From contig NZ_FORP01000002.1 of NCBI RefSeq assembly GCF_900114035.1, forward strand, positions 434,001 to 498,000: a stretch of 64,000 bases of DNA, written 5' to 3'. Below, in pieces: positions 1-64,000 of the stretch; position 1 is the stretch's first letter, and every line of letters starts with the position of its first letter. A model generated the notes under the pieces. That model had not been told where the DNA came from. It made no database searches and saw only the letters and a list, made by a program, of their open reading frames with translations. The position numbers and the translations under genes are program-made. The stretch comes from Amycolatopsis sacchari. Lineage in GTDB: Bacteria; Actinomycetota; Actinomycetes; Mycobacteriales; Pseudonocardiaceae.

Positions 1-1217
1 TGGGCCTGGGACTCGACCATGAAGACCACCGAGTTGTGGCCCAGACCGGTGTTGGGGCCGAGCAGGAAGAACAGGTTCGGGAAGCCGGCCACGGTGATGC
101 CCAGGTGCGTGCGCATGCCCTCGGCGGCCCATTCCTTCGCCAGGTTCCGGCCGCCTTCGCCGACGATCTCCAGGTTCTCGAACGCGTCGATCACGTGGAA
201 GCCGGTGCCGAAGATGATGGCGTCGACCTCGTGCTCGCGGCCCGCGGCGTCCACGATGCTGTGCTCACGCACCTCGGTCACCCCGTCGGTGACCACGTCG
301 ACGTTGTCCCGCGCCAGCGCCGGGTAGTAGTCGTTCGACATGAGCACGCGCTTGCAGCCCATGACGTAGTCCGGCGTCACGCGGCGGCGCAGCTCCGGGT
401 CGGCGATGGACCGCGCGATGTGCCGCTTCGCCAGCTGCTGCGCGGCCTTCATCAGGGTGAGGCTGCCGTTGAAGCCCAGCACCCGCGCCTCCAGCGACCA
501 GTACAGGGCGTCGCGGTAGAACGTCTGCAGCGCGGGCACCTTGCGGAACGCCTTGCGCGCCCAGTCCGGCACGCTGTGGTCGGGCTTGGGCAGCACCCAC
601 GGCGGCGTGCGCTGGAAGACCGTCAGCTCTGCGACCTGCGGCGCGATCTGCGGGATGAACTGGATGGCGCTCGCGCCGGTGCCCACCACCGCGACGCGCT
701 TGCCGCGCAGGTCGAAGTCGTGGTTCCACTCCGCGGAGTGGAAGCTCTCGCCGCGGAAGTTCGCCATGCCGGGCAGGTCCGGGATCTGCGGCAGGTGCAG
801 GGCACCGACGCCGTTGACCAGGTAGCGCCCCACGAACTCGTCGCCGCCCCTCGTGGCGACGTGCCAGCGGTGCTCGCCGGCGTCCCAGCGCGCGCCGGTC
901 ATCTCCTGGCCGAAGCGGATGTAGGAGTACAGGTCGTACTTCTTGGCTATGCCGCGCAGGTAGTCCCAGATCTCCGGCTGCGGCGAGAACGTCCTCGTCC
1001 AGTCCGGGTTCTGCTCGAAGGAGTACGAGTACATGTGCGACTGCACGTCACACGCGCAGCCCGGGTACGTGTTGTCGCGCCACGTGCCGCCGACCTCGGT
1101 CGCCTTCTCCAGGATCACGAAGTCCCGGCGGCCCTTCTTCAGCAGCTCGATGGCCATGCCGAGTCCGGAGAATCCCGTGCCGACGATGACCACGCCCGCC
1201 TCGGTGCGCTCGCCCAT
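1..1217 (-). CDS. Baeyer-Villiger-type flavin monooxygenase, 3' end cut off by window
   Basis: Class B flavoprotein monooxygenase expected to use FAD and NADPH to insert oxygen into ketones. Seen: an N-terminal dinucleotide fold GTGFSG at residues 13-18, the Baeyer-Villiger fingerprint FxGxxxHxxxW at residues 154-164 (F, G, H and W all present), a second Rossmann motif GTGASA near residue 180 and the later GTGFH segment. The ATG at 1215-1217 is the first in-frame start; 405 codons are visible and the carboxyl end lies beyond base 1. The gene is divergent from a TetR gene 82 bp away, so it is probably that regulator's target. The substrate cannot be read from the sequence. Confidence 0.9.
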   Translation of the reverse strand, partial: MGERTEAGVVIVGTGFSGLGMAIELLKKGRRDFVILEKATEVGGTWRDNTYPGCACDVQSHMYSYSFEQNPDWTRTFSPQPEIWDYLRGIAKKYDLYSYIRFGQEMTGARWDAGEHRWHVATRGGDEFVGRYLVNGVGALHLPQIPDLPGMANFRGESFHSAEWNHDFDLRGKRVAVVGTGASAIQFIPQIAPQVAELTVFQRTPPWVLPKPDHSVPDWARKAFRKVPALQTFYRDALYWSLEARVLGFNGSLTLMKAAQQLAKRHIARSIADPELRRRVTPDYVMGCKRVLMSNDYYPALARDNVDVVTDGVTEVREHSIVDAAGREHEVDAIIFGTGFHVIDAFENLEIVGEGGRNLAKEWAAEGMRTHLGITVAGFPNLFFLLGPNTGLGHNSVVFMVESQA

Positions 1218-1263
1218 CCGTCCACCTCGCACTTCCCGTTTTACTGTTACCGCGAGTCCACCT

Positions 1264-1288
1264 TACTGGAAGTAGGTTACCTCCGGTA
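1264..1288. promoter_or_regulatory. paired inverted repeats, likely TetR operator
   Basis: The 82-bp divergent spacer holds two short perfect inverted repeats, TACTGGAAGTA at 1264-1274 and TACCTCCGGTA at 1278-1288, with centres 14 bp apart. They lie just upstream of the TetR GTG start and could control both the regulator and the monooxygenase. Binding is inferred from position and symmetry only. Confidence 0.5.
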
Positions 1289-1299
1289 GAGTCAATTGC

Positions 1300-1893
1300 G
1301 TGACCACCCGCAAACGCATGCCCCGGGCCGAGCGCGAACGTCAGATGCTCGAGGTGGCCGAAGCGGTGTTCGCGGAGCGCGGGTACGCGGCGGCGTCGAT
1401 GGACGAGATCGCCGAGCAGGTCGGTGTCTCGAAGCCGATGCTCTACGAGTACTTCCATTCGAAGGAAGGACTCCTTTTGGCCTGCATCGCCGCGTCCAGG
1501 GCGCAGCTGCGCACGGCCACCGAGGAGGCGGTCGCGGGGGCGACGTCGGCCGAGGACGCGCTGCGGCGGGGGCTGCACGCGTTCTTCGTCTACATCCGGG
1601 AGCACCAGCAGGCGTGGTCGCTCCTGCGGAACGAGATGGTGCTGATCGGCACGTCGGCGTCGGAGGAGATCGAAGCCACGCGGCGGCAGCAGACGGACCT
1701 GATCGCCAAGTTGATGGCGGGCCTGCTGGACGTGGGGTCCCCCCTGCGGGTGGAAGCGGCGGCGGAAATCGTGGTGGGGGCCTGCGAGCGTTTGGCTATC
1801 TGGTGTGAGCAGCACGACGAGGTGACACCTGAACGGGCTACTGAGTACGCCATGGCCGTCCTGTGGAGCGGCCTGCGCGAGCGCGCTCAGTGA
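1300..1893 (+). CDS. TetR-family transcriptional regulator
   Basis: A 197-residue TetR repressor. The N-terminal helix-turn-helix is clear (segment AEAVFAERGYAAASMDEIAE followed by VGVSKPMLYEYFHSKEGLL, about residues 18-56); the remaining all-helical region is the variable ligand-binding and dimer domain. The GTG start at 1300 gives the usual family N terminus with basic residues before helix 1. It is transcribed divergently from the flavin monooxygenase, the standard arrangement for local control. The inducer is unknown. Confidence 0.93.
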   Translation: MTTRKRMPRAERERQMLEVAEAVFAERGYAAASMDEIAEQVGVSKPMLYEYFHSKEGLLLACIAASRAQLRTATEEAVAGATSAEDALRRGLHAFFVYIREHQQAWSLLRNEMVLIGTSASEEIEATRRQQTDLIAKLMAGLLDVGSPLRVEAAAEIVVGACERLAIWCEQHDEVTPERATEYAMAVLWSGLRERAQ

Positions 1894-2138
1894 GCAGTTT
1901 TGACACGCCCGTGCATCTGCTCGTGCATTAGCTAACCCTATGGTCACGTAGAGCACATCTGAATCCCTTGCTTGTCACGCACAGTCGTGTTGAGGTACCG
2001 ATAGAGGGTCAGCGAAAGTTCGGCGAACGGCGGCTTAAGTTACGCCCAATCGGGGTAACCCGGTTCGGCGTCATGACCCGGCGGTGCCTGGCTCCCATCC
2101 GGGACCACACACAGCCGGTGCAGGGGTGGGAGGACTTG

Positions 2139-2645
2139 ATGGCGGAACCGATCACGGCGATCTACGTCCAGGAGGACGAGGACTGGAGCGTCACCGTCTC
2201 GGGGCACGGCAAGACGCTGACCGGGCACGCGCCGGGCATCATCGCGGCGCGGGACAACGTGGACCAGCTGGTCGAGTCACTGGGGCCGGACGCCAAGGGC
2301 GCCACGGTGGTGCACCTGCTGAACGGCAGCGCGCTGGAGTTCACGGCGGCGTACATGACCGCGCGGCTGGCTCGCCCGGAGGTGACTGCTCCGGAGTCGC
2401 CGATGTCGGAGGCTTCGGATGCTGCTTCGTCGGATGCTGCCTCGTTGGAAGTGGCTTCGTCGGAAGTGGCTTCGTCGGATGCGGAGTCGTCGGTGGTGGC
2501 GGCGGACGTGCCCGAGCAGCAGTCGGAGGAGCGTGGCGCCGCGAAGCCGCAGAACAAGGCTTCCCGGCGGCCGAAGGCCAAGCTGACCGCCGACATCGGT
2601 GACGCGCTGGAGAAGAAGGCCACGGTCCGCGCAGCCCAGGGCTGA
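2139..2645 (+). CDS. conserved actinobacterial hypothetical protein with acidic Ser/Ala repeat tail
   Basis: A 168-residue protein of unknown function. Residues 1-75 form a compact segment (starts AEPITAIYVQEDEDWSVTV) reminiscent in size and pattern of HicB-like beta-alpha-beta folds, but I would not assign it. Residues about 88-125 are a low-complexity run of Ser, Ala, Asp, Glu and Val built from DNA units resembling gcttcgtcggatgct. The last 40 residues are basic and Ala/Lys-rich. The ATG at 2139 follows GTGGGAGG with good spacing, so it is preferred over longer starts at 1968 or earlier. The 245 bp upstream hold no other gene I can support. Confidence 0.75.
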   Translation: MAEPITAIYVQEDEDWSVTVSGHGKTLTGHAPGIIAARDNVDQLVESLGPDAKGATVVHLLNGSALEFTAAYMTARLARPEVTAPESPMSEASDAASSDAASLEVASSEVASSDAESSVVAADVPEQQSEERGAAKPQNKASRRPKAKLTADIGDALEKKATVRAAQG

Positions 2646-2697
2646 GTTTTCGCACCGTCCGGGGTCCCGGGTGGGTTCCGCGCCGTCCGGCGTGCTT

Positions 2698-2857
2698 GAG
2701 CCGAGTTGATAGCCGCTCTGGGTGGTTCGGGTTGCTTCTCGCGCCGCCCGGCGAGCCGCGCCGTCCGCCAGCCTGCTGAGCCGGGTTCATGGCCGCCCTG
2801 GGCAGCCCAGTTCGCTTGCCGTGCCGTCCGGCGTCCCGGGCGAGCGGGTGCCCGCCC
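2698..2857. repeat. two imperfect 80-bp tandem units in intergenic spacer
   Basis: Two consecutive 80-bp stretches starting with GAGCCGRGTTSATRGCCGC (2698 and 2778) share most positions over their first 60 bp, and a shorter relative begins near 2644. They fill the 222-bp non-coding gap between the hypothetical gene and DUF3618. No ORF with plausible coding character is present; function unknown. Confidence 0.55.
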
Positions 2858-2867
2858 GGGCGCGGGA

Positions 2868-3089
2868 TCAGCGGAAGAGCTTGCGCACCAGCAGCGCGGC
2901 GACGAGCACGCCGGCGCCGATGAGCGGGAACTTCACCTTCGGGTCCTCGAGCTTCGCGAGCACGCTGGTCTTGGCCGAGTCCGCCAGCCGCTTCGGGCTG
3001 GCCTTCTCGCCGAGCTGGTCCAGCGTCGTGGCCAGCGCGGCGCGGGCCTGCTCGATCTCACGCTCGATGGTGTCGGGATCGCGTGCCAC
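2868..3089 (-). CDS. DUF3618 small membrane-anchored protein
   Basis: A 73-residue protein typical of DUF3618 in length and pattern. It has an N-terminal helix with the recognisable DPDTIEREIEQAR start, an amphipathic middle, and one C-terminal hydrophobic segment (FPLIGAGVLVAALLV, about residues 54-68) ended by basic residues. The GTG start at 3089 is preceded by GAGGAGG at good spacing. Many actinobacteria carry such proteins; their function is not established. Confidence 0.85.
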   Translation of the reverse strand: MARDPDTIEREIEQARAALATTLDQLGEKASPKRLADSAKTSVLAKLEDPKVKFPLIGAGVLVAALLVRKLFR

Positions 3090-3195
3090 CAGTCCTCCTC
3101 ACCTTGGCAGGGCACCACGGTAGATCACGGCCCCGCCCCCACCGCACCGGCCACGCCGGAAGCCGCCGGCCACGGACGCTAGGCTGAGCGCGTCC

Positions 3196-3269
3196 GGGCC
3201 CGTAGCCCAATTGGCAGAGGCACACGGTTTAGGTCCGTGCCAGTGTGGGTTCGAGTCCCACCGGGCCCA
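3196..3269 (+). tRNA. tRNA with anticodon UAG (Leu, CUA codon), short variable arm
   Basis: Cloverleaf read by eye: acceptor GGGCCCG (3196-3202) with CGGGCCC (3262-3268), discriminator A3269, anticodon stem CACGG/CCGTG (3223-3227, 3235-3239), loop TTTAGGT with anticodon TAG at 3230-3232, T-stem GTGGG/CCCAC with loop TTCGAGT. CCA is not encoded. The anticodon reads CUA, a leucine codon. However, the variable region is only 5 nt (CCAGT), whereas bacterial tRNA-Leu normally has a long class II arm. The D-stem has three firm pairs with position 13-22 mispaired, which is a class II-like feature. Confidence 0.9.
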
Positions 3270-3275
3270 CACTTC

Positions 3276-4316
3276 TCAGCGGCGGCGGAGTGCCGCGTCC
3301 CGGAGCGCGGGCGGCTGCCAGGCCACGTCCTCGGGGTTGACGTCGACGCCAGGGGGCACGATCTCGTCGATCCGGTCGAGGACGGCCGGATCGAGCCGGA
3401 TCTCCGGCGCCGCCAGCTGTGCTTCGAGCTGGTCCCTGGTGCGTGGCCCGACGATGGCGGCGCTCACCGCCGGGTGCTCGAGCACGAACGCCAGTGCCAG
3501 CTCCACCAGTGTCAGCCCGGCCTCGGCGGCCAGCGCGGCCAGTTGGGTGACGATCTCGAGTTTCCGCTGGTTCGCCGGGGTGGTGAGGTCGAACCGCCCG
3601 CCGGCACCCGGTCGCCGGGGCATGCGCTTGTCCCGCTCGCTGGTGTTCTCCTTGCCCACCCCGAACCGCCCGGACAGCCAGCCGCCCGCCAGCGGGCTCC
3701 ACGTCACCACCCCCATCCCGTACTCCTGCGCGACCGGCAGCACATGGCCTTCGATCCCGCGCACCAGGATCGAGTACGGCGGCTGCTCGGTCTGGAACCG
3801 TTCCCGCCCGCGGCGCTGCGCCACCCACTGCGCGGCCACGAGCTGTTCGGCGGGGAAGGTCGAGCTGCCGAAGGCCCTGATCTTGCCCGCCCGCACCAGA
3901 TCGGTCAGTGCGCCGAGCGTCTCGTCCACGTCGACCGTTTCGTCCGGACGATGGACCTGGTAGAGGTCGATGTGGTCGGTCTTCAGGCGGCGCAGGCTCT
4001 GCTCGCACGCGGCGGTGATCCAGCGTCGCGAGGCACCGCGGGCGTTCGGGTCCGCACCCATCGGCGAGCCCACCTTGGTGGCCAGCACGACGCGGGAACG
4101 GTCCACCGACGCGAGCGCTTTGCCCACGATCGTTTCCGACTCCCCCGCAGAATACACGTCCGCGGTGTCCACGAAGTTGATCCCCGCGTCGAGTGCGCGG
4201 TGGATGATCGCCGCCGCGTCGTCGTGATCCGGATTGCCCCAGGCGCCGAACATCATGGCGCCGAGGCACAGCGGGCTGACCTTGATCCCGGTTCTGCCCA
4301 GAGGACGATGTTCCAT
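3276..4316 (-). CDS. aldo/keto reductase
   Basis: A 346-residue NADPH-dependent oxidoreductase of the AKR superfamily (TIM barrel). Catalytic landmarks are visible: DTADVYSAGE (Asp and Tyr), ATKVG (Lys) and YQVHRPD (His), followed by the cofactor-binding region near AIVGPRTRDQLE. The start ATG at 4316 gives the canonical MEHRPLGRTGIKVSPLCLG N terminus. The gene faces away from an AraC regulator 133 bp upstream, a frequent pairing that suggests the reductase is its target. Substrate unknown. Confidence 0.93.
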   Translation of the reverse strand: MEHRPLGRTGIKVSPLCLGAMMFGAWGNPDHDDAAAIIHRALDAGINFVDTADVYSAGESETIVGKALASVDRSRVVLATKVGSPMGADPNARGASRRWITAACEQSLRRLKTDHIDLYQVHRPDETVDVDETLGALTDLVRAGKIRAFGSSTFPAEQLVAAQWVAQRRGRERFQTEQPPYSILVRGIEGHVLPVAQEYGMGVVTWSPLAGGWLSGRFGVGKENTSERDKRMPRRPGAGGRFDLTTPANQRKLEIVTQLAALAAEAGLTLVELALAFVLEHPAVSAAIVGPRTRDQLEAQLAAPEIRLDPAVLDRIDEIVPPGVDVNPEDVAWQPPALRDAALRRR

Positions 4317-4449
4317 GCGACCACCGCACCACGCCCGGCGGCCGGGGCGTGAGACCGATACCGGCACCGGATTGCCTGATCCTGCCGAGTTCGAGCGGAT
4401 CGGGCCACGCCGCGTTGCCCGGCGGAACCCGTGCTGCTTGACTCGCCGG

Positions 4450-5355
4450 GTGGACCCACTCGACGAGCTGCGCGCGCTGGTGCTGGGCGCGGTCGGCGTC
4501 GGCGGGGTGCGCAAGGTCCGGGTGCTCGACGACATCACGCTGACGACGGTCGACGAGCCGCTGCCGCCGCGGAGCGCGATGACGGGACCCTCGTTCGCGG
4601 TCGTCGCCCAGGGCGTCAAACGCACCACGCTCAACGGGATCCACCACGACTACCACGCGGGTCAGTACCTGGTCGTGCCGCTCGACCTGCCGGTCACCGG
4701 GCAGGCGCTGGTGGCCAGTCCGGACGCGCCGCTGGTCGTCCTCAGCATGACGCTGAACACCCACGCCATCGCGCCGCTGCTGCTGGAAACCGGCGTTCCC
4801 GCGAAGACGTCCACCCCGACCGGCCTGGCCACGAGCGACGCGTCCCCCGAGCTGCTCGATCCCGTCGTCCGCCTCCTGCGCGTGCTCGACCGTCCGGACG
4901 ACCTCCGAGTGCTCGCCCCCGGCTACCGGCGCGAGATCCTGTGGCGCCTGCTCACCGGCGAGCAAGGGCCGCTCGTGCGTCAGATCGGTACCACCGACGG
5001 GCACCTCGGCCACATCGCCAGGGCCATCCGGTGGCTCCGCGAGAACTACGCCGCGCCCGTTTCCGTCGCAGAGCTCGCGAAAGTCGCCGGCATGAGCGAG
5101 TCGACCTTCCACCGCCATTTCCGCTCGGCGACCTCGATGACGCCGATCGAGTACCGGCAGCAGATCCGGCTCCAGCGAGCGCGTGTCCTGCTCGCGGCCG
5201 GCACGACGAGCGTCGCCGAAGCCGGTTACCTGGTCGGCTATGAAAGCGCTTCCCAGTTCAACCGCGAGTACCGCCGCGCCTTCGGCGTCTCGCCCGGTGC
5301 ACACCGAAGTGCGGTGCCTACAGCATCGAGCGGGTCAGGCCACCGTCCACGGTGA
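4450..5355 (+). CDS. AraC-family regulator (AraC_N type)
   Basis: A 301-residue regulator. The N-terminal half (about residues 1-175) resembles the AraC_N cupin-like sensor domain. The C-terminal 100 residues contain two helix-turn-helix units (VSVAELAKVAGMSESTFHRH and TSVAEAGYLVGYESASQFNR followed by REYRRAFGVSP), the AraC signature. The GTG at 4450 is chosen because upstream in-frame sequence lies in the divergent promoter region. Its last 38 bp overlap the 3' end of the convergent SDR gene. It likely controls the divergent aldo/keto reductase. Confidence 0.9.
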   Translation: MDPLDELRALVLGAVGVGGVRKVRVLDDITLTTVDEPLPPRSAMTGPSFAVVAQGVKRTTLNGIHHDYHAGQYLVVPLDLPVTGQALVASPDAPLVVLSMTLNTHAIAPLLLETGVPAKTSTPTGLATSDASPELLDPVVRLLRVLDRPDDLRVLAPGYRREILWRLLTGEQGPLVRQIGTTDGHLGHIARAIRWLRENYAAPVSVAELAKVAGMSESTFHRHFRSATSMTPIEYRQQIRLQRARVLLAAGTTSVAEAGYLVGYESASQFNREYRRAFGVSPGAHRSAVPTASSGSGHRPR

Positions 5356-6061
5356 CCGTCGTGCCCGTGACGTAGGAAGCCAGCGGTGAAGCCAGGAAGC
5401 ACGCCACAGCCGAGAACTCCTCCGTGGTGCCGAAACGCCCCATCGGTATGTCGCCGGTGGCGTCCGCCGGAACGCCGTCCGGGTAGAGGTCGTGCACCCG
5501 CGACGTGAGAATCCGGTCCGGTGCAACACAATTCACCGTGATGCCCTCCGGCGCCAACTCCCCCGCGAGCGTCTTCAGGTACGCCGTCACCCCCGGCCGC
5601 ACCAGGTTGGACAACGCGACCAAAGACGTCGGCTCCTTCACGGTGGACGTCGTGACAGCCACGATCCGGCCGGATTCGCCGCGGCGGAGGTGCGGAACGA
5701 CGGCGCCGACCATGCGGACGAGGGGAAGCACCAGTGCGTCGAACGCGGCCCGCGCGGCGTGGTCGTCGATCCGCAACGCGGGGCCGGGGCGGGGTCCTCC
5801 CGTGTTCCACACCAGGATGTCGACCCCGCCGAAGCGGTCGACGGTGTGTTCGACGACCATTGCGGCGGAGTCTTCCTCGGCGAGATCAGCGACAACGGGG
5901 TAGGCATCGATACGCTTCGCCTCCGCGTCCAGCGTGTGACGTCGCCGGGCGACGGCCACCACGTTCGCCCCCTCACCGGCCAGTCGCTCGGCTACGGCCA
6001 GCCCCAGACCGGAAGACGCGCCACAGACGATCGCGGTGCGGCCCTCGAGCATCAGATCCAC
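5318..6061 (-). CDS. atypical short-chain dehydrogenase lacking the YxxxK motif
   Basis: A 247-residue SDR fold protein with the N-terminal nucleotide motif CGASSGLG (about residues 13-20) and the C-terminal DGGLT end. The NNAG motif is replaced by WNTGGP, and the catalytic YxxxK region reads LSNLVRPGV, so the usual Tyr and Lys are absent while the preceding Ser/Thr segment remains. A known subgroup of 3-oxoacyl reductase-like SDRs shows this change; whether it is catalytic is uncertain. The GTG start follows AGGAGG, which overlaps the stop codon of the upstream hydrolase, so the two genes are co-transcribed. Confidence 0.85.
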   Translation of the reverse strand: MDLMLEGRTAIVCGASSGLGLAVAERLAGEGANVVAVARRRHTLDAEAKRIDAYPVVADLAEEDSAAMVVEHTVDRFGGVDILVWNTGGPRPGPALRIDDHAARAAFDALVLPLVRMVGAVVPHLRRGESGRIVAVTTSTVKEPTSLVALSNLVRPGVTAYLKTLAGELAPEGITVNCVAPDRILTSRVHDLYPDGVPADATGDIPMGRFGTTEEFSAVACFLASPLASYVTGTTVTVDGGLTRSML

Positions 6062-6070
6062 GGTTTCCTC

Positions 6071-7063
6071 CTAGCGGGCCAGTACTTCGCGCAGCAGCGC
6101 AGTAGTCTCTTGTGGACATTCAACCGGCCAGAAGTGGCCACCGGGCAGGTATCGGACGTCCACTTCGGACACACCCAGGAGGTACTTCCCGGCATCGGTG
6201 AAGAACTCGCGCGGCTGCGTGTGGGAATCCCAGCCCTGGACCAGGGTCATCGGGGCGCGCCACCGCGGGATCAAGTCCCGGCGTCGTGCCAGCCACTCCT
6301 TCCGGAACGTGGAGGCCATGTGGTAGCGCGGAACAGCGCGTGCGATGCCCGGGTAGGAAAACTCCTGGATGATGCGGCGCATGTCCTCGTCGGCCACCGG
6401 CAGCCGCGCGAGCGTGGTGTGGGCCCAGACGGCGAACCGTTTCGCGTCGTCCAGGAGCCCGGTCCACGGGGCCTCGGCGATGAGGTCGTCGTGCGGTGCG
6501 AGTTCGGGGTTGAAGTGGTGGAGGTGCTGTTCGCCCCGCACGTAGTGCCGCACGCGCTCGGGGTGGCCGGCGGCGACGTGGTCGCCCTGCACGGTGCCGC
6601 GGTCGTGGGTCACCAGCGTGAACCGGTCCAGGCCGAGGGTGTCGAGCAGCGCGACGAGCTGCTCGGCCGCGCCTGCCTGCCGGTAGTCGCCGCGGCCCTT
6701 CTCCGACTGGCCGTAGCCCTTGAGATCGACGGCGATGCAGCGGTACGAGTCCGACAACGCGGCCATCTGGTGGTGCCAGAGGAACCACGAGTCGGGCATC
6801 CCGTGCAGAAACACGACGGGTGCCCCGCTGCCGGCCTCGACGTAGTGCCACCGGACGGTTTCCTGATCGCCGGGGACGTCCGCGAAGTGGTGGGTGAACA
6901 CGACGCCGTCGAGTTCCTCGGTGTCACCGTCGTGGTCCTCACGGCGCGGCCGGACGTCGGCGTAGCGCTGGAGACGCTCGGCGAGGAGGTCCTCGCGGAG
7001 CACGAAGTTCGCGAGGGCCTGGCGCGCCCGCACGGGTAGCTCGGTGTATTCGAAATCGCTCAC
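6071..7063 (-). CDS. alpha/beta hydrolase (epoxide hydrolase/haloalkane dehalogenase-like)
   Basis: A 330-residue alpha/beta hydrolase. HGMPDSWFLWHHQM carries the oxyanion HG motif, THDRG supplies the nucleophile-elbow region with Asp instead of Ser, which is the epoxide hydrolase/dehalogenase pattern, and GGHFWPVE holds the C-terminal catalytic His. The GTG at 7063 is preferred; an ATG nine codons upstream (7090) is possible. It is the first gene of a two-gene operon with the atypical SDR and is divergent from a LysR gene. Substrate unknown. Confidence 0.87.
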   Translation of the reverse strand: MSDFEYTELPVRARQALANFVLREDLLAERLQRYADVRPRREDHDGDTEELDGVVFTHHFADVPGDQETVRWHYVEAGSGAPVVFLHGMPDSWFLWHHQMAALSDSYRCIAVDLKGYGQSEKGRGDYRQAGAAEQLVALLDTLGLDRFTLVTHDRGTVQGDHVAAGHPERVRHYVRGEQHLHHFNPELAPHDDLIAEAPWTGLLDDAKRFAVWAHTTLARLPVADEDMRRIIQEFSYPGIARAVPRYHMASTFRKEWLARRRDLIPRWRAPMTLVQGWDSHTQPREFFTDAGKYLLGVSEVDVRYLPGGHFWPVECPQETTALLREVLAR

Positions 7064-7125
7064 GTTGCCACTGTGTGCGCGGGACACCATCACGTCCAAC
7101 GATGTTTCCTGCTGGCCCTCAGCAC

Positions 7126-7136
7126 TATCAGTGATA
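7126..7136. promoter_or_regulatory. LysR-type palindrome TATCAGTGATA
   Basis: A perfect 11-bp inverted repeat directly abuts the LysR start codon in the spacer shared with the divergent hydrolase-SDR operon. Dyads containing T-n-A of this kind are typical LysR boxes; binding is inferred from position. Confidence 0.5.
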
Positions 7137-8027
7137 ATGAGAGCTGTGGAACTGCGCCACCTCGAATACTTCCTCGCGGTCGCCGACACCGGTGGCTTCA
7201 CCCAGGCCGCGAAGGCGTTGCACGTCGTCCAGTCAGGGGTGTCGGCGACGATCAAGGCGCTGGAACGGGAACTCGGAGCGGAGTTGTTCACCCGCACCCC
7301 GCAGGAAGTCACGCTGACGGCGGCGGGGCGCACGTTCCTGCCGCGGGCGCGGGAAACCCTGGACTCGGCGCGCGCCGCGAAGGATGCCGTGCACGGGATG
7401 CGGGGCGCGGTGCAGGGCACGGTGACGGTCGGCACGCTCACGTCGATCGACCTCGTCGACCTGCCGGAACTCCTCGCCGCGCTGCGGGCGCGGTACCCGG
7501 GCGTGACGGTCCGGCTCCGGGCGGCGATGGCCGGGTCCGCCGGGTTGGCACAGCACCTCCGCGAAGGCCGGCTCGACGTCGCGTTCCTGGCGTTGCCACC
7601 GGCGGACCTGGACACCCGGCTGCTGGCGTCCGCGCCGCTGGCCCTGTACGTGCCCGGCTCGCACCCACTCGCCCGGACCGGGCGCGCGACGCTGGCGCAG
7701 CTGGCGGAGTTCCCGTTCGTCGACACGCCGCCGGGCTTCGCGAACCGGACGATCGTGGACCAGGCGTTCGCCGCGGCCGGCGTGACGCGCGAGGTGACGG
7801 TCGAGATCGCGAACGTCGCCACGGCGGCGCGGTTCATCCAGGCGGGGCTGGGAATCGGCTTCCTGGGGCACTCCCTGGTGCCGGAACACAGCGGGCTCGC
7901 GACGGTGGAGGTCACGGACGCGGACCTGCGCTGGGAGCTGTCCGTCGCCACGGCCTCCACACGCCGCCCGAGCGCGGCGACGCGGGCGTTCCTGGACCTG
8001 CTCGCGGAGCGGCATCCGTCGCCTTGA
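7137..8027 (+). CDS. LysR-family transcriptional regulator
   Basis: A 296-residue LysR protein. The N terminus shows the canonical winged helix-turn-helix (LRHLEYFLAVADTGGFTQAAKALHV, then QSGVSATIKALERELGAELF), followed by the periplasmic-binding-like effector domain starting near residue 90. The ATG at 7137 or the GTG at 7146 can start it; both keep the HTH. It is divergent from the hydrolase-SDR operon and probably regulates it, with the palindrome at 7126-7136 as candidate site. Confidence 0.93.
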   Translation: MRAVELRHLEYFLAVADTGGFTQAAKALHVVQSGVSATIKALERELGAELFTRTPQEVTLTAAGRTFLPRARETLDSARAAKDAVHGMRGAVQGTVTVGTLTSIDLVDLPELLAALRARYPGVTVRLRAAMAGSAGLAQHLREGRLDVAFLALPPADLDTRLLASAPLALYVPGSHPLARTGRATLAQLAEFPFVDTPPGFANRTIVDQAFAAAGVTREVTVEIANVATAARFIQAGLGIGFLGHSLVPEHSGLATVEVTDADLRWELSVATASTRRPSAATRAFLDLLAERHPSP

Positions 8028-8058
8028 GTTCAGCCGGGCAGCCTCACCCCGCCAGCGC

Positions 8059-9006
8059 TTACTCCACCGGCGGGGTGCCGTGCGTGTGGAAGGACTCGAT
8101 CGTCTTCAGGCCCCACGCCTGGCCCTTCGCGCGCTCGGCCTGGGTCCACGTGATCGTCTTCCAGTCGGGCGCCAGGATGAGGCGTGCGACCGGGTTGCAC
8201 AGCTCGATGCGGTTGCCGCCGGGCTCGTAGACGTACAGGAAGAACGTCTGCTGGATCGCGTGCTTGTGCGGGCCCGTCTCGATGAAGACGTCGTTCTCCA
8301 GGAAGATGTCGGCCGCGCGCAGGATGTCCTCACGCGTGTCCGTCGCGAAAGCGATGTGGTGCAGCCTGCCGTTGCTGCCCGTCCAGTCCTCTGTGTACAC
8401 CAGGTCGTAGGACTTGTTCCCGAAGTGCAGCCACTGCGCGGCGATCTTCCCCGTGTCCAGCCGGATCTGCTCCGTCGCCTCGCCGCCCAGCAGGTCACGC
8501 ACGAAATCACCGTTCGGTTCGACCTGCGCGGCCAGGAAGTTCACGTGGTCGAGCCGCCGCACGGAGACACCGCGGCCCGGGTACGCCTGCGCCTGGTTCT
8601 TCAGCGCCGGCCGCAGCTCCTCCGGCGGCTGGTACCACTCGCTTTCCCAGTACAGCTCGAATTCGTGCCCGTCCGGGTCCGTCGCGAGGTACGTCGGCCC
8701 GATACCCGCGTCGCCGTCGATCCAGCCGATGCCGCGGCCCGCGGCGTCCAGCGCCTTCACCCGCCGGTCGAGCGCCTCCTGGCTCGACGCACGCAACGCG
8801 GTGCGCCGGATGCCGGACGTCGAATGCGCCGTCAGCTTCAGGCTGTGGTGCTCGTAGTCGTCCCAGGTGCGCAGGTACACCGAGTCGCCGTCACGGCCGT
8901 TTTCGGTCAGCCCCATGATCTCCGTGAAGAACCACAGGCTCTTATCCGGCTCGGGGGTGAGCAGCTCGACGTGGCCGACGTGAGCGATGTCGTGCGACGG
9001 TGCCAT
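8059..9006 (-). CDS. type I extradiol ring-cleavage dioxygenase (catechol 2,3-dioxygenase-like)
   Basis: A 315-residue two-domain vicinal-oxygen-chelate enzyme predicted to open a catecholic ring next to the diol using Fe(II). The 2-His-1-Glu ligands are visible in the C-terminal domain: H154 (LDHVNF), H217 (LHHIAF) and E268 (NRIEL), at nearly the positions known for metapyrocatechase. The ATG at 9006 follows AGGAG six bases upstream and is preferred over a TTG at 9012. It is the last gene of the aldolase-tautomerase-dioxygenase operon headed by the GntR-type operator at 10805. Pairing this dioxygenase type with gallate-pathway enzymes is unusual. Confidence 0.9.
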   Translation of the reverse strand: MAPSHDIAHVGHVELLTPEPDKSLWFFTEIMGLTENGRDGDSVYLRTWDDYEHHSLKLTAHSTSGIRRTALRASSQEALDRRVKALDAAGRGIGWIDGDAGIGPTYLATDPDGHEFELYWESEWYQPPEELRPALKNQAQAYPGRGVSVRRLDHVNFLAAQVEPNGDFVRDLLGGEATEQIRLDTGKIAAQWLHFGNKSYDLVYTEDWTGSNGRLHHIAFATDTREDILRAADIFLENDVFIETGPHKHAIQQTFFLYVYEPGGNRIELCNPVARLILAPDWKTITWTQAERAKGQAWGLKTIESFHTHGTPPVE

Positions 9007-9020
9007 CGACAATCTCCTAG

Positions 9021-10055
9021 CTAGCGCGGGAAAACGGTGCCCTCGAACAGCTTTCGTGCGGTGCGCACCACGCCGGAGCGGCGCACGTGCACGCCGTCCA
9101 GTTCGACCTCCACCTCCAGGTGGCCGGTCGGGTGCTCGATGTCCAGCCGGTTGCCGGTGACGTGCGCCAGGTCGTGCCCGACCGCGCCCTCCATCAGCAC
9201 GGCCGTCCCCACGGTCACCGCGCCCAGCACCCCGATCGACGTGTGCAGCTTCAGCGGGATGAACGTGCGCGTGCAGATGGTGCCGCCGTCACGCGGCGCC
9301 GCCACCAGCGTCGTCTTGGGGACCGACGCCTCGCTGACGTCCCCGAGCCCCATGAGTTTCCCGGCCTGCAGGCGGAGGGACTGGATCCGGTCGCGGAGAC
9401 CGGCGAGTTCCTCGACGCTTTCGTAGCCGGTGATACCGAAATCCTTGGCGTACGCGACAACGACGGGCATCCCGTTGTCGATGCACGTGACCTCGATGCC
9501 GTCGATCTCGTCGCGCACGTTCCCCGTCGGCAGCAGGCTGCCGGTCGCCGAACCCTCGGTGTCGGTGAAGTCCAGCGTGATCGCCACGGCGGTACCGGGC
9601 ACGCCCGAAATCGCGGTGTCCCCGTCGTAGCGCGGCACGCCGCCCGGCGTCGGGAACGTCGCCACCGCAACGGAATCCGAGTTCACCATGTGGATGCGCA
9701 CGGAGGTCGTCTCGTCGCCGGGCCGCACGAGTCCGCGCTCCACGGCGAACGGGCCCACGCCGGCGAGGAGGTTGCCGCAGTTCTGCCGGTCGGAAACCGT
9801 GGCCTCCTCGACGCCCAGTTGCAGGAACAGGTAGTCCACATCGGACTTCCCGTCCCGCGACGGGGAGATCACCGCGACCTTGCTCGTCAACGGGTGCGCG
9901 CCGCCGATACCGTCGATCTGGCGCGGGTCAGGACTGCCCATGATGCGCAGCAGGAGGTCGTCACGCTCGGCCGGATCGGACGGGAGGTCGTCGGCGAGGA
10001 AGTACGCGCCCTTGGAGGTGCCGCCACGCATCAACAGGCACGGCACCCCGTTCAC
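9021..10055 (-). CDS. 4-oxalomesaconate tautomerase-like protein (PrpF family)
   Basis: A 344-residue protein of the PrpF/GalD family, which isomerise double bonds in unsaturated tricarboxylates such as 4-oxalomesaconate. Family landmarks: N-terminal LMRGGTSKGAYF, DGIGGAHPLTSKVAV, DRQNCGNLLAGVGPF with a conserved Cys, and the later IPLKLHTSIGV. It overlaps the upstream aldolase by 4 bp (ATGA) and is followed 14 bp later by the dioxygenase. GalD-type activity is supported by the adjacent CHA-aldolase-like gene. Confidence 0.87.
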   Translation of the reverse strand: MNGVPCLLMRGGTSKGAYFLADDLPSDPAERDDLLLRIMGSPDPRQIDGIGGAHPLTSKVAVISPSRDGKSDVDYLFLQLGVEEATVSDRQNCGNLLAGVGPFAVERGLVRPGDETTSVRIHMVNSDSVAVATFPTPGGVPRYDGDTAISGVPGTAVAITLDFTDTEGSATGSLLPTGNVRDEIDGIEVTCIDNGMPVVVAYAKDFGITGYESVEELAGLRDRIQSLRLQAGKLMGLGDVSEASVPKTTLVAAPRDGGTICTRTFIPLKLHTSIGVLGAVTVGTAVLMEGAVGHDLAHVTGNRLDIEHPTGHLEVEVELDGVHVRRSGVVRTARKLFEGTVFPR

Positions 10056-10747
10056 AGCCCGTACTCCTCTGCGGTCACGTACTGGACGCCGAGCTCCGCG
10101 AGCTTCGCGCGCAGGCCGTAGCGGTCGAGGCCGAGTTCGCCGTCGCGGAACGCCGCGCGGGTCTTCTCCTCCTTCTCCACGCGCGCCTGCGACGCCTCCA
10201 CCGCGCGGTCGACGTCCTGCCGCGGCACGACCACGACACCGTCGTCGTCGGCGAGGATCGCGTCACCCGGTTTGACGAGCTGGCCGCCGATGGTGATCGG
10301 GACGTTCACGGCGCCCGCGGTCGCCTTGACGGTGCCCTGCGCGCTCACCGCGCGGGACCAGACGGGGAAGCCCATCTCGTGCAGTTCGGCGACGTCGCGG
10401 ACGCCGGCCTCGGTGACCAGGCCGCGCACCCCGCGCACCTGGAGCGCCGTGGCGAACAGCTCACCGAACATGCCGTCCGTGCTGGGCGAGGTGGTGGTCA
10501 CGACGAGCACGTCACCGGGACGGCACTGCTCGACCGCCGCGTGGATCATGAGGTTGTCGCCCGGCCAGGACAGGACGGTCACGGCGGTGCCGCCGATGCG
10601 GGAGCCGAGGTGCACCGGACGCAGCTGCGGACCGAGGAAGCCGGTGCGGCCCAGGGCTTCGTGCACCGTGGCGACCCCGTACTCGGCGAGCTTGTCGACC
10701 TTTTCGATCTCCGCGCGCGGCACGTCGGTGACGATGACGTTCCTCAT
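10052..10747 (-). CDS. 4-carboxy-4-hydroxy-2-oxoadipate aldolase-like protein (RraA fold)
   Basis: A 231-residue member of the RraA-like class II pyruvate aldolases that cleave CHA to pyruvate and oxaloacetate and often decarboxylate oxaloacetate. The metal/pyruvate motif GVRD is at R117-D118, and the length matches LigK/ProA-type enzymes. First gene of a three-gene operon. A promoter lies 58 bp upstream of the ATG, with TTGACA embedded in the operator at 10805-10816. Together with the tautomerase this suggests a pathway ending in pyruvate and oxaloacetate. Confidence 0.87.
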   Translation of the reverse strand: MRNVIVTDVPRAEIEKVDKLAEYGVATVHEALGRTGFLGPQLRPVHLGSRIGGTAVTVLSWPGDNLMIHAAVEQCRPGDVLVVTTTSPSTDGMFGELFATALQVRGVRGLVTEAGVRDVAELHEMGFPVWSRAVSAQGTVKATAGAVNVPITIGGQLVKPGDAILADDDGVVVVPRQDVDRAVEASQARVEKEEKTRAAFRDGELGLDRYGLRAKLAELGVQYVTAEEYGL

Positions 10748-10782
10748 GCCAGGACATCTCCCTACTTCCGGCTGCTCACCCG

Positions 10783-10816
10783 ACAGTAGGAGCCTGCGAC
10801 CTAGATTGTCAACAAT
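10783..10816 (-). promoter_or_regulatory. GntR-type operator O1 over promoter of aldolase operon
   Basis: ATTGTCAACAAT (10805-10816) is a perfect ATTGT-N2-ACAAT inverted repeat. Read on the minus strand it contains TTGACA (10812-10807), followed after 18 bp by TACTGT (10788-10783), a good -35/-10 pair. The same repeat recurs exactly at 46009 and 58995. Inferred target of the FCD-type GntR encoded at 47552-48214. Confidence 0.72.
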
Positions 10817-10820
10817 TTTG

Positions 10821-11513
10821 CTAACAAGCGGAGGCTGCCTTCTGCCACGCGGTGATGCGGGCGATCACCAGCAGGAACAACCCGCCCGACACCACCCGGA
10901 TGCCGAAAGCCACGGTGTCGGTGAGGGAGGCCGTGAACAGGTCGTGGGCATCGGCGGGCCGGAGGAACCCGACGGTGGCCCAGAGGTCGACGAGCGCGGA
11001 CAGCAGGTAGAGCGACCACCAGGCCGTGACCAGTCCGCTTCCCCGCACCCGGGCCAGGTTCAGCGTCTCCGGGGAGCCGGGCCTGCTCGTCTTCCAGACG
11101 TCGGAGACGATCGTGTGCGGGTACCAGAAGTTGACGACCGGGCAGATCCAGCCGCCGATCACCCAGCCGCGGCCCAGCCGGTGCTGGGCGAGCGACCGCG
11201 ACTCGGCGTTGCGGCGGGCCCGCCACAGCCACCCGACCACGACGACCCCGGCGCACGCCAGGATCGCGGCCGAAGCCCACCGCAACGTCCTGCTGAGCGA
11301 ATCGGCGGCCACCACGTCGGCGAGCGGGGCGGAACCGTCGAGGTAGCCGGTGACCACGTGGTACGCGTGCCAGTGCGTCCACGTCACCGCACCCCTCGCC
11401 ACCGCCGCCAGTACGACCGCGACCGCGGCGGCGACACCGAGCGCGGTCAACGGCCGCACGGGTTCGGACTCGGACGGGGAGGATGCGGCGAAGGGCGCCA
11501 GGGCATCGGTCAC
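10821..11513 (-). CDS. DUF4328 membrane protein
   Basis: A 230-residue integral membrane protein with about five hydrophobic segments (near residues 25-45, 80-100, 118-135, 165-185 and 200-222). The RRNAESRSL segment and the GWICPVVNFWYPHTIVSDVWKTS region are characteristic of DUF4328. Function unknown. The proposed GTG start at 11513 has no convincing ribosome-binding site, so the exact N terminus is uncertain. It follows the TIGR03086-like gene by 33 bp in the same direction. Confidence 0.8.
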   Translation of the reverse strand: MTDALAPFAASSPSESEPVRPLTALGVAAAVAVVLAAVARGAVTWTHWHAYHVVTGYLDGSAPLADVVAADSLSRTLRWASAAILACAGVVVVGWLWRARRNAESRSLAQHRLGRGWVIGGWICPVVNFWYPHTIVSDVWKTSRPGSPETLNLARVRGSGLVTAWWSLYLLSALVDLWATVGFLRPADAHDLFTASLTDTVAFGIRVVSGGLFLLVIARITAWQKAASAC

Positions 11514-11546
11514 GGGAGGACAGTCGTGATCACGCGCCCCGGCGTT

Positions 11547-12110
11547 TCACCCCCTCCGCCCCGTGAAGGCCAGCAGCCGTTCGCTGGCTCCGCCCGCCAC
11601 CCCCAGGGGCGGGCCGAACCGGCCGGGGCGGTCCGCCGGGGTGAGCAGGAGCGGCGCCAGTTCGAGCAACTCCTCCGCCAGGGGCTCCGGCAGCGGACGC
11701 CGCGCCCCGCACGCCTGCGCCACGTCCCACCCGTGCACCGCGATCTCGAACGCGCCGGCGCTGGTGAGGAGCTCCGGCGTCAGGACCGCCGCCCCGACGC
11801 CGACCGTCCCCGGCGCTTCCGCCGCCGTCCACGCGGCGAGCAGCCCCGTGGCGTGGCCACGCACCGTCGTGACCGGATCGCCCGCCGCCTCGGGCACGGT
11901 GAGCGGGACGTGCCCGAGGTCGGCGGCTTCCCGCAGCGCGAGCAGTGAATCGTCGAGGTGTGCGAGGAGGTCCCCCAGCGTCCAGTCCGCACAGGGGGTC
12001 GGGCGCGACAGCGGACCGGGCGGGACGAGGGCCAGGCTGCCGAGCGCGTAACCGATCGCGCGTTCGAGCAGCCCGAGCCCACCGAGCAGCGCCGCGCCCC
12101 CGTCCGTCAT
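11547..12110 (-). CDS. TIGR03086/DinB-like metal-binding protein
   Basis: A 187-residue protein of the mycothiol-dependent maleylpyruvate isomerase N-terminal/DinB-like four-helix fold. LSRPTPCADWTLGDLLAHL carries the typical first metal His, and AFEIAVHGWDVAQACG the second conserved His region. Its ATG overlaps the stop codon of the upstream ECF sigma gene (ATGA), so the two are translationally coupled. Members are often encoded beside SnoaL-tailed ECF factors; activity is unknown. Confidence 0.83.
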   Translation of the reverse strand: MTDGGAALLGGLGLLERAIGYALGSLALVPPGPLSRPTPCADWTLGDLLAHLDDSLLALREAADLGHVPLTVPEAAGDPVTTVRGHATGLLAAWTAAEAPGTVGVGAAVLTPELLTSAGAFEIAVHGWDVAQACGARRPLPEPLAEELLELAPLLLTPADRPGRFGPPLGVAGGASERLLAFTGRRG

Positions 12111-13096
12111 GCCGGCAGGACCTCGGGCAGCCCGAACTTCGCGAACAGGCCGGTGTCGAAGAAGCAGGTCACGTGCCGGACACCGGACTTCGACAGCGTC
12201 AGCACGGGCATGTTGAACGGCCGGTACACGTCGCCGTCCCGGACGTACAGGCCGAACCCCGGCTGGCCGTTCGACCGGATCGGCAGCAGCCGCATGTCGC
12301 CGGGGCCCTTCGCGGGGCACTTGAGGTCGATGAGCTTCGCGATGTTCTCCGGGCCCTGGTACCAGCCGACGAACGGCGGCATCTCCCAGATCGCGTCCTT
12401 CGTGAACAGCTCGACCATCGCCGAGATGTCCTTGCGCTCGAACACGTCCACGAACCGCTCCAGCAGCTCGCGCTGCTCCGCGTCACCCGGCGCGACGACG
12501 TCGTCCTCCCGCGGCGTCACCTCGTCGAGCTGGGCGCGGGCGCGCTGCAGGATGCTGTTGACCGCGGTGGTCGTGGTGTCGAGGACCTTCGCCACCTCGG
12601 CGGCGCGCCACTGCAGGACGTCCCGCAGGATCAGCACCGCGCGCTGCCGCGGCGGCAGGTGCTGGAGCGCGGCCATCAGCGCCAGCCGGATGCTCTCGCG
12701 GGAGGTCACGATCGCGGCGGGGTCGGCCTGGTCGGCGCCGACCATGGCGTCCGGCACGGGTTCGAGCCACGGCACCTCGTCCTGGGCGACCAGCTCGTCA
12801 CCCCCGTCCAGGCCGGGCCCGCCGAGCCCGGTCGGCAACGGGCGCTTGTCCCGGCTCTCCAGCGCGGTCAGGCACACGCGCGTCGCGATGCGGTAGAGCC
12901 ACGTGCGCAGCGAGGAACGCCCTTCGAACCGGTCGTAGGACTTCCACGCGCGCAGGTAGGTCTCCTGCACCAGGTCCTCCGCGTCGTGCACGGAACCGAG
13001 CATGCGGTAACAGTGCGCGAGCAGCTCGCGTCTGAACGGATCGGCCTGACGCAGGAAATCCTCGTCGGCCCGTCTTTCGGTCAGTGTCATGGTCAC
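12107..13096 (-). CDS. ECF sigma factor with C-terminal SnoaL-like domain
   Basis: A 329-residue group IV sigma-70 factor of the TIGR02960 (SigG-like) type. Region 2 contains DAEDLVQETYLRAWKSYDRF, region 4 the HLPPRQRAVLILRDVLQWRAAEVAKVL helix-turn-helix. From about residue 200 there is an extra 130-residue SnoaL/NTF2-like domain with the WEMPPFVGWYQG segment, thought in such factors to act as a built-in regulator. The GTG at 13096 lies 8 bp after AGGAGG, better spaced than the ATG at 13102. Divergent from DoxX; no classical anti-sigma gene is adjacent. Confidence 0.92.
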   Translation of the reverse strand: MTMTLTERRADEDFLRQADPFRRELLAHCYRMLGSVHDAEDLVQETYLRAWKSYDRFEGRSSLRTWLYRIATRVCLTALESRDKRPLPTGLGGPGLDGGDELVAQDEVPWLEPVPDAMVGADQADPAAIVTSRESIRLALMAALQHLPPRQRAVLILRDVLQWRAAEVAKVLDTTTTAVNSILQRARAQLDEVTPREDDVVAPGDAEQRELLERFVDVFERKDISAMVELFTKDAIWEMPPFVGWYQGPENIAKLIDLKCPAKGPGDMRLLPIRSNGQPGFGLYVRDGDVYRPFNMPVLTLSKSGVRHVTCFFDTGLFAKFGLPEVLPA

Positions 13097-13137
13097 CAGC
13101 ATCGCCTCCTGTCGCGTCACCTGTACAGACCCGGCAA

Positions 13138-13149
13138 AGTTCGCGAACT
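13138..13149. promoter_or_regulatory. palindrome AGTTCGCGAACT between ECF and DoxX genes
   Basis: A perfect 12-bp palindrome sits in the 133-bp divergent spacer between the SnoaL-tailed ECF gene and doxX-like gene. Position suggests an operator or promoter element shared by both; no binding protein can be named. Confidence 0.4.
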
Positions 13150-13229
13150 CATCGGTGCGGTGGCGATGACTTTCCGTGGCGGTCGTGGTCTCCCCTTCCG
13201 ACCGCACCCGAACGGAAGGAAGTACAGCC

Positions 13230-13637
13230 ATGACCACCCAGACCACCGTGCCCGCCCGCCGCACTTCCACCGTCGCCCTGTGGACCACCCAGGTCCTGCT
13301 CGGCGCCTTCCTGCTGATCGCGGCCGCGGGGCCGAAGCTGCTCGGCGAACGGTTCGCCGTGCAGATCTTCGACGAGATCGGCGCCGGGCAGTGGTTCCGC
13401 TACCTGGTCGGCGTGCTGGAGCTCGCCGGCGCGATCGGGCTGGTGGTCCCGGCGCTGACCGGGCTCGCCGCACTCGGCCTGTCGGCCCTGCTCGTCGGCG
13501 CCACCTGCACGCAGCTCTTCGTGCTCGGCGAACCCCTGTACGCGCTCACCCCGGCGGCGCTGGCGATCGTCGCGGGAGTGCTCGCGTACGCGCGCCGGGA
13601 GAGCACGAAGAGCCTCCTCGCGCGGCTGAGGCGATGA
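13230..13637 (+). CDS. DoxX-family membrane protein
   Basis: A 135-residue protein with four predicted membrane helices. TTQVLLGAFLLIAAAGPKL contains the DoxX-type first helix and loop, and the VGVLELAGAIGLVVPALTG segment is typical. DoxX relatives take part in redox or quinone-linked membrane functions, but a specific role cannot be given. The ATG at 13230 follows GGAAGGA. Its divergent placement next to the SnoaL-tailed ECF factor suggests it is part of that sigma factor's regulon. Confidence 0.85.
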   Translation: MTTQTTVPARRTSTVALWTTQVLLGAFLLIAAAGPKLLGERFAVQIFDEIGAGQWFRYLVGVLELAGAIGLVVPALTGLAALGLSALLVGATCTQLFVLGEPLYALTPAALAIVAGVLAYARRESTKSLLARLRR

Positions 13638-13639
13638 CG

Positions 13640-14353
13640 TCAGACCGCGAACCGCGCCACCGGGCTCGTCGTGGGTTGCGGCGAGCCCCCGGCCGGTTCG
13701 ACCGTCATCGCGATCTGCTGGACGCCCCGCAGCCCGGCGAACGCGAGCGCCGAGGTACCGCGAGGCCCCAGGACACCCAGCGACTTCGCGGTGCCGCCGA
13801 CGATCGCCCACGCCTGGTACGTCGTGTTCGCCGGCTGGTCCGGCATCCCGGACAGCACCAGCAGACCGCGGTCGAGCCGCTGCGAAAGCAGCACGCTGCC
13901 GCCTTCGGTCGAAACGGCCCGCAGATCCGGCGCGGACAACAGCTGCGTCACGGCGTTCTGCTGGGCCAGCTGACCGCGGGCCGCGGTGAGCTGGCCCTGC
14001 GTCCGCACCACGACCACGCCGAGCGCGACCGCCACGACGACGGCGACCGCGGCCGCCACCGAAACCAGCCGCAGCGCCAGTCCCCTCGCCCCCCGCGCCG
14101 GTTCCGTGCGTTCGGTGCCGGGGGGTTCCTGGCGCACGCCGGCGATCCTGGTCAGCACCTCGGCCTTCAGCCGTGGCGGTGGCGCCTCGCTGACGGCGAG
14201 CGCCAGCCTGGCGCCGGTGGCCCGCAGTTCGGCGACCTCCCGCGCGCACTCGGGGCACTGCGCGAGGTGGCGTTCGAACTGCCGCCGCTCGAACTCGTCG
14301 AGCGCGTCGATCGCGTAGGCACCGGTCAGCAGGTGCGCGTCCGGCGTCGTCAT
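13640..14353 (-). CDS. rskA: RskA-like anti-sigma-K factor
   Basis: A 237-residue membrane-spanning anti-sigma factor. The N-terminal zinc-binding anti-sigma motif HxxxCxxC is at H29, C33 and C36 (HLAQCPECA). One transmembrane helix lies near residues 92-115 and the C-terminal extracytoplasmic part is of the RskA type (YQAWAIVGG, PVARFAV end). Its ATG overlaps the stop of the sigma gene (ATGA), which fixes the start and shows coupling. It should hold SigK inactive until released by regulated proteolysis. Confidence 0.92.
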   Translation of the reverse strand: MTTPDAHLLTGAYAIDALDEFERRQFERHLAQCPECAREVAELRATGARLALAVSEAPPPRLKAEVLTRIAGVRQEPPGTERTEPARGARGLALRLVSVAAAVAVVVAVALGVVVVRTQGQLTAARGQLAQQNAVTQLLSAPDLRAVSTEGGSVLLSQRLDRGLLVLSGMPDQPANTTYQAWAIVGGTAKSLGVLGPRGTSALAFAGLRGVQQIAMTVEPAGGSPQPTTSPVARFAV

Positions 14354-14940
14354 CGGGTCACCCCCAGGCAGTCCCGCAGGCGGATCAGCCCGTCCCGCAA
14401 CCGTGTCTTGATCGTCCCGAGTGGACTGTCGAGCAGCTCCGCGACCTCCGGGTACGTCTTCCCGCCGTAGTAGGCGAGCAGCACGGACTCGCGCTGCAGC
14501 TCGGTCAGCGAGCCGAGGCAGCGGCGCACCTGCTCGCGTTCGAGCCGGGCCGTCACCGCCTCGGCGACCTCGTCGAACTCGCGGCCGGGGGCGACGGCGC
14601 TCGCCTTCTGCTCGCGGTCGGCACGGGCCTGCGCCGACCGCACCCGGTCGACGGCGCGGCGGTGGGCCAGCGTCAGCGCCCAGTTCACCGCGCCGCCCTT
14701 GGCCGGGTCGTAGCGCGGCGCGGTGCGCCACAGCTCGACCAGCACCTCCTGCGCGACCTCCTCGGACTGCGCGACGTCACGGACGACCCGGCGCACGATG
14801 CCGTACACGGGTCCCGCGACGACCTCGTAGAGCCGCTCGAACGCGGCCTCGCTGCCCCTGGCGACCTGCGTGAGCAGCTCCTCCGGGGTCGGCCCCTGCT
14901 CGCCCGGCCGCGTCGGGAACGCCCGCACCGACTCGTCCAT
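14350..14940 (-). CDS. sigK: ECF sigma factor SigK
   Basis: A 196-residue ECF sigma factor. Region 2 is SEEVAQEVLVELWRTAPRYDP, region 4 contains LTELQRESVLLAYYGGKTYPEVAELLDSPLGTIKTRLRDG, matching the SigK group. It is immediately followed, with a 4-bp overlap, by the cognate RskA anti-sigma factor. The ATG at 14940 is the first in-frame start. In mycobacteria this pair responds to extracytoplasmic redox stress; targets here are unknown. Confidence 0.92.
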   Translation of the reverse strand: MDESVRAFPTRPGEQGPTPEELLTQVARGSEAAFERLYEVVAGPVYGIVRRVVRDVAQSEEVAQEVLVELWRTAPRYDPAKGGAVNWALTLAHRRAVDRVRSAQARADREQKASAVAPGREFDEVAEAVTARLEREQVRRCLGSLTELQRESVLLAYYGGKTYPEVAELLDSPLGTIKTRLRDGLIRLRDCLGVTR

Positions 14941-14999
14941 GCACCCATCCTTCCCTGGCTCGGCACAGTTCGTTCGGTACCGGGCGCGGGGCGGATTGG

Positions 15000-15944
15000 T
15001 CAGTTCAGGAACTTCGCGGCGTCTGTCAGCAGCCCGCGCAACCAGACGTGCCCGGGGTCGTCCTCGAAGTTCTCGTGCCACCACAGTTTCTCGACGATGG
15101 GCTGCGGATCCCCGGGGCACGGCAGCACCCGCAGGCCCAGCGTGCCCGCGACCTGACGGGCGAGCCGTTCCTGCAACAGCGCGACGCGATCGGTCCCGGC
15201 GACGAGGTGCGGCACGGCCTGGTAGCTCTCGACGCGCACGACGACGCGCGGCTGGATGCCGAAGGCCGCGAGCTGCTGCGAGAGGGGCGCGGCGGGCGGG
15301 TAGCCCTGGTTGGGGTGGTACGGCGCCACCCACGACAGCCGCGAGAGGTCGTCCAGTGTCGGCTCGTCGGTGGTCAGCAGGGCGTTCCCCTCGGCGACCA
15401 CGCACACCCAGCGGTCGCGGAACAGCTCCGCCGAGCGCAGCCCCGGAAGCCGGAACCGGCCGACGGGCGGGGCGATCATGCCGTCCATGAGGCGGATGTT
15501 CTCCTCGACGTCGGCCGCCATCGCCTCGCGGACCAGCCGCAGGTGCAACCGGACGCGCGGCGCCCGCTCGTCGAGCAACCGCGCGAGGTGCTCGCCGAGC
15601 ACGGCGATCGTGTAGTCCGCGACGAGGAGGGTGAACTCGCGGCGGGACGTGGCGGGTTCGAAGCTCTCCCCCGCGGCGAAGAGCCGTTCGGCGGCGGCGC
15701 ACACGACCTCGACCTGCTCGGCGAGCTGCGTGGCCAGCGGGGACAGCACGTAACCGCCCTTGCCGCGTACGAGCAGCTCGTCCCCGAAGTGCCGCCGGAG
15801 CCGGGACAACGCGGCGCTCGCGGCGGGCTGCGTGACGCCCACCCGTTCGGCGGCACGCGTGACGTTCCGCTCCCGGATCAGCTCGCGCAGGATGACGAGC
15901 AGGTTGAGGTCCAGGTTCGCCAGGTGCGCGACGGCTCGTTTCAT
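15000..15944 (-). CDS. LysR-family regulator (NodD/LinR-like)
   Basis: A 314-residue LysR regulator. The HTH spans about residues 10-65 (LANLDLNLLVILRELIRERN, then RAAERVGVTQPAASAALSRLRRHFGDELLVR), with an extended N terminus typical of the NodD/LeuO-like branch. The substrate-binding domain follows. Its 3' end lies 59 bp from the SigK start; the upstream neighbour is a small ATPase in the same direction. No obvious divergent target is present, so its regulon is unknown. Confidence 0.92.
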   Translation of the reverse strand: MKRAVAHLANLDLNLLVILRELIRERNVTRAAERVGVTQPAASAALSRLRRHFGDELLVRGKGGYVLSPLATQLAEQVEVVCAAAERLFAAGESFEPATSRREFTLLVADYTIAVLGEHLARLLDERAPRVRLHLRLVREAMAADVEENIRLMDGMIAPPVGRFRLPGLRSAELFRDRWVCVVAEGNALLTTDEPTLDDLSRLSWVAPYHPNQGYPPAAPLSQQLAAFGIQPRVVVRVESYQAVPHLVAGTDRVALLQERLARQVAGTLGLRVLPCPGDPQPIVEKLWWHENFEDDPGHVWLRGLLTDAAKFLN

Positions 15945-15966
15945 GACGATCTGGACTTTACGCAGC

Positions 15967-16665
15967 TCACTCGTCCGCGAGAAGGTGCCGCAGGTAGCGC
16001 TCCGGCGCGGCGAGGAAGTCGCGCGTCAACCGCACCGGCAACGCCTGCTTATAGGGGACGGGCACGATCTCGCCCGTCTCGGCGATCTCGTAGATCGTGG
16101 CGCCGGGCAGCGCGAGCAGCACCGGGGAGTGGGTGGCCACGACGATCTGGCTGCCCTGTTCCGCGAGTTCGGCGAGACGGGCCATGACGGCCAGGCACCC
16201 GCGCACGGAAAGCGCGGCCTCGGGCTCGTCGAGGATGTACAGGCCGCGCGGCCCGAACCGTTGCGTCACGAGGTCCAGGAAGGACTCCCCGTGGGAGCGC
16301 TCGTGCGGGGACACGCCACCGTAGGCCGGGAGGAGCGGCGGTCCCGGCTCGCGATCCAGGCGCTCGATCTCCGACGCGACGTTGTAGTAGGACTCGGCGC
16401 GGAGGAAGAAACCCGTGCGCGGCTTGGCCACGCCCCAGGTCAGGATCAGCTGATCGCCGAGGGAGGACTCGGTGGCGCGCGTGGCGAACCGGAAGTGCTG
16501 GCTGCCGCCCTCCGGGTTGAAGCCCGCGGCGACCGCGAGCGCCTCGATCAGCGTCGACTTCCCGGTACCGTTCTCGCCGACCAGGAACGTCACCCCCGGA
16601 TCGAGCCGCAGCCCGCCCGAGCGGTCCAGGTGTTTCACCGCGGGCAGGACTGCCGCCACAGCCAT
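15967..16665 (-). CDS. small AAA/ABC-type ATPase (AAA_21/23-like)
   Basis: A 232-residue stand-alone ATPase with Walker A GENGTGKS at residues 30-37, Walker B LYILDEPEAAL near residue 140, and the switch-His segment VATHSPVLLALPGATIYE. It has no membrane segments and no partner permease nearby, and looks like the widespread family of single-domain SMC/ABC-like ATPases of unknown function. The ATG at 16665 leaves almost no spacer to the divergent hydrolase gene. Confidence 0.88.
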   Translation of the reverse strand: MAVAAVLPAVKHLDRSGGLRLDPGVTFLVGENGTGKSTLIEALAVAAGFNPEGGSQHFRFATRATESSLGDQLILTWGVAKPRTGFFLRAESYYNVASEIERLDREPGPPLLPAYGGVSPHERSHGESFLDLVTQRFGPRGLYILDEPEAALSVRGCLAVMARLAELAEQGSQIVVATHSPVLLALPGATIYEIAETGEIVPVPYKQALPVRLTRDFLAAPERYLRHLLADE

Positions 16666-16671
16666 GGCAGG

Positions 16672-17516
16672 ATGTCCGTTGTGTCCCCCACTTTCGTGTT
16701 CGTCCACGGCTCCAACGGCAACTCCCTCGGCTGGGCCCCGCTCCAGCGCGAACTGGCACTGCGCGGGCACCGCTCGCTCGCCGTCGACCTGCCGGGGCAC
16801 GGGTTCGGCACCACGTTCCCCGCGCGTACCAGGCGCCGCAGGACCAGGCCGAGCTGAGCAAGACACCCTCCCGGCTGGCCGGCGTCACGTCGGAGGACAA
16901 CATCGCCCACGTCGTCGACGTCCTGCGCCGGGTGCGCGAACACGGGCCCGCGATCCTCGTCGGGCACAGCCGGGGCGGCTTCACGGTCACCGGCGTCGGC
17001 AACGCGGCACCGGACCTGGTCGACCGCCTCGTCTACATCTCCGCGTGGTGCTGCGTCGACGCGACGCCCGCCGAGTACATGACCGGCCCCGAGTACGCGA
17101 CCAGCGCCCTGCACGAAACCGCGGGCGTGCTCGCGGCCGACCCGGCGGAACTGGGCGCGCTGCGGATGAACTGGCGCACCGCCGACCCGGAACTGCTGAC
17201 AGCGCTGAAGAACGCCGTGCTCGCCGACGGCACCGAAGACGAGTTCCTGGCGTACCTCAACACGCTGGAGCCCGACGAAATCCTCGACAGCAGCCACAGC
17301 CAGGCGCGCGCCGAGACGTGGGGCGCCATCCTCCGCACCTACGTCCGGCTCGCCCAGGACCGGTCGATCCCGTTGGCACTGCAGGACCGCTTCATCCGCG
17401 AGGCCGACGCGCTCACCCCCGCGAACCCCTTCACCGTGGAAACACTGGAAAGCAGCCACGCGGGCTTCCTCGTGCACCCCGGCGAGGCGGCGGAGCTGCT
17501 CGCCGGAATGGTCTAG
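16672..17516 (+). pseudogene. alpha/beta hydrolase with single-base frameshift
   Basis: Two adjoining reading frames together make one AB-hydrolase of about 280 residues. Frame one (16672 to about 16835) gives FVFVHGSNGNSLGW and AVDLPGHGFGTTFP. From about 16836 homology continues in another frame as AYQAPQDQAELS, then LVGHSRGG (nucleophile Ser) and SSHAGFLVHP (His). One extra C in the run at 16830-16833 would restore the frame and read FPRAYQ. This is either a true recent inactivation or a sequence error in a C run. The start may be ATG 16672 or GTG 16681. Confidence 0.85.
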
Positions 17517-18481
17517 GCCAACCGGAGCAGTGCTTCCGCGTTGCCGTGGGCGATGCGCCTGCGGTCGGCCGCTGACAGGGGCAGCGATTCGAGGAACTGC
17601 CGCGCCTGCGTCATCGGCTGGTACGGGTGGTCCGCGGAGAACATGATCCGCTCGACACCGACCTGGGTCAGCAGGTTGGTGAAGTTGGGCTCGTAGTTGA
17701 AGCCGCTGAACGTGTAGTGCACGTTCTCCCGCAGGTACGCCCCGACCGGGCGGTCCAGCCCCGTGGGCGGCGAGATCTCGTGGCTGCCGAACACCTCCTC
17801 CAGCCTCGGCAGCATGAACGACAGCCCCTCGCCCATGTGCCCGATCACCAGCTGCAGCCGCGGGTACCGGTCGAACACGCCGCCCAGCACCATGCGCAGC
17901 ACGTGGGTGGCGGTCTCGATGTGCCAGCCCCAGCCCGCCGCGGCGAGAGCGAAGGACACCCGCTCCGAGAAGTTCCCCGTGTAGCTCGCTTCGACGACCG
18001 GTCCGGGCGGCGGTGTCGGGTGCAGGTAGACCGGCACGCCCAGTTCCTCGGCCTTTCCCAGCACGGGCGCGAAGAACTCGTCGTCCAGGTACCGGCCGCG
18101 GATGTGCCCGTTGACGACCGCGCCGACGAAACCGTGCGTCTCGACCATTCGGGACAGTTCGTCCGCCGCGGCCGCCGGATCCGCCATCGGGAGCGCGGCG
18201 AAACCGGCGAACCGGTCCGGGTGGCGGCGCACCGCTTCCGCGAGTTCGTCGTTCGTCGTGCGGGCCCAGTCCCGCGCGTCGTCCGCGTCGAGTTGTTCCG
18301 TGCCGGGCGCGGTCAGGGACAGGACCTGGACGTCTATCCCGGCCTCGTCCATCTCCGCGAGCCTCAGCTCGTCCAGGTCGCACAACCGGTTGAGGAAATC
18401 CCCTTGCCCGACAACGTGCCTGGCCGGCCCTTCGGCGAAGGCACGGGTGGCGAAGTGTTCCTCCAGCGTGATCGTCCGCAT
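17513..18481 (-). CDS. ACMSD-type amidohydrolase (gamma-resorcylate decarboxylase-like)
   Basis: A 322-residue amidohydrolase-2 family protein whose members are mostly non-oxidative decarboxylases or hydratases of aromatic or ring-cleaved acids. Metal ligands match those of gamma-resorcylate decarboxylase: E7-x-H9 (LEEHF), H154 (YLHP), H215 (IGHMGEG) and D284 (FSADHPY). Last gene of the UGSC-headed operon, 25 bp after the SDR. The exact substrate cannot be told; a dihydroxybenzoate-type or ring-fission carboxylate is likely. Confidence 0.86.
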   Translation of the reverse strand: MRTITLEEHFATRAFAEGPARHVVGQGDFLNRLCDLDELRLAEMDEAGIDVQVLSLTAPGTEQLDADDARDWARTTNDELAEAVRRHPDRFAGFAALPMADPAAAADELSRMVETHGFVGAVVNGHIRGRYLDDEFFAPVLGKAEELGVPVYLHPTPPPGPVVEASYTGNFSERVSFALAAAGWGWHIETATHVLRMVLGGVFDRYPRLQLVIGHMGEGLSFMLPRLEEVFGSHEISPPTGLDRPVGAYLRENVHYTFSGFNYEPNFTNLLTQVGVERIMFSADHPYQPMTQARQFLESLPLSAADRRRIAHGNAEALLRLA

Positions 18482-18506
18482 GCCCCCATTGTGCTCCCGA
18501 AAACGA

Positions 18507-19337
18507 TCACGGGCGCTTCAGCGGGAACGGCGTCAGCCCACCTCCGTCGAGCACGAGCGTTTGCGCCGTGACATAACCGGCGTCTTCGGACGCCAGGTAC
18601 CGCACCGCGGCCGCGACGTCCTCCGGCTGCCCCACGCGACCGACCGGGATCGCCCGGCCCCGCTGCGCCAGCACCTCCCCCTCGTCCAACGCGGGATCGG
18701 GGTTGAGCACCGCACGGCTCGTGCCGACCAGCCCGGGGCAGATCGCGTTCACCGTGACGCCCCAAGGCGCCACGTCCATCGCGAGCGCCCGCGTCAGCCC
18801 GATCACCCCGGCCTTCGACGCCGAGTAGGCGGTCGACGACGGCGCCGCCGACAACCCCGCCATGGACGCGATGTTGACGATCCGGCCCCACCGCTGCGCC
18901 CGCATCACGGGCACGGCGAACCGCGACATGAGGAACGTGCCACGCAAGTTGACGCGGATGACCTGGTCGAACACGTCCAGCGGGACCTCTTCGACGTCCT
19001 GCCGGTCCGGTCCCTGCGGGGCCGCGGCGTTGTTGACCAGCACGTCGAGCCGCCCGTGCCGCTCGACGACCTCGCCGATCATCCGGCGCGCGTCGTCCTC
19101 GTCGCCGATGTCGCCGGTGACCGCGGACGCCGTCCCGCCCTCCGCGGTGATCTCCGCGACGAGCGACTCGATGGTCCAGTCGTCGTGGCGGCCCAGGCGT
19201 TCCTGCCGCAGGTTCGGGACGCCGCCGGGCACGCGGTCGGACACCACGACGGCCGTCTTCTCCGCCGCCAGCGCCCGCGCGATCGCCTGCCCCATGCCGT
19301 CGCGTTTGCCGCAGCCGGTGACGAGTGCGACCTTCAT
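18507..19337 (-). CDS. short-chain dehydrogenase/reductase
   Basis: A 276-residue classical SDR. The cofactor motif is TGCGKRDGMGQA near the N terminus (an elongated glycine-rich loop), NNAAA follows at about residue 106, and the catalytic S-Y-K set is intact (IASMAGL, AYSASKAG). An acidic residue at the end of strand 2 (VVSDR) suggests NAD preference. It overlaps the upstream 76-residue ORF by 4 bp and belongs to the UGSC-headed operon. Confidence 0.9.
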   Translation of the reverse strand: MKVALVTGCGKRDGMGQAIARALAAEKTAVVVSDRVPGGVPNLRQERLGRHDDWTIESLVAEITAEGGTASAVTGDIGDEDDARRMIGEVVERHGRLDVLVNNAAAPQGPDRQDVEEVPLDVFDQVIRVNLRGTFLMSRFAVPVMRAQRWGRIVNIASMAGLSAAPSSTAYSASKAGVIGLTRALAMDVAPWGVTVNAICPGLVGTSRAVLNPDPALDEGEVLAQRGRAIPVGRVGQPEDVAAAVRYLASEDAGYVTAQTLVLDGGGLTPFPLKRP

Positions 19338-19564
19338 TCGGCGTCGCCCGGGTACGTCAGGTCGATGGACTGCTCGGGCACGCCGAGCGATTTGTGCAGG
19401 ATGCCGCGCAGGACCGGTTCCGGCGCGAGGCAGTCCGCGCAGGCGTCCGGATCGGCGACGGAGATCCGGACGTCCACCCGCCCGCCGCGTTCGGCGACGT
19501 CGAGCGCGTACCCGTCGGCGGCGAGCGTGTCCCGCATCGCCTTGAGCCCGTTCTGGTCGATCAT
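19334..19564 (-). CDS. small CxxC protein in UGSC operon
   Basis: A 76-residue protein I do not recognise with certainty. It contains one CxxC motif (C42, C45: ACADCLAPEPVL) followed by a hydrophobic helix and an acidic end, weakly reminiscent of NifU C-terminal-like folds. ATGA overlaps on both sides (upstream gene stop at 19561, downstream SDR start at 19337) make it very likely to be translated and functionally tied to its neighbours. Possible thiol or metal handling partner of the UGSC protein; that role is inference. Confidence 0.75.
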   Translation of the reverse strand: MIDQNGLKAMRDTLAADGYALDVAERGGRVDVRISVADPDACADCLAPEPVLRGILHKSLGVPEQSIDLTYPGDAE

Positions 19565-20604
19565 GCCTTTCCTCCCACCGGAACCGCTTTCCCGCGCCAG
19601 GCCCCGAAGACCCGCACGACCATCGACATCGCCGCGTTGCGCGCCCCGGCCACCACGACCGGCAGCTGGTCCGGGCTCGACATGAACCGCTCGAACTCCT
19701 CGTCGGTGCCGTCGTCCTCGGCCGCGTGACGCACCCAGTTGTCCGTCAGCCCGTTCTTGCCCACGCGCCGCAGGTCGCCGCGCCTGCGGCCGACGTGCTC
19801 GACGAGCCACGCCTTGACGTCCGCCTTGCTCATCCCGTCCTTGGCGAACATCTGCGCGTGCTCGGGGCTGAGCACCAGCCCGCACGGTGCTTCGCGGAAG
19901 ATCACCGCACCCGTGCGCGCCATGGTGTCGGCGATGTCCGCCAGCACCTGCTCCGGGTCCTGCGTGTGCCGGTTGTCGACGTACTCACACGTCCGGAGCA
20001 ACGTCGCCGACACGGCGCTGACGTCCTCGCCGAGCCCGCACTCCACCGAAAGCGGTTCCCACGGGCTTTCCTCCTCGTTCTCGGCGAGGCAGATCGACCA
20101 CCGGCCGGGCAGGCCCTGCGTCGCCTGCTCAAGCACGTGCGGCCGGACGCCGAAGGCGTTGCGCACGATGAGCCCGATCGCTCTCGCCACTGTCGCGTTA
20201 GGACGGAAGCCGGGGCCGAACACCCCGCCGGTGCTGTTGAAACCCAGCCGCTGCCGCACGGGACCGTTGACGACGATCAACGGCGCCGGACCGCTCGTGC
20301 TCTGCCAGCCGCCGCCCGCCGCGGCCCGGTCGGCCATGACCGCCTCGAACGCGGCGAGCACGACCGGGAAGTACTCGGGCTTGCAGCCGGCCATCGCGGC
20401 GTTGATCGCGGCCAGTTCCACCGTGCAGTCGCGGCCAAGCTGGGCGAGGCTGCCGAGGACCTCGTCCGGCGCGCGGTCGGTCTCCGCGAGGAACTTGTCG
20501 ACAAGTGGCTGCGAGGCGGGGACCAGCGGCAGCCCGTCGCTCCAGTCCTGCTCGTAGCAGTACTCGATGGCCGCCTGCGCGACGTCGGGATCGGGCGCCG
20601 TCAT
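19561..20604 (-). CDS. conserved partner of UGSC-family protein, unknown function
   Basis: A 347-residue soluble protein without a function I can assign. It starts with a segment resembling YCYEQDWSDGLPLVPAS, has a glycine- and asparagine-rich centre (VNGPVRQRLGFNSTGGVFG, near residue 110) and several conserved-looking Cys (YCYEQ, MAGCKPEYFP, APCGLVLSPEHA). Its ATG overlaps the UGSC gene stop, so stoichiometric production is expected. The association suggests the two proteins act as a complex on one substrate (inference). Confidence 0.78.
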   Translation of the reverse strand: MTAPDPDVAQAAIEYCYEQDWSDGLPLVPASQPLVDKFLAETDRAPDEVLGSLAQLGRDCTVELAAINAAMAGCKPEYFPVVLAAFEAVMADRAAAGGGWQSTSGPAPLIVVNGPVRQRLGFNSTGGVFGPGFRPNATVARAIGLIVRNAFGVRPHVLEQATQGLPGRWSICLAENEEESPWEPLSVECGLGEDVSAVSATLLRTCEYVDNRHTQDPEQVLADIADTMARTGAVIFREAPCGLVLSPEHAQMFAKDGMSKADVKAWLVEHVGRRRGDLRRVGKNGLTDNWVRHAAEDDGTDEEFERFMSSPDQLPVVVAGARNAAMSMVVRVFGAWRGKAVPVGGKA

Positions 20605-21140
20605 GACGCTTCCGTCAGGATCGCCACGATCTCCGGCAGCACCTCTTCGGCGCGTTTGCGCACTTCGTCCGGGTTCAGCACCGCGACCGGGTGCGCGGTC
20701 TTCGCGTAGTGGTAGCCCTTGGCGCCCCGCAGGTCCGCCATCGCATCGGCGGTGACGACGAACGCGTCGCTGCAGATGACCGCCGCCGGGATGCCACGGC
20801 GTTCGAGCGCGACGCCGTCCGCCACGGCCGAAGCGCTGCACGACCCGCAGTCGCCGACGCCCGTGATCACGGCGTCGCAGGTCTCGGCGAGTTCCGACAG
20901 CTGTTCCTCGGGCAGCGGCAGGGCGAACGCGGTCTTGACGCTCGGCCGCACGGCCTCGACGCCGTACCGCTCCTGCAGCAGCTTCCCCAGCTCGTCGAGG
21001 AACAGCGCCGCGTTCTGCTTGGTGTTGGACAGCAGCCCGACCGTCGCCCCGGCCAGCCGCGCGCGCCGGGGTGTCAGCACGGCCGCGCCCTCCGACACGG
21101 CGCGGCGCCCGCCGGTCGGATCCAGGATCGTGTTGGCCAT
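20601..21140 (-). CDS. UGSC-family protein (Cys form)
   Basis: A 179-residue protein with the diagnostic CGSC motif at C98-G-S-C101 in the context VGDCGSCSASA. In this family the first position is selenocysteine in some bacteria and cysteine in others; here it is a normal TGC Cys codon. The N-terminal part (ATVGLLSNTKQNAALFLDEL) and the closing VLNPDEVRKRAEEVLPEIV helix fit the family. First gene of a five-gene operon with overlapping start/stop codons. The motif suggests thiol-based redox or nucleophilic chemistry; the reaction is unknown. Confidence 0.85.
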   Translation of the reverse strand: MANTILDPTGGRRAVSEGAAVLTPRRARLAGATVGLLSNTKQNAALFLDELGKLLQERYGVEAVRPSVKTAFALPLPEEQLSELAETCDAVITGVGDCGSCSASAVADGVALERRGIPAAVICSDAFVVTADAMADLRGAKGYHYAKTAHPVAVLNPDEVRKRAEEVLPEIVAILTEAS

Positions 21141-21242
21141 GCCTGGAATCGTCGGCCGCCCGCGCGGGGGAACCAAGAGCGTTTTCGCCTGGCGCAAGCA
21201 CTGTTACCAGCGCGGCCGCCGGGATCCTGGGAAACTGGGTGC

Positions 21243-21635
21243 ATGGCGAATGATCGCAACGTGCTCGGCGGGGAACTGGAGCCGTGTGGCAGCGACCCCG
21301 TCACCGGGTTCTACCGCGAGGGCTGCTGCACCACCGGCCCCGACGATCTCGGCAACCACACCGTCTGCGCGGTCGTCACCAAGGAGTTCCTCGAGTACTC
21401 GCTGAAGGTCGGCAACGACCTGCTGACCCCGCGCCCGGAGTACGACTTCCCCGGGCTGCAGGCCGGGGACCGCTGGTGCATCGTCGCGGCGCGCTGGCAG
21501 GAGGCCTACGAGGCGGGCGTCGCCCCGCCGGTCGCGCTCGCCTCGACCCACGAGCGGGCGCTGGAGGTCGTGGACCTGGACGCGTTGCGGGAGCACGCGG
21601 CGGACGTGCCCGCGGACCCTAGCTCGCTGCTCTGA
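21243..21635 (+). CDS. DUF2237 family protein
   Basis: A 130-residue cytosolic protein matching DUF2237 over its whole length: NVLGGELEPCGSDPVTGFYREGCCTTGPDDLGNHTVC near the start and GDRWCIVAARWQEAYEAGVAPPV in the middle. The family is small and of unknown function, with several conserved Cys. ATG at 21243. Its last 17 bp overlap the 3' end of a convergent membrane-protein gene. Confidence 0.88.
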   Translation: MANDRNVLGGELEPCGSDPVTGFYREGCCTTGPDDLGNHTVCAVVTKEFLEYSLKVGNDLLTPRPEYDFPGLQAGDRWCIVAARWQEAYEAGVAPPVALASTHERALEVVDLDALREHAADVPADPSSLL

Positions 21636-22221
21636 CGCGTGAGCGGGTGAACCGCACGGTCGCGGTCACCAGCGCGACGGCACCGAGGATCGCGACCAGC
21701 TCGAAGTACAGGTTGTGCCTGCTCGCGAAGTCGGGTTCGAGGAGGCCGCCGGGATCGTCGAGCACGGCGACCCGCGCGCCCTCCTCCTGGCGGTCCGTGG
21801 AGTCGGTGCGGAGGGTGAACGTGCCGCCGCTGGGGCAGTTCAGGGTGTGCACGAAGCCGTAGTGGCGGTAGCGGGAGCTGGTGTCGACCTCCTCGCGGTG
21901 CACCACGTCGCACGTCTCCGCCGTGCCGAACACGTGGAGCGCGAGGCCCCGGCCACCGACGGTGAGCGCGGCGAACAGCAGGGCGCCGGACAGCAGCGCG
22001 GCGATCAGCGCCCACCACGGACCGCCCGCGTACCGCACCATGCCGAGCCCGAACGCCGCCACCCCGGCGATGCCGAGGACCAGTGCGGCGAGGCTGCTGT
22101 GCGGCGGCAGCACGAACACCAGCGCGGCCACGACGACCGCCACCAGCCCGGCCGGGGCGACCACGCGCCCGGTCCGGATCCCGAGTCTTCGAGCCAGTTC
22201 ACCCGCTGGAGTGCCTGCCAT
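21619..22221 (-). CDS. membrane protein of unknown function
   Basis: A 200-residue protein with three N-terminal hydrophobic segments (about residues 22-40, 43-62 and 68-88), an extracytoplasmic stretch of about 75 residues with two Cys (ETCDVVHRE and TLNCPSGG, likely a disulfide), and a final transmembrane helix near residue 175. No family recognised. It converges with DUF2237. Confidence 0.75.
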   Translation of the reverse strand: MAGTPAGELARRLGIRTGRVVAPAGLVAVVVAALVFVLPPHSSLAALVLGIAGVAAFGLGMVRYAGGPWWALIAALLSGALLFAALTVGGRGLALHVFGTAETCDVVHREEVDTSSRYRHYGFVHTLNCPSGGTFTLRTDSTDRQEEGARVAVLDDPGGLLEPDFASRHNLYFELVAILGAVALVTATVRFTRSRVRAAS

Positions 22222-22264
22222 CGCGTAACTCTAGCTACCGGATCCGCCCTTGTATTGTGACCGC

Positions 22265-23308
22265 GTGCACGAAGCCGGCTACTACGAGCTGCTCGGGGTG
22301 GACAGGTCCGCCTCCGTGGCCGAGATCAAGTCGGCGTACCGCGCGAAGGCCCGCGCCAGCCACCCCGACGCGGGCGGTTCGCCCGCGGAGTTCCACCGGC
22401 TCCGGCAGGCCTACGAGACCCTGAGCGACCCGCGTCGCCGGGCGGACTACGACCGGGGGCTGGCACCCGCGCCGGTGCGGGTCCGGCGGCGGCCACGCGA
22501 CTTCGGCGAGGACCCGTCGTTCGTCGCGACGATCCCCCCGCTCGACCCGGAGTCGCTGCCGTGGTGGCACCGGGGCGGCGAGTGCGCGTCGCCCGCGACC
22601 CCCGAGCGTCCCGGCCACGCCCCCGCCGCGATCCTGCTCGGCTGGCTGTTGCTGGTGGTGCTGCCCCTGCTGGCGGGCCCGTTGTTGCTGACGATCTGGC
22701 TCCTGCTGGCGACGGCGGTGGCAATCTGGCTCGTGCGGCGGCACCTGCTGCTCCGGCAGGCACGTGAGCGCTTCGCGAGCGAGTTCGGCCGGACGGTCGT
22801 GTTCGGCAGGCCCGGTGCCGACGCCGACCAGTGGGGTGAGCGGCTGACGGCGGAACTGCTGGAGCGCTACCTGACCCGGCTGCCGTCCGTGCGGATCTTC
22901 CACGGGCTGGCGTGGCCGGGTTCGGTGTTCGCCGACGTCGACCACGCCGTGCTGGCCGGGCGGCGGCTGGTGCTGATCGAGTCGAAGACGTGGCTGCCGG
23001 GGCACTACGCGGCCGACGAGGACGGCACCCTCTGGCGCGACGACCGCCTCTTCCGCGGCGGCGCGACGCGGCTGCCGGCGGCGATCGAGGCGTACCGGGA
23101 GCTGTTGCCGGGCGTGGAGATCCGCGGCGCGCTGGTCGTGTACCCCAGCCGTGCCGGCGAGATCACCACGGAAGAGGACTTCGAGGTGCCGGCCCCGCCG
23201 ATGACGCCCGAGCAGTTCGTCGAGGAGATCGGCGGCTGGCTGGCCGCCCAACCGTCCACTGTGGACGTGGAGGTGCTGCGGACCGTGCGGCGCCAGGTGG
23301 TGGGTTAG
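22265..23308 (+). CDS. J-domain / transmembrane / NERD-domain fusion protein
   Basis: A 347-residue protein joining three modules. Residues 5-65 are a DnaJ J-domain with HPD at 33-35 (YYELLGVDRSAS, RQAYETLSDPRRRADYD). Residues about 120-160 form one or two membrane helices. Residues about 185-310 match the NERD nuclease-related domain (QWGERLTAELLERYL, FADVDHAVLAGRRLVLIESKTW, holding the D...E-x-K catalytic pattern). The GTG at 22265 lies close to a TATTGT box and gives a standard J-domain start. The fusion suggests a chaperone-recruiting membrane nuclease; role unknown. Confidence 0.87.
   Translation: MHEAGYYELLGVDRSASVAEIKSAYRAKARASHPDAGGSPAEFHRLRQAYETLSDPRRRADYDRGLAPAPVRVRRRPRDFGEDPSFVATIPPLDPESLPWWHRGGECASPATPERPGHAPAAILLGWLLLVVLPLLAGPLLLTIWLLLATAVAIWLVRRHLLLRQARERFASEFGRTVVFGRPGADADQWGERLTAELLERYLTRLPSVRIFHGLAWPGSVFADVDHAVLAGRRLVLIESKTWLPGHYAADEDGTLWRDDRLFRGGATRLPAAIEAYRELLPGVEIRGALVVYPSRAGEITTEEDFEVPAPPMTPEQFVEEIGGWLAAQPSTVDVEVLRTVRRQVVG
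23255..23265. repeat. TCCACTGTGGA dyad, copy 1
   Basis: Perfect inverted repeat TCCAC-W-GTGGA inside the 3' end of the J-domain/NERD gene. Other exact copies are at 31260, 45167 and 53203, with near-copies at 50439 and 56852. Confidence 0.6.
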
Positions 23309-23913
23309 CCGACGGTGCCGTACTCCGGCTCACCGGCCGTCTCGTACGCCAGGTGCAGCACCCCGTTGGGGTAGCTGACGGATTCGACCAGCCGCAGCGC
23401 GGTGGGCGGGACCCCCTCGCCGAACACCTTCTTGCCGGTGCCGAGCACGATCGGGTCCACCCACAGGTCCAGCCGGTCGACGAGGCCGAAGCGCAGCAGC
23501 GACTGCACGAGGTTGAGGCTGCCGATGACGTGCACCTCCTCGTACCGGTCCTTCAGCGCGGCCACGCTCTCCTCGAGGGGCTGACCGAGGACGGTCGAGC
23601 CCTGCCAGGACAGGGGCTCGGTGAGCGTGCGGGTCGCCACGTACTTGGGAACATCGTTGAGTACCGCGGTGAAGGGCATCTCCTCGGGCGCGTTGGGCCA
23701 GAAGGCGGCGAACACGTCGTAGGTCCGGCGGCCGAGCAGCAGGGCATCCATCGACTGGGCTCCCTCGAGCATGACCTTGCTCGCCTCGAGGTCGAGGAAC
23801 GGCGCGTGCCACCCGCCGTAGCGGAAGCCGCCGTCGGTGTCCTCGTCGGGCTGTCCCCCCGACTGCGCCACGCCGTCCAGGGTCATGAACTCGGCCACGA
23901 TCAGCTTGCCCAC
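23305..23913 (-). CDS. dihydrofolate reductase-family protein (RibD C-terminal-like)
   Basis: A 202-residue protein of the RibD_C/DHFR-like superfamily, which bind NADPH. The start KLIVAEFMTLDGVAQ, the ALLLGRRTYDVFAAFWP motif and the HVIGSLNLVQSLLRFGLVDRLDLWVDPIVLGTGKKVF segment are typical of the YwjB/YyaP group found across actinobacteria. It is probably a monofunctional reductase of unknown substrate and is not the essential FolA. It overlaps the convergent J-NERD gene by 4 bp. Confidence 0.87.
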   Translation of the reverse strand: MGKLIVAEFMTLDGVAQSGGQPDEDTDGGFRYGGWHAPFLDLEASKVMLEGAQSMDALLLGRRTYDVFAAFWPNAPEEMPFTAVLNDVPKYVATRTLTEPLSWQGSTVLGQPLEESVAALKDRYEEVHVIGSLNLVQSLLRFGLVDRLDLWVDPIVLGTGKKVFGEGVPPTALRLVESVSYPNGVLHLAYETAGEPEYGTVG

Positions 23914-23979
23914 GGTCGCTTCCTCTCCTCGGTGTGCCTGTCCGCCAGTACGGACCCGGAGGAGACCGGGAACTCATCG

Positions 23980-24500
23980 CCGCGGGCGATTTCCCGCAAG
24001 ACCTGGTTGGAGCGGACTACGCCGGAGATCCTGTCCCGCTGCGGCGGGCCGACCGGCATCCGCAAGGTCACCGCCATCGCCACCGGCACGGCAAAAGACT
24101 GGTCGCCGACATCTGGACCGCACTGGACGAGCAGACCGCCAGCGTCCCGGACACCACCGGCGCCGACGCCGTCCTGCCCCGACTCGCCGACAGCCTGAAA
24201 ACCGCGTATCAGCAACGCAGCCAGGTGACCACGGAGGTGGAGGAGATACTCGATGCGCACACTCGCGCCGGGTCCTGACCTAGATGCCCGGCAAGGGCGT
24301 CAGGACGCCGCCCGCACCCTGCTCGAGACCCGGCGACGCCTCCCACATCCGCCTCGCCCGCCGCTGCGACGTCGTTTACGCCAGCCCCCACTCCGCAAGC
24401 CAGCTCCGACGTCGGCGCGGTATCGCCTCCGGCCTGGCTCGACCGAGCAACCCCCGCACTCTGCGCCGACGCTTCGCCTTACGACTTGAAATCAGCCACC
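23980..24500 (+). pseudogene. decayed IS110-family transposase remnant
   Basis: Fragments of an IS110-type transposase appear in different frames: LERTTPEILSRCGGPTGIRKV (about 24000-24065), LVADIWTALDEQTASVPDTT followed by LPRLADSLKTAYQQR (about 24095-24215), then MPGKGVRT (24283, compare the MPGIGVRTA motif) and HIRLARRCDVVYA (about 24343-24380). The order matches the family's C-terminal half, but frames are broken several times and large pieces are missing. No terminal repeats are visible. This relic fills the 600-bp stretch between the DHFR-like and GntR genes. Confidence 0.72.
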
Positions 24501-24519
24501 CACCCCGCCCCTCATCGCG

Positions 24520-24789
24520 TCAAGCCGCGCTCCACAGGCATATCGGTGGCTCACGGTCCCGCTTCGCGACGTACGTGCCCTTCGACTTGATCGTGACCAC
24601 GAGGCCGCGCTCCCGCAGGAGGCGCGTCGCGTGGCGGGCCGTGCCCAGTGAGACGCCGTACTCGCGGGCGAGCTGGGCTTCGGCGGGCAGCGTCGTGTTC
24701 GGGGGCAGCTCTCCGGAGAGGATGCGCGCCGCGAGCTCCGCCGCGACGGCTTCGTACAGGTACCCCGGTGTGGTGCGTTCATGATCCAT
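24520..24789 (-). CDS. short GntR-family regulator, DNA-binding domain only
   Basis: An 89-residue protein made almost entirely of a GntR winged helix (ELAARILSGELPPNTTLPAEAQLAREYGVSLGTARHATRLLRERGLV, residues about 17-67) with no effector domain. Either a mini-regulator or the surviving 5' part of a longer gene truncated by the neighbouring IS110 relic. The ATG at 24789 opens an AT-richer spacer shared with the divergent XRE gene. Confidence 0.78.
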   Translation of the reverse strand: MDHERTTPGYLYEAVAAELAARILSGELPPNTTLPAEAQLAREYGVSLGTARHATRLLRERGLVVTIKSKGTYVAKRDREPPICLWSAA

Positions 24790-24853
24790 GCGACAAAAAG
24801 TACCATAAGAAGAACAAGCTGTCCTGCGAAACGCCGGGACTAAGCTTCTCCCG

Positions 24854-25138
24854 ATGGCTGAGAAGGAACCGGACGAGTCGCTCGACGACCGCCTGCGCGC
24901 GCTCGCGACGCGGGTACGCAGGGCACGCCGCGATCTCGACCTCAGCCAGGAGGACCTCGCCGACCGCGCGGGCGTGTCCCGCTCGGTCGTGGCGGAGCTG
25001 GAGCGCTCACGGCTGGACCAGCCGAAGAGCAAGGAGGACCCGCGCCAGCGCCCGCCGCGCAACATCACGCTCGACAGCCTCTTCCGGATGGCCGACGCGC
25101 TCGGCATCCACCCCGCGGACCTGCTCGACGACCGCTGA
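24854..25138 (+). CDS. XRE-family small transcriptional regulator
   Basis: A 94-residue helix-turn-helix protein: ALATRVRRARRDLDLSQEDL then ADRAGVSRSVVAELERSRLD and LDSLFRMADALGIHPADLL, the full lambda-repressor-like five-helix domain with a short loop insertion between recognition helix and helix 4. No sensor domain is present. It is divergent from the mini-GntR. Target unknown. Confidence 0.87.
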   Translation: MAEKEPDESLDDRLRALATRVRRARRDLDLSQEDLADRAGVSRSVVAELERSRLDQPKSKEDPRQRPPRNITLDSLFRMADALGIHPADLLDDR

Positions 25139-25190
25139 CGTGGAGTCCCTCACTCCGGCGGGGCCCCGGGCCGCACCGGCGTGGTAGTCA

Positions 25191-25913
25191 ATGCTGATGC
25201 GCCTGCTGTTGCTGTCCAACTCGACCGCCCCTGGCAGGCGGTACCTCGAGCACGCCACCGACGCCCTCGCCGAAACCCTCGACGGCGTGCGCCGCCTGGT
25301 CTTCGTCCCGTTCGCGCTCGCCGACCACGACGCCTACACCGCCAAGGCCGCCGAGGCGCTCGCCGCGTTCGGCGTCGAGGTCACCGGAGCCCACCAGGGC
25401 GACCCCATCGCGCTGCTCGACGCCGCGCAGGCCGTGTTCGTGGGTGGTGGCAACACGTTCCGGTTGCTGCGCGAGCTGTACGCGCGCGAACTGCTCGCCC
25501 CGATCCGCGACCGCGTCGCGCGCGGGACCGTCTACATAGGATCGAGCGCGGGCACGAACGTGGCGTGCCCGTCGATCAGGACCACCAACGACATGCCCAT
25601 CGTCCAGCCGCCCTCGTTCGACGCGAGCGGGCTGGTCCCGTTCCAGATCAACCCGCACTACCTCGATCCCGTCGAGGGCGATGCGCACATGGGTGAAACG
25701 CGGGAGGAACGCATTCTCCAGTTCCTGGAGGAGAACGACGTGCCCGTGCTCGGGATGCGCGAGGGCACGTGGTTGCGCCGCGAGGATTCGTCGCTGACGC
25801 TCGGCGGCGTCGAGGCGGGCGCGCGGTTGTTCCGGCGGGACGAAAAACCGGTGGAGATCGAATCCGGTGCGGATCTGAGCGCACTGCTGGAAACGGTGGG
25901 CCGTTTCCGGTGA
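25191..25913 (+). CDS. pepE: dipeptidase E (peptidase S51)
   Basis: A 240-residue serine peptidase that hydrolyses dipeptides with N-terminal Asp. The nucleophile is S119 in YIGSSAGTNVA; the His is in INPHYLDP near residue 155, matching the S51 pattern, and VFVGGGNTFRLL is the conserved glycine loop. Length equals that of characterised PepE enzymes. Starts at ATG 25191 or 25197 are both possible. Its stop overlaps the GTG start of the DUF1015 gene, so they form an operon. Confidence 0.92.
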   Translation: MLMRLLLLSNSTAPGRRYLEHATDALAETLDGVRRLVFVPFALADHDAYTAKAAEALAAFGVEVTGAHQGDPIALLDAAQAVFVGGGNTFRLLRELYARELLAPIRDRVARGTVYIGSSAGTNVACPSIRTTNDMPIVQPPSFDASGLVPFQINPHYLDPVEGDAHMGETREERILQFLEENDVPVLGMREGTWLRREDSSLTLGGVEAGARLFRRDEKPVEIESGADLSALLETVGRFR

Positions 25914-27022
25914 GCTGGGCCCGCGCGATTCCGGCCGCCTGGGTCGTGGACGGTGCGGTCCCCGGTCCCGACGTCGACGAGTTCGGCGAGCCGGCGGAGA
26001 TCGCGGCGGCGCTCGCCCGCACCCCGTCCCCGAGCCTGCTGGCCGTGCAACACCCGCACCGCACACCGCAGGCGCTCGCCGGCGGGCTGTCGCTCGCGGA
26101 GGCGCTGCCCGGTGCCCGCCGCACGCTGGAGCACCTGCTCGCGACCGCCTACACCGGGGTGCACGACGTCGTCGCCGTGTACGAGGTCGCCGGGCGCACG
26201 ATCGGCGTGCTTTGCCTGATCGACCCGGGCGCGGTGGACGACCAGGTGCGGCACAGCGAGCAGGTGTACCCGGGCATCGTCGCCGAACGCGCGGCGGCGC
26301 TGACCGGGCTGGGGCACGCGACCAGCGCCGCGATGCTCGTACCGCTCGGCGACGACGGTTCGCTCACCGCCGAGGCCCAGCGCGCGATCGCGGGCCGGGA
26401 GCCGGTGGTGGTGGCCGGTGAGCACCGGCTGTGGCTCGTCGGCGCGGGCCCGGTACAGCAGGCCCTGCTCGCGGCCGTCCAGCGCCGCCCGCTGCTGGTC
26501 GCCGACGGCAACCACCGCGTCGCCGCCTCCGCCGCGGCCGGAACCGCCCTCCTCGCACTGGTCACGGCGGGCCCGCACCTGCACCTCGGCGCGATCCACC
26601 GCGCGCTGGCCGGCACGGGCCTGACGACGGCCGACCTCGCGGCCGCGTGGCGCCGTGCCGGACTCGTCGTGCGCGAGGTACCCGGCGCCGCGCCGCCGTC
26701 GGTGCCCGGGACGGTGACCGTGCCGCCCGGGCTGGTCGTCGAACTCCCCGCGCCCGCGCCGCCGTTGCCGCGCATCGACCACGGTTTCGTCGAGGACGTG
26801 CTGATCGCCGGTGCGCTCGGGCTGGATCCGGAGGGCCCGCACGTGCGCGTGGTCCCCGAGGGGCACGATCCGGGCCCGGACGTCGACGCGGTGTTGCAAC
26901 TGGCCCCCGTGCCGTTCGCGGACGTGCTCGCGGTGCACGACCAGGGCCGTCGCATGCCCCGCAAGGCCACCTACTTCACGCCGAAACCACGCAGTGGACT
27001 GCTGATCGCGAAGCTCGGTTAA
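25910..27022 (+). CDS. DUF1015 protein (SerK-like)
   Basis: A 370-residue protein of the DUF1015 family, related to the ParB-fold free serine kinase SerK. Family signatures: DVVAVYEV in the first half, VADGNHRVAASAAAG (the DGHHR-type motif) near residue 200, and the conserved C-terminal MPRKATYFTPKPRSGLL. The GTG start overlaps the pepE stop by 4 bp. Serine kinase activity is plausible for the family but not provable here. Confidence 0.82.
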   Translation: MSWARAIPAAWVVDGAVPGPDVDEFGEPAEIAAALARTPSPSLLAVQHPHRTPQALAGGLSLAEALPGARRTLEHLLATAYTGVHDVVAVYEVAGRTIGVLCLIDPGAVDDQVRHSEQVYPGIVAERAAALTGLGHATSAAMLVPLGDDGSLTAEAQRAIAGREPVVVAGEHRLWLVGAGPVQQALLAAVQRRPLLVADGNHRVAASAAAGTALLALVTAGPHLHLGAIHRALAGTGLTTADLAAAWRRAGLVVREVPGAAPPSVPGTVTVPPGLVVELPAPAPPLPRIDHGFVEDVLIAGALGLDPEGPHVRVVPEGHDPGPDVDAVLQLAPVPFADVLAVHDQGRRMPRKATYFTPKPRSGLLIAKLG

Positions 27023-27843
27023 CGACCGGGCAGGACGCGTTCGACCGCGGACCACCCGGTGTCGCTCGTCCGCTCACCACCGCGGATGCCGAACAGGCGC
27101 TTGGCGAACAGCAGGTACACCACGACGGCGAGGTTGATCACCAGCGTGAGGACCTTCAGCACCGTCACCCGGTGCGCGAGCTCGTAGCACTCGGGAACCA
27201 GCAGCACGGCGGTCGCGACGAAGGTCAGGTACTCGGCCCACCGCCGGGCGAGCCACAGCCCGATCGCCTCGACGCCCTCCAGCAGCCCGTAGGCCAGGAT
27301 CACCGCGCCCACCAGCCACAACGTCGAACTCCGCGCGTCGAACAGCTTCGTCGCCTCGCCCAGCAGACCGTCGCCGGAACGGCCGGTGCGGCCACCCAGC
27401 GCGCCCTGCAGCGCGTCGGTGATCCGGAAGAACGGGGCGGACAACGACTGCCGCTCGCGGGCGAAGGCGAACACCGCGACGGCGAGCACCGTCAGCACGA
27501 CGAAGTGCAGGAGCCGGTCGAGCGCGATGAGCCGCAGCACGTAGCGGTCCCGCAGCAGCCGCCCGCGCAGCGGCACGTCCACCTCGTGGAGGTCGGGCAG
27601 CCGCTCCCGGCTCGGCGCCGCCGGTGGCGGCAGCGGCACCCAGCTGTCGCACCGCAGGCAGCGGTGCCAGCGCAGCCCGTCGTACTCACGCACGACCATC
27701 GCGTCCTCGGGGCGGATGCGCGCGGTGTCGCGGCCGAGCAGGTGGTGCCCGTGGCGGGCGCAGCCGAGCAGTTCGTACGTCAGCCATCCCTGCCTCGGCC
27801 CGGTTCCGGGCGGGGCGAGAAGCTCCTCCGCGGGCTCGCTCAC
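27019..27843 (-). CDS. DUF2127 membrane protein
   Basis: A 274-residue protein with four predicted transmembrane helices in the last 170 residues (LHFVVLTVLAVAVFAF, LWLVGAVILAYGLLEGVEAIGLWL, AEYLTFVATAVLLVPECYEL, VLTLVINLAVVVYLLF), the DUF2127 pattern. The N-terminal cytosolic part has a C-H...HRCLRCDSW cluster that may bind zinc. Function unknown. It overlaps the convergent DUF1015 gene by 4 bp. Confidence 0.83.
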   Translation of the reverse strand: MSEPAEELLAPPGTGPRQGWLTYELLGCARHGHHLLGRDTARIRPEDAMVVREYDGLRWHRCLRCDSWVPLPPPAAPSRERLPDLHEVDVPLRGRLLRDRYVLRLIALDRLLHFVVLTVLAVAVFAFARERQSLSAPFFRITDALQGALGGRTGRSGDGLLGEATKLFDARSSTLWLVGAVILAYGLLEGVEAIGLWLARRWAEYLTFVATAVLLVPECYELAHRVTVLKVLTLVINLAVVVYLLFAKRLFGIRGGERTSDTGWSAVERVLPGR

Positions 27844-27894
27844 GACGGCAGGCTAACGCACGCGAGACCACCACGCCGCGTCGCCAACATTCAC

Positions 27895-27909
27895 TCTGCA
27901 AATTGCAGA
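27895..27909. promoter_or_regulatory. 15-bp palindrome TCTGCAA-A-TTGCAGA
   Basis: A perfect 7+1+7 inverted repeat in the 181-bp spacer between the DUF2127 gene and a small zinc-finger-like gene. AT-richer than its surroundings and well placed to be an operator for either neighbour. Its binding protein is unknown. Confidence 0.45.
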
Positions 27910-28024
27910 AACGTGCTCGGTTTCAGTGAGCGGATCGGCTGTTTGCTACATTCCGGTGACGACGCTTCAGGGTCCGCCGCGGCCGACTTATGCTGCAGGG
28001 AGCCGAGAGAACCGGATGGTAATC

Positions 28025-28252
28025 ATGGCAACTCGCATTGATTTCGGACCCGGGGTCACCTGTTTCGCGTGCCTCGTGCCGCGGGAGCAGACACCGGAAA
28101 ACGAAGAATGGTGTTTCGACGTCGAGAACCGGCCGTTGTGCGGGCAGTGCGCCCGTGACGAATGCATTATCCACGAGCCGTGGGGCGGGAATTTCCCGCC
28201 CGAGGAATTCCTCCCGCGCCCGGGTGCGGAGCTCTCGTATTTCCTGCCCTGA
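28025..28252 (+). CDS. small CxxC/CxxC protein, putative zinc ribbon
   Basis: A 75-residue soluble protein not recognised as a named family. It carries two CxxC pairs (TCFACL near residue 13 and LCGQCARDEC near residue 39) consistent with a single zinc ribbon, and a conserved-looking aromatic end. The ATG at 28025 lacks a strong ribosome-binding site. It lies 68 bp upstream of paaX in the same direction. Codon positions are GC-rich, in favour of a real gene. Confidence 0.65.
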   Translation: MATRIDFGPGVTCFACLVPREQTPENEEWCFDVENRPLCGQCARDECIIHEPWGGNFPPEEFLPRPGAELSYFLP

Positions 28253-28320
28253 CGCACTATCCTTCCGCCGCCGGTATAACGTGGGGAAACCCGGTGCCGG
28301 CGACGGGAGGTGAGGAGCCC

Positions 28321-29178
28321 ATGGGGGATACCGCGGCACGTCCGACGGTGAGCAGGCGGCGCGAAGTCAGCCACACGAGCGCCCGCTCGTTGCTGATGAC
28401 CGTGCTCGGTGAGTTCGCGCTGCCGCGTGGCCGCCCGGTGTGGACGTCCACGCTGGTCGACGTGCTGGCGATGTTCGGCGTCGAGGAGAAGTCGGCCCGC
28501 CAGGCGCTCGCGCGCACGGCGGCCGAGGGCTGGCTCGTGAGCGAACGCGTCGGCAGGCGGGTGCGCTGGTCGCTGACACCGCCGGGGCGGCGGCTGCTCA
28601 CCGAAGGCGCGGAACGCATCTACGGCTTCGGGCGGGACGGCCGCACGTGGGACGGGCGGTGGCTGATGCTGCTCGTGTCGGTGCCGGAGACGAAACGGGA
28701 CCTGCGGCACAGCCTGCGCACGCGGCTGACGTGGGCCGGTTTCGGTTCGCCGACGCCGGGCGTGTGGATCAGCGCGGACCCGTGCAGGCAGGACGAGGCG
28801 GAACGCATCGTGCGTGAACTGGGCCTCGACCGCGAGGCGATGTCGTTCGTCGCCTCCTACGGCCAGATCGGCGACGAGGACGCGATGGTCTCGCGCGCCT
28901 GGGACCTGACCGCGCTGGAGGAGCGCTACGAGGGCTTCATCGACGAGTTCACCGGCCTGCACCCGGCGACCGGGGCGGAGGTGCTGCACGCGCAGACGAA
29001 GCTCGTGCACGAATGGCGCCGGTTCCCCTTCCTCGACCCGCAGCTGCCGGTGCGGCTGCTGCCCGCGAACTGGAGCGGGGTGCAGGCCGCGGAACTGTTC
29101 CACCGGCTGCACGTCGAGTGGCGCCCCACCGCGCGGCAGCACTGGGCCCTGCTCACGGAGGACGAGGAAGCCGCCTGA
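28321..29178 (+). CDS. PaaX-family transcriptional regulator
   Basis: A 285-residue PaaX-like regulator. A winged helix N-terminal domain (TSARSLLMTVLGEFALPRG, then SARQALARTAAEGWLVSERVGRR) is followed by the PaaX central domain (WDGRWLMLLVSVPETKRDLRHSLR, GFGSPTPGVWIS) and a C-terminal RRFPFLDPQLPVRLLPANWSG segment typical of the family. Classical PaaX senses phenylacetyl-CoA; no paa genes are in this window, so its targets may be elsewhere. ATG at 28321 follows GGGAGGTGAGG. Confidence 0.92.
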   Translation: MGDTAARPTVSRRREVSHTSARSLLMTVLGEFALPRGRPVWTSTLVDVLAMFGVEEKSARQALARTAAEGWLVSERVGRRVRWSLTPPGRRLLTEGAERIYGFGRDGRTWDGRWLMLLVSVPETKRDLRHSLRTRLTWAGFGSPTPGVWISADPCRQDEAERIVRELGLDREAMSFVASYGQIGDEDAMVSRAWDLTALEERYEGFIDEFTGLHPATGAEVLHAQTKLVHEWRRFPFLDPQLPVRLLPANWSGVQAAELFHRLHVEWRPTARQHWALLTEDEEAA

Positions 29179-29189
29179 TCGCCCGCCGT

Positions 29190-29915
29190 TCAGATCTCCC
29201 AGACCTCGTCCGCCGGCCGCGTCAACCGGATCGCCGTGCGGCGCACCGCGTCCGCGGCCTTGTCCTCGCTGATCTCGCCCGCGACGAACACCACCGCGAC
29301 ACAGCCCACCGTGCCCTCGGCGAACCGCACCGGCGCGGCGAGTTCGGTCAGCCCGGGGTGCAGCTCGCCGACGGTCCGGACCACTCCGGTCTGCCGCGCC
29401 CAGCCGATCTCCGGCCGCTCGTCGGGACGGGCCGGGCTCGCGGACTGGATCGCCAGCCCGCACGCGCCGCGGTCCATCGGCGCCCGCGTCCACGGCCGGT
29501 ACGCCGCCACACCGGCCCGGTCCCGGTCGGGCTCGACGGTGACCAGCGTGACGACCTGCCCCGCCCTCGGGACCGCGAAGAACGCCGTCGCCCCGACGCT
29601 GTTCGCCAGCTCGGCGAGGACGTCGTGCAGCTGTGCCTGGGTCTCGCCGAGCACCGAGCGCGTCAGCACCAGCAGGCCGAGGCCCATGGTGTACCGGCCT
29701 TCGGTAGTACGCCGAACGAGTTCCCGATCTTCCAGCGTGCGCAGGATGCGGTAGACAATCGAGCGGTGCAGCCCGGTGGCGGCCGCGAGGTCCTGGCTCG
29801 ACCGCGCCTGCCCGTCGGCGAGGATGTCGAGGACGTCGAGCGCGCGGTCGAGGGTCTGCGCGCGGACGCCCGGTTTGGTCTCCACCCTGGCTCCCCTCGC
29901 TGTTGCCTGCGTCAC
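29190..29915 (-). CDS. IclR-family transcriptional regulator
   Basis: A 241-residue IclR regulator. The N-terminal winged helix (TLDRALDVLDILADGQARSS, LAAATGLHRSIVYRILRTLEDRELV) spans residues about 20-75, and the C-terminal GAF-like effector domain follows. The GTG start at 29915 faces the StyA-like gene across a 116-bp spacer that contains a large inverted repeat (29936-29973). It very probably controls the StyA-like and epoxide-hydrolase-like genes. Confidence 0.92.
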   Translation of the reverse strand: MTQATARGARVETKPGVRAQTLDRALDVLDILADGQARSSQDLAAATGLHRSIVYRILRTLEDRELVRRTTEGRYTMGLGLLVLTRSVLGETQAQLHDVLAELANSVGATAFFAVPRAGQVVTLVTVEPDRDRAGVAAYRPWTRAPMDRGACGLAIQSASPARPDERPEIGWARQTGVVRTVGELHPGLTELAAPVRFAEGTVGCVAVVFVAGEISEDKAADAVRRTAIRLTRPADEVWEI

Positions 29916-29935
29916 CCTAACACGGTAGGCTGCTC

Positions 29936-29973
29936 GGATATCGAGCTGACAGCGTCGTCATCGCTCGATATCC
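29936..29973. promoter_or_regulatory. IclR-type operator, 11-bp perfect inverted repeat
   Basis: GGATATCGAGC (29936-29946) and GCTCGATATCC (29963-29973) are exact reverse complements separated by 16 bp. Each half contains the palindrome GATATC, so the site could bind two dimers. It lies midway between the IclR start and the flavoprotein start, the expected place for an autoregulated divergent operator. Confidence 0.75.
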
Positions 29974-30031
29974 GCGCCGTCCGGGCCGACGCTCAGCATT
30001 CCACTTCCCGCACCTCCGACGAAGGAGCGCC

Positions 30032-31258
30032 ATGGACGGAATCGGCATAGTCGGCGCCGGGATCGCCGGCCTGCACCTGGGGTTGCTGCTGCGACGGCAC
30101 GGCGTACCGGTGACGATCTACAGCGACCGCACCCCGGAACAACTCGCCGCGGGGCGCATGCTCAACAGCGTCGCGCACCACCACGCGACGGTCGAGCGCG
30201 AACGCGAGCTGGGCGTCGACCACTGGGATGCCGAGGAGTACTACTACTTCGGGCACCACCACTACCTCGGCGGCCCGCAGCCGCTGGTGTTCCCCGGGTT
30301 CTTCACCGCACCGTCCCGCGCGATCGACTACCGCATCTACCTGCCGCGGTTGCTGGAGGACTTCGTCGCCCGCGGCGGGGAGTTCGACGTGCGGCCGGTG
30401 CAGGCCGCCGACGTGACCCTGTTGTCGGAGCGGCACGAACTCGTCGTGATCGCCTCCGGGCGCGGCACGATGAGCGCGATGTTCCCGCGCAGAGCGGACA
30501 AATCGCCGTACGACACCCCGCAGCGCAAGCTGTGCGTCGGGCTGTACGAAGGTGTCGCGCCGAGCGAACCGCGTGGCGTCACGATGAGCGTCGCGCCGGG
30601 GCACGGCGAACTGCTGGAGATCCCGATCTTCTCGGCCGCCGGGCACGTCACGGCGCTGCTGTTCGAAAACGTGCCGGGCGGTGACCTGGAGATGCTCGCC
30701 GAACTCAGTTACGACGAGGACCCGGCGGGTTTCGAAAAGGTGGTCCTGGAGAAGGCGCGGCAGCACCACCCGGCGACCTTCGAGCGCATCGATCCGGCGC
30801 GGTTCCGCCTGACGGGTCCGCTGGACCTGCTGCAGGGCGGTGTCCTGCCGTCGGTGCGCGAGGACTACGCGCGGCTGCCGAACGGCCGGTACGTGGTGGC
30901 GCTGGGCGACGCGCACGTCGTCGTCGACCCGGTGATCGGCCAGGGCGCGAACTGCGCTTCGTACTCGGCGTGGGAACTGGGGCGCACGATCCTGGAGGAC
31001 CCGAACTTCGACGAGCGCTTCTGCCGCAAGGTCGCCGACCGGCGCCGCAACCGCGTGCACGCCACCGCGGACTGGACCAACCTGATGATCCGCACGCCTC
31101 CGCCGCCGCACCTGCTGCGGATGTTCGGCGCGATGGCGCAGCACCGCGAGATCGCCGACGAGTTCACGGAGAACTTCAGCTGGCCCGACCGGCAGTGGGA
31201 CATCCTCGCGACGCCGGAGCGGGTGGAGCGCTACCTCGCCAGGCACGGCGCGGTCTGA
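30032..31258 (+). CDS. styrene monooxygenase StyA-like flavoprotein
   Basis: A 408-residue FAD enzyme of the StyA/indole monooxygenase group (class E flavoprotein epoxidases). It has GAGIAG at residues 8-13, the family-typical NSVAHHHATVERERELG stretch, and VALGDAHVVVDPVIGQGANCA near residue 290, where FAD contacts are expected. Start ATG at 30032 follows GAAGGAG. StyA enzymes need FADH2 from a reductase such as StyB; none is adjacent, so a reductase must be supplied from elsewhere. Downstream is an epoxide-hydrolase-like gene. Confidence 0.9.
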   Translation: MDGIGIVGAGIAGLHLGLLLRRHGVPVTIYSDRTPEQLAAGRMLNSVAHHHATVERERELGVDHWDAEEYYYFGHHHYLGGPQPLVFPGFFTAPSRAIDYRIYLPRLLEDFVARGGEFDVRPVQAADVTLLSERHELVVIASGRGTMSAMFPRRADKSPYDTPQRKLCVGLYEGVAPSEPRGVTMSVAPGHGELLEIPIFSAAGHVTALLFENVPGGDLEMLAELSYDEDPAGFEKVVLEKARQHHPATFERIDPARFRLTGPLDLLQGGVLPSVREDYARLPNGRYVVALGDAHVVVDPVIGQGANCASYSAWELGRTILEDPNFDERFCRKVADRRRNRVHATADWTNLMIRTPPPPHLLRMFGAMAQHREIADEFTENFSWPDRQWDILATPERVERYLARHGAV

Positions 31259-31259
31259 C

Positions 31260-31270
31260 TCCACAGTGGA
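31260..31270. repeat. TCCACAGTGGA dyad, copy 2
   Basis: Exact inverted repeat directly after the StyA-like stop codon, in the 56-bp gap before the epoxide-hydrolase-like gene. Same sequence family as copies at 23255, 45167 and 53203. Confidence 0.6.
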
Positions 31271-31314
31271 CGCCCTCGCGGAAACTGTCGGTGGCGGTCG
31301 CTAGTGTGCGGGTC

Positions 31315-32145
31315 GTGACCGAGCACCTGAGCATCCCGACCCCCGCAGGCTCCTTCGACGCGATCGCCGCCGGGCCCGCCGACGGGCGGCCCGTCCTGCT
31401 GCTGCACGGGTTCCCCGAGGCGGCGATCTCGTGGGAGTACCAGGTGAACGTGCTGGGGCAGCGGGGTTTCCGCGCGATCGCACCGGACCAGCGGGGGTAC
31501 TCGCCGGACGTGCGGCCGAGCGCCGTGGCGGAGTACGGGATCGACGAGCTGGTGGGTGACGTGCTGGCGATCGCCGACGAGCTGGGCTGGTCCCGGTTCG
31601 ACCTGGTGGGGCACGACTGGGGCGGTGCGGTCGCGTGGTGGACGGCGGCGGAGCACCCGGAGCGGTTGCGCACGTTGTCCGTGGTGTCCACGCCGCACCC
31701 CGGCGCGCTGGGCGAGGCGCTGAGCACGGACGAGGACCAGCAGCTGCGCTCGCAGTACATGCGGGACTGGCGGGACAGCAGCACGGAGCGCCGCATGCTC
31801 GCGAACGGCGGCGAGGCGCTGCGGCGCATGTTCGAGTGGCGCGTCGGGCAGAGCCGGGTGGACGAGTACCTGCGGCGGCTCGCCGAGCCGGGCGCGCTGA
31901 CGGCGGCGCTGAACTGGTACCGCGCGAGCCGTCCCGCGGGGAAGATCGGCAAGGTCTCCGTGCCGACGCTGTACGTGTGGAGCACGGAGGACGTGGCCTT
32001 CGGCTCGACGGCCGCGTTCGGCACCGAGCAGTGGGTGACCGGCGCCTACTCGTTCCAGATGCTGGAGGACGTCAGCCACTGGGTGCCCGAGGAGGTACCG
32101 GAGGTGCTCACCGGGATGATCCTCGAACACCTGCAGGGCAGGTAG
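31315..32145 (+). CDS. epoxide hydrolase-like alpha/beta hydrolase
   Basis: A 276-residue alpha/beta hydrolase with the soluble epoxide hydrolase pattern: HGFPEAAISW (oxyanion hole), GHDWGG with the nucleophilic Asp, PDQRGYSPDVRP, and the C-terminal DVSHWVPEE catalytic His. The GTG start at 31315 is 57 bp after the StyA-like gene. Together the two could turn an alkene or aromatic vinyl group into an epoxide and then a diol; substrate not known. Confidence 0.88.
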   Translation: MTEHLSIPTPAGSFDAIAAGPADGRPVLLLHGFPEAAISWEYQVNVLGQRGFRAIAPDQRGYSPDVRPSAVAEYGIDELVGDVLAIADELGWSRFDLVGHDWGGAVAWWTAAEHPERLRTLSVVSTPHPGALGEALSTDEDQQLRSQYMRDWRDSSTERRMLANGGEALRRMFEWRVGQSRVDEYLRRLAEPGALTAALNWYRASRPAGKIGKVSVPTLYVWSTEDVAFGSTAAFGTEQWVTGAYSFQMLEDVSHWVPEEVPEVLTGMILEHLQGR

Positions 32146-32173
32146 GCTTCCCGCCGCCCGCGGGCGGGAAGCC
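32145..32173. terminator. bidirectional hairpin between convergent genes
   Basis: GGCTTCCCGCC (32145-32155) and GGCGGGAAGCC (32163-32173) form a perfect 11-bp stem with a 7-nt loop. It starts at the hydrolase stop codon and ends 9 bp before the DUF2795 stop, so it can serve both convergent transcripts. There is no clear U-run. Confidence 0.7.
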
Positions 32174-32181
32174 CACCGCCG

Positions 32182-32376
32182 TCAGCTGCGCGAGAACTCC
32201 TGGCTCACCGCGTTCGGGCCGTCGTAGGTCCGGTCCGGCATCTGTTGCAGGTGCTCCAGCACGTCGTTGTCGGCGCCCTGCGACTTCGCGTGTTCGACGA
32301 GGTCGTCGCGGCTGGCCGGGTAGTCGACGCCCGACAGGAACTTCTGCATCTGAATCGGGTTCGGAGTGTCCGCCAT
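32182..32376 (-). CDS. DUF2795 small protein
   Basis: A 64-residue protein matching DUF2795: IQMQKFLSGVDYPASRDDLVEHAKSQGADNDVLEHLQQMPDRTYDGPNAVSQEF covers the whole domain. The ATG at 32376 is preceded by AAGGAGA. Such proteins are common and abundant in actinobacteria, with no known function. Confidence 0.87.
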   Translation of the reverse strand: MADTPNPIQMQKFLSGVDYPASRDDLVEHAKSQGADNDVLEHLQQMPDRTYDGPNAVSQEFSRS

Positions 32377-32516
32377 GGTGTTTCTCCTTCCTTGCTCCGG
32401 CCCCGGACTACCCACCCGCGCGGCCGTCATTCGTGCCGTTCGGGGTCGGTCCTCGAGGACACCCCCTCGGGATGCGATCGGGCGTTTTTGTCGGTGGGTG
32501 CGGCTAGCGTGCGGAC

Positions 32517-32937
32517 ATGGAATACGACTTCCAAGTGACCGTGGACTGCGCGCACCCGCACGACCTGGCCGACTGGTGGGCGGAGGCGCTGGGCTGGTCG
32601 GTCGAGCCCAGCGACGAGGCGTTCATCCGGCGGATGGTCGCCGAGGGCCAGGCGACCGAGGAGGACACGACGACGCACCGGGGGGGTGCTGGTGTGGCGG
32701 CTGGGGATCGGGATCCGGCACCCCGAGTCGGGGCGGCGGATCCTGTTCCAGCGCGTGCCGGAGCCGAAGACGGTGAAGAACCGCGTCCACCTGGACGTGT
32801 ACGTGGGCGAGCAGCGAGAGGCGGAGGCGGCGCGCCTGGTGGGGATGGGCGCGAAGGAGCTGTTCCGGGGGCAGCAGGGCCCGTACAGGTGGATCACACT
32901 GGCCGACCCGGAGGGGAACGAACTCTGCCTGCAGTGA
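32517..32937 (+). pseudogene. VOC/glyoxalase-family protein with +1 frameshift in G run
   Basis: A complete glyoxalase-like protein of about 139 residues is split between two frames. Frame one gives VTVDCAHPHDLADWWAEALGW and ends at TTTHRG. The second frame resumes with VLVWRLGIGIRHPESG, then KNRVHLDVYVG and ITLADPEGNELCLQ. The break lies in a run of seven G (32680-32686); six would restore one frame. As with the hydrolase at 16.8 kb, this may be a real mutation or a homopolymer sequence error. Confidence 0.85.
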
Positions 32938-32941
32938 CGGT

Positions 32942-33448
32942 TCAGCGGGGCGTGCCGTCAGGCCAGACGCAGGGAGACGAGGCGTCGATCGACAGCCCAC
33001 CCTGCCGGTTCGCCTGGAGGGACATGGTGAACCCGTCGTCGGGGCGGTAGGCGTGCAGGTACCGGTCCTGGGGGCGGGCGTCCTTGTCCACGGTCCACCC
33101 GTGTGCCGGCAACCAGGACTTCAGTGCGTCGAAGTAGCTGTCGTACCGAACCTGGTCAAGGCCACGCACCCAATAGGTCCGCCCGGGCTGCACACGCCCG
33201 TCGAAGTTGACGCCGGACGCGTCGGTGCAGGCACCGTCCGCGTCACCGAGTAGTTCGAGGGTCGCTTCGGCGGGGAACGCCGCACGGAAACTCTGCAGGT
33301 ACTCCTCCACCCGTTCCTTGGCTTGCTCCGCCGTCAGGGTGGGCGTGTTCGGATCGGGGGTGGATCGCATTTGTGCGCCTCCGCAAGCTGACAGGACCAG
33401 GGTCAGGAACAGGGCTCCCACGCCGGCGCGGAGTCCGGAGGCCATCAC
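32942..33448 (-). CDS. secreted lipoprotein of DUF1023 operon
   Basis: A 168-residue predicted lipoprotein: a hydrophobic leader (about residues 7-19) ends in the lipobox LSAC with the lipidated Cys near residue 22. Two further Cys (GACTDASG and SSPCVWPDG) probably form a disulfide outside the cell. The GTG start overlaps the stop of the upstream DUF1023 gene by 4 bp, so it is the third gene of a three-gene operon. Function unknown, possibly an immunity or anchoring partner (inference). Confidence 0.8.
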   Translation of the reverse strand: MMASGLRAGVGALFLTLVLSACGGAQMRSTPDPNTPTLTAEQAKERVEEYLQSFRAAFPAEATLELLGDADGACTDASGVNFDGRVQPGRTYWVRGLDQVRYDSYFDALKSWLPAHGWTVDKDARPQDRYLHAYRPDDGFTMSLQANRQGGLSIDASSPCVWPDGTPR

Positions 33449-35127
33449 CTGTTCCCCGCGATGATCTCGCCCATGGCCTTCAACGACGAAGAACCACGGT
33501 CCCAGTATTGGCTGTGCGAATGCCTCGGGTCGCCGGGGTCGGACTCGAACGTCTGCCCGCCGAACCAGGGAGTCGTGGGATCCGGACCCAACGGGTCCAG
33601 CCCGTCGGCGTAGGGAAGATCGAAGTTCGTGAGAGCCGGCACAGGATCGGTGGGAGCGTTGCTCGAGAACACGTGTTTCCCAGCCTCGCCGGGAGGCACG
33701 CCGTCGAGCCGCAACTCGTCGGCGTGTTCGACGCCCACTCCGGGGCTTCCGACGAAGACCACGTCGTCCGCGGCCAGCCCCTGGTCCCGGGCGGTCTGGC
33801 CCACCGCCGTGCTGCCGTAACTGTGCCCGATCACCGTCGTGTGGGCGGCCGGACCCTGGTGCGCGATCCGAAGGCCGTCCTGGAAGTCGTGGAGAGGCTG
33901 TTCGGCTTGGTCGGCGTAGCGCGTACTCGCCGCGTCCGGGATCGTTGCGGGAGCGTCATAGCCGACCCAGGTGATCACGGCGGTCGACGCCGAGCCTGCC
34001 CGTCGTGCCTGCTCGAGCATGAGATCCGAGCGTTGGATGTTCCCGCCGATGTCGTCGAGTCCGGAGCCGGTGCCGGGGACGAAGGTGGCGACGTTCTGCG
34101 CCGTGTCGGGATTGCCTGCCGCGACGATCGCCTTGCCCGCGACGTCCGCGTCGATCTTGAGAAGATACGCGGGCTGGCCGTTCACCGGGTGGTTGAGCCT
34201 GTCGTAGATGGCGTCCACCCCGCGCAGTTTGCCCTCGATGTCGGCCAGCTGCTCGGTCAACCGCTCGTAGGCCGCTCGATCGTTGAGCACGATGTCGCCT
34301 CCTGCCGTGCGGCGGAGCCCGTCGATGCGGTGCTGGAGTTCCGTTCGCTGCCCGGCGAGGTTTGCGCGGGTCCGGTCCAGCAGCACGCGGTTCGCGTGAT
34401 CGCGGGCCTCGGTCGGCAGCCCGTCGCGAGGACCGATCAGTTCCGGGTGGTCCCTGGCCAGCACCGTCCGCTGAGCCGGGCTGAGGGTGGCCCACCAAGC
34501 GGCGTTGTCAGCGGGCGCGGCACCGGCGGGAGGCGGCGCCGGAATGGTCAGCGACCCGAGTGACCAGCCCGCGTTACCCGCCGCGGCCAGCGAGGTCCCG
34601 TCACCATCGATCACGTGGTTGGACAGGATGCGGTCGAGCACGGCGCAGAAGTCGTTGTCCACGTCGTCGGCCGAGCGCAGCACCTCGTGCACCCGGTCCC
34701 GCAGCTCCGCGGCGATCCGCTGCCGCTCCGCGGTCACCAGCGAGCCGTCCGGATCGCTTGGCGTGCACACCGGCGGTGGCCCCTGGTCGACGATGGTGCC
34801 GTCGTCAGCGATCAGGAATTCCCGCGCCGCAGCGAGGTTTTCGGCCTCCCGCACTCCATTCAGGACACCCGACACCGCATCCGAGACGTCCCCCGCCGCC
34901 CGCCGCAGCATGGCGCCCTCGGCGGCGAGCTCTTCGGCCGCCTCGCCCAGTTCGCGCACCTTCGTCGCCGCCGCGTTCGCCGCGGGCCCGGACCAGCCCT
35001 TCGGGACGCCGCTCGCGCGCAGTTCGTCGGCACAGCCCATCAACTGCTGATAGCGCCCGTTGAGCACGCCCACCAGTTCCGCGAGCGGTGCGGGGCTCCA
35101 CCGGACGACCTCACCCCAGGTGACCAC
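33445..35127 (-). CDS. DUF1023 alpha/beta hydrolase with WXG100-like N-terminal region
   Basis: A 560-residue protein. Residues 1-110 are helical with a WSGPAA segment near residue 45, like WXG100/T7SS substrate N termini. A coiled central helix region follows, and residues about 320-540 form the DUF1023 hydrolase with GHSYGS (nucleophile Ser), VFVGSPGVG and a late HSHSQYW His segment. No Sec signal peptide is present, so export, if any, would be by a type VII route. The GTG at 35127 is 2 bp after the small upstream gene. Its hydrolytic target is unknown. Confidence 0.85.
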   Translation of the reverse strand: MVTWGEVVRWSPAPLAELVGVLNGRYQQLMGCADELRASGVPKGWSGPAANAAATKVRELGEAAEELAAEGAMLRRAAGDVSDAVSGVLNGVREAENLAAAREFLIADDGTIVDQGPPPVCTPSDPDGSLVTAERQRIAAELRDRVHEVLRSADDVDNDFCAVLDRILSNHVIDGDGTSLAAAGNAGWSLGSLTIPAPPPAGAAPADNAAWWATLSPAQRTVLARDHPELIGPRDGLPTEARDHANRVLLDRTRANLAGQRTELQHRIDGLRRTAGGDIVLNDRAAYERLTEQLADIEGKLRGVDAIYDRLNHPVNGQPAYLLKIDADVAGKAIVAAGNPDTAQNVATFVPGTGSGLDDIGGNIQRSDLMLEQARRAGSASTAVITWVGYDAPATIPDAASTRYADQAEQPLHDFQDGLRIAHQGPAAHTTVIGHSYGSTAVGQTARDQGLAADDVVFVGSPGVGVEHADELRLDGVPPGEAGKHVFSSNAPTDPVPALTNFDLPYADGLDPLGPDPTTPWFGGQTFESDPGDPRHSHSQYWDRGSSSLKAMGEIIAGNR

Positions 35128-35129
35128 GT

Positions 35130-35441
35130 TCAGTTCAGTCCCCTCGGCGGCTCGAAGCGCCGCAGCTCGCGCTCGGCGGCCTCCTCGTGGGAGCGGTAGA
35201 ACGCGACCGCCTGGGCCAGCCGGCCCGCGTAGTCGGTGAAACCATCGACGAGAGGCTTCTCCTTACCGGTCCAGCCCCGCTTGACCGCCGCCAGCCTGTC
35301 CACGGCGCGAGCACCCGGCAACCCCAGATCACCGTCGGGAACCGCCCCCGCGAAATCCAACGACCGGAACACGTCCGCGACTCGCTGGGCCGCCCGCCCA
35401 GCTTCGACCATCCCGCTGAGAACGACCTCGTAATCCGACAC
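35130..35441 (-). CDS. small Esx/WXG-like helical protein
   Basis: A 103-residue, largely helical protein with one WTG motif near residue 57 (VKRGWTGKEKPL), resembling the Esx-type partners encoded directly before DUF1023 genes in actinobacteria. It starts with GTG at 35441 and is followed 2 bp later by the DUF1023 gene. Probably forms a heterodimer with that protein's N terminus (inference). A good promoter is at 35515-35488. Confidence 0.78.
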   Translation of the reverse strand: MSDYEVVLSGMVEAGRAAQRVADVFRSLDFAGAVPDGDLGLPGARAVDRLAAVKRGWTGKEKPLVDGFTDYAGRLAQAVAFYRSHEEAAERELRRFEPPRGLN

Positions 35442-35487
35442 CGCCGGAACCCCCTGCTACCCCGCTACGTGTTCAAGCGGTAACGCT

Positions 35488-35515
35488 ACGGTATGGCCGC
35501 GCGAGGCTCAATCAA
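35488..35515 (-). promoter_or_regulatory. sigma-A-like promoter of the Esx/DUF1023 operon
   Basis: On the minus strand TTGATT (35515-35510) and TACCGT (35493-35488) are separated by 16 bp, 47 bp upstream of the GTG start at 35441. An inverted repeat GAGTAG-AA-CTACTC (35519-35532) lies immediately upstream. Confidence 0.55.
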
Positions 35516-35530
35516 CTCGAGTAGAACTAC

Positions 35531-37165
35531 TCAGGGCGTGCGGTACCACCGCGGCGAGGTGTTGACCGGGGGTTTCAGCGCCGCCCGCACCACGAGGACG
35601 TTCGGCTCCTCCGCGCGGACGAACTCCCCCAGCAGGCGGCGGAACGCGCGGCCGAAGCCCTTCACCTCGTCCGCGTGCACGCCGAACGAGCGCGCCAGGC
35701 CGACGAAGTTCGGCGTGTGCAGGTCCACCCCGCGGTGCGGCACGCCGGCCCTGTCCTGGTCGAACCGCAGCATCCCGTACCCGCCGTCGTCCACGATGAT
35801 GACCGTCACCGGCAACGACTCCTGCGCCAGGGTGGCCAGATCCCCGCAGCCGTAGAGGAAACCGCCGTCCCCGCTGACGCACACCACCCGTCCGCCGCCC
35901 GCCGCGGCCGCGCCGAGTGACGCCGGGAAGCCGAACCCGAGCGTGCCCCACCCCATCGGGTAGGCGAACCGGCGTGGCGCGCTCACCCGGTGGTACCCGC
36001 CCGCCCAGTAGCCCGCCACGCACATGTCCGCGACGACGACCGCGCCCTCGGGCAGCGTCTCCTCCAGCGTGCCCAGGAAGTCCGCGGCCTGCGGCTCCTC
36101 CGCCCGCATCCGCCGCCGCACCGTGTCCTCGATCCGCCGCAGCCGCGCCGTCAGCTCCCCCAGCCCCGGCCGCGCCACGAGCCCGCCCACCAGCTGCGCC
36201 ACGACGTCCCGCGCGTCCCCGACGAGCGTGACGTCCGGCTGGTAGTTCTTCGCCGCGTCCTTGGCGTCCACGTTCACCGCGATCAGCTTCGGCGGCCGCG
36301 GCATGCGCCAGTTCTGCGTCATCAACCCGTCGAAGTCGCTGCCCACGCCCAGCACCACGTCGGCCTCGTCCCACAACGCGCCGACCTCGGGGGCGTGCAC
36401 CGGGGTCGGCGCGAGACACGGGTGCCCCGGCGGCAACAACCCCCGTCCCGCGAAGGTCGTGATCACCGGGGCCGTCAGCTTCTCCGCCAGCTCCCCCACG
36501 ACCGGCCCGGCCTCCGCCCGCACGGCGCCGCCGCCCGCCCAGATCACCGGCCGTTCGGCGCCGGCCAGCAACGCGAGCGCGTAGTCCAGCTGGTCCAGGT
36601 CGACCGCCGTGAACCGCTCGGTGACCTCCGACTCCGGCCTGCGCTCGGTCCCGGCCCGCAGGAAATCCGTCGGGATGCCGACGTACACCGGCCCGCTCTG
36701 CGGTTCACGCGCGATGCGGGCGGCCCTGGCGACAGCGGGCGCGAGATCGGCGGGCGACTTCACGGTGATCGCAGCCTTCGTGACCGGCGCGAACATCGCG
36801 GCCTGGTCGCTGGTCTCGTGCAGCACGCCCCGCACGGTGCCGGGGCGGCGCAGCGCCGACGGGATGTCCGTGGCCAGCACCAGCACCGGGGACGCCGAGG
36901 CCATCGCCTCGCCGACCGCGCCCAGCGTGTTCGCCGCGCCGGGACCGGTGGTGACGACCGCGACGCCGAGCCTGCCCGTCGCCCTGGCGTACCCGTCGGC
37001 CGCGTAACCCGCGGTCTGCTCGTGCCGGACGCCGATCAGCCGGATGCCGCTGCCCGCGACCGCCTCCCAGATCGGCAGGTTGTGCACGCCGGGCAGGCCG
37101 AACGCCACGTCCGTCCCTAGCTCGGCCAGCACGTCCACGAGATGTTCCGCGCCGGTCTTGTTCAC
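35531..37165 (-). CDS. thiamine diphosphate-dependent enzyme (acetolactate synthase-like)
   Basis: A 544-residue TPP enzyme with the three usual domains. The activating Glu is E49 (RHEQTAGYAADGYAR), and the TPP/Mg motif reads GDGGFLYGCG ... VDDGGYGML, with Asp-Gly where many relatives have Asn-Asn. The FAD-site residues of true acetohydroxyacid synthases cannot be confirmed. No small regulatory subunit gene is next to it, so a catabolic ALS/decarboxylase role is more likely than branched-chain synthesis. GTG start at 37165. Confidence 0.87.
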   Translation of the reverse strand: MNKTGAEHLVDVLAELGTDVAFGLPGVHNLPIWEAVAGSGIRLIGVRHEQTAGYAADGYARATGRLGVAVVTTGPGAANTLGAVGEAMASASPVLVLATDIPSALRRPGTVRGVLHETSDQAAMFAPVTKAAITVKSPADLAPAVARAARIAREPQSGPVYVGIPTDFLRAGTERRPESEVTERFTAVDLDQLDYALALLAGAERPVIWAGGGAVRAEAGPVVGELAEKLTAPVITTFAGRGLLPPGHPCLAPTPVHAPEVGALWDEADVVLGVGSDFDGLMTQNWRMPRPPKLIAVNVDAKDAAKNYQPDVTLVGDARDVVAQLVGGLVARPGLGELTARLRRIEDTVRRRMRAEEPQAADFLGTLEETLPEGAVVVADMCVAGYWAGGYHRVSAPRRFAYPMGWGTLGFGFPASLGAAAAGGGRVVCVSGDGGFLYGCGDLATLAQESLPVTVIIVDDGGYGMLRFDQDRAGVPHRGVDLHTPNFVGLARSFGVHADEVKGFGRAFRRLLGEFVRAEEPNVLVVRAALKPPVNTSPRWYRTP

Positions 37166-37217
37166 CCGACCAGGTTAGGCCCCCACGGAGCGGAGCCACT
37201 CTCGGTGGGTCCCCGCC

Positions 37218-38219
37218 TCACCACTGGGGCGGCACGGCCTCGGCGGCGGGCGGCGGACCGGGCGGGGTGCCGTCCCCGAACGGCCGCCCGCCGAGCTCCT
37301 CGCGCCCGTGCGGTTCCGCCCAGGACCGCAGGTCCGGACCTTTCGGCACGATCCGCGTCGGGTTGACCTGCTCGTGCACCTGGTAGTAGTGCCGCTTGAT
37401 GTGGTCGAAGTCCACCGTGTCGCCGAAACCGGGCGTCTGGAACAGATCGCGCGCATACGCCCACAACACCGGCATTTCGCTCAGCTTCTGGCGGTTGCAC
37501 TTGAAATGCCCGTGGTAGACCGGGTCGAAGCGGACCAGCGTGGTGAACAACCGGATGTCCGCCTCGGTGATCGTGTCACCGACGAGAAAGCGCTGTCGGG
37601 AAAGCCGGTCCGACAATTGGTCCAACCGGGCGAACAACCGCGAATACGCGTCGTCGTAGGCGGACTGTTTCGTCGCGAAACCCGCCTCGTACACCGCGGC
37701 GTTCACGTCGCGGTACACCGCCTGGTTGATTTCGTCGATCTCGTCGCGGTGCTTTTCCGGGTACAGGTCGGGCGCGCCTTCCCGGTGGTACGCCGTCCAC
37801 TCCGTGGAAAAGTCCAGCGTGATCTGCGGGTAGTCGTTGGTGACGAGCTTGCCGCTGGGGATGTCGACGACGGCGGGCACGCTGATCCCGCCGTCGTACG
37901 CCGGGTCCGCCGCGCGGTACGCCTCGGCGAGAAAACGGATGCCCAGCACGGGATCCCGGCCGTCCGGGTCGAGCGTGAAGCGCCAGCTGCGTTCGTCCTG
38001 GATGGGGTCGGCGACCGCCACGGAGATCGCCTCCTCCAGCCCCAGCAGCCGCCGCACGACCAGTCCCCGGCTCGCCCACGGGCACGCGCGGCTGACCACG
38101 AGCCGGTACCGCCCCGGCTCCACCGGCCAGCCGTCGCGGCCGTCGGCGGTGATGCGCGCGGCGAAGTGGTTGGGGGACCGCACGAACTCCCCGGTTTCCG
38201 GATCGGTCGGAATGGTCAT
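37218..38219 (-). CDS. glutathionyl/mycothiyl-hydroquinone reductase (Xi-class GST)
   Basis: A 333-residue Xi-class enzyme (YqjG/EcGHR family) that reductively removes thiol adducts from hydroquinones. The catalytic Cys is C46 in SRACPWASR, the SVPAVVDIPSGKLVTNDYPQI segment forms the thioredoxin-fold part, and FVGDTITEADIRLFTTLVRFDPVYHGHFKCN is the highly conserved C-terminal signature. Actinomycetes use mycothiol, so the natural adduct is probably mycothiyl. Fits the aromatic catabolism elsewhere in the window. Confidence 0.92.
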   Translation of the reverse strand: MTIPTDPETGEFVRSPNHFAARITADGRDGWPVEPGRYRLVVSRACPWASRGLVVRRLLGLEEAISVAVADPIQDERSWRFTLDPDGRDPVLGIRFLAEAYRAADPAYDGGISVPAVVDIPSGKLVTNDYPQITLDFSTEWTAYHREGAPDLYPEKHRDEIDEINQAVYRDVNAAVYEAGFATKQSAYDDAYSRLFARLDQLSDRLSRQRFLVGDTITEADIRLFTTLVRFDPVYHGHFKCNRQKLSEMPVLWAYARDLFQTPGFGDTVDFDHIKRHYYQVHEQVNPTRIVPKGPDLRSWAEPHGREELGGRPFGDGTPPGPPPAAEAVPPQW

Positions 38220-38270
38220 ACCGACACCCTAGATGGGGTGCGCGGGCCTAGCATTGTGCGAACGACGGCG

Positions 38271-38282
38271 GCCACGCGTGGC
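38271..38282. promoter_or_regulatory. palindrome GCCACGCGTGGC upstream of WS/DGAT gene
   Basis: A perfect 12-bp palindrome in the 86-bp spacer between the hydroquinone reductase and WS/DGAT starts, 24 bp before the latter's ATG. Its symmetry suggests an operator, though GC-rich palindromes of this length can arise by chance here. Confidence 0.3.
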
Positions 38283-38305
38283 ACTGCACGAGAGGTGGAC
38301 CCGGA

Positions 38306-39664
38306 ATGGCGCTGATGCCCTTCACCGACTCGATGTTCCTCCTGGTCGAAAGCCGCGAGCACCCGATGCACGTCGGCGGCCTCCAGCTGTTCCGCAAACC
38401 CGACGGCGCGGGGGAGGACTTCCTCCGTGGGCTGCGGGACGACCTGCTCAAGGCCGACGGCGTGCCGCCGCTGTTCCGCCGCCGCCCCGCGCGGCCGGTG
38501 AACACCCTCGGCTACCTGGCGTGGATCCAGGACGAGGACATCGATCTGGACTACCACTTCCGGCATTCCGCGCTGCCGCAGCCCGGCCGGATCCGGGAGT
38601 TGCTGGAGCTGACGTCCCGCTGGCACAGCACGCTGCTCGACCGGCACCGCCCGCTGTGGGAGATCCACCTCGTCGAAGGCCTGCGGGACGGCCGGTTCGC
38701 GATGTACAGCAAGATCCACCACGCGCTCATGGACGGCGTGTCCGCGCTGCGGCACCTGCAGGGCACGCTGTCCGACGACCCGGACGACCACGACTGCCCG
38801 CCGCCGTGGGGTTCCCGGCGCGCGCCGCGGGAGAGGACCCGGGGCACGCGGTCGTTGCTGCACACGGCACGCACGTCGCTGGAGCAGCTCGCGGGAGTCG
38901 CCCCGGCCGCGCTGCGCGTCGCGCGGGAGGCGTTCCGCGAGCACACGCTGACGTTGCCGATGCAGGCACCGCGCACGATGCTGAACGTGCCGATCGGCGG
39001 TGCGCGCCGGTTCGCCGCGCAGTCCTGGCCGCTGGCGCGCGTCCGCTCGATCGCCGCGCGCACGGGGACGTCACGCAACGACGTGGTGCTCGCGATGTGC
39101 GCCGGTGCGCTGCGGGACTACCTGATCGAGCAGAGCGCGCTGCCGGACGCCCCGCTGGTCGCGATGGTGCCGGTGTCGATGCGCAAGCAGACCGAGGTGC
39201 AGTCCAGCGGCAACCAGATCGGCGCGCTGCTGTGCAACCTCGCCACCGACAAGTCGGATCCGGCGATCCGGCTCGCGACGATCCACCACTCGATGCGTGA
39301 GGCGAAGCGGATCTTCAACGAGCTGACGCCCGTCCAGGCGCTGCTGCTGTCGGGGATCAACGTGGCGCAGCTGGGGATTTCGACGGTGCCGGGTGTCGTG
39401 TCCAACACCCGGCCCCCGTTCAACCTCGTGATCTCCAACGTGCCGGGGCCCCGCAAGCAGATGTACTGGAACGGGGCGGCGCTCGACGGGATCTACCCCG
39501 CGTCGGTGCTGCTGGACGGGCAGGCGCTCAACATCACGCTGACCAACAACGGCGACAACCTGGACTTCGGGATCACGGGCTGCCGCCGCAGCGTCCCGCA
39601 CCTGCAGCGGCTGCTCCTCCACCTCGACACCGCTCTTTCGGAGCTGGAGGCGGCGGTGGCCTGA
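38306..39664 (+). CDS. wax ester synthase/diacylglycerol acyltransferase
   Basis: A 452-residue WS/DGAT that esterifies diacylglycerol or fatty alcohols with acyl-CoA for storage lipid. The active-site HHxxxDG is at residues 138-144 (HHALMDG), preceded by PLWEIHLVEGL (PLW motif, about residue 117). SSGNQIGALLCNLAT and FNLVISNVPGP are the later conserved blocks. The ATG at 38306 gives the typical short N terminus. Stand-alone gene. Confidence 0.93.
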   Translation: MALMPFTDSMFLLVESREHPMHVGGLQLFRKPDGAGEDFLRGLRDDLLKADGVPPLFRRRPARPVNTLGYLAWIQDEDIDLDYHFRHSALPQPGRIRELLELTSRWHSTLLDRHRPLWEIHLVEGLRDGRFAMYSKIHHALMDGVSALRHLQGTLSDDPDDHDCPPPWGSRRAPRERTRGTRSLLHTARTSLEQLAGVAPAALRVAREAFREHTLTLPMQAPRTMLNVPIGGARRFAAQSWPLARVRSIAARTGTSRNDVVLAMCAGALRDYLIEQSALPDAPLVAMVPVSMRKQTEVQSSGNQIGALLCNLATDKSDPAIRLATIHHSMREAKRIFNELTPVQALLLSGINVAQLGISTVPGVVSNTRPPFNLVISNVPGPRKQMYWNGAALDGIYPASVLLDGQALNITLTNNGDNLDFGITGCRRSVPHLQRLLLHLDTALSELEAAVA

Positions 39665-39718
39665 ACTCCACTTTGGACGGTGGGGTCAGGGGGCCCGGTG
39701 AGCCAGAGTTCGTCGAAC

Positions 39719-40927
39719 TCACCGAGGCGCAGGTGGACCGACATCGAGCTCTCTCCTTCTCCCGGGTTGACGTTGGCGTTCCGGCGCCGTGGCCCAGAGG
39801 AACACCAGCGTGACCAGTGCCGCGCCGGCGGCGACGAGGGGCACGAACCCGGGCCCGGCCGCGGCGACGACCCCACCGCCCAGTGCCGATCCCCCTCCGG
39901 TGCCGACGTAGATCATCGAGCCGTTCAGCCCGAGCGCCACGGTCGCCGCGGTACCGCTGGCCGCGAAAACCCGGGTCTGCTGCGGGGTGATCTGGAAGGA
40001 GCCGACCAGACCGAGCACGGCGAGCGCGGCGATCGCCGGCACGAGGCTCAGCCGGACGAACCACAGCGCGACCAGTGCCAGCGCGCTGACGGTCAGGCCC
40101 ACGGTGATCACCCGGAGCCCGCCCCACCGGTCGGCGAGGTGGCCGACGAGCCGGTTCCCGGTGAAGAGGGCGACACCGAACACGACCAGCGCGACGAGCA
40201 CCGACGTGTCCGTCTGCCCCTGCGCGCCGATGATCGGGGCGACGTAGCTGAGAACGGTGTACTGCGGCACGAGCTGGAGCGCGGTGCCGCACAGCAGCAA
40301 CAGCATGCTAGGGGTACCGAGGAGGCGGAGCCGCTCACGCAGTGACGCGGCGGGCAGCCGCACGCTGGGCAGCACCAGGCACAACGCCGCCGCCACCGCC
40401 GCCACGCCGGTAACCAGCCACAGCGCCGCGCGCCAGCCGATCTGCTGCCCGACCAGCACTCCGACCGGCACCCCGACGACCGTGGCCAGGCTCGACCCGG
40501 CACCGACCATCGCCAGGGCACGCGCCCGCCGCTCCGGCGCGGCGAGAAACCCGACGACCGCGTACGCGTTCGCCTGGAACCCGGCCGCGCCCAGCGCGGC
40601 CAGGACCCGCCCGGCCAGCACCACCCCGTAGGTCGGGCCGAGCGCCTGGCCGACCATGCCGAGCAGGAAGACCGCCATCCCGCCGCCGAGCACGACGCGC
40701 CGGTCGAGCCGGCCCGTGGCGGTCGCGATCAGCGGCGATCCGATCGCGTAGGTGAGGGCGAACGCCGTGGTCAGCTGCCCGGCCTGGGCGACGCTGACGT
40801 GCAGGTCTTGGGCGACCGCGGGCAGCAGCCCCGCCAGCACGAAGCTGTCGACCCCGAGCACGAACGTGCCGACGGCGAGCAGCACCAGCCGCGCCGACGG
40901 ATCAGACTTCGATGACAGTCGAACCAC
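39719..40927 (-). CDS. MFS transporter (drug-efflux type)
   Basis: About 402 residues with 12 predicted membrane helices. Family features: LAVGTFVLGVDSFVLAGLLP in helix 1, the LDRRVVLGG loop 2-3 motif, and SSLATVVGVPVGVLVGQQIGW (motif C-like, helix 5), as in DHA1 12-helix exporters. The start is uncertain (GTG 40927 or 40936). It is divergent from a small ArsR regulator, which probably controls it. Likely exports a small toxic or signalling compound. Confidence 0.87.
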   Translation of the reverse strand: MVRLSSKSDPSARLVLLAVGTFVLGVDSFVLAGLLPAVAQDLHVSVAQAGQLTTAFALTYAIGSPLIATATGRLDRRVVLGGGMAVFLLGMVGQALGPTYGVVLAGRVLAALGAAGFQANAYAVVGFLAAPERRARALAMVGAGSSLATVVGVPVGVLVGQQIGWRAALWLVTGVAAVAAALCLVLPSVRLPAASLRERLRLLGTPSMLLLLCGTALQLVPQYTVLSYVAPIIGAQGQTDTSVLVALVVFGVALFTGNRLVGHLADRWGGLRVITVGLTVSALALVALWFVRLSLVPAIAALAVLGLVGSFQITPQQTRVFAASGTAATVALGLNGSMIYVGTGGGSALGGGVVAAAGPGFVPLVAAGAALVTLVFLWATAPERQRQPGRRRELDVGPPAPR

Positions 40928-40985
40928 GACGGCCACGGTAGGCTGGAATTCGATGAACGTCAAAGTGTCGCGTGGAGGAGGTCCG

Positions 40986-41327
40986 ATGTCGCGAACGCTG
41001 CCGGAGCCGTCGATCGACGAACTGGACCTGACGGCGATCCTCGGCGCACTGGTCGACCCGGCCCGCCGCGCGATCATGACCGTGATGTACCGGGGACCGG
41101 AGCCGTTCGACTGCAGCGCCAGCACGTGGTGCGCCAACCTCGGGGTCACCCCGCCGACCATCTCGCACCACTTCCGGACGTTGCGCGAGGCCGGCCTGAC
41201 CCGCACCGTGGTCGACGGCCGCTCGCGCAACGTCCGGGTGCGCAAGGAAGATGTGGAGAAACGCTTCCCCGGCCTCCTCGATGCCGTGCTGGGCCACGAC
41301 GCGGAGGGGCCGGGGCCGGCCGCCTAG
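40986..41327 (+). CDS. ArsR-family regulator
   Basis: A 113-residue winged-helix repressor: ILGALVDPARRAIMTVMYRG then LGVTPPTISHHFRTLREAGLTRTVVDGRSRNVRVRKEDVEKRFPGLL. Two Cys near residue 40 (DCSASTWC) do not match the classical metal site, so it is probably a non-metal sensor of the type found with MFS pumps. ATG at 40986 has GGAGGAG at good spacing. The 8-mer TTCGATGA occurs twice in or beside the divergent spacer (40908, 40949) and may mark its sites. Confidence 0.87.
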   Translation: MSRTLPEPSIDELDLTAILGALVDPARRAIMTVMYRGPEPFDCSASTWCANLGVTPPTISHHFRTLREAGLTRTVVDGRSRNVRVRKEDVEKRFPGLLDAVLGHDAEGPGPAA

Positions 41328-42298
41328 GCCACGCCCTCGGGGCTCGCGCCCTCGACCTGGATGCCGCGGGCGGTGATGCGCTCGATCTCCGCGATCTCGT
41401 CGGGGGTCAGTTCGACGTCCGCCGCGCCGAGGCTGTCCTCGATGTTCTTCGCCCGGCGGGCGCCGACGATCGCCACGTGCACGCCCGGCTTGTGCAGCGT
41501 CCAGGCGATCGCGAGCTGGCTGACCGTGCATCCCTTGTGCTCGGCGAAAAGCTTCAGCTCCTCGACCACCTCCAGGTTCCGCCGGAGGTTGTCGCCCTGG
41601 AACGCGGACGACCTGGCGCGCCAGTCACCGTCTTCGAAGGTCGCGTCCGGCTTCAGCGCGCCGGTGAGCAGCCCGCTGCCGAGCGGGCTGTAGACCAGCA
41701 CGCCGATCTCGTGCTCGCGGCAGTACGGCAGCGGGTCTTCCTCGATGGCGCGGCGGAACAGGTGGTACGGCGGCTGCAGCGTCTCCACCGGCCGGACGCG
41801 GTCGAAGGCCGCGAGCTGCGAAGTGTCGTAGTTGGACACTCCGACGTGCCGGATCTTGCCCTCGTCGACCAGTTCCTGCAACGCGCTCGCGGTCTCCTCG
41901 GCCGGGGTGTCCGGGTCCGGCCAGTGCACCTGGTACAGGTCGATGTAGTCGATCTCCAGGTGGCGCAGGCTTTCCTCGACGCCGTGCCGCAGCCACGAGC
42001 GGCGCGCGTCCCGCGGCCGGTCGCTGCCGGGGTTGACGCCGCCCTTGGTCGCGATCACCAGGTTTTCGCGGTCCCGCTTGAGTTCCTCGCGCAGCGCCCG
42101 GCCGAGCAGGGCCTCCGACTTGCCGAACCCGTAGGCCTGCGCGGTGTCGAAGAAGTTCACGCCCAGCTCCCGGGCGTGCTGGATGGCCCGGACCGCCGCA
42201 TCCTCGTCGAAGGCGCCCCAGTCGCCGCCGAGCTGCCAGGTGCCGAACGCGATGCGGGAGACCTCCAGCCCGCTCCTGCCCAAAGTCGTCGTACGCAT
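41324..42298 (-). CDS. aldo/keto reductase
   Basis: A 324-residue AKR superfamily enzyme. Catalytic features: NFFDTAQAYGFGKSE (Asp, Tyr), VIATKGG (Lys) and YQVHWPD (His); the N terminus TLGRSGLEVSRIAFGTWQLGG is typical of the YghZ/Gcy-like group. It overlaps the convergent ArsR gene by 4 bp. Substrate unknown, distinct from the reductase at 3.3-4.3 kb. Confidence 0.92.
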   Translation of the reverse strand: MRTTTLGRSGLEVSRIAFGTWQLGGDWGAFDEDAAVRAIQHARELGVNFFDTAQAYGFGKSEALLGRALREELKRDRENLVIATKGGVNPGSDRPRDARRSWLRHGVEESLRHLEIDYIDLYQVHWPDPDTPAEETASALQELVDEGKIRHVGVSNYDTSQLAAFDRVRPVETLQPPYHLFRRAIEEDPLPYCREHEIGVLVYSPLGSGLLTGALKPDATFEDGDWRARSSAFQGDNLRRNLEVVEELKLFAEHKGCTVSQLAIAWTLHKPGVHVAIVGARRAKNIEDSLGAADVELTPDEIAEIERITARGIQVEGASPEGVA

Positions 42299-42357
42299 GC
42301 TTCCAGCTCAGCACATCCGGCCGTTCGCCGCATCGCCGAGTAGCCCCGCTCACAGCG

Positions 42358-43620
42358 ATGATGGGGCACACTCGTGTCGTGCCACACGAAAACCCGCACG
42401 GCGGACACGGCGCGGTGAAGCCGCTGGCGCACAAGGACTTCCGCTGGCTGCTGGCAGGCAGGACGAGTGGCGAACTGGGCAATGCGGTCGCGCCGGTGGC
42501 GCTCGCGTTCGCGGTGCTCGACCGCACGGGGTCCGCGGTGGACCTCGGGCTCGTCGTGGGGGCCCGGTCGGTGGCGAGCGTGCTGCTGGTGTTGTTCGGT
42601 GGCATGCTCGCCGACCGGCTGCCACGCTCGGTGATCCTCCAGGGCACCGAACTCGCCGCGACGCTCACCCAGGCGGGAATCGCCGCGAGTGTCCTTTTCG
42701 GATTCGCCTCCTTGCCGTTGCTGGTCGGGCTGAGTGCGGTCAACGGCGCGGTCGCCGCGGTTTCACTACCGGCGGCGTCGGCGCTGACCCCGCAGACGGT
42801 GCCGGAAACCGTGCTGGGACAGGCGAACGCGTACGTCCGGATCGGAGCGAACCTGGGCCGGTTCACGGGAGCGGCACTGGGCGGGGTGCTCGTCGCCGGC
42901 CTCGGCGCGGGTGGCGCGATCGCGGTGAACGCGGCTCTGTTCCTGTGTGCGGGCCTCTGCTACCGGGGAATCCGGGTCGGGCTGCGGCCGGCACCGGCGT
43001 CCCGGCCGCTGGCCGAACTCGCCGACGGCTGGCGGGAGTTCGCGTCGCGGACGTGGGTGTGGGCGGTCGTGGCGCAGTTCTGCGTCGTCAACGCGGTGAA
43101 CGCGGGTGCGGTGCAGGTGCTGGGCCCCGTCGTCGCGGACGGGACGATCGGCAGGGCCGCGTGGGGTTTCGTGCTGGCGGCCCAGACGGTCGGCGCGCTG
43201 GCGGGCGGGGTGCTCGCGGCGCGGTGGCAGCCGCGGCGCGCGCTGCTGGTCGGTGTGGCGGTCACGTTCGCGGACGCCCTGCCGGTGGTGCTGCTGGCGC
43301 AGGCGCCGCTCGTGCCGCCGCTGCTGGTGGCGGGGTTCGTCACGGGCGTCGCGGTGGAGCTGTTCACGGTGGCGTGGGACGTGTCGCTGCAGGAGAACAT
43401 CCCGCCGGACCGGCTCGCGCGGGTGTACGCCTACGACATCCTCGGCTCGCTCGTCGCGCTGCCGGTGGGCACCGTCGCCGCCGGGCCGCTCGCCGCGCAC
43501 TTCGGCACGCGGGCGACCCTGCTCGGCGCCGCCGTCCTCCTCACGGCGGCCACGGCGGCGGCGCTGCTGAGCCGGGACATCCGCACCTTGCGGCGGATCA
43601 GCCCGCGGCCATCCGGCTGA
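42358..43620 (+). CDS. MFS transporter (MFS_3/enterobactin exporter-like)
   Basis: A protein of up to 420 residues with 10-12 membrane helices. LAHKDFRWLLAGRTSGELGNAVAPVALAFAVLDRTGSAVDLG is the characteristic start of MFS_3 exporters, and the LADRLPRSVIL loop follows helix 2. Upstream of about residue 22 the sequence is weakly conserved, so a later start is possible. Its 3' end overlaps the convergent amidase gene by 23 bp. Confidence 0.87.
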   Translation: MMGHTRVVPHENPHGGHGAVKPLAHKDFRWLLAGRTSGELGNAVAPVALAFAVLDRTGSAVDLGLVVGARSVASVLLVLFGGMLADRLPRSVILQGTELAATLTQAGIAASVLFGFASLPLLVGLSAVNGAVAAVSLPAASALTPQTVPETVLGQANAYVRIGANLGRFTGAALGGVLVAGLGAGGAIAVNAALFLCAGLCYRGIRVGLRPAPASRPLAELADGWREFASRTWVWAVVAQFCVVNAVNAGAVQVLGPVVADGTIGRAAWGFVLAAQTVGALAGGVLAARWQPRRALLVGVAVTFADALPVVLLAQAPLVPPLLVAGFVTGVAVELFTVAWDVSLQENIPPDRLARVYAYDILGSLVALPVGTVAAGPLAAHFGTRATLLGAAVLLTAATAAALLSRDIRTLRRISPRPSG

Positions 43621-44992
43621 CGCGGATCGGGCGGATCTCCTCCACCAGCTTCGCCACCGCGAGGACCAGGTCGTCCGAGTGCCGCGGGCCCACGATCTGC
43701 AGCCCGACCGGCCGCCCGTCCTCCGTCACGCCCGCCGGGACGCTGATCGCCGGCTGCTGGGTCATGTTGAACGGGTACGTGAACGGCGTCCACTCCGGCC
43801 AGCTCGACAGGCCGCTGCCCGGCGGCACCTCGTACCCGGCCTCGAACGGCGGGATGCCGACCGTCGGCGTGATGAGCACGTCGTACCGCGTGTGGAACTC
43901 GCCCATGAGGATGCCGAGCGCGGCGCGCTCCGCGTTGGCGGCCAGGTAGTCCGCCGCCGAGTACGTCTTCCCCTGCTCCCACACGCGCCGCAGGCCCGGG
44001 TCGATCCTCTCCTCGGACCCCGGCGGGAAGGTGTTCAGCCACTGCGCGGCACCCGTGGACCACAGCACGTCGAACGCGTCCTTCGGGTCGCTGAAGCCCG
44101 GGTCGGTCTCCTCGATGCGCAACCCCGCGTCTTCCAGCCCGGCCACGGCGGAGCGCACCAGGCTCGCCACTTCCGGATGGACCTCCGCGAAACCCAGCGT
44201 CGGCGAGAACGCCGCGATCAAGCCCCGCACGTCACGCCGGACGGCCTCGCGGTACGCGCTGATCGGCGGCGGCAGCGCGTTGGGGTCGCGGTGGTCGGGC
44301 AAGGCCAGCACGTCCAGCATCAACGCGACGTCGTCCACCGAACGCGCCATCGGTCCGGCGTGCGAGAGCGCGCCGAACGGGCTCGCCGGGTACAGCGGCA
44401 CGCGGCCGTACGTCGGCTTCAGCCCGACAATGCCGCAGAACGCGGCGGGAATCCGGATGGACCCGCCGCCGTCGGTGCCGACGGACAGCTCCCCCATCCC
44501 GGCCGCGACCGCCGCCGCGCTGCCGCCGCTCGACCCGCCGGCGGTCAGCGCCGTGTCCCACGGGTTGCGCGTGATGCCGCAGAGCGCGCTGTCGGTGACC
44601 CCCTTCCACGCCAGTTCCGGCGTGGTCGTCTTGCCGAGCAGCACCAGCCCGTTCTCCCGCAACCGCGCGGCGACCGGGCTGTCCACGTCCCACGGCTGGT
44701 TCGGGTCGACGCACGTCGAGCCGCGCAACGTCGGCCAGCCCGCGGTGAGGAACATGTCCTTGATCGACGTGGGCACCCCGTCGAGCCAGCCGATGGGGTT
44801 GCCCTCCCGCCAGCGGGTTTCGGACGCCTTCGCACCCTCCAGCGCGACCTCGCGGTCGACGAGGCAGTAGGCGTTGACCTCGCCGTCGCGTTCCTCGATG
44901 GCGTTCAGCGCGGACTCGGTGGCCTCCACGGGCGACAGCTCGCCGGTGGAGTACGCGGCGACCAGCTCGCTGGCCGTCAACAGGGTGCTCAT
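43598..44992 (-). CDS. amidase (amidase signature family)
   Basis: A 464-residue amidase hydrolysing a carboxylic amide to acid plus ammonia. The Ser-cisSer-Lys triad is visible: K78 (GVPTSIKDMF), cis-Ser in GGSSGGS around residue 154, and nucleophile S178 (GTDGGGSIRIP). The ATG at 44992 is preceded by AAGGAG with 4-bp spacing and lies 10 bp after the hydroxyacid dehydrogenase stop, so both are one operon under operator O2. The substrate is unknown; a maleamate-, acrylamide- or aryl-amide-type compound would fit its neighbours. Confidence 0.92.
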   Translation of the reverse strand: MSTLLTASELVAAYSTGELSPVEATESALNAIEERDGEVNAYCLVDREVALEGAKASETRWREGNPIGWLDGVPTSIKDMFLTAGWPTLRGSTCVDPNQPWDVDSPVAARLRENGLVLLGKTTTPELAWKGVTDSALCGITRNPWDTALTAGGSSGGSAAAVAAGMGELSVGTDGGGSIRIPAAFCGIVGLKPTYGRVPLYPASPFGALSHAGPMARSVDDVALMLDVLALPDHRDPNALPPPISAYREAVRRDVRGLIAAFSPTLGFAEVHPEVASLVRSAVAGLEDAGLRIEETDPGFSDPKDAFDVLWSTGAAQWLNTFPPGSEERIDPGLRRVWEQGKTYSAADYLAANAERAALGILMGEFHTRYDVLITPTVGIPPFEAGYEVPPGSGLSSWPEWTPFTYPFNMTQQPAISVPAGVTEDGRPVGLQIVGPRHSDDLVLAVAKLVEEIRPIRVSRMAAG

Positions 44993-45002
44993 CATGCTCC
45001 TT

Positions 45003-45980
45003 TTAATGCCCCGACGGCACGTAGCCCAACTGTTTGTCGACGACATTACGAAGCGGGCGGCCATCGCGCCACCGTGCGAAGTTGTCGGCGAACACCTCGA
45101 CGAGCGTGTTCCGCCAGCCGACGAAGTCCCCCGACATGTGCGGGGAGATCACCACGTTGTCCAACGTCCACAGTGGATGATCGACCGGCAACGGCTCGGT
45201 GTCGAACACGTCGAGCGCGGCCCCGGCGATCTCTCCCGCACGCAAGGCCGTGACCAGCTCGTCCGTCACCACCAGCTCACCCCGGCCGACGTTGACGAAC
45301 CGGGCGGACGGCTTCATCGCGGCGAAGGCCGCGGCGTCGAACATGCCCTTGGTCTCGTCGGTCAGCGGCGCCACGGCGATCACGTAGTCGAACCCGGCCG
45401 CCACCCGGACGAGGTCCGCCGAGGCGTGCACGGTGCCGAAGTCCGGATCTTCCCCGCGGGCGCGGCGGCCCATGCCGGAGACGTCGAGCCCGGCGGCACG
45501 CAGCAGCCGCGCGATGGCGCGGCCGATCGGCCCGGTGCCGACGACGAGCGCGCGTCGCCCGGCGACCCGCTCGCTCTCGCGGTGCTGCCAGCGACGCTGC
45601 CGTTGCAGCTCGAGCGAGCGCGGCAGGTCCTTGGCGAACGCGATGACCACGCCGAGCACGTACTCGGCGATGGAGTCGTCGAACACGCCCCGCGAATTGG
45701 TCAGGACCACGTCGCTTTCGCGCAGTTCGGGGAACATCACCGGGTCCACGCCGGCGCTCGCGATGTGCACCCAGCGGATGCGGTCGGCGGCGTGCCAGGC
45801 GCCCGGCACGGCGGTCGAGAGGAAGTCGTAGACGAACAGCGCGTCGGCGCCCCGAAGCGCGTCCGGGAGCCCTTTTTCGTCCGTGTAACGGATTTCCGCC
45901 GCCGCCTCGACCGCGTCCATGTCCGGGGGGCGCCGATCACCGCAGAGCACCGCCAGCACCGGGATTTCCGTGCCGATCAT
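45003..45980 (-). CDS. D-isomer-specific 2-hydroxyacid dehydrogenase
   Basis: A 325-residue NAD(P)-dependent dehydrogenase interconverting 2-hydroxy and 2-oxo acids. VVGTGPIGRAIARLLRAAG is the Rossmann GxGxxG motif near residue 147; FVNVGRGELVVTDEL carries the catalytic Arg, ALDVFDTEPLP the Glu, and ISPHMSG the His. The ATG at 45980 falls exactly 7 nt after a TACCGT -10 box, so the mRNA may be leaderless. First gene of an operon with the amidase, divergent from the maleate-isomerase-like gene. Confidence 0.92.
   Translation of the reverse strand: MIGTEIPVLAVLCGDRRPPDMDAVEAAAEIRYTDEKGLPDALRGADALFVYDFLSTAVPGAWHAADRIRWVHIASAGVDPVMFPELRESDVVLTNSRGVFDDSIAEYVLGVVIAFAKDLPRSLELQRQRRWQHRESERVAGRRALVVGTGPIGRAIARLLRAAGLDVSGMGRRARGEDPDFGTVHASADLVRVAAGFDYVIAVAPLTDETKGMFDAAAFAAMKPSARFVNVGRGELVVTDELVTALRAGEIAGAALDVFDTEPLPVDHPLWTLDNVVISPHMSGDFVGWRNTLVEVFADNFARWRDGRPLRNVVDKQLGYVPSGH
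45167..45177. repeat. TCCACAGTGGA dyad, copy 3
   Basis: Exact inverted repeat inside the hydroxyacid dehydrogenase gene, same family as copies at 23255, 31260 and 53203. Confidence 0.6.
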
Positions 45981-45982
45981 CG

Positions 45983-46020
45983 TTGACACGGTAGGAGCCG
46001 GTCGTATGATTGTCAACAAT
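45983..46020. promoter_or_regulatory. GntR-type operator O2 over two divergent promoters
   Basis: ATTGTCAACAAT lies at 46009-46020. Plus strand promoter: TTGACA 45983-45988, 16 bp, TATGAT 46005-46010, whose last two bases enter the operator. Minus strand promoter: TTGACA 46016-46011 inside the operator, 17 bp, TACCGT 45993-45988. A bound repressor would block both directions at once. This is the clearest regulatory site in the window. Confidence 0.82.
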
Positions 46021-46074
46021 CCGAGGAGCCACCCCGGAGGCCTTCGTCCAGAGCGTCACCTTCGGAGCCGAGCC

Positions 46075-46815
46075 TTGGATTTGGACTTCCCTGCCTTCGA
46101 CGGCCCACTGGCACAGCGGGGGATCGGCGTCATCGCGCCGTTCGACCTCGCGCTGGAACGCGAGCTGTGGCGCTGGGTGCCGATGGAGGTGTCACTGCAC
46201 CTCGCGCGCACCCCGTACGAACCCGTGCCGGTGAGCATGGAGATGGCGCAGCTCGTCAGCAACAGCGCACACCTCGCGGCGGCCACCCGCGACGTCCTGC
46301 ACGTCGAGCCCGAGGTCGTCGCATACCTGTGCACGTCGGGCAGCTTCGTCAACGGCATCGACTACGAACGCTCGCTGTGCAAGGCGATCTGCGACGCCGG
46401 CGCGCCGGACGCGGTGACCACGTCGGGCGCGCTCGCCGAGGTGCTGGACCAGCTGGACGTGCACCGGGTCGCCGTGATCACGCCCTACGACGCCGACCTC
46501 ACCGGGAAGCTGCACGACTTCCTCGCCGAGATGAACGTCGAGACCGTGGCGAGCGAGCACCTCGGCCTGGGCGGCGGGATCTGGAAGGTCAGCTACCGCA
46601 CGATCGCGGAGCGCATCTTCGCCGCGGACCACGCCGACGCGGAGGCGATCTTCGTGAGCTGCACGAACCTGCCCACGTACGACCTGATCGAGCCGCTGGA
46701 GGTCGCGCTGGGCAAGCCGGTGCTGACCGCCAACCAGCTGACGATGTGGGCGTGCCTGAAGCGGATGCAGCTGCCGATCGTCGGGCCCGGGAAGTGGTTG
46801 AAGGAAGTATCGTAG
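46075..46815 (+). CDS. maleate isomerase/arylmalonate decarboxylase-family protein, two-Cys form
   Basis: A 246-residue Asp/Glu racemase-fold protein. Both catalytic cysteines expected of maleate cis-trans isomerase are present: C86 (YLCTSGSFVNG) and C196 (FVSCTNLPTYD). It therefore could isomerise maleate or a substituted maleate to the fumarate form, or racemise a related acid. No ATG fits the conserved start; TTG at 46075, 7 bp after GGAG, is the best candidate. Driven by the O2 promoter. Confidence 0.83.
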   Translation: MDLDFPAFDGPLAQRGIGVIAPFDLALERELWRWVPMEVSLHLARTPYEPVPVSMEMAQLVSNSAHLAAATRDVLHVEPEVVAYLCTSGSFVNGIDYERSLCKAICDAGAPDAVTTSGALAEVLDQLDVHRVAVITPYDADLTGKLHDFLAEMNVETVASEHLGLGGGIWKVSYRTIAERIFAADHADAEAIFVSCTNLPTYDLIEPLEVALGKPVLTANQLTMWACLKRMQLPIVGPGKWLKEVS

Positions 46816-46816
46816 G

Positions 46817-46828
46817 ATTGTCGACAAC
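46817..46828. promoter_or_regulatory. GntR-type operator O3 (one mismatch)
   Basis: ATTGTCGACAAC directly follows the stop codon of the first maleate-isomerase-like gene and precedes the second by 19 bp. It contains the perfect core TTGTCGACAA and differs from ATTGT-N2-ACAAT only in the last base. It may give the second paralogue and the GntR gene separate control. Confidence 0.6.
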
Positions 46829-46847
46829 CTTCCTGGAGGTGCCGCCC

Positions 46848-47561
46848 ATGCCGACAGTCGGCTTCATCTACCCGGACCACGCCGCCGAGGACGACTACCC
46901 GTTCGCCGAGCGGCTGCTGGGCCCGGGGTTCTCGCTGCCGGTCGAGCACATCTACGGCACCGACCTGCACGCCGTGCCCGAGCTGCTCGACCTCGGCAGC
47001 GAGCAGCGCCTCGCCGAGGGGGCGGCGCTGCTGGCCGAGCACGAGCCGGACGCCGTGGTGTGGGCGTGCACGAGCGGCAGCTTCGTCTACCGCTGGGACG
47101 GGGCGCACGAGCAGGTGGACAAGCTCGCCGCCGCCGCGGGTAAACCGGCGTCGAGCACGTCTTTCGCGTTCGTGCGGGCGGCGGAGAAGCTGGGCCTCAA
47201 GCGCGTCGCGGTCGCGGCGAGCTACCCCGAGGACGTGGCGAAGCTGTTCGTGGAGTTCCTCGGCCAGGGCGGTGTGGAGATCGTGTCGATGACCAGCGAA
47301 GGCATCGACACCGCGGCCGAGGTCGGCAGGCTCTCCCCCGAGGCGGTCGTCGACCTCGCGGTGAGCCACGACCACCCCGACGCCGACGCGGTGCTGATCC
47401 CGGACACGGCTATGCGCACACTCGGGGTGCTCACTACGATCGAAGCCCGGCTCGGCAAGCCCGTGCTCACGGCCAACCAGGTGACCGTCTGGGAGGGCCT
47501 GCGCCTCACGGGTGAGATCCCCGGGTCGACTGAACTGGGGGAGCTCTTCCGATGCCATTAG
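46848..47561 (+). CDS. maleate isomerase/arylmalonate decarboxylase-like paralogue, one-Cys form
   Basis: A 237-residue paralogue of the preceding protein. The first cysteine is kept (C74 in WACTSGSFVY), but the second site reads LIPDTAMRT, with Asp (about D186) in place of Cys. A two-cysteine isomerase or racemase mechanism is therefore excluded, and characterised arylmalonate decarboxylase keeps the opposite cysteine. The reaction is thus unclear. ATG at 46848 follows TGGAGG. It overlaps the GntR gene start by 10 bp. Confidence 0.85.
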   Translation: MPTVGFIYPDHAAEDDYPFAERLLGPGFSLPVEHIYGTDLHAVPELLDLGSEQRLAEGAALLAEHEPDAVVWACTSGSFVYRWDGAHEQVDKLAAAAGKPASSTSFAFVRAAEKLGLKRVAVAASYPEDVAKLFVEFLGQGGVEIVSMTSEGIDTAAEVGRLSPEAVVDLAVSHDHPDADAVLIPDTAMRTLGVLTTIEARLGKPVLTANQVTVWEGLRLTGEIPGSTELGELFRCH

Positions 47562-48214
47562 CCGAAATCGAACCGGTCAGCCGCGAGTCCACCGCTGCGA
47601 TCATCGCGCGCCAGCTGCGTGAGGCGATCATGAACGGGTCGCTGCCGCCGGGTACGCAGCTCGCGGAAACCGAACTCGCCGCGCAGTTCCAGGTGTCGCG
47701 CGGGCCGCTGCGCGAGGCGATGCAGCGGCTGGTGTCCGAGGGACTGTTGCGCAGCGAACGGCACCGGGGGCTGTTCGTGATCGACCTCGAACCGGAGGAC
47801 GTGCACGACATCTACTCGGCGCGGATGGCCATCGAGCGGCAGGCGCTGATCCGCGTCGCGCAGGGAGCCGACCGCGAGGCGGTGGCGGACGCGCTCGACG
47901 AGACCGTGCGGGAGATGGCCGCCGCGACGGCCGCCAAGGACTGGGCGGCGGTGTCCGAAGCGGACACCCGGTTCCACGAGGTGCTCGTCGCGGGCTCGGG
48001 GAGCAAGCGCTTGCAGCGGATGTCGCGCACGCTGCTGGTCGAGACCCGCATGTGCCTGTCCGCGTTGCGCCTCAAGTACAACGACGACGAGGAGCGCGTG
48101 ACCGAACACGAGCAGATCGCGGAAGCCGTCCGCCGCGGTGACGCGAAAAAGGCGGCGGCGTTGCTGGAGGACCACATGGACGACGCCGTGCGCCGGCTGA
48201 CCGCGGGCACGTAA
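47552..48214 (+). CDS. FadR/FCD-type GntR transcriptional regulator
   Basis: A 220-residue regulator. Residues about 10-75 are the GntR winged helix (IIARQLREAIMNGSLPPGTQL, ELAAQFQVSRGPLREAMQRLVSEGLL). From residue 80 the FCD helical effector domain follows, with the metal-ligand pattern D..H...H (EADTRFHEVLV, TEHEQIAEAV, LEDHMDDAV). FCD regulators commonly bind TTGT-N2-ACAA-like dyads, matching O1-O4, and sense hydroxy or dicarboxylic acids. Overlap with the upstream gene shows co-transcription and probable autoregulation. Confidence 0.93.
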   Translation: MPLAEIEPVSRESTAAIIARQLREAIMNGSLPPGTQLAETELAAQFQVSRGPLREAMQRLVSEGLLRSERHRGLFVIDLEPEDVHDIYSARMAIERQALIRVAQGADREAVADALDETVREMAAATAAKDWAAVSEADTRFHEVLVAGSGSKRLQRMSRTLLVETRMCLSALRLKYNDDEERVTEHEQIAEAVRRGDAKKAAALLEDHMDDAVRRLTAGT

Positions 48215-48244
48215 CGTTCTCCGGCGCGATCTCGATCCCGCTGT

Positions 48245-48904
48245 GTGCGCAAGCTCTGGTTGTTCCTGGTCGCGGCGGGTCTGCTCGCGGCGTGCTCCTC
48301 GTCGCCCGCGCCGGTAGCTGCGCCGCCTCCCCTGTCGCCCGCCCCGGAGGTGAGCGATCAGCAGCGGCTGGTCGCCGCGCTGCCGAGCGAGGACGAGGCC
48401 GAGCGCTACGGACTGGAACCAACGGGCACAGCCGCTCCTCTGCTGCCGAGCGAAACGACGCGGGTCTCGCTCGGCAAGCCTTGCGACCGCACGTTGCCTT
48501 CGGACGTGCGGATTGCGGGAGCCGCTCAGGCGATCTGGTACCTGACCAACAACAACCCGCGCCTCCAGGTGCGCCAAGTGCTGGCCCGCTACAGCCGCAC
48601 CGCGGGAGCAACGGTCGTCCAGGAGGTCGAGCAGTCCTTGACCTGCCGGACCGGCACCGACGAGGACGAGGTTCCCTACGCCTTCGACGGCAAGCTGGCA
48701 CTGCCGCCCATATCGGGTGCGGACCGCCAGGTCGCCTACTGCGTGCACAGCACCGGGCTGAACTACCGGGACTGCTACGTGTATGCCGCCCGGGGTGAGT
48801 TCGCCATGATGCTCGACTTCCGGACCTACGGAGACAAGGACTCCGCCAACCAGGTCGTACCGACCCTGACCGCCCAGCTGGCCACCGCCCTCACGCGGAC
48901 GTGA
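48245..48904 (+). CDS. secreted lipoprotein of unknown function
   Basis: A 219-residue predicted lipoprotein. MRKLWLFLVAAGLLAACSSS contains the leader and lipobox LAAC with lipidated Cys near residue 17, followed by a Pro/Ala-rich linker. The mature part resembles the sensor-domain lipoproteins of actinomycetes and has four further Cys (KPCDRT, LTCRTG, AYCVHS, RDCYVY). The GTG at 48245 is the only sensible start. It converges with the UbiA gene and overlaps it by 14 bp. Confidence 0.8.
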   Translation: MRKLWLFLVAAGLLAACSSSPAPVAAPPPLSPAPEVSDQQRLVAALPSEDEAERYGLEPTGTAAPLLPSETTRVSLGKPCDRTLPSDVRIAGAAQAIWYLTNNNPRLQVRQVLARYSRTAGATVVQEVEQSLTCRTGTDEDEVPYAFDGKLALPPISGADRQVAYCVHSTGLNYRDCYVYAARGEFAMMLDFRTYGDKDSANQVVPTLTAQLATALTRT

Positions 48905-49784
48905 ACACCACCGTCACGAGCAGGATCACCGGCGGGTGGAAGCTGGCCCGGTTGAACGCGGCCAACGCACCAGCCGCGTCGGGACGGCGGAGCAACCGCC
49001 GCGCGGGCACGAACACCGTGTACCCCAAGGCGAGCACCGCACCGGCGATCCCCAGTGGACCGATCTCGGCGTAGCACAGCAACGCGAGAACGGCCGCGGC
49101 GGCGACCGTCAGCGCGGCAGCGGCGACCGCAGCAGCGGTGCGGGCGCCGAACACCACCGGCACGGTCCGGATGCCGAGCCGGGCGTCCTCGTCGACGTCG
49201 GCGAGGTCGTTCGGGATGTTGCGCCCGCCGATTTCCCAAGAGGCCAGCCACAACGCGACGAGACCCAGCCGCAGCGGGTCGAACTCGCCCGTCATCGCGA
49301 ACCAGCCCACCCATCCGCCGCCCGCGACCATGATCCCGCTGACCACGGTCTTGCCGCAGGTGGCGGTGGCCAGCAGGCAGTAGGCCACCTCCAGCACCGC
49401 AGCGACGAGGAACAACGCCACGCACACCCGGCCCAGCAGCGCGAGCAACACCACGGTCAGCAGGCCCAGCGCGGCCACCCACGCCACTCCGGCCCGCAGG
49501 GACAACCGCCCCTGCGCCAACGGATGCCTGCCACCCGCGCTTTCGATGTCCGGCAGGTCGAGTTCGCCGCGGCGTTGCCGGTCGAGGCCGGTGTCGAGCA
49601 GGTCGTTGAGCGCGATGACCGACGCGAACGCCGCCAGCGACGCGAACGCCAGCACGACGAAACGCCAGACCGGCGGATGACCGGGCGCGAGGAGCGCCAC
49701 GGTCAGCGGCTGGGCCACGCTGAGCAGCGCCTGCGTGCCCCGGGAAAACCCGTAGAACGTGACGAGCCGCTCCCTCACCGCCAT
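48891..49784 (-). CDS. UbiA-family aromatic prenyltransferase
   Basis: A 297-residue polytopic membrane enzyme (about nine helices) of the UbiA superfamily. The two Asp-rich motifs for Mg-diphosphate binding are NDLLDTGLDRQR (near residue 60) and NDLADVDEDARLG (near residue 190). It would attach an isoprenoid chain to an aromatic acceptor. It is the last gene of a unit with UbiC-like and PobA-like genes (overlap 4-10 bp), which points to 4-hydroxybenzoate or its hydroxylated product as acceptor. Start ATG 49784 or GTG 49778. Confidence 0.88.
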   Translation of the reverse strand: MAVRERLVTFYGFSRGTQALLSVAQPLTVALLAPGHPPVWRFVVLAFASLAAFASVIALNDLLDTGLDRQRRGELDLPDIESAGGRHPLAQGRLSLRAGVAWVAALGLLTVVLLALLGRVCVALFLVAAVLEVAYCLLATATCGKTVVSGIMVAGGGWVGWFAMTGEFDPLRLGLVALWLASWEIGGRNIPNDLADVDEDARLGIRTVPVVFGARTAAAVAAAALTVAAAAVLALLCYAEIGPLGIAGAVLALGYTVFVPARRLLRRPDAAGALAAFNRASFHPPVILLVTVVFTSA

Positions 49785-50998
49785 GCCGCACCACCCGCGA
49801 CCAACTGGCCACGCAGGGGCTCGCGGACGTCGGGATGCCGCCCGGATCCGGCGTACCGGTGGGCGAAGGCCGTGGCGCTCGGCCCCGGCCGGGACAGGCT
49901 CGCGACGCGTTCGAGTTTCAACCGCAGCCGGAAATCCGGGTCGGTGGCGTCGTGTGGAGGCACGTGCAGCAGGTGCAGCAGCCAGTCGGAGAACTCCTGG
50001 GTCAGCCAGGCGTCCCGTTCCCGGCGCGCCGCGTACCCGGTCACGGCTGTCCGGTCCCCGTCGTGGAACCACCGGATCAGCGAGTGCGCCGCGTCGGCGG
50101 CGTCGGCGATGGCGAGGTTCATCCCCTTGGCACCGCTGGGAGTCAGCACGTGTGCCGCGTCGCCCGCGACGAGCAGCCTGCCGTGGCGCACCGGCGTGAG
50201 CACACTGCTGCGCATGCGCAGCATCCCGACCTCGTCGATGCTCTCGATCGAGGGCAGCAGCGAAGCGGTGTCGGCCATGCGGTGCGCGAACTCGGTACGG
50301 ACACGTCGTTCGCTCCACGACTCCGGGTGTTCCCCGACCGCCGTCTGCAGGTAGAGGCGCGCGGTGTGTCCGGCACGCGGCATCATCCCCGCGAAACCGC
50401 GAGGGTGGATCCCGTACGTCACCCCGGCCACCGGACTGTCCACTGTGGCCAGAACGGTGAGCCAGTCGTAGGGGTAGCGGCTGGCGGACGGCCGGGCTCC
50501 CGCCGAGGTGAGGGCGGCCCCGCCGACGCCTCGCGGTCCGTCACAGGCGAGCACGAACTCGCACGCGATCTCCAGTCCAGGGCACTCGACGACCGGCGCG
50601 GTGGCCGGGTCGCGGAGGCCGAGCGCGGGGCTCGCGAAATGCGGTTCCAGTCCGGCGAGCAGGTCGCGGACCAGGAACTGTTGCGGGTACACCCAGTGCG
50701 CGGCGCCGCCGGACAGCGCCGCGTAGTCCACCCGGACCCGTGTGCCCGCACAGGAGAAGTCGCACCAGCCGCGCCTGCTCCCCTCGGTCGTCAGCCGGTC
50801 GGCCAGCCCGTGCTCGCGCAGGTACCGCACCACCCGGTGTTCGAGCAGCCCGGCCCTGGGCCGCCGCTCGAGTTCCTCCGGGGTGGCCTTTTCGACCACG
50901 CACACGTCGATTCCGGCGCGCAGCAACACGTGTGCCGCGACGAGTCCCGCCGGTCCGGCGCCGATGATGCCCACCTGGGTGGAGATCCGCCGGGTCAT
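49775..50998 (-). CDS. PobA-like flavin aromatic hydroxylase
   Basis: A 407-residue class A flavoprotein monooxygenase resembling 4-hydroxybenzoate 3-hydroxylase. GAGPAG at residues 13-18 binds FAD, GLLEHRVVRYLREHGLADRL matches the PobA second block, VLACDGPRGVG is the DG motif, and VAGDAAHVLTPSGAKGMNLAIADA is the GD FAD/ribityl motif. Its ATG overlaps the UbiC-like stop (ATGA). Substrate inferred from context: chorismate-derived 4-hydroxybenzoate or a prenylated form. Confidence 0.88.
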   Translation of the reverse strand: MTRRISTQVGIIGAGPAGLVAAHVLLRAGIDVCVVEKATPEELERRPRAGLLEHRVVRYLREHGLADRLTTEGSRRGWCDFSCAGTRVRVDYAALSGGAAHWVYPQQFLVRDLLAGLEPHFASPALGLRDPATAPVVECPGLEIACEFVLACDGPRGVGGAALTSAGARPSASRYPYDWLTVLATVDSPVAGVTYGIHPRGFAGMMPRAGHTARLYLQTAVGEHPESWSERRVRTEFAHRMADTASLLPSIESIDEVGMLRMRSSVLTPVRHGRLLVAGDAAHVLTPSGAKGMNLAIADAADAAHSLIRWFHDGDRTAVTGYAARRERDAWLTQEFSDWLLHLLHVPPHDATDPDFRLRLKLERVASLSRPGPSATAFAHRYAGSGRHPDVREPLRGQLVAGGAAWR

Positions 50999-51573
50999 CC
51001 TGCGACCTCCGACCGGGCGTACGCGGCATCGACCACCTCGGGGTTGAACGTCTCGCACACGACCGCGAGCGGCCGCGCCGCGTGCCACAGCACGTAAGCG
51101 CGGAACGCCGCCGGCCCGGACCCGAGGGGCCAGGGCCTGCGACCGACCGCCATGAGCGTGCGGCTGTGCGCGATTCCCACGGAGCGCAGCGCAGCGCCGA
51201 CGGGAGCGCCGCCGGTCAGGCTCTGGCGCACGGGCTCCGGCACGTCCGCGCGTGCCACCACCTGGTTGACCGACCAGACCCGCTCACCTGGACCGACCAG
51301 TGCCGAACACCGAACCAGCAAAGGCTCTTTCCCCAGCACGTCGAGGATTTCACGTGGTACCCGTGACGCGGGCACCTGATCGCGGACTTCGCGGAGTACG
51401 CGCAACGGGCCGTCCGCCATCGCGACGAGGGAGGTGGTGGTCAATCCGCGGCCGCCCAACAGCCCGCGAGTGGACGAACAACGGAACCGGGCGATCGCGG
51501 CCGCGATATCAGCCTGGTTCCGCACGGTGAACTCCCCGTCCGGGAAGTCCACCGGAATCCGCGTCGAAGTCAT
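50995..51573 (-). CDS. chorismate lyase-like protein (UbiC/DUF98 fold)
   Basis: A 192-residue protein with the sequence pattern of UbiC-like chorismate-pyruvate lyases: LVAMADGPLRVLREV, then LLVRCSALVGPGERVWSVNQVVARAD, and GAPVGAALRSVGIAHSRTLMAVG. UbiC removes pyruvate from chorismate to give 4-hydroxybenzoate. The match is distant, so the assignment leans on its coupled neighbours (aromatic hydroxylase and UbiA prenyltransferase). Start ATG 51573 or four codons upstream at 51585. Confidence 0.75.
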   Translation of the reverse strand: MTSTRIPVDFPDGEFTVRNQADIAAAIARFRCSSTRGLLGGRGLTTTSLVAMADGPLRVLREVRDQVPASRVPREILDVLGKEPLLVRCSALVGPGERVWSVNQVVARADVPEPVRQSLTGGAPVGAALRSVGIAHSRTLMAVGRRPWPLGSGPAAFRAYVLWHAARPLAVVCETFNPEVVDAAYARSEVAG

Positions 51574-51598
51574 TTCCCGTTCCATTCCAGCCGGGCGC

Positions 51599-51636
51599 CA
51601 GGTGGAGCGGACCGCTTTTCCGGCCCGCTCCACCTG
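51599..51636 (-). terminator. 12-bp perfect stem-loop between small secreted protein and UbiC-like gene
   Basis: CAGGTGGAGCGG (51599-51610) pairs with CCGCTCCACCTG (51625-51636) around a 14-nt loop. It begins 9 bp past the secreted-protein stop and ends 13-25 bp before the UbiC-like start, with no U-run. It could terminate, attenuate or protect the upstream transcript. Confidence 0.6.
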
Positions 51637-51645
51637 CCGAACAGG

Positions 51646-51891
51646 TCAATGACGGACTTGCTTCATCGCATCGACGAGCGTCGCCGGGGCGGTCACGATG
51701 CCGGTGGTGGCGCTGGCCACCAGTGCGGCCGCCCCTTCGCCGGCCGCCCCGCCACCGTTGATGAAGTTCGTGAAGGCGGTCGCGAAGGTGGGCTTGGGGT
51801 GCTCGTCATTGGTCGCCGCCGACGCGGCGGCCGCTCCACCGAACGAGAACAACGCGGCGAGAGCGAGGACGACAGGAATCTTTTTCAACAT
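51646..51891 (-). CDS. small secreted protein
   Basis: An 81-residue protein with a clear Sec signal peptide (MLKK, hydrophobic core to about residue 20, AxA cleavage near AAASA-AT at residue 26). The 55-residue mature peptide is Ala/Gly-rich with no Cys and ends DAMKQVRH. No family recognised. It reads toward the UbiC-like gene, separated by a strong stem-loop. ATG at 51891 preceded by GGGAGT. Confidence 0.78.
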   Translation of the reverse strand: MLKKIPVVLALAALFSFGGAAAASAATNDEHPKPTFATAFTNFINGGGAAGEGAAALVASATTGIVTAPATLVDAMKQVRH

Positions 51892-52021
51892 GTGCACTCC
51901 CTGAAGCGGGCTATCGGAACACGACGCGGCACAGCAAACCACCCGTTTCCGGACCACGCCATTCGCGGTCACGCTAATGAGTGGCCGCCGTTCATTTCCG
52001 AACCCGCGACGGGGAATTCGG

Positions 52022-52111
52022 CTACTCCTCTTCCGCGGCCTCCGCGCGGCGGTCGAAAAGCGCGCCGACCAGCGTCGCCAGGCACACGCCGGGGCCTGCC
52101 GCGAGAGTCCG
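52022..52111 (-). pseudogene. fossil 3' end of a second CtpI-like P-ATPase
   Basis: About 59 bp (52022-52080) repeat, with six or so changes, the 3' end of the intact P-ATPase gene at 52113-52171, offset 91 bp. In the same frame it encodes a C terminus ending FDRRAEAAEEE and a stop, against FDRRAEASEEE in the intact gene. It is the remnant of a tandem paralogue whose body has been lost. The rest of the 51892-52112 gap shows no gene. Confidence 0.75.
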
Positions 52112-52112
52112 A

Positions 52113-55100
52113 CTACTCCTCTTCCGAGGCCTCCGCGCGACGGTCGAAAAGCGTGCCGAGCAGCGTCGCCGACGTGGCGGAGCCCAGTGCGATCGTCCAG
52201 CCGACCGGGCCCAGCGGGGTGCAGCCGAAGAACCGGCTCACCCCGGGCGTCTGGATCACCAGCGCCAGCGCCGCGGCCGAACCCAGCGAGGCGGCCAAAG
52301 TGGACACATCGACACCGCCGGTCACGAGCGTCTGCCCCAGCTGCGTCCCGACGAGGCTCGCCAGCGCGACCGTGCTCGCCCGCCTGCCGCGGCCGGTGAA
52401 ACGCGCCAGCGTCCACGCCGTCGTCGCGCCGAGGGTCGTCACCCCGGCCCGGACGCCGATGTCCCGCTGCAATGCCTTGCCCAGCGAGCTTTCCGGGCCC
52501 TCGCTGAGCAGCTCGGTGCCCCCGGTCGGCCTGCGTAGCGCGATCGCGAGCGCGGGGGCCAGGTCTGTCAGCAGGTTGACCAGCAGCAGCTGCCGCGCGG
52601 TGAGCGGGGACCTGCCGGTGAGTGCCGCACCCAGCACGCTGAACGCGATCTCCCCCAGGTTGCCGCCCAGCAGGATCGCCAGCGCCTCACGCACCGAAGC
52701 CCACATCGCCCGGCCCTCGATCAGCGCCGCGATGATCGTTTCCAGCCGGTCGTCGGTCACCACCAGGTCGGCGGCGGCCTTCGCGGCGGGCGTGCCGTGA
52801 CCGCCGAGCGCGATGCCGACGTCCGCGAGCCGGATCGCCGGGGCGTCGTTCGCCCCGTCGCCCGTCATCGCGACCGTGCGCCCGATCCGCTGGTACGCCT
52901 TGATGATGCGCACCTTCTGCATCGGGCTGCACCGCGCCACGACGTCGACGGTGCGCAGCGTCTCGGCGAGCTGCTCCTCGTCCAGCTCCTCCAGCTGCGC
53001 CCCCGTCACGACGTGCAGGTCGGCGTCGTCCTCGGTGACCTCGTTCGCGATGGCCTCACCGGTGTCGGGGTGGTCGCCGGTGATCATCACGATCTGCACG
53101 CCCGCCGCCCGCAACTGGGCCGCCGCCTCCGCCGCGCTGCCGCGCACCGGGTCCGCGATCCCGACGAAGCCGCGGAACTCCAGGTCCCGCACCGCATCCT
53201 CGTCCACTGTGGACGTTTCGAGCGGCCGTTCCGCCACGGCCAGCACGCGCTGCCCCGCCTGCGCGAGCTTCCGCATCCGGCTGGACATCTTCCGCCGCGC
53301 CGCCTTGTCGAGCGAGCAACGTGGCAACACCGCCTCCGGTGCCCCCTTGACGCTCAGCACGACCTGACCGTCGGCACGCCCCGCCACCGCGTGGTACCCG
53401 CGGGACGGCTCGAACGGCACCGAGTCCAGCGGCTCCCACTCGCCGGGTTCCGCGTGCTCCGCGCTCGCCAGCACCGCTCGGTCGGTGGCGTGCGGCAGCT
53501 CGGCCGGGTCGTCGGCGTGCGGGGTCGCCCGCACCGCGACGGCGAGCACCTTCCGCAGCTCCGGGGTCAGGTCGTCCACGCGGCGCCGGGAGCGCCCGTC
53601 GTCGATCTCGTTGACGGTCAGCTTGCCCTCGGTCAGGGTGCCGGTCTTGTCGAAGCACAGCACGTCGACGCGGCCCAGCGCCTCGATGCTGCGGGGGTTG
53701 CGCACGAGCGCGTTGTGCTCGGCGAGGCGCCGGGCGGCGGCCAGTTGCGCCGCGTTCACCAGGAACGGCAAGCCCTCCGGCACGGACGCGACCGCGAGGT
53801 TGACGGCCGCGGACATGCTCTCCCGCAAGGGAATTCCCCGGACGAGTCCGGCACCGGCGACGGCGACCGCCGAGCCCAGCGCGGCCGGCATGCTCTTGCG
53901 CGTCAGCTCCGACAGCCGGTGCTCCACGCCGGTGGTCGGCGCGTTCTCGCGTGCCAGCGCCATGCTGCGACCCGCTTCGGTGCCGTCCCCGGTCGCGACG
54001 ACGACCGCCGTCGCACGGCCCGCGGCGACCGTCGTGCCCTCGTACAGCATCGACGTGCGCTCGGCGACGTCCGCGGCGACGACGGGCGACGGGTCCTTGG
54101 CGATCGGCAGCGATTCGCCCGTCAACGACGATTCGTCCATCTCCAGCGCGTCGGCGGTCAGCAACCGGCAGTCGGCGGGAACGACGTCCCCCGAGTCGAG
54201 CAGCACGATGTCGCCCCGCACGAGTTCGTCGGCGCTGAGGGTGCGCTCCTCGCCGTCCCGCAGCACCGTCGCCGTGGTCGCCGACCGCCGAAGCAGGTCG
54301 GCGAGCTGCCGTTCGGTGCGCACCTGCTGCACGCTGCCGACGACGGCGGACAACGCGGTGATCCCGGCGACCAGCAGCGCGTCCGACGGGGAACCCACGG
54401 ACGCGGAAAGCGCCGCGCCGCCGAGCAGCACGGGGGTCAGCGGGTTCGACAGCTCGGCGAGGAAGGCGTTGGCGAAGCTGGTGCGTTCGGCCACCCCGTC
54501 CGGCGCGATACGCTTGCGCGCCTCCGTTGTGGACAGTCCTTTGTGGTCGGTCTTGAGCCGTTCCAGCACGACGTCCGCCGGCATCAGGTGCCAGGGCGCG
54601 ACGGCCGCGTCGAGCACGGGCGGGCGCAGGCGCCCGGCACGCCGGTGCGCGTTGGCCAGCGCGATCCCGGCGCCCACGTTCACCGCGCGCAGGCTCCGGC
54701 TCGCCGGGCTCGTCCGGCCCCGCTGCAACGCGCTCACCGCGCCGACCCCGCTCGCCCCGGCGGCGAGGCGGATGCCGTCGCGGTCGATGTCCCGCGCGAC
54801 GCACACCGCCTCGATCACCAGGCCCGCCACCGCGACGTCGTCACCGACCAGCAGGTGCGCACCCCACGGCGGCGCCTCGCCCTCGCCGTGCACGCCGATC
54901 CCGCAGTCCGACGCACCCAGCGCCTGCCGGTCGCCCGACACGAGCAGCACGACGCGTCCTTCGCCCTGCAGCTCCCGAACGGACGCGACGAGCCGGTTGC
55001 CGCCGGGCACCGTGCGGTCGGCGTCGAACGACGGTTCGTCACCGTTGGCGCTGATGATCGGCAGGTTGGCGCGGCGCGCGGCGGCGACGAGCGTGGCGAT

Positions 55101-56387
55101 GCCCGGCGGGGTCTCGCGCTTCAGCCCCAGCACGGCACGCAGTTCGTCCCCGCACCACACGCCCAGCACGGCGGCCGCGCCACCCCGCAGCAGCTCCCCC
55201 GCCTCAGGCGAATCCGGGTCCAGCGGGGCCAGCCGCCAGCCGTCGGCGCTGCGCTCCTCCTTGGGGCGCTTGGGGTCGAACAGCTGCCAGATTCGGTCGA
55301 CGACCCCTTCGCTGTCAGAAAGCGTTTTCAGCTCACTCGGCGCCATCCGGCCCGTGTCGAGCGCGGCCTCGTCCACCACGACGGTGTCGATGACGTCGAG
55401 CCGCCGCAGCACGGAGCGGTCCATCACGAGCGTGCCGTGCCGGGCGAGCACCCGGCCGAGGTGCGCGCCGAACGCCGACCGCCCCGCCTCCGCGGCCTTC
55501 GGCAGCGACGCGAGCCCGATGCCGAGCGCGCGGCGCGGGCCGAACGGCAGCATCACGCCCGCGGCCAGCGCACCGGCCGCCAGCGCCTTGCGTTCGTAGT
55601 CCTCGACGGGACCGTCGGGCAGCGGGCGCGGACGTTCGACCACGACCGGATCGGCGGCCGCGTCCTCCGGTCCGGTGATCAGCTTGCTTTCGGCGGCACA
55701 CCAGGCCTTCGAGTAGGCCTTCGCCTCCCGCCACTGCTCGACGCGCTGCGCGGTGTCGAGCAGCGTGCCCTCGCCCCCGGCGGCGAGACCGTGTGCGAGG
55801 GCGCCGGCGATCGAAGTCGCCGAGTCGGCACGTTCCCCGCTTCCCGCGCGTTTCGCCGCCAGCTCCCGGAGCTTCGGGTGCAGGTCGAAGACGCTCGGCA
55901 GCGCGGCGACCTCGGCGGGCAGCGGCGCCCACGGCGCGACCCGGGTGATCGCCGACAGCCCGAGCCCCACGGCGTTCGCGGCGAGGGTGGGCAGCAGGCG
56001 CGTGCCGCGGATGCCGTCGGCGGGGTGGTGCAGTTCGTCCTCGGCGGCCTGTTCCTCCTCGGTTTCCGGTGCGGCCTCGGCACGCTCGACGGCCCGCACG
56101 AGCTCCTCGGTCGCGGGCGCGGGATCGCCGACGGCGATGATCACGCGGGAGGAGGGCGCGTTGACCCGCGCCCAGTGCACCCCCTCGTACTTCTCCAGCT
56201 CACGCTCGATGCGGCGGGCGACGCGTTCGCCGCCCGCCCCGTGCACGCCGTGCGCCTCGATGTGCAGCCGCCCCGGGCACGACCACACCTGCCGCCGCTG
56301 CCGTCCACCCAGCACGTCGCGGACCACGCCGGCGACCGCGCCCATCGTGGACAACGGTCCCGGCACCCGTACACCCAGCAGCCGCAT
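52113..56387 (-). CDS. ctpI: large P-type ATPase of the CtpI type
   Basis: A 1424-residue P-type ATPase, far longer than ordinary transporters and matching mycobacterial CtpI in design. The C-terminal 780 residues are a full pump: TGES (actuator), phosphorylation site DKTGT at D913, TGDGAND near residue 1175 and the last membrane helices. The N-terminal 620 residues hold an HMA-like start and a degenerate extra P-ATPase half without DKTGT. ATG at 56387 follows GGGAGG. The transported ion is not certain (calcium or magnesium have been discussed for the family). Confidence 0.9.
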   Translation of the reverse strand: MRLLGVRVPGPLSTMGAVAGVVRDVLGGRQRRQVWSCPGRLHIEAHGVHGAGGERVARRIERELEKYEGVHWARVNAPSSRVIIAVGDPAPATEELVRAVERAEAAPETEEEQAAEDELHHPADGIRGTRLLPTLAANAVGLGLSAITRVAPWAPLPAEVAALPSVFDLHPKLRELAAKRAGSGERADSATSIAGALAHGLAAGGEGTLLDTAQRVEQWREAKAYSKAWCAAESKLITGPEDAAADPVVVERPRPLPDGPVEDYERKALAAGALAAGVMLPFGPRRALGIGLASLPKAAEAGRSAFGAHLGRVLARHGTLVMDRSVLRRLDVIDTVVVDEAALDTGRMAPSELKTLSDSEGVVDRIWQLFDPKRPKEERSADGWRLAPLDPDSPEAGELLRGGAAAVLGVWCGDELRAVLGLKRETPPGIATLVAAARRANLPIISANGDEPSFDADRTVPGGNRLVASVRELQGEGRVVLLVSGDRQALGASDCGIGVHGEGEAPPWGAHLLVGDDVAVAGLVIEAVCVARDIDRDGIRLAAGASGVGAVSALQRGRTSPASRSLRAVNVGAGIALANAHRRAGRLRPPVLDAAVAPWHLMPADVVLERLKTDHKGLSTTEARKRIAPDGVAERTSFANAFLAELSNPLTPVLLGGAALSASVGSPSDALLVAGITALSAVVGSVQQVRTERQLADLLRRSATTATVLRDGEERTLSADELVRGDIVLLDSGDVVPADCRLLTADALEMDESSLTGESLPIAKDPSPVVAADVAERTSMLYEGTTVAAGRATAVVVATGDGTEAGRSMALARENAPTTGVEHRLSELTRKSMPAALGSAVAVAGAGLVRGIPLRESMSAAVNLAVASVPEGLPFLVNAAQLAAARRLAEHNALVRNPRSIEALGRVDVLCFDKTGTLTEGKLTVNEIDDGRSRRRVDDLTPELRKVLAVAVRATPHADDPAELPHATDRAVLASAEHAEPGEWEPLDSVPFEPSRGYHAVAGRADGQVVLSVKGAPEAVLPRCSLDKAARRKMSSRMRKLAQAGQRVLAVAERPLETSTVDEDAVRDLEFRGFVGIADPVRGSAAEAAAQLRAAGVQIVMITGDHPDTGEAIANEVTEDDADLHVVTGAQLEELDEEQLAETLRTVDVVARCSPMQKVRIIKAYQRIGRTVAMTGDGANDAPAIRLADVGIALGGHGTPAAKAAADLVVTDDRLETIIAALIEGRAMWASVREALAILLGGNLGEIAFSVLGAALTGRSPLTARQLLLVNLLTDLAPALAIALRRPTGGTELLSEGPESSLGKALQRDIGVRAGVTTLGATTAWTLARFTGRGRRASTVALASLVGTQLGQTLVTGGVDVSTLAASLGSAAALALVIQTPGVSRFFGCTPLGPVGWTIALGSATSATLLGTLFDRRAEASEEE
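53203..53213. repeat. TCCACTGTGGA dyad, copy 4
   Basis: Exact inverted repeat inside the P-ATPase gene, same family as copies at 23255, 31260 and 45167; a one-mismatch version is at 56852-56862 in the next gene. Confidence 0.6.
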
Positions 56388-56434
56388 CGGCACCTCCCTC
56401 TCCCGTGGAAGAAGGTGCCCAGTCCGGCCCGGGT

Positions 56435-57496
56435 TTATGCCTCGACCGAGTCGGCGATCGCGTCGCCCAGCTCCGCCGTGGTGGCCTTGCCGCCGAGATC
56501 GGGCGTCGCGACCTCGCCCATCGCGAGCACCTGCTCGACCGCCGCGTACACCGCGCGCGCCGCCTCGGCCTCGCCGAGGTGCTCCAGCATCATCGTGCCC
56601 GCGAGGATCTGCGCGACGGGGTTGGCGATGCCCTTGCCCGCGATGTCGGGCGCGCTGCCGTGCACGGCCTCGAACATCGACGGGTGCTCGCGCTCCGGGT
56701 TGATGTTGCCCGACGGCGCCATGCCCAGCCCGCCGGTGACCGCGGCCGCGAGGTCGCTCAGGATGTCGCCGAACAGGTTCGAGGCCACCACCACGTCGAT
56801 CCGCTCCGGCTGCTGCACCATGCGGGCGGCCAGCGCGTCGATGTGGCACTGTTCACTGTGGACGGTCGGGAAGTCGGCGGCGACCTCGGCGAAGATCTCG
56901 TCCCAGAACGGCATCGTGTGGATGATCCCGTTGGACTTGGTGGCCGAGACGACGCGCCCGGTGCGGGTCTGCGCCAGCTCGAACGCGTAGCGGATGATCC
57001 GCTCCACGCCCACGCGCGTGAACACCGACTCCTGCAGCGCGAACTCGCCGGGCAGCCCGCGGTTCTGGCGGCCGCCCAGCTCGGAGTACTCGCCCTCGGA
57101 GTTCTCCCGGACGATCACCATCTCCAGCTCGTCGGCCGTGCGGTCCTTCAGCACCGACGTGGTGCCCGGCAGCAACCGCACCGGACGCAGGTTCACGTAC
57201 TGCGAGAACGCGCGCCGCACCGGGATGAGCAGGCCCCACAGCGAAACGTGGTCCGGCACGCCGGGAAAACCCACGGCACCGAGCAGGATCTGGTCGAACC
57301 CGGACAGCTGCTCGATCCCGTCCTCCGGCATCATCCGGCCGGTCTCGGCGTAACGCTCGCAGCTCCAGTCGAACTCGGTCCACTCCAGTGTGAACCCGAA
57401 CCGCTTCGCCGCGCGGTCGAGCACCTTGCGGGCCTCGGCCTGCACGTCCACGCCGATGCCGTCACCGGGGATGCTCGCGATGCGGTAGGAGCTCAC
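56435..57496 (-). CDS. tartrate/D-malate-type dehydrogenase (decarboxylating)
   Basis: A 353-residue NAD-dependent beta-decarboxylating dehydrogenase of the tartrate dehydrogenase/DmlA branch of the isocitrate/isopropylmalate family. IPGDGIGVDVQAEA is the N-terminal loop, IVRENSEGEYSELGGR the branch-specific substrate loop, and ASNLFGDILSDLAAAVTGGLGMAPSGNINP the Asp/cofactor region. It would oxidise tartrate, D-malate or a 3-alkylmalate to an oxo acid plus CO2. The GTG start overlaps the aldehyde dehydrogenase stop by 4 bp. Under operator O4. Confidence 0.9.
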   Translation of the reverse strand: MSSYRIASIPGDGIGVDVQAEARKVLDRAAKRFGFTLEWTEFDWSCERYAETGRMMPEDGIEQLSGFDQILLGAVGFPGVPDHVSLWGLLIPVRRAFSQYVNLRPVRLLPGTTSVLKDRTADELEMVIVRENSEGEYSELGGRQNRGLPGEFALQESVFTRVGVERIIRYAFELAQTRTGRVVSATKSNGIIHTMPFWDEIFAEVAADFPTVHSEQCHIDALAARMVQQPERIDVVVASNLFGDILSDLAAAVTGGLGMAPSGNINPEREHPSMFEAVHGSAPDIAGKGIANPVAQILAGTMMLEHLGEAEAARAVYAAVEQVLAMGEVATPDLGGKATTAELGDAIADSVEA

Positions 57497-58947
57497 AGAG
57501 CGACCGCCACGTACTTGATCTCCAGGAACTCGTCGATGCCGACGGCGCCGCCCTCGCGGCCGAGCCCCGACTGCTTGACGCCGCCGAACGGCGCCGCCGG
57601 GTTGGACACGATGCCCTGGTTGAGCCCGATCATCCCGGCCTCCAGGTTTTCCGAGACCCGCAGCGCGCGCTTGAGGTCGTTGGTGAACACGTAGCTCACC
57701 AGACCGTACTCGGTGTCGTTGGCGGCGGCGACCGCTTCGTCCTCGGTGTCGAACACCGTGATCGGCGCCACCGGGCCGAAGATCTCCTCGGTGGCCATGC
57801 GCGCGTCGCGGGGCACGCCGGTGAGCACGGTGGCCTGGTAGAAGTTGCCGGGCCCGTCGACGGTGGCGCCGCCGGTGAGCACCCGCGCGCCCCGGTCGGT
57901 CGCGTCCCGCACCAGCTCGCTGACCTTGCGCACGGCGTCGGAGTCGATCAGCGGGCCGACGACGACGCCGGGCTCGGTGCCGCGCCCCATCGGCAGCGCG
58001 GACATGCGCTCGGTGAGGCGGCGGGCGAACTCGTCGGCGACCCCGCGCTGCACGTAGAAGCGGTTCGCGGCGGTGCAGGCCTCGCCGATGTTGCGCATCT
58101 TCGCCTGCATCGCGCCGTCCACCGCCGCGTCGAGATCGGCGTCGTCGAACACCAGGAACGGCGCGTTGCCACCCAGCTCCATCGACGTGCGCAGCACCTT
58201 GTCGGCGCACTGCTCCAGCAGCTTCCGGCCCACCGCGGTCGAACCGGTGAAGGACAGCTTGCGCGCGCGGCCGTCGCGGATCAGCGGTTCCATCACGCCG
58301 CCGGGGTCGGTGGTCGTGACGACGTTGAGCACACCCGCGGGCAGCCCGGCCTCGGTGAGGATCGCCGCGAGCGCGAGCATCGACAGCGGGGTCTGCTCGG
58401 CCGGCTTGATCACCATCGTGCAGCCCGCCGCGATCGCCGGGCCGATCTTGCGCCCGCCCATCGCCATCGGGAAGTTCCACGGCGTGATCAGCAGCGTCGG
58501 GCCGACCGGCTGCTTGGTGACGAGGAAGCGGCCGGCGCCGTTGGGCGCGACCTGGTAGCCGCCGTCGATGCGCACGGCCTCCTCGGAGAACCAGCGGAAG
58601 AACTCGGCGGCGTAAGCGATTTCGCCCTTCGCCTCGGCCAGCGGCTTGCCCATCTCGAGCGTCATGAGCAGGCCGAGCTCGTCGGTGCGGGCGAGCAGCA
58701 GTTCGTACGCGCGGCGCAGGATCTCGCTGCGCTCGCGCGGGGCGGTGCGGGCCCAGTCGGCCTGCGCGGCGACCGCCGCGTCGAGCGCGGCCAGCCCGTC
58801 CTGGGGCGTCGCGTCGGCGACCTCGCACAGCACCTCGCCGGTGGCCGGGTCCTCCACGGCGAACGTGCGGCCGCCGGTCGCGGGCACCCACTTCCCGCCG
58901 ACGAACAGCTCCTTGTGCACGCCCTCGACCACGCTGGTCTCGCTCAC
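57493..58947 (-). CDS. aldehyde dehydrogenase (succinate-semialdehyde dehydrogenase-like)
   Basis: A 484-residue NAD(P)-dependent ALDH. Catalytic Cys C291 (GEACTAANRF) and general base E257 (MELGGN) are present, with TPWNFPMAM and FTGSTAVGRK of the cofactor site; overall closest in pattern to GabD/SSADH. First gene of the operon with the tartrate-type dehydrogenase, divergent from the aminotransferase, the usual arrangement when aminotransferase product is an aldehyde acid. Its ATG is 47 bp from operator O4. Confidence 0.92.
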   Translation of the reverse strand: MSETSVVEGVHKELFVGGKWVPATGGRTFAVEDPATGEVLCEVADATPQDGLAALDAAVAAQADWARTAPRERSEILRRAYELLLARTDELGLLMTLEMGKPLAEAKGEIAYAAEFFRWFSEEAVRIDGGYQVAPNGAGRFLVTKQPVGPTLLITPWNFPMAMGGRKIGPAIAAGCTMVIKPAEQTPLSMLALAAILTEAGLPAGVLNVVTTTDPGGVMEPLIRDGRARKLSFTGSTAVGRKLLEQCADKVLRTSMELGGNAPFLVFDDADLDAAVDGAMQAKMRNIGEACTAANRFYVQRGVADEFARRLTERMSALPMGRGTEPGVVVGPLIDSDAVRKVSELVRDATDRGARVLTGGATVDGPGNFYQATVLTGVPRDARMATEEIFGPVAPITVFDTEDEAVAAANDTEYGLVSYVFTNDLKRALRVSENLEAGMIGLNQGIVSNPAAPFGGVKQSGLGREGGAVGIDEFLEIKYVAVAL

Positions 58948-58964
58948 ATCCGCCTCCGTGTGGA

Positions 58965-59006
58965 TTGCACCAGTTCACCGGCCATGCTATGCATATTGTC
59001 AACAAT
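58965..59006. promoter_or_regulatory. GntR-type operator O4 between aldehyde dehydrogenase and aminotransferase
   Basis: ATTGTCAACAAT at 58995-59006, identical to O1 and O2. The plus strand has TTGCAC (58965-58970), 17 bp, TATGCA (58988-58993), so the operator covers the expected start site of the aminotransferase transcript. On the minus strand the operator again contains TTGACA, though the -10 for the aldehyde dehydrogenase is weak. Confidence 0.77.
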
Positions 59007-59032
59007 CTACAACCCGGTCGAGGAGTGCCGAC

Positions 59033-60286
59033 ATGGCTCAGCTGTCCCCCCTGCTCAAACAAGCCACGCCCGTCGTCGTCGACCGGGGTGAAGGGGTCTA
59101 CCTCTACGACGTGGACGGCAGGCGCCACCTGGACTTCACGGCCGGGATCGGCGTCACCAGCACCGGCCACTGCCACCCGAAGGTCGTCGCGGCGGCGCAG
59201 GAGCAGATCGGCAAGCTGATCCACGGGCAGTACACGACGGTCATGCACCAGCCGCTGCTCAAGCTGACCGAGCGGCTCGGCGACGTGCTGCCCGCCGGCC
59301 TGGACTCGCTGTTCTTCGCCAACTCCGGCAGTGAGGCGGTCGAAGCCGCGCTCCGGCTGTCCCGGCAGGCGACCGGGCGCCCCAACGTGATCGTGTTCCA
59401 GGGCGGCTTCCACGGCCGGACCGTCGCGGCGGCGACGATGACCACCTCGGGCACGCGCTTCAGCGCCGGGATCTCCCCGCTCATGGGCGGCGTGCACGTC
59501 GCGCCGTTCCCGTACGCCTACCACTACGGCTGGGACGAGCAGACCGCGACGGAGTTCTGCCTGCGGGAACTCGACTACCTGTTCGCCACCGTCAGTGCGC
59601 CGAACGAGACCGCGGCCTTCTTCATCGAGCCGGTGCTCGGCGAGGGCGGTTACGTCCCCGCGAACACGGCGTTCATGCAGGGCCTGCGGGCGCGCGCGGA
59701 CGAGCACGGCATCCTGCTGGTCCTCGACGAGATCCAGACCGGTTTCGGGCGCACCGGGAAGTTCTGGGGGCACGACCACTTCGGCGTGCGGCCGGACGTG
59801 GTGACGATCGCGAAGGGCCTGGCCAGCGGTTTCCCGCTGTCCGGCATCGCGGCGTCCAAGGAGCTGATGGCCAAGGCGTTCCCCGGTTCGCAAGGCGGCA
59901 CCTACGGCGGCAACGCGGTGTCGTGCGCGGCCGCGCTGGCGACGCTGGACGTCATCGAGGAGGAGGGCCTGGTCGCGAACGCGGCGGCCCGCGGGCGGCA
60001 GCTGCTCGAAGGCGCGCGGCTGGTCGGCGACAAGACGCCGGGCATCGGCGAGGTGCGCGGGCTCGGCCTGCTGGTGGGCTCCGAGTTCACCACCGCCGAC
60101 GGCAAGCCCGACACCGCGACCGCGCAGGCCGCGCAGCAGGAGGCCGCCCGGCGCGGACTGCTGCTGCTCACGTGCGGCGCGTACTCCAACGTCGTCCGGA
60201 TGATCCCGCCGCTGGTGGTGAGCGCCGAGCAGATCGACGAGGCGCTCGGCATCTGGGGCGAGACCGTCGCGGCCGTGACCAAGTAG
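59033..60286 (+). CDS. class III aminotransferase (4-aminobutyrate aminotransferase-like)
   Basis: A 417-residue PLP-dependent omega-aminotransferase. The PLP Lys is K261 (TIAKGLASGFPLSG), the cofactor Asp lies in LLVLDEIQTGFGRTG, and NSGSEAVEAALRLSR binds phosphate. GabT-like enzymes convert amino groups at the chain end to semialdehydes. The ATG at 59033 follows AGGAG by 7 bp. Divergent from the semialdehyde-type dehydrogenase and followed 9 bp later by DUF3830. Confidence 0.92.
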   Translation: MAQLSPLLKQATPVVVDRGEGVYLYDVDGRRHLDFTAGIGVTSTGHCHPKVVAAAQEQIGKLIHGQYTTVMHQPLLKLTERLGDVLPAGLDSLFFANSGSEAVEAALRLSRQATGRPNVIVFQGGFHGRTVAAATMTTSGTRFSAGISPLMGGVHVAPFPYAYHYGWDEQTATEFCLRELDYLFATVSAPNETAAFFIEPVLGEGGYVPANTAFMQGLRARADEHGILLVLDEIQTGFGRTGKFWGHDHFGVRPDVVTIAKGLASGFPLSGIAASKELMAKAFPGSQGGTYGGNAVSCAAALATLDVIEEEGLVANAAARGRQLLEGARLVGDKTPGIGEVRGLGLLVGSEFTTADGKPDTATAQAAQQEAARRGLLLLTCGAYSNVVRMIPPLVVSAEQIDEALGIWGETVAAVTK

Positions 60287-60295
60287 AGGAGAGAC

Positions 60296-60796
60296 GTGGC
60301 CCGCTACATCACCATCACCCTCGACAAGCGCGGGGTGTCCTGCCGCGCGGTGCTGCTCGACCGGGAGGCCCCGCGCACGTGCGAAGCGGTGTGGAACGCG
60401 CTGCCGCAGAGCGGTTCGGCCTACCACGCGAAATACGCGCGGAACGAGGTGTACACGCTGGTCCCGCCGTTCGCGGACCCGAAACCGGGGCGGGAGAACC
60501 CGACCATCACCCCCATTCCGGGCGACGTGGTGTATTTCGGCTTCGAGGCGTGGGAAATCGGCAATCCGGCCTACGGTTACGAGGATTCCAGCGAAGCGCA
60601 CAGCGACCGGGGTGCGACGGATCTGGCCATCTTCTACGGGCGGAACAACCTGCTCATCAACGGCGACGCCGGCTGGGTGCCCGGAAACGTGTTCGCCACG
60701 ATCGTCGAGGGCCTGCCGGAAATGGCGGCCGCCGCGCAGGACCTGTGGCTGCGCGGGGTGGAGGGCGAGACCCTCTCGTTCGCCAGGGCGGAGTAG
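60296..60796 (+). CDS. DUF3830 family protein (cyclophilin-like)
   Basis: A 166-residue protein matching DUF3830: the start YITITLDKRGVSCRAVLLDREAPRTCEAVWNALP, the middle GDVVYFGFEAWEIG and the end GLPEMAAAAQDLWLRGVEGETL are typical. The family has a cyclophilin-like beta barrel and no proven enzyme activity, but is repeatedly found with amino-acid or dicarboxylate catabolic genes. GTG at 60296 follows AGAGGAGAG. Ends the operon begun by the aminotransferase; a strong terminator follows. Confidence 0.85.
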   Translation: MARYITITLDKRGVSCRAVLLDREAPRTCEAVWNALPQSGSAYHAKYARNEVYTLVPPFADPKPGRENPTITPIPGDVVYFGFEAWEIGNPAYGYEDSSEAHSDRGATDLAIFYGRNNLLINGDAGWVPGNVFATIVEGLPEMAAAAQDLWLRGVEGETLSFARAE

Positions 60797-60808
60797 GCGC
60801 GAGCACAG

Positions 60809-60846
60809 CGGGTGAAGGGCGCCGGACCTCCGGCGCCCTTCACCCG
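60809..60846 (+). terminator. strong hairpin terminator after DUF3830
   Basis: A 17-bp perfect stem: the arm beginning CGGGTGAAGGGCGCCGG (60809-60825), loop ACCT, and its exact complement to 60846. No U-run, as is common in high-GC actinomycetes. The 14-mer CCTTCACCCGTTCG from its right flank is repeated exactly at 60885-60898. Confidence 0.85.
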
Positions 60847-61013
60847 TTCGCATGAAAGTAGCGAAATCACGGGGCGTGCCTTGACCTTCACCCGTTCGAG
60901 AGACATCCATCCCGGCTTGCCGCATCAAGATCGCCATTACCGCACGTCACCGTTTCGAGTGGGGCTACCAACCGTGCAGCACCCCGTACGGGGGACCCCC
61001 GGCGCAAAACCCG

Positions 61014-61028
61014 AACGTGTTACACGTT
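61014..61028. promoter_or_regulatory. 15-bp palindrome AACGTGT-T-ACACGTT
   Basis: A perfect 7+1+7 inverted repeat in the 375-bp region between the DUF3830 terminator and the small peptide gene. The same region holds the 12-bp palindromes CCCCGTACGGGG (about 60983-60994) and GCTTTCGAAAGC (61134-61145). No protein-coding gene is apparent from 60847 to 61171, so this looks like a long regulated leader or promoter region. Confidence 0.5.
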
Positions 61029-61171
61029 TAACCTGTGAGGCTTTCAGCGCCGAACGGCAGCCGCTTTCCCCCGGCGCGGGGGCGCGTTGACAGCGGGCCC
61101 GCACGGGTGGAAATCTCCTCCTCGCTTTCGAAAGCAAGGGCACATTCGAAAAACAGTTGAGGAGCTTTTCC

Positions 61172-61264
61172 ATGCACGCGTTCGGAGCACACTTCCACTA
61201 CTGCCACGACGTTCTCACCCACGTCGTCGCCGGGCTGGTCCACTTCGTGGGCTGGCTGGTCTGA
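61172..61264 (+). CDS. 30-residue His-rich hydrophobic peptide
   Basis: A short ORF with AGGAG 8 bp before the ATG and a terminator-like hairpin 26 bp after the stop. The product is MHAFGAHFHYCHDV followed by LTHVVAGLVHFVGWLV: six His, one Cys, and a C-terminal amphipathic or membrane-inserting helix with regularly spaced His. No relative known to me. The complete expression unit (leader with dyads, RBS, ORF, terminator) argues that it is a real gene rather than chance. Confidence 0.6.
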   Translation: MHAFGAHFHYCHDVLTHVVAGLVHFVGWLV

Positions 61265-61290
61265 TTCCGAACCCACCGACGGAATGAGCG

Positions 61291-61330
61291 CGGGGCCGGC
61301 ACGAATTGGCGCGGGTCGGCCCCGTGTTTT
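61291..61330 (+). terminator. hairpin plus T-rich tail after the 30-residue ORF
   Basis: CGGGGCCG (61291-61298) pairs with CGGCCCCG (61317-61324), followed by TGTTTT (61325-61330), the most Rho-independent-like terminator in the window. From here to 61537 there is no gene. Confidence 0.6.
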
Positions 61331-61537
61331 CCGCGAAAAGGGAAATCCCTGACATGAGACCCGGACGTGCTCGCCTGCTCGCGGGGTTCCCGTGGCGGGC
61401 ACGTCCGGCCCAGCGCCGGTGCGCGTTCACGCGGCGGCCGTTCCACCCACACCGCCGCTTCCACCGAGATCACCGGGAAGTTACCCGCCCGTACTAGGCT
61501 GCGACCAGCAACGCGTACGGGAAGGCGGGTGCACGTC

Positions 61538-62911
61538 ATGGGTGACGCGGCAGCACGGTTCGCCGAGATCGTCGGCAGGACCCATCTGCTGGCCGGGGAC
61601 CAGGTCAGCGAGGACTACGCGCACGACGAGTCCCTGACCACGGAACCCCGCAAGCCGGCCTTCGTGGCCAAACCCGCCACCGCCGAGGAAGTCGCGGCGC
61701 TGCTCGTCGCGGCCGGGGAGCACGGCGTCCCCGTCACCGCGCGCGGAGCGGGCAGCGGCATGTCCGGCGCGGCGCGGCCCCGCGAGGACGGGCTGCTGAT
61801 CTCCTTCGAGCGCATGAACTCCGTGCTCGAGATCGACACCGGTAACCAGGTCGCCGTCGTCCAGCCCGGCGTCAGCCTCGCGGAGCTCGACGAGCGGGCC
61901 GCCGAGGCCGGGCTGTCCTACCCCGTCTACCCCGGCGAGCTGAGCGCGTCCGTCGGCGGCACGGTCGGCACGAACGCGGGCGGGATGCGGGCCGTCAAGT
62001 ACGGCGTGACGCGCCACAACGTGCTGGGGTTGCAGGCGGTGCTGCCGACCGGCGAGATCATCCGCACCGGCGGCCGCACCTCGAAGATCTCCACGGGCTA
62101 CGACCTCACGCAGCTGATCATCGGCTCCGAGGGCACTCTCGCACTGGCCACCGAGGTCGTCGTCAAGCTCGCACCCCGGCTGGCGCACTCCGCGACGCTG
62201 CTTGCCCCGTTCGGGGACCTGGACCAGGTGATGCGGGCCGTGCCGCGGATACTGGAGGCCGGGCTCGCGCCGCACATCCTGGAGTACATCGACAACCTGA
62301 CGATGGCGGCGATCACCTACAACGAGAAGCTGTCGCTCGGCATCCCGGACGAGGTGCGGGACGCCACGCAGGCGTACCTGGTGGTGGGGCTGGAAAACCG
62401 GGAGGCCGACCGCCTGGACGGCGACGTCGAGCGGGCCGGTGAGCTGCTCGGCGAGCTCGGGGCGAGCGACGTGTACGTGCTGGAAGGCGGGTCGGCGCGC
62501 AAGCTGATCGAGGCGCGGGAAAAGGCTTTCTGGACGGCGAAGGCCGCCGGGGCCGACGAGATCATCGACGTGGTCGTGCCCCGCACGGAGATGCCCGGTT
62601 TCCTCGCGGAGGTGCGGGAACTGGCGACGGCGGCCGAGGCGGGCGCGGTCGGTTGCGGGCACGCCGGGGACGGCAACCTGCACCTGGGGATCTTCTGCAA
62701 GGACCAGGAGAAGCGGTACCGGCTGCTGCACGACGTCTTCGCGGCCGCGATAGCCCGCGGCGGCGCGATCTCCGGGGAACACGGCATCGGGCACGCGAAG
62801 AAGCGGCACTACCTGGAGCTGGAGGACCCGGCGAAGGTCGCGCTGCTCCGGCGCCTCAAACAAGCCTTCGATCCCCAAGGCATCCTCAACCCCGGCGTCC
62901 TTTTCGATTAG
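61538..62911 (+). CDS. FAD-linked 2-hydroxyacid oxidase/dehydrogenase (GlcD-type)
   Basis: A 457-residue flavoprotein of the VAO/PCMH family, GlcD/D-lactate dehydrogenase branch. The FAD-binding half contains PVTARGAGSGMSGAARPRE, GELSASVGGTVGTNAGGMRAVKYG and IIGSEGTLALATEVVVKL. The C-terminal half has VGCGHAGDGNLHLGIF (conserved His cluster) and GGAISGEHGIGHAKKRHYLE. It would oxidise a D-2-hydroxyacid to the oxo acid. ATG at 61538 follows AAGGCGGG. No operator of the O1-O4 type is upstream. Confidence 0.92.
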   Translation: MGDAAARFAEIVGRTHLLAGDQVSEDYAHDESLTTEPRKPAFVAKPATAEEVAALLVAAGEHGVPVTARGAGSGMSGAARPREDGLLISFERMNSVLEIDTGNQVAVVQPGVSLAELDERAAEAGLSYPVYPGELSASVGGTVGTNAGGMRAVKYGVTRHNVLGLQAVLPTGEIIRTGGRTSKISTGYDLTQLIIGSEGTLALATEVVVKLAPRLAHSATLLAPFGDLDQVMRAVPRILEAGLAPHILEYIDNLTMAAITYNEKLSLGIPDEVRDATQAYLVVGLENREADRLDGDVERAGELLGELGASDVYVLEGGSARKLIEAREKAFWTAKAAGADEIIDVVVPRTEMPGFLAEVRELATAAEAGAVGCGHAGDGNLHLGIFCKDQEKRYRLLHDVFAAAIARGGAISGEHGIGHAKKRHYLELEDPAKVALLRRLKQAFDPQGILNPGVLFD

Positions 62912-62973
62912 GTTGTCCTTTCGGAGCGGCGGAGCCGCTTCCACCACCCGAGCAACCGACACCGCCGCGGGTT

Positions 62974-63058
62974 CTGAGGCGGTTCCTCGCGAGGACAGCG
63001 CCTCCGTGGTGACCTGGCGGTCATGAGGAGGCGATCCCGGAGCGAGGGGCCGCCTCAG
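62974..63058. repeat. long nested hairpin element upstream of TPP enzyme gene
   Basis: CTGAGGCGG (62974-62982) pairs with CCGCCTCAG (63050-63058). Inside it CCTCGC (62985-62990) pairs with GCGAGG (63042-63047), and CGCCTCC (62999-63005) with GGAGGCG (63026-63032). Together they give an extended hairpin of about 85 nt. The 201-bp spacer (62912-63112) contains nothing else but the ribosome-binding site TTAGGAG at 63102-63108. Its look suggests an intergenic repeat element rather than a gene-specific leader. Confidence 0.55.
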
Positions 63059-63112
63059 GTTCCGCCACCCGCACCGCTACGCAAGCCGCAACCAACAGGT
63101 TTTAGGAGCAAC

Positions 63113-64000
63113 ATGAACGGCGCGCAGTCACTGATCCGGACACTGGTCGACGCGGGTGTCGACGTGTGCTTCGCCAATCCCGGCACTTCCGAGATGCACT
63201 TCGTCGCGGCGCTGGATTCCGTGCCGGAGATGCGGGGCGTGCTCGGCCTGTTCGAAGGGGTCGTCACGGGGGCGGCCGACGGGTACGCGCGCATCGCGGG
63301 GAAGCCCGCCGCCACCTTGCTGCACCTCGGGCCGGGGCTGGGCAACGGCCTGGCGAACCTGCACAACGCTCGCCGCGCGCACACGCCGGTCGTCAACGTC
63401 GTCGGTGATCACGCCACGCACCACAAGAAGTACGACGCGCCGCTGGAATCGGACATCCTCGCGGTCGCCGGCTCGTTGCAGGGCTGGGTCCGCGAGTCGC
63501 ACAGCACCGCGGACGTCGGGGCGGACGCCGCGGCCGCCGTCGCCGCGTCGATGGACCCGCCGGGCCGGGTGGCGACGCTGATCCTGCCCGCCGACGTCTC
63601 GTGGGGCGACGGCGGGACAGCCGTGGCGCCCATCCCGCCACGCAAGCCGCACGCCGTGGCGCCCGGCAAGGTGCAGGCCGTGGCCGAGGTGCTGCGGTCC
63701 GGTGAGCCGGTCGCCGTGCTGATCGGTGGTGCCGCGTGCCGCGAGGCCGGGCTGCGCGCGGTCAGCCGCATCACCGCGGCGACGGGGGCGAAGGCCTTCA
63801 TCGAGACGTTCCCGGCGCGGCTGGAGCGGGGCGCGGGGCTGCCGACCATCGAGCGGCTGGGGTACCTCGCCGAGCAGGCGACCTACCAGCTCAGCGGCAT
63901 CAAGCACCTGATCGTCGCCGGCACGAAGTCCCCGGTGTCGTTCTTCGCGTACCCGGGCAAGCCCAGCGACCTCGTGCCGGAGGGCGCGCAGGTGCACACG
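63113..64000 (+). CDS. TPP-dependent acetolactate synthase-like enzyme, 3' end beyond window
   Basis: The first 296 residues of a TPP enzyme. The activating Glu is E48 (LFEGVVTGAADGYARIAG), preceded by VCFANPGTSEMHFVAALD. The HLGPGLGNGLANLHNARRAHTPVVNVVGDHATHH stretch is typical of the IlvX/MdlC-like acetolactate synthase large-subunit homologues near aromatic or hydroxyacid catabolism genes. It follows the GlcD-type oxidase after a 201-bp structured spacer. The C-terminal TPP-binding domain is outside the window, so decarboxylase and synthase roles cannot be separated. Confidence 0.87.
   Translation, partial: MNGAQSLIRTLVDAGVDVCFANPGTSEMHFVAALDSVPEMRGVLGLFEGVVTGAADGYARIAGKPAATLLHLGPGLGNGLANLHNARRAHTPVVNVVGDHATHHKKYDAPLESDILAVAGSLQGWVRESHSTADVGADAAAAVAASMDPPGRVATLILPADVSWGDGGTAVAPIPPRKPHAVAPGKVQAVAEVLRSGEPVAVLIGGAACREAGLRAVSRITAATGAKAFIETFPARLERGAGLPTIERLGYLAEQATYQLSGIKHLIVAGTKSPVSFFAYPGKPSDLVPEGAQVHT

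Follow-up and report, generated by a model that had tools for sequence, protein, structure and literature searches.

The window analysed here, a stretch of 64,000 nucleotides from Amycolatopsis sacchari, harbors two sets of catabolic genes. The first, on the minus strand, encodes a CHA aldolase (10052..10747; NF006731 335 bits, cut-off 179; TIGR02798 300.8 bits, cut-off 304.5), a 4-oxalomesaconate tautomerase of the GalD/LigU type (9021..10055; NF033377 499 bits, cut-off 440) and a type I (vicinal-oxygen-chelate) extradiol ring-cleavage dioxygenase (8059..9012; TIGR03211 334.6 bits, cut-off 320.2), which scores as catechol 2,3-dioxygenase and has 9wgj as its closest solved chain (390 bits). 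The second set, referred to as the local block, includes on the minus strand an amidase (43598..45064, open reading frame bounds with unrefined start; PF01425; NF004815 766.6 bits, cut-off 506) and a D-2-hydroxyacid dehydrogenase (45003..45980, with a probable ATG start at 45980; PF02826 and PF00389 on the longer frame 45003-46019), followed on the plus strand by EutA1, a maleate-isomerase/AMDase-like protein (46075..46815, probable TTG start; PF17645 on the longer frame 45919-46815), the AMDase-like EutA2 (46848..47561; PF17645 on the longer frame 46167-47561) and an FCD-type GntR regulator (47552..48214; PF00392 and PF07729). Further along are found, on the minus strand, a tartrate/D-malate-type beta-decarboxylating dehydrogenase (56435..57493; PF00180, E 3.7e-93) and a succinate-semialdehyde-dehydrogenase-like aldehyde dehydrogenase (SSADH; 57493..58947; PF00171), the latter under the TIGR01780 cut-off (581 of 646 bits), and, on the plus strand, a GABA-transaminase-like class-III aminotransferase (59033..60286; PF00202; closest solved chain 1sf2, E 2e-94) and a DUF3830 protein (60296..60796; PF12903, E 1.4e-64; uncharacterized PDB entry 3kop, E 6e-71). 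These profile searches agree with the catabolic gene list of the initial annotation, the tartrate-type dehydrogenase included.

The 12-mer ATTGTCAACAAT was confirmed by motif search as exact copies at 10805-10816, 46009-46020 and 58995-59006. The first copy (minus strand) lies 5' of the CHA aldolase operon and is the predicted operator of a separate aromatic-acid regulon; the other two (plus strand) are predicted operators 1 and 3 of the local block, located between the divergent hydroxyacid dehydrogenase-amidase genes and EutA1, and between the SSADH-tartrate dehydrogenase genes and the aminotransferase-DUF3830 genes, respectively. Predicted operator 2 (46817..46828, plus strand), between the EutA1 stop and the EutA2 start, reads ATTGTCGACAAC; it had been described as a one-mismatch copy, which holds against the relaxed form ATTGTNNACAAT but not against the exact 12-mer, from which it differs at two positions. 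Allowing up to two mismatches to the exact 12-mer, the window contains 8 matches over both strands, corresponding to 4 places (100 shuffles averaged 0.19 and never reached 8), and allowing up to one mismatch to the relaxed form it likewise contains 4 places (shuffle mean 0.10, 4 never reached). Across the whole genome (7.59 Mb), the dyad is rare: exact ATTGTNNACAAT occurs at 6 places, of which 3 are inside the window, against 0 for the reversed control, and up to one mismatch there are 33 places against 4 in the control. Beyond the window, the exact sites are three, associated with a GntR gene on contig C36, a 4-oxalomesaconate hydratase gene on C40 and a LigM/DesA-type demethylase gene on C48, and two of the three have FCD-GntR genes directly downstream (C36 and C48).

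The placement of the sites relative to promoter elements, as read from the sequence, supports the repressor-type layout previously described. At 46009, a plus-strand TTGACA-N16-TATGAT runs into the operator, which overlaps the end of TATGAT; at 58995, TTGCAC-N17-TATGCA stops one base before the operator; and on the minus strand TTGACA falls within the operators at 46009 and at 10805. No clear -35 box was seen for 46817. Conservation in related genomes was also evident among 16 orthologous loci, of which L066 has no EutA1, L055 has no EutA2 site and L056 ends before the third site: the 46009 site is exact in all 15 loci with EutA1, the 46817 site is present with up to one mismatch in 15 of 16, and the 58995 site, by the same threshold, in all 15 loci reaching the aminotransferase. 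All 12 operator columns at 46009 are invariant over 16 rows, against flanks whose identity averages 0.80 and 0.64. Rare, located at promoters and conserved, the sites are supported as predicted operators, and the repeated word looks like a genuine repressor site in this Amycolatopsis-like soil bacterium.

The GntR encoded in the window has a single match per genome in 93 of the 150 family genomes (E <= 1e-40), and the EutA2 site (up to one mismatch) is present in all 30 fetched loci of this type, 17 of which belong to genomes without a C36-type GntR (E <= 1e-40). In its own genome its closest paralogues are about 35% identical; the window, C36 and C48 GntRs all score above cut-off for the winged helix PF00392 and the FCD domain PF07729, and each has a palindromic site at its own operon. 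A related genome, G008, carries the window-type GntR and the three sites with matching spacing, and has neither a C36-type GntR nor a close aldolase.

The operon at 10805 displays a different association. Among fetched aldolase loci with an adjoining tautomerase, 11 of 13 (the A. sacchari locus counted) have the exact upstream site, the exceptions being L172 and L173, versus 0 of 17 loci without the tautomerase (Fisher 1.4e-6). In L161, L162, L166 and L168, an FCD-type GntR gene adjoins the aldolase, and its best match in the A. sacchari genome is the C36 gene (C36:329056, 60-78%). At E <= 1e-40, all 12 examined genomes that carry the site at the aldolase-tautomerase operon have a C36-type GntR, versus 27 of 138 others (p 2e-8), and 5 of the 12 (this genome included) have the window-type GntR, versus 88 of 138 (p 0.21), the remaining 7 lacking it; the genomes are related, so that the Fisher p values overstate independence, and the 138 are not clean negatives, as some C36-positive ones hold related site-bearing clusters (L297-L304). 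One cluster, L194, contains a transporter, a lactonase-like gene, a site, a C36-type GntR, a site, the aldolase, the tautomerase and the hydratase, in a genome (G132) without the window-type GntR. Of 30 C36-type GntR loci, 23 have an upstream site with up to one mismatch, 2 have one downstream only and 5 have none in the locus. All fetched loci extend only 1.5 kb past the match, and any more distant site would escape such counts. Thus, the 10805 site tracks the FCD-GntR on contig C36 and not that of the window, and because it and the local-block sites follow different regulators, one operator word appears to be common to at least two regulons.

Further members of the aromatic-acid set are scattered over the genome. 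The 4-oxalomesaconate hydratase on C40 (L017:8768-9694) stands behind an exact site and has 2gwg as its closest solved chain (E 1.9e-161), with no match to an NCBIfam equivalog; among 30 hydratase loci, the exact site lies inside the locus in 16 and is absent in 14. By NCBIfam scores and closest solved chain, the CHA aldolase, 4-oxalomesaconate tautomerase and 4-oxalomesaconate hydratase of a gallate route are all present. On C48, the LigM/DesA-type demethylase (LigM 5x1i, E 3.4e-137) adjoins the third FCD-GntR, and the exact site is found at its own gene and at two 97% orthologues, and at 0 of 21 other homologues. The syringate step is only a lead, because this protein falls below both NCBIfam equivalog cut-offs that test for DesA/LigM (NF047633, 582 of 800; NF047885, 525 of 580).

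We consider it probable (roughly 0.84) that, in this Amycolatopsis-type actinomycete, several paralogous FCD-GntR repressors with separate regulons use ATTGTYRACAAT as their operator. From the observed motif, its rarity, placement and conservation, its co-occurrence with regulators and the family assignments, we infer binding and repression, as well as inducers and enzyme substrates, as follows. The GntR at 47552-48214 would repress the amidase-hydroxyacid dehydrogenase, EutA1, EutA2-GntR, tartrate dehydrogenase-SSADH and aminotransferase-DUF3830 units through 46009, 46817 and 58995, the EutA2-GntR unit under 46817 implying autoregulation, and would be released when its FCD domain binds an inducer, either a small substrate of the amide or amino-acid type or a metabolite of that substrate. 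A second FCD-GntR (C36:328837-329475), whose own gene also has this operator upstream, would read 10805 and also cover the 4-oxalomesaconate hydratase, a lactonase-like protein and an aromatic-acid transporter on C40; the third, related FCD-GntR beside the O-demethylase on C48 would use the same operator. Jointly, these aromatic-acid units may constitute a scattered syringate/3-O-methylgallate/gallate-type route leading to pyruvate and oxaloacetate.

The operator cores are identical in both sets, so that in vivo each regulator may occupy every site, and an alternative reading takes this further, with both FCD-GntRs binding all six exact sites and the two pathways thereby coupled in a hierarchical or cross-talking network. 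Both regulators are present in 5 of the 12 genomes that carry the aldolase-tautomerase site (this genome among them), which would agree with it; however, each regulon is found without the other's regulator, the recognition-helix regions differ as read from the sequences, and so do the site positions relative to promoter elements, which makes such a network unlikely. Considerably less probable is the proposal of the initial annotation that the GntR at 47552 controls all four sites and that all the genes form one undescribed pathway. This proposal draws on the same 12-mer at three sites with a near copy at the fourth, and on the window having no FCD-GntR besides the one at 47552-48214, with no FCD gene adjoining 10805 in this genome; yet 7 of the 12 genomes with the aldolase-tautomerase site lack the window-type GntR and all 12 have the C36 type, G008 presents the converse arrangement, L194 joins the second regulon to its own regulator, and the aldolase and tautomerase belong to the known gallate route. 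A single regulon was discarded on the regulator-site co-occurrence and on L194; the block GntR stands as the candidate regulator of its three co-conserved sites but not of 10805, and an undescribed pathway is possible for the three-site block only, the aldolase and tautomerase of the 10805 operon being steps of a known gallate/4-oxalomesaconate route. It is highly improbable that a regulator of another family reads the sites with the GntR as a bystander: the regulator-site link is a prediction from sequence, but all 30 fetched loci retain the site along with the GntR, FCD-GntR genes directly follow two of the three exact out-of-window sites, and two Arthrobacter plasmids (L286, L289) have exact sites near an aminotransferase and a GntR (43-49% identical). 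Finally, the notion that the dyads are not operators but promoter elements or chance occurrences (TTGACA boxes within an A+T-rich island) has a negligible chance of being correct and was rejected, since, for all that TTGACA lies within the dyad and the sites lie in promoters, the genome control gave 0 places, 12 columns are invariant over 16 rows with lower flank identity, and the dyads at 46009 and 58995 fall at or after the plus-strand -10, where a -35 is not needed.

Several known systems resemble parts of these putative regulons. In Pseudomonas sp. NGC7 (PMC12314914), VanR2 is a GntR-type repressor of a syringate catabolic operon that may also repress its own gene, its effective operator is directly downstream of the -10, the LysR activator GalR controls the operon for the gallate part, and demethylation is carried out by VanAB. 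The operator position described there is much as at 46009 and 58995; VanR2 reads GGGATCCC, whereas the site here is ATTGTYRACAAT, an FCD-GntR rather than GalR accompanies the aldolase-tautomerase operon, and a LigM/DesA-type protein would take the place of VanAB. The lower gallate/protocatechuate-4,5 pathway is encoded by LigU/GalD, LigJ/GalB and LigK/GalC genes, and the likeness extends to the tautomerase above cut-off, the aldolase above one cut-off and just below another, and the hydratase near solved 4-oxalomesaconate hydratases. In contrast, the genes here are scattered over contigs C58, C40, C36 and C48, the regulator is an FCD-GntR, and the ring-cleavage enzyme in the operon is type I extradiol and not LigAB-type (type II), by the type I/II rule; three type II LigB genes occur elsewhere in the genome. 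Literature searches by motif string gave no GntR paper among the matches listed.

The local block recalls ectoine utilization (eut/doe) in bringing an EutA-like protein, a class-III aminotransferase and an SSADH-type dehydrogenase into one regulon, and a Sinorhizobium plasmid carries an EutA1-like gene (40%) by ehuABCD, an amidohydrolase, an aldehyde dehydrogenase and an ectB-labelled transaminase. An ectoine EutA identity was rejected, as both proteins score far under the TIGR02990 cut-off (97.4 and 111.5 of 318 bits); the profile scans made named no ectoine hydrolase or deacetylase in the block, and the regulator is an FCD-GntR, whereas that of ectoine utilization is MocR-type. Both EutA-like proteins match PF17645, as in maleate isomerase and arylmalonate decarboxylase. 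Two cysteines are catalytic in maleate isomerase; EutA1 keeps both superfamily cysteines (alignment to 2xec and 3ixm), aligning with maleate isomerase, and EutA2 differs in keeping the first with the second replaced (alignment to 3ixl). An AMDase identity was not retained for either, the equivalog cut-off not being reached.

The aminotransferase is shared with plasmids of Hiyo8, RHA1, Shinella and StoSoilB13 (57-68%); those of Hiyo8, RHA1 and StoSoilB13 also share the SSADH (pieces 56-71%, one short piece 40%) and have exact sites, and those of Hiyo8 and StoSoilB13 additionally carry the tartrate-type dehydrogenase, a GntR and amino-acid-type transporters. The tartrate-type dehydrogenase, present in 12 of the 16 orthologous loci, is 50% identical to an Arthrobacter Hiyo8 gene annotated as probable tartrate dehydrogenase/decarboxylase. 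These neighbors suggest an amino-acid-like substrate without fixing which one. DUF3830 had no match when searched against the plasmids and occurs in 43 of 396 actinobacterial genomes. Literature searches returned no paper matching the gene set of the three-site block, and, within the library covered, none on DUF3830. At odds somewhat short of even, the three-operator block may encode a catabolic pathway that is so far undescribed, in Amycolatopsis and related actinomycetes. Possibly, an amide is hydrolysed, and transamination and oxidation of a GABA-like C4 amino acid yield a hydroxy-dicarboxylate, which the beta-decarboxylating dehydrogenase would convert into a keto acid; the paired EutA-like proteins could form a two-subunit racemase or isomerase, and DUF3830 could be a new catalytic or binding component.

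Taken together, the organism looks to have two separate nutrient-breakdown gene sets under different regulators, one for lignin-type aromatic acids and the other for the conserved block pathway. A short DNA word common to different regulators can fuse separate pathways into one false regulon, and sorting by regulator-site co-occurrence is a useful lesson for genome reading. Two testable items emerge: a predicted FCD-GntR regulon that serves an actinomycete aromatic route of the syringate/gallate type and whose operon includes a type I ring-cleavage enzyme, and a conserved block of about nine genes including DUF3830.

A pattern search of the window recovered three exact copies of ATTGTCAACAAT, at 10805, 46009 and 58995, and one ATTGTCGACAAC at 46817, in agreement with the initial annotation. 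The window covers positions 434001-498000 of contig C58 and has a G+C content of 71%. Scanning the full genome (7.59 Mb in 72 contigs) placed exact ATTGTNNACAAT at six positions, all with a CA/TG centre, and the reversed control at none; allowing one mismatch, 33 places were found, against 4 for the reversed control. The three exact sites outside the window, on other contigs of the same genome, lie directly upstream of an FCD-type GntR gene (C36:328800; gene at C36:328837-329475), upstream of an amidohydrolase operon (C40:311780), and between an FCD-GntR gene and a GCV_T-family gene (C48:37177). A weaker related dyad pair in tandem, AATGTCAACAAA and AATGTTGACAAT, is flanked by a CoA transferase and an amidohydrolase at C55:159508 (L020:9897-9920); a related FCD-GntR gene is found 7 kb from it (C55:152312), and a LigB gene at C55:167106. 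The genus mate G005 carries 18 exact sites, 10 of them inside 213 kb (G005:C1:1347191-1559904), a cluster that suggests an expanded regulon island. Other genes of the window include those for an ECF-type sigma factor carrying a SnoaL domain, close to one for an RskA-type anti-sigma protein (12107-14731), and those for a PaaX-type regulator and a neighbouring protein whose substrate-binding domain is of the styrene-monooxygenase kind (28162-31258).

The sites at 46009, 46817 and 58995 accompany a local block, here regulon 1, comprising genes for an amidase, 2HADH, EutA1, EutA2, an FCD-GntR (47552-48214), SSADH, a tartrate-type dehydrogenase, an aminotransferase and DUF3830. Of 80 matching loci, the analysis covered the 16 with GntR at least 53% identical; the 64 excluded, nearly all from Streptomyces, reached 32-37%. 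The conservation of these sites in related genomes was borne out: the 2HADH/EutA1 intergenic site is exact in 15/15 loci with EutA1 (L066 lacks this gene), the site upstream of EutA2 occurs, allowing one mismatch, in 15/16 (absent in L055), and that upstream of the aminotransferase, at the same tolerance, in all 15 loci extending that far; L062, with an inverted aminotransferase unit, retains it. With contig ends scored as misses, GntR and EutA2 were found in 16/16 loci, the amidase, 2HADH, EutA1, SSADH and aminotransferase each in 15/16, DUF3830 in 13/16 and the tartrate-type dehydrogenase in 12/16. Amycolatopsis bartoniae is the closest named relative among the loci compared, its regulon proteins (L053) being 80-97% identical over the best segment. 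A genus scan detected sites in 19/19 genomes and, among the genomes listed, G006, G007, G008 and G009 display a site pair ~820 bases apart with a third site 8.5-9.8 kb off. The two halves of the block are separated by a large P-type cation ATPase (52113-56434), with homologous sequence in the same gap in several relatives, and the GntR gene is followed by a 219-aa open frame (48245-48904) without a Pfam match, whose A. bartoniae counterpart is 52% identical.

At 46009, a promoter of the form TTGACA-N16-TATGAT extends into the operator, and both elements and their spacing are conserved in 16/16 aligned rows; on the minus strand, the operator includes a TTGACA for 2HADH. Column identity in this alignment is 1.0 for the operator versus means of 0.80 and 0.64 for the flanks. 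The 58995 operator starts one base past TATGCA in the window, the -10 element differing among rows, and has a column identity of 0.95 versus 0.65 and 0.53 for the flanks (15 rows, the inverted L062 being excluded and L056 too short to reach). The repressor-type layout previously proposed is consistent with these positions at or in promoter elements, where a repressor would block both divergent promoters.

The 10805 operon, here regulon 2, is ordered aldolase, tautomerase, extradiol dioxygenase. An aldolase match of some kind occurs in 133/150 family genomes, from which 30 loci were fetched, each extending 1.5 kb past the gene. The exact site is upstream in 11/13 loci with an adjoining tautomerase (the window's own counted) and in 0/17 loci without one, two of which have a one-mismatch site. 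An FCD-type GntR gene separates the exact site from the aldolase in L161, L162 and L166, and is flanked by two sites, the exact one adjoining the aldolase, in L168 and the L167 cluster; in L163, L169 and L170 the separating gene encodes a PIG-L-like, GalB-type protein, as judged by eye. The GntR proteins of L161, L162, L166 and L168 have the C36 gene product as best match in the studied genome (60-78% identical); the window GntR and its nearest paralogues are only about 35% identical. Exact ATTGTNNACAAT was also found in 16/30 hydratase loci, namely 6/6 of the nearest (L291-L296, own counted), 8/9 tautomerase-hydratase-aldolase clusters (L297-L304, L318), and L312 and L315, and nowhere within the other 14. 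At the C48 demethylase gene the site is exact, as it is at two 97%-identical orthologues; 21 other homologues lack it.

The initial annotation had read the dyad as the mark of a single regulon and pathway, a reading only partly supported: the sites behave as operators, but a single regulon is not supported. In the 12 genomes with the site at an aldolase-tautomerase operon (including a second G009 copy, picked up by its site), the C36-type GntR occurs in 12/12 (39/150 overall) whereas the window type occurs in 5/12 (93/150 overall), in a comparison that ignores kinship and takes the 138 other genomes as impure negatives. Conversely, the EutA2 site is retained in 30/30 fetched window-type GntR loci (26 exact, 4 one-mismatch), 17 of them from genomes without a C36-type GntR (E <= 1e-40). 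Further, the L194 locus gathers in a single cluster a transporter, a lactonase-like gene, a site, a C36-type GntR, a second site, aldolase, tautomerase, a DUF1932 protein and hydratase, and therefore the pieces dispersed in the studied genome form one set elsewhere; no extradiol dioxygenase of the 10805 type was found in that cluster. Rather than marking one pathway, the motif most likely serves two or more regulons as a common operator.

Regulons under FCD-GntR repressors have been known before. Among the matches listed in a literature search, whose coverage mostly excludes subscription papers, no publication addressed the present operator or the regulon 1 gene set. The nearest published case found, the GntR protein VanR2 from Pseudomonas NGC7, represses a syringate operon through an operator that differs from the present one.

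The regulon 1 aminotransferase is GABA-transaminase-like and, together with the amidase, the SSADH-like enzyme and the tartrate/D-malate-type dehydrogenase, may fit the conversion of a C4 amino or amide compound to a keto acid. By alignment, EutA1 has the two cysteines typical of maleate isomerases and EutA2 one of them, a pattern that would suit a paired enzyme. Arthrobacter and Rhodococcus plasmid relatives retain the aminotransferase, SSADH, a GntR and sites, with exact ATTGTYRACAAT at plasmid genes of Arthrobacter Hiyo8 (L286), R. jostii RHA1 (L287) and Arthrobacter StoSoilB13 (L289); amino-acid-type transporters adjoin the set on both Arthrobacter plasmids. The 10805 operon encodes a type I ring-cleavage enzyme. 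Another extradiol dioxygenase of this type (L018:10672-11637), 69% identical to it and scoring 306 bits against the TIGR03211 cut-off of 320, directly follows the C48 GntR; three type II LigB genes are located elsewhere in the genome. Gallate or 3-O-methylgallate are candidate substrates of these type I enzymes, and the predicted content of regulon 2 matches the lower part of the gallate route, joined by an O-demethylase and a transporter of the aromatic-acid type.
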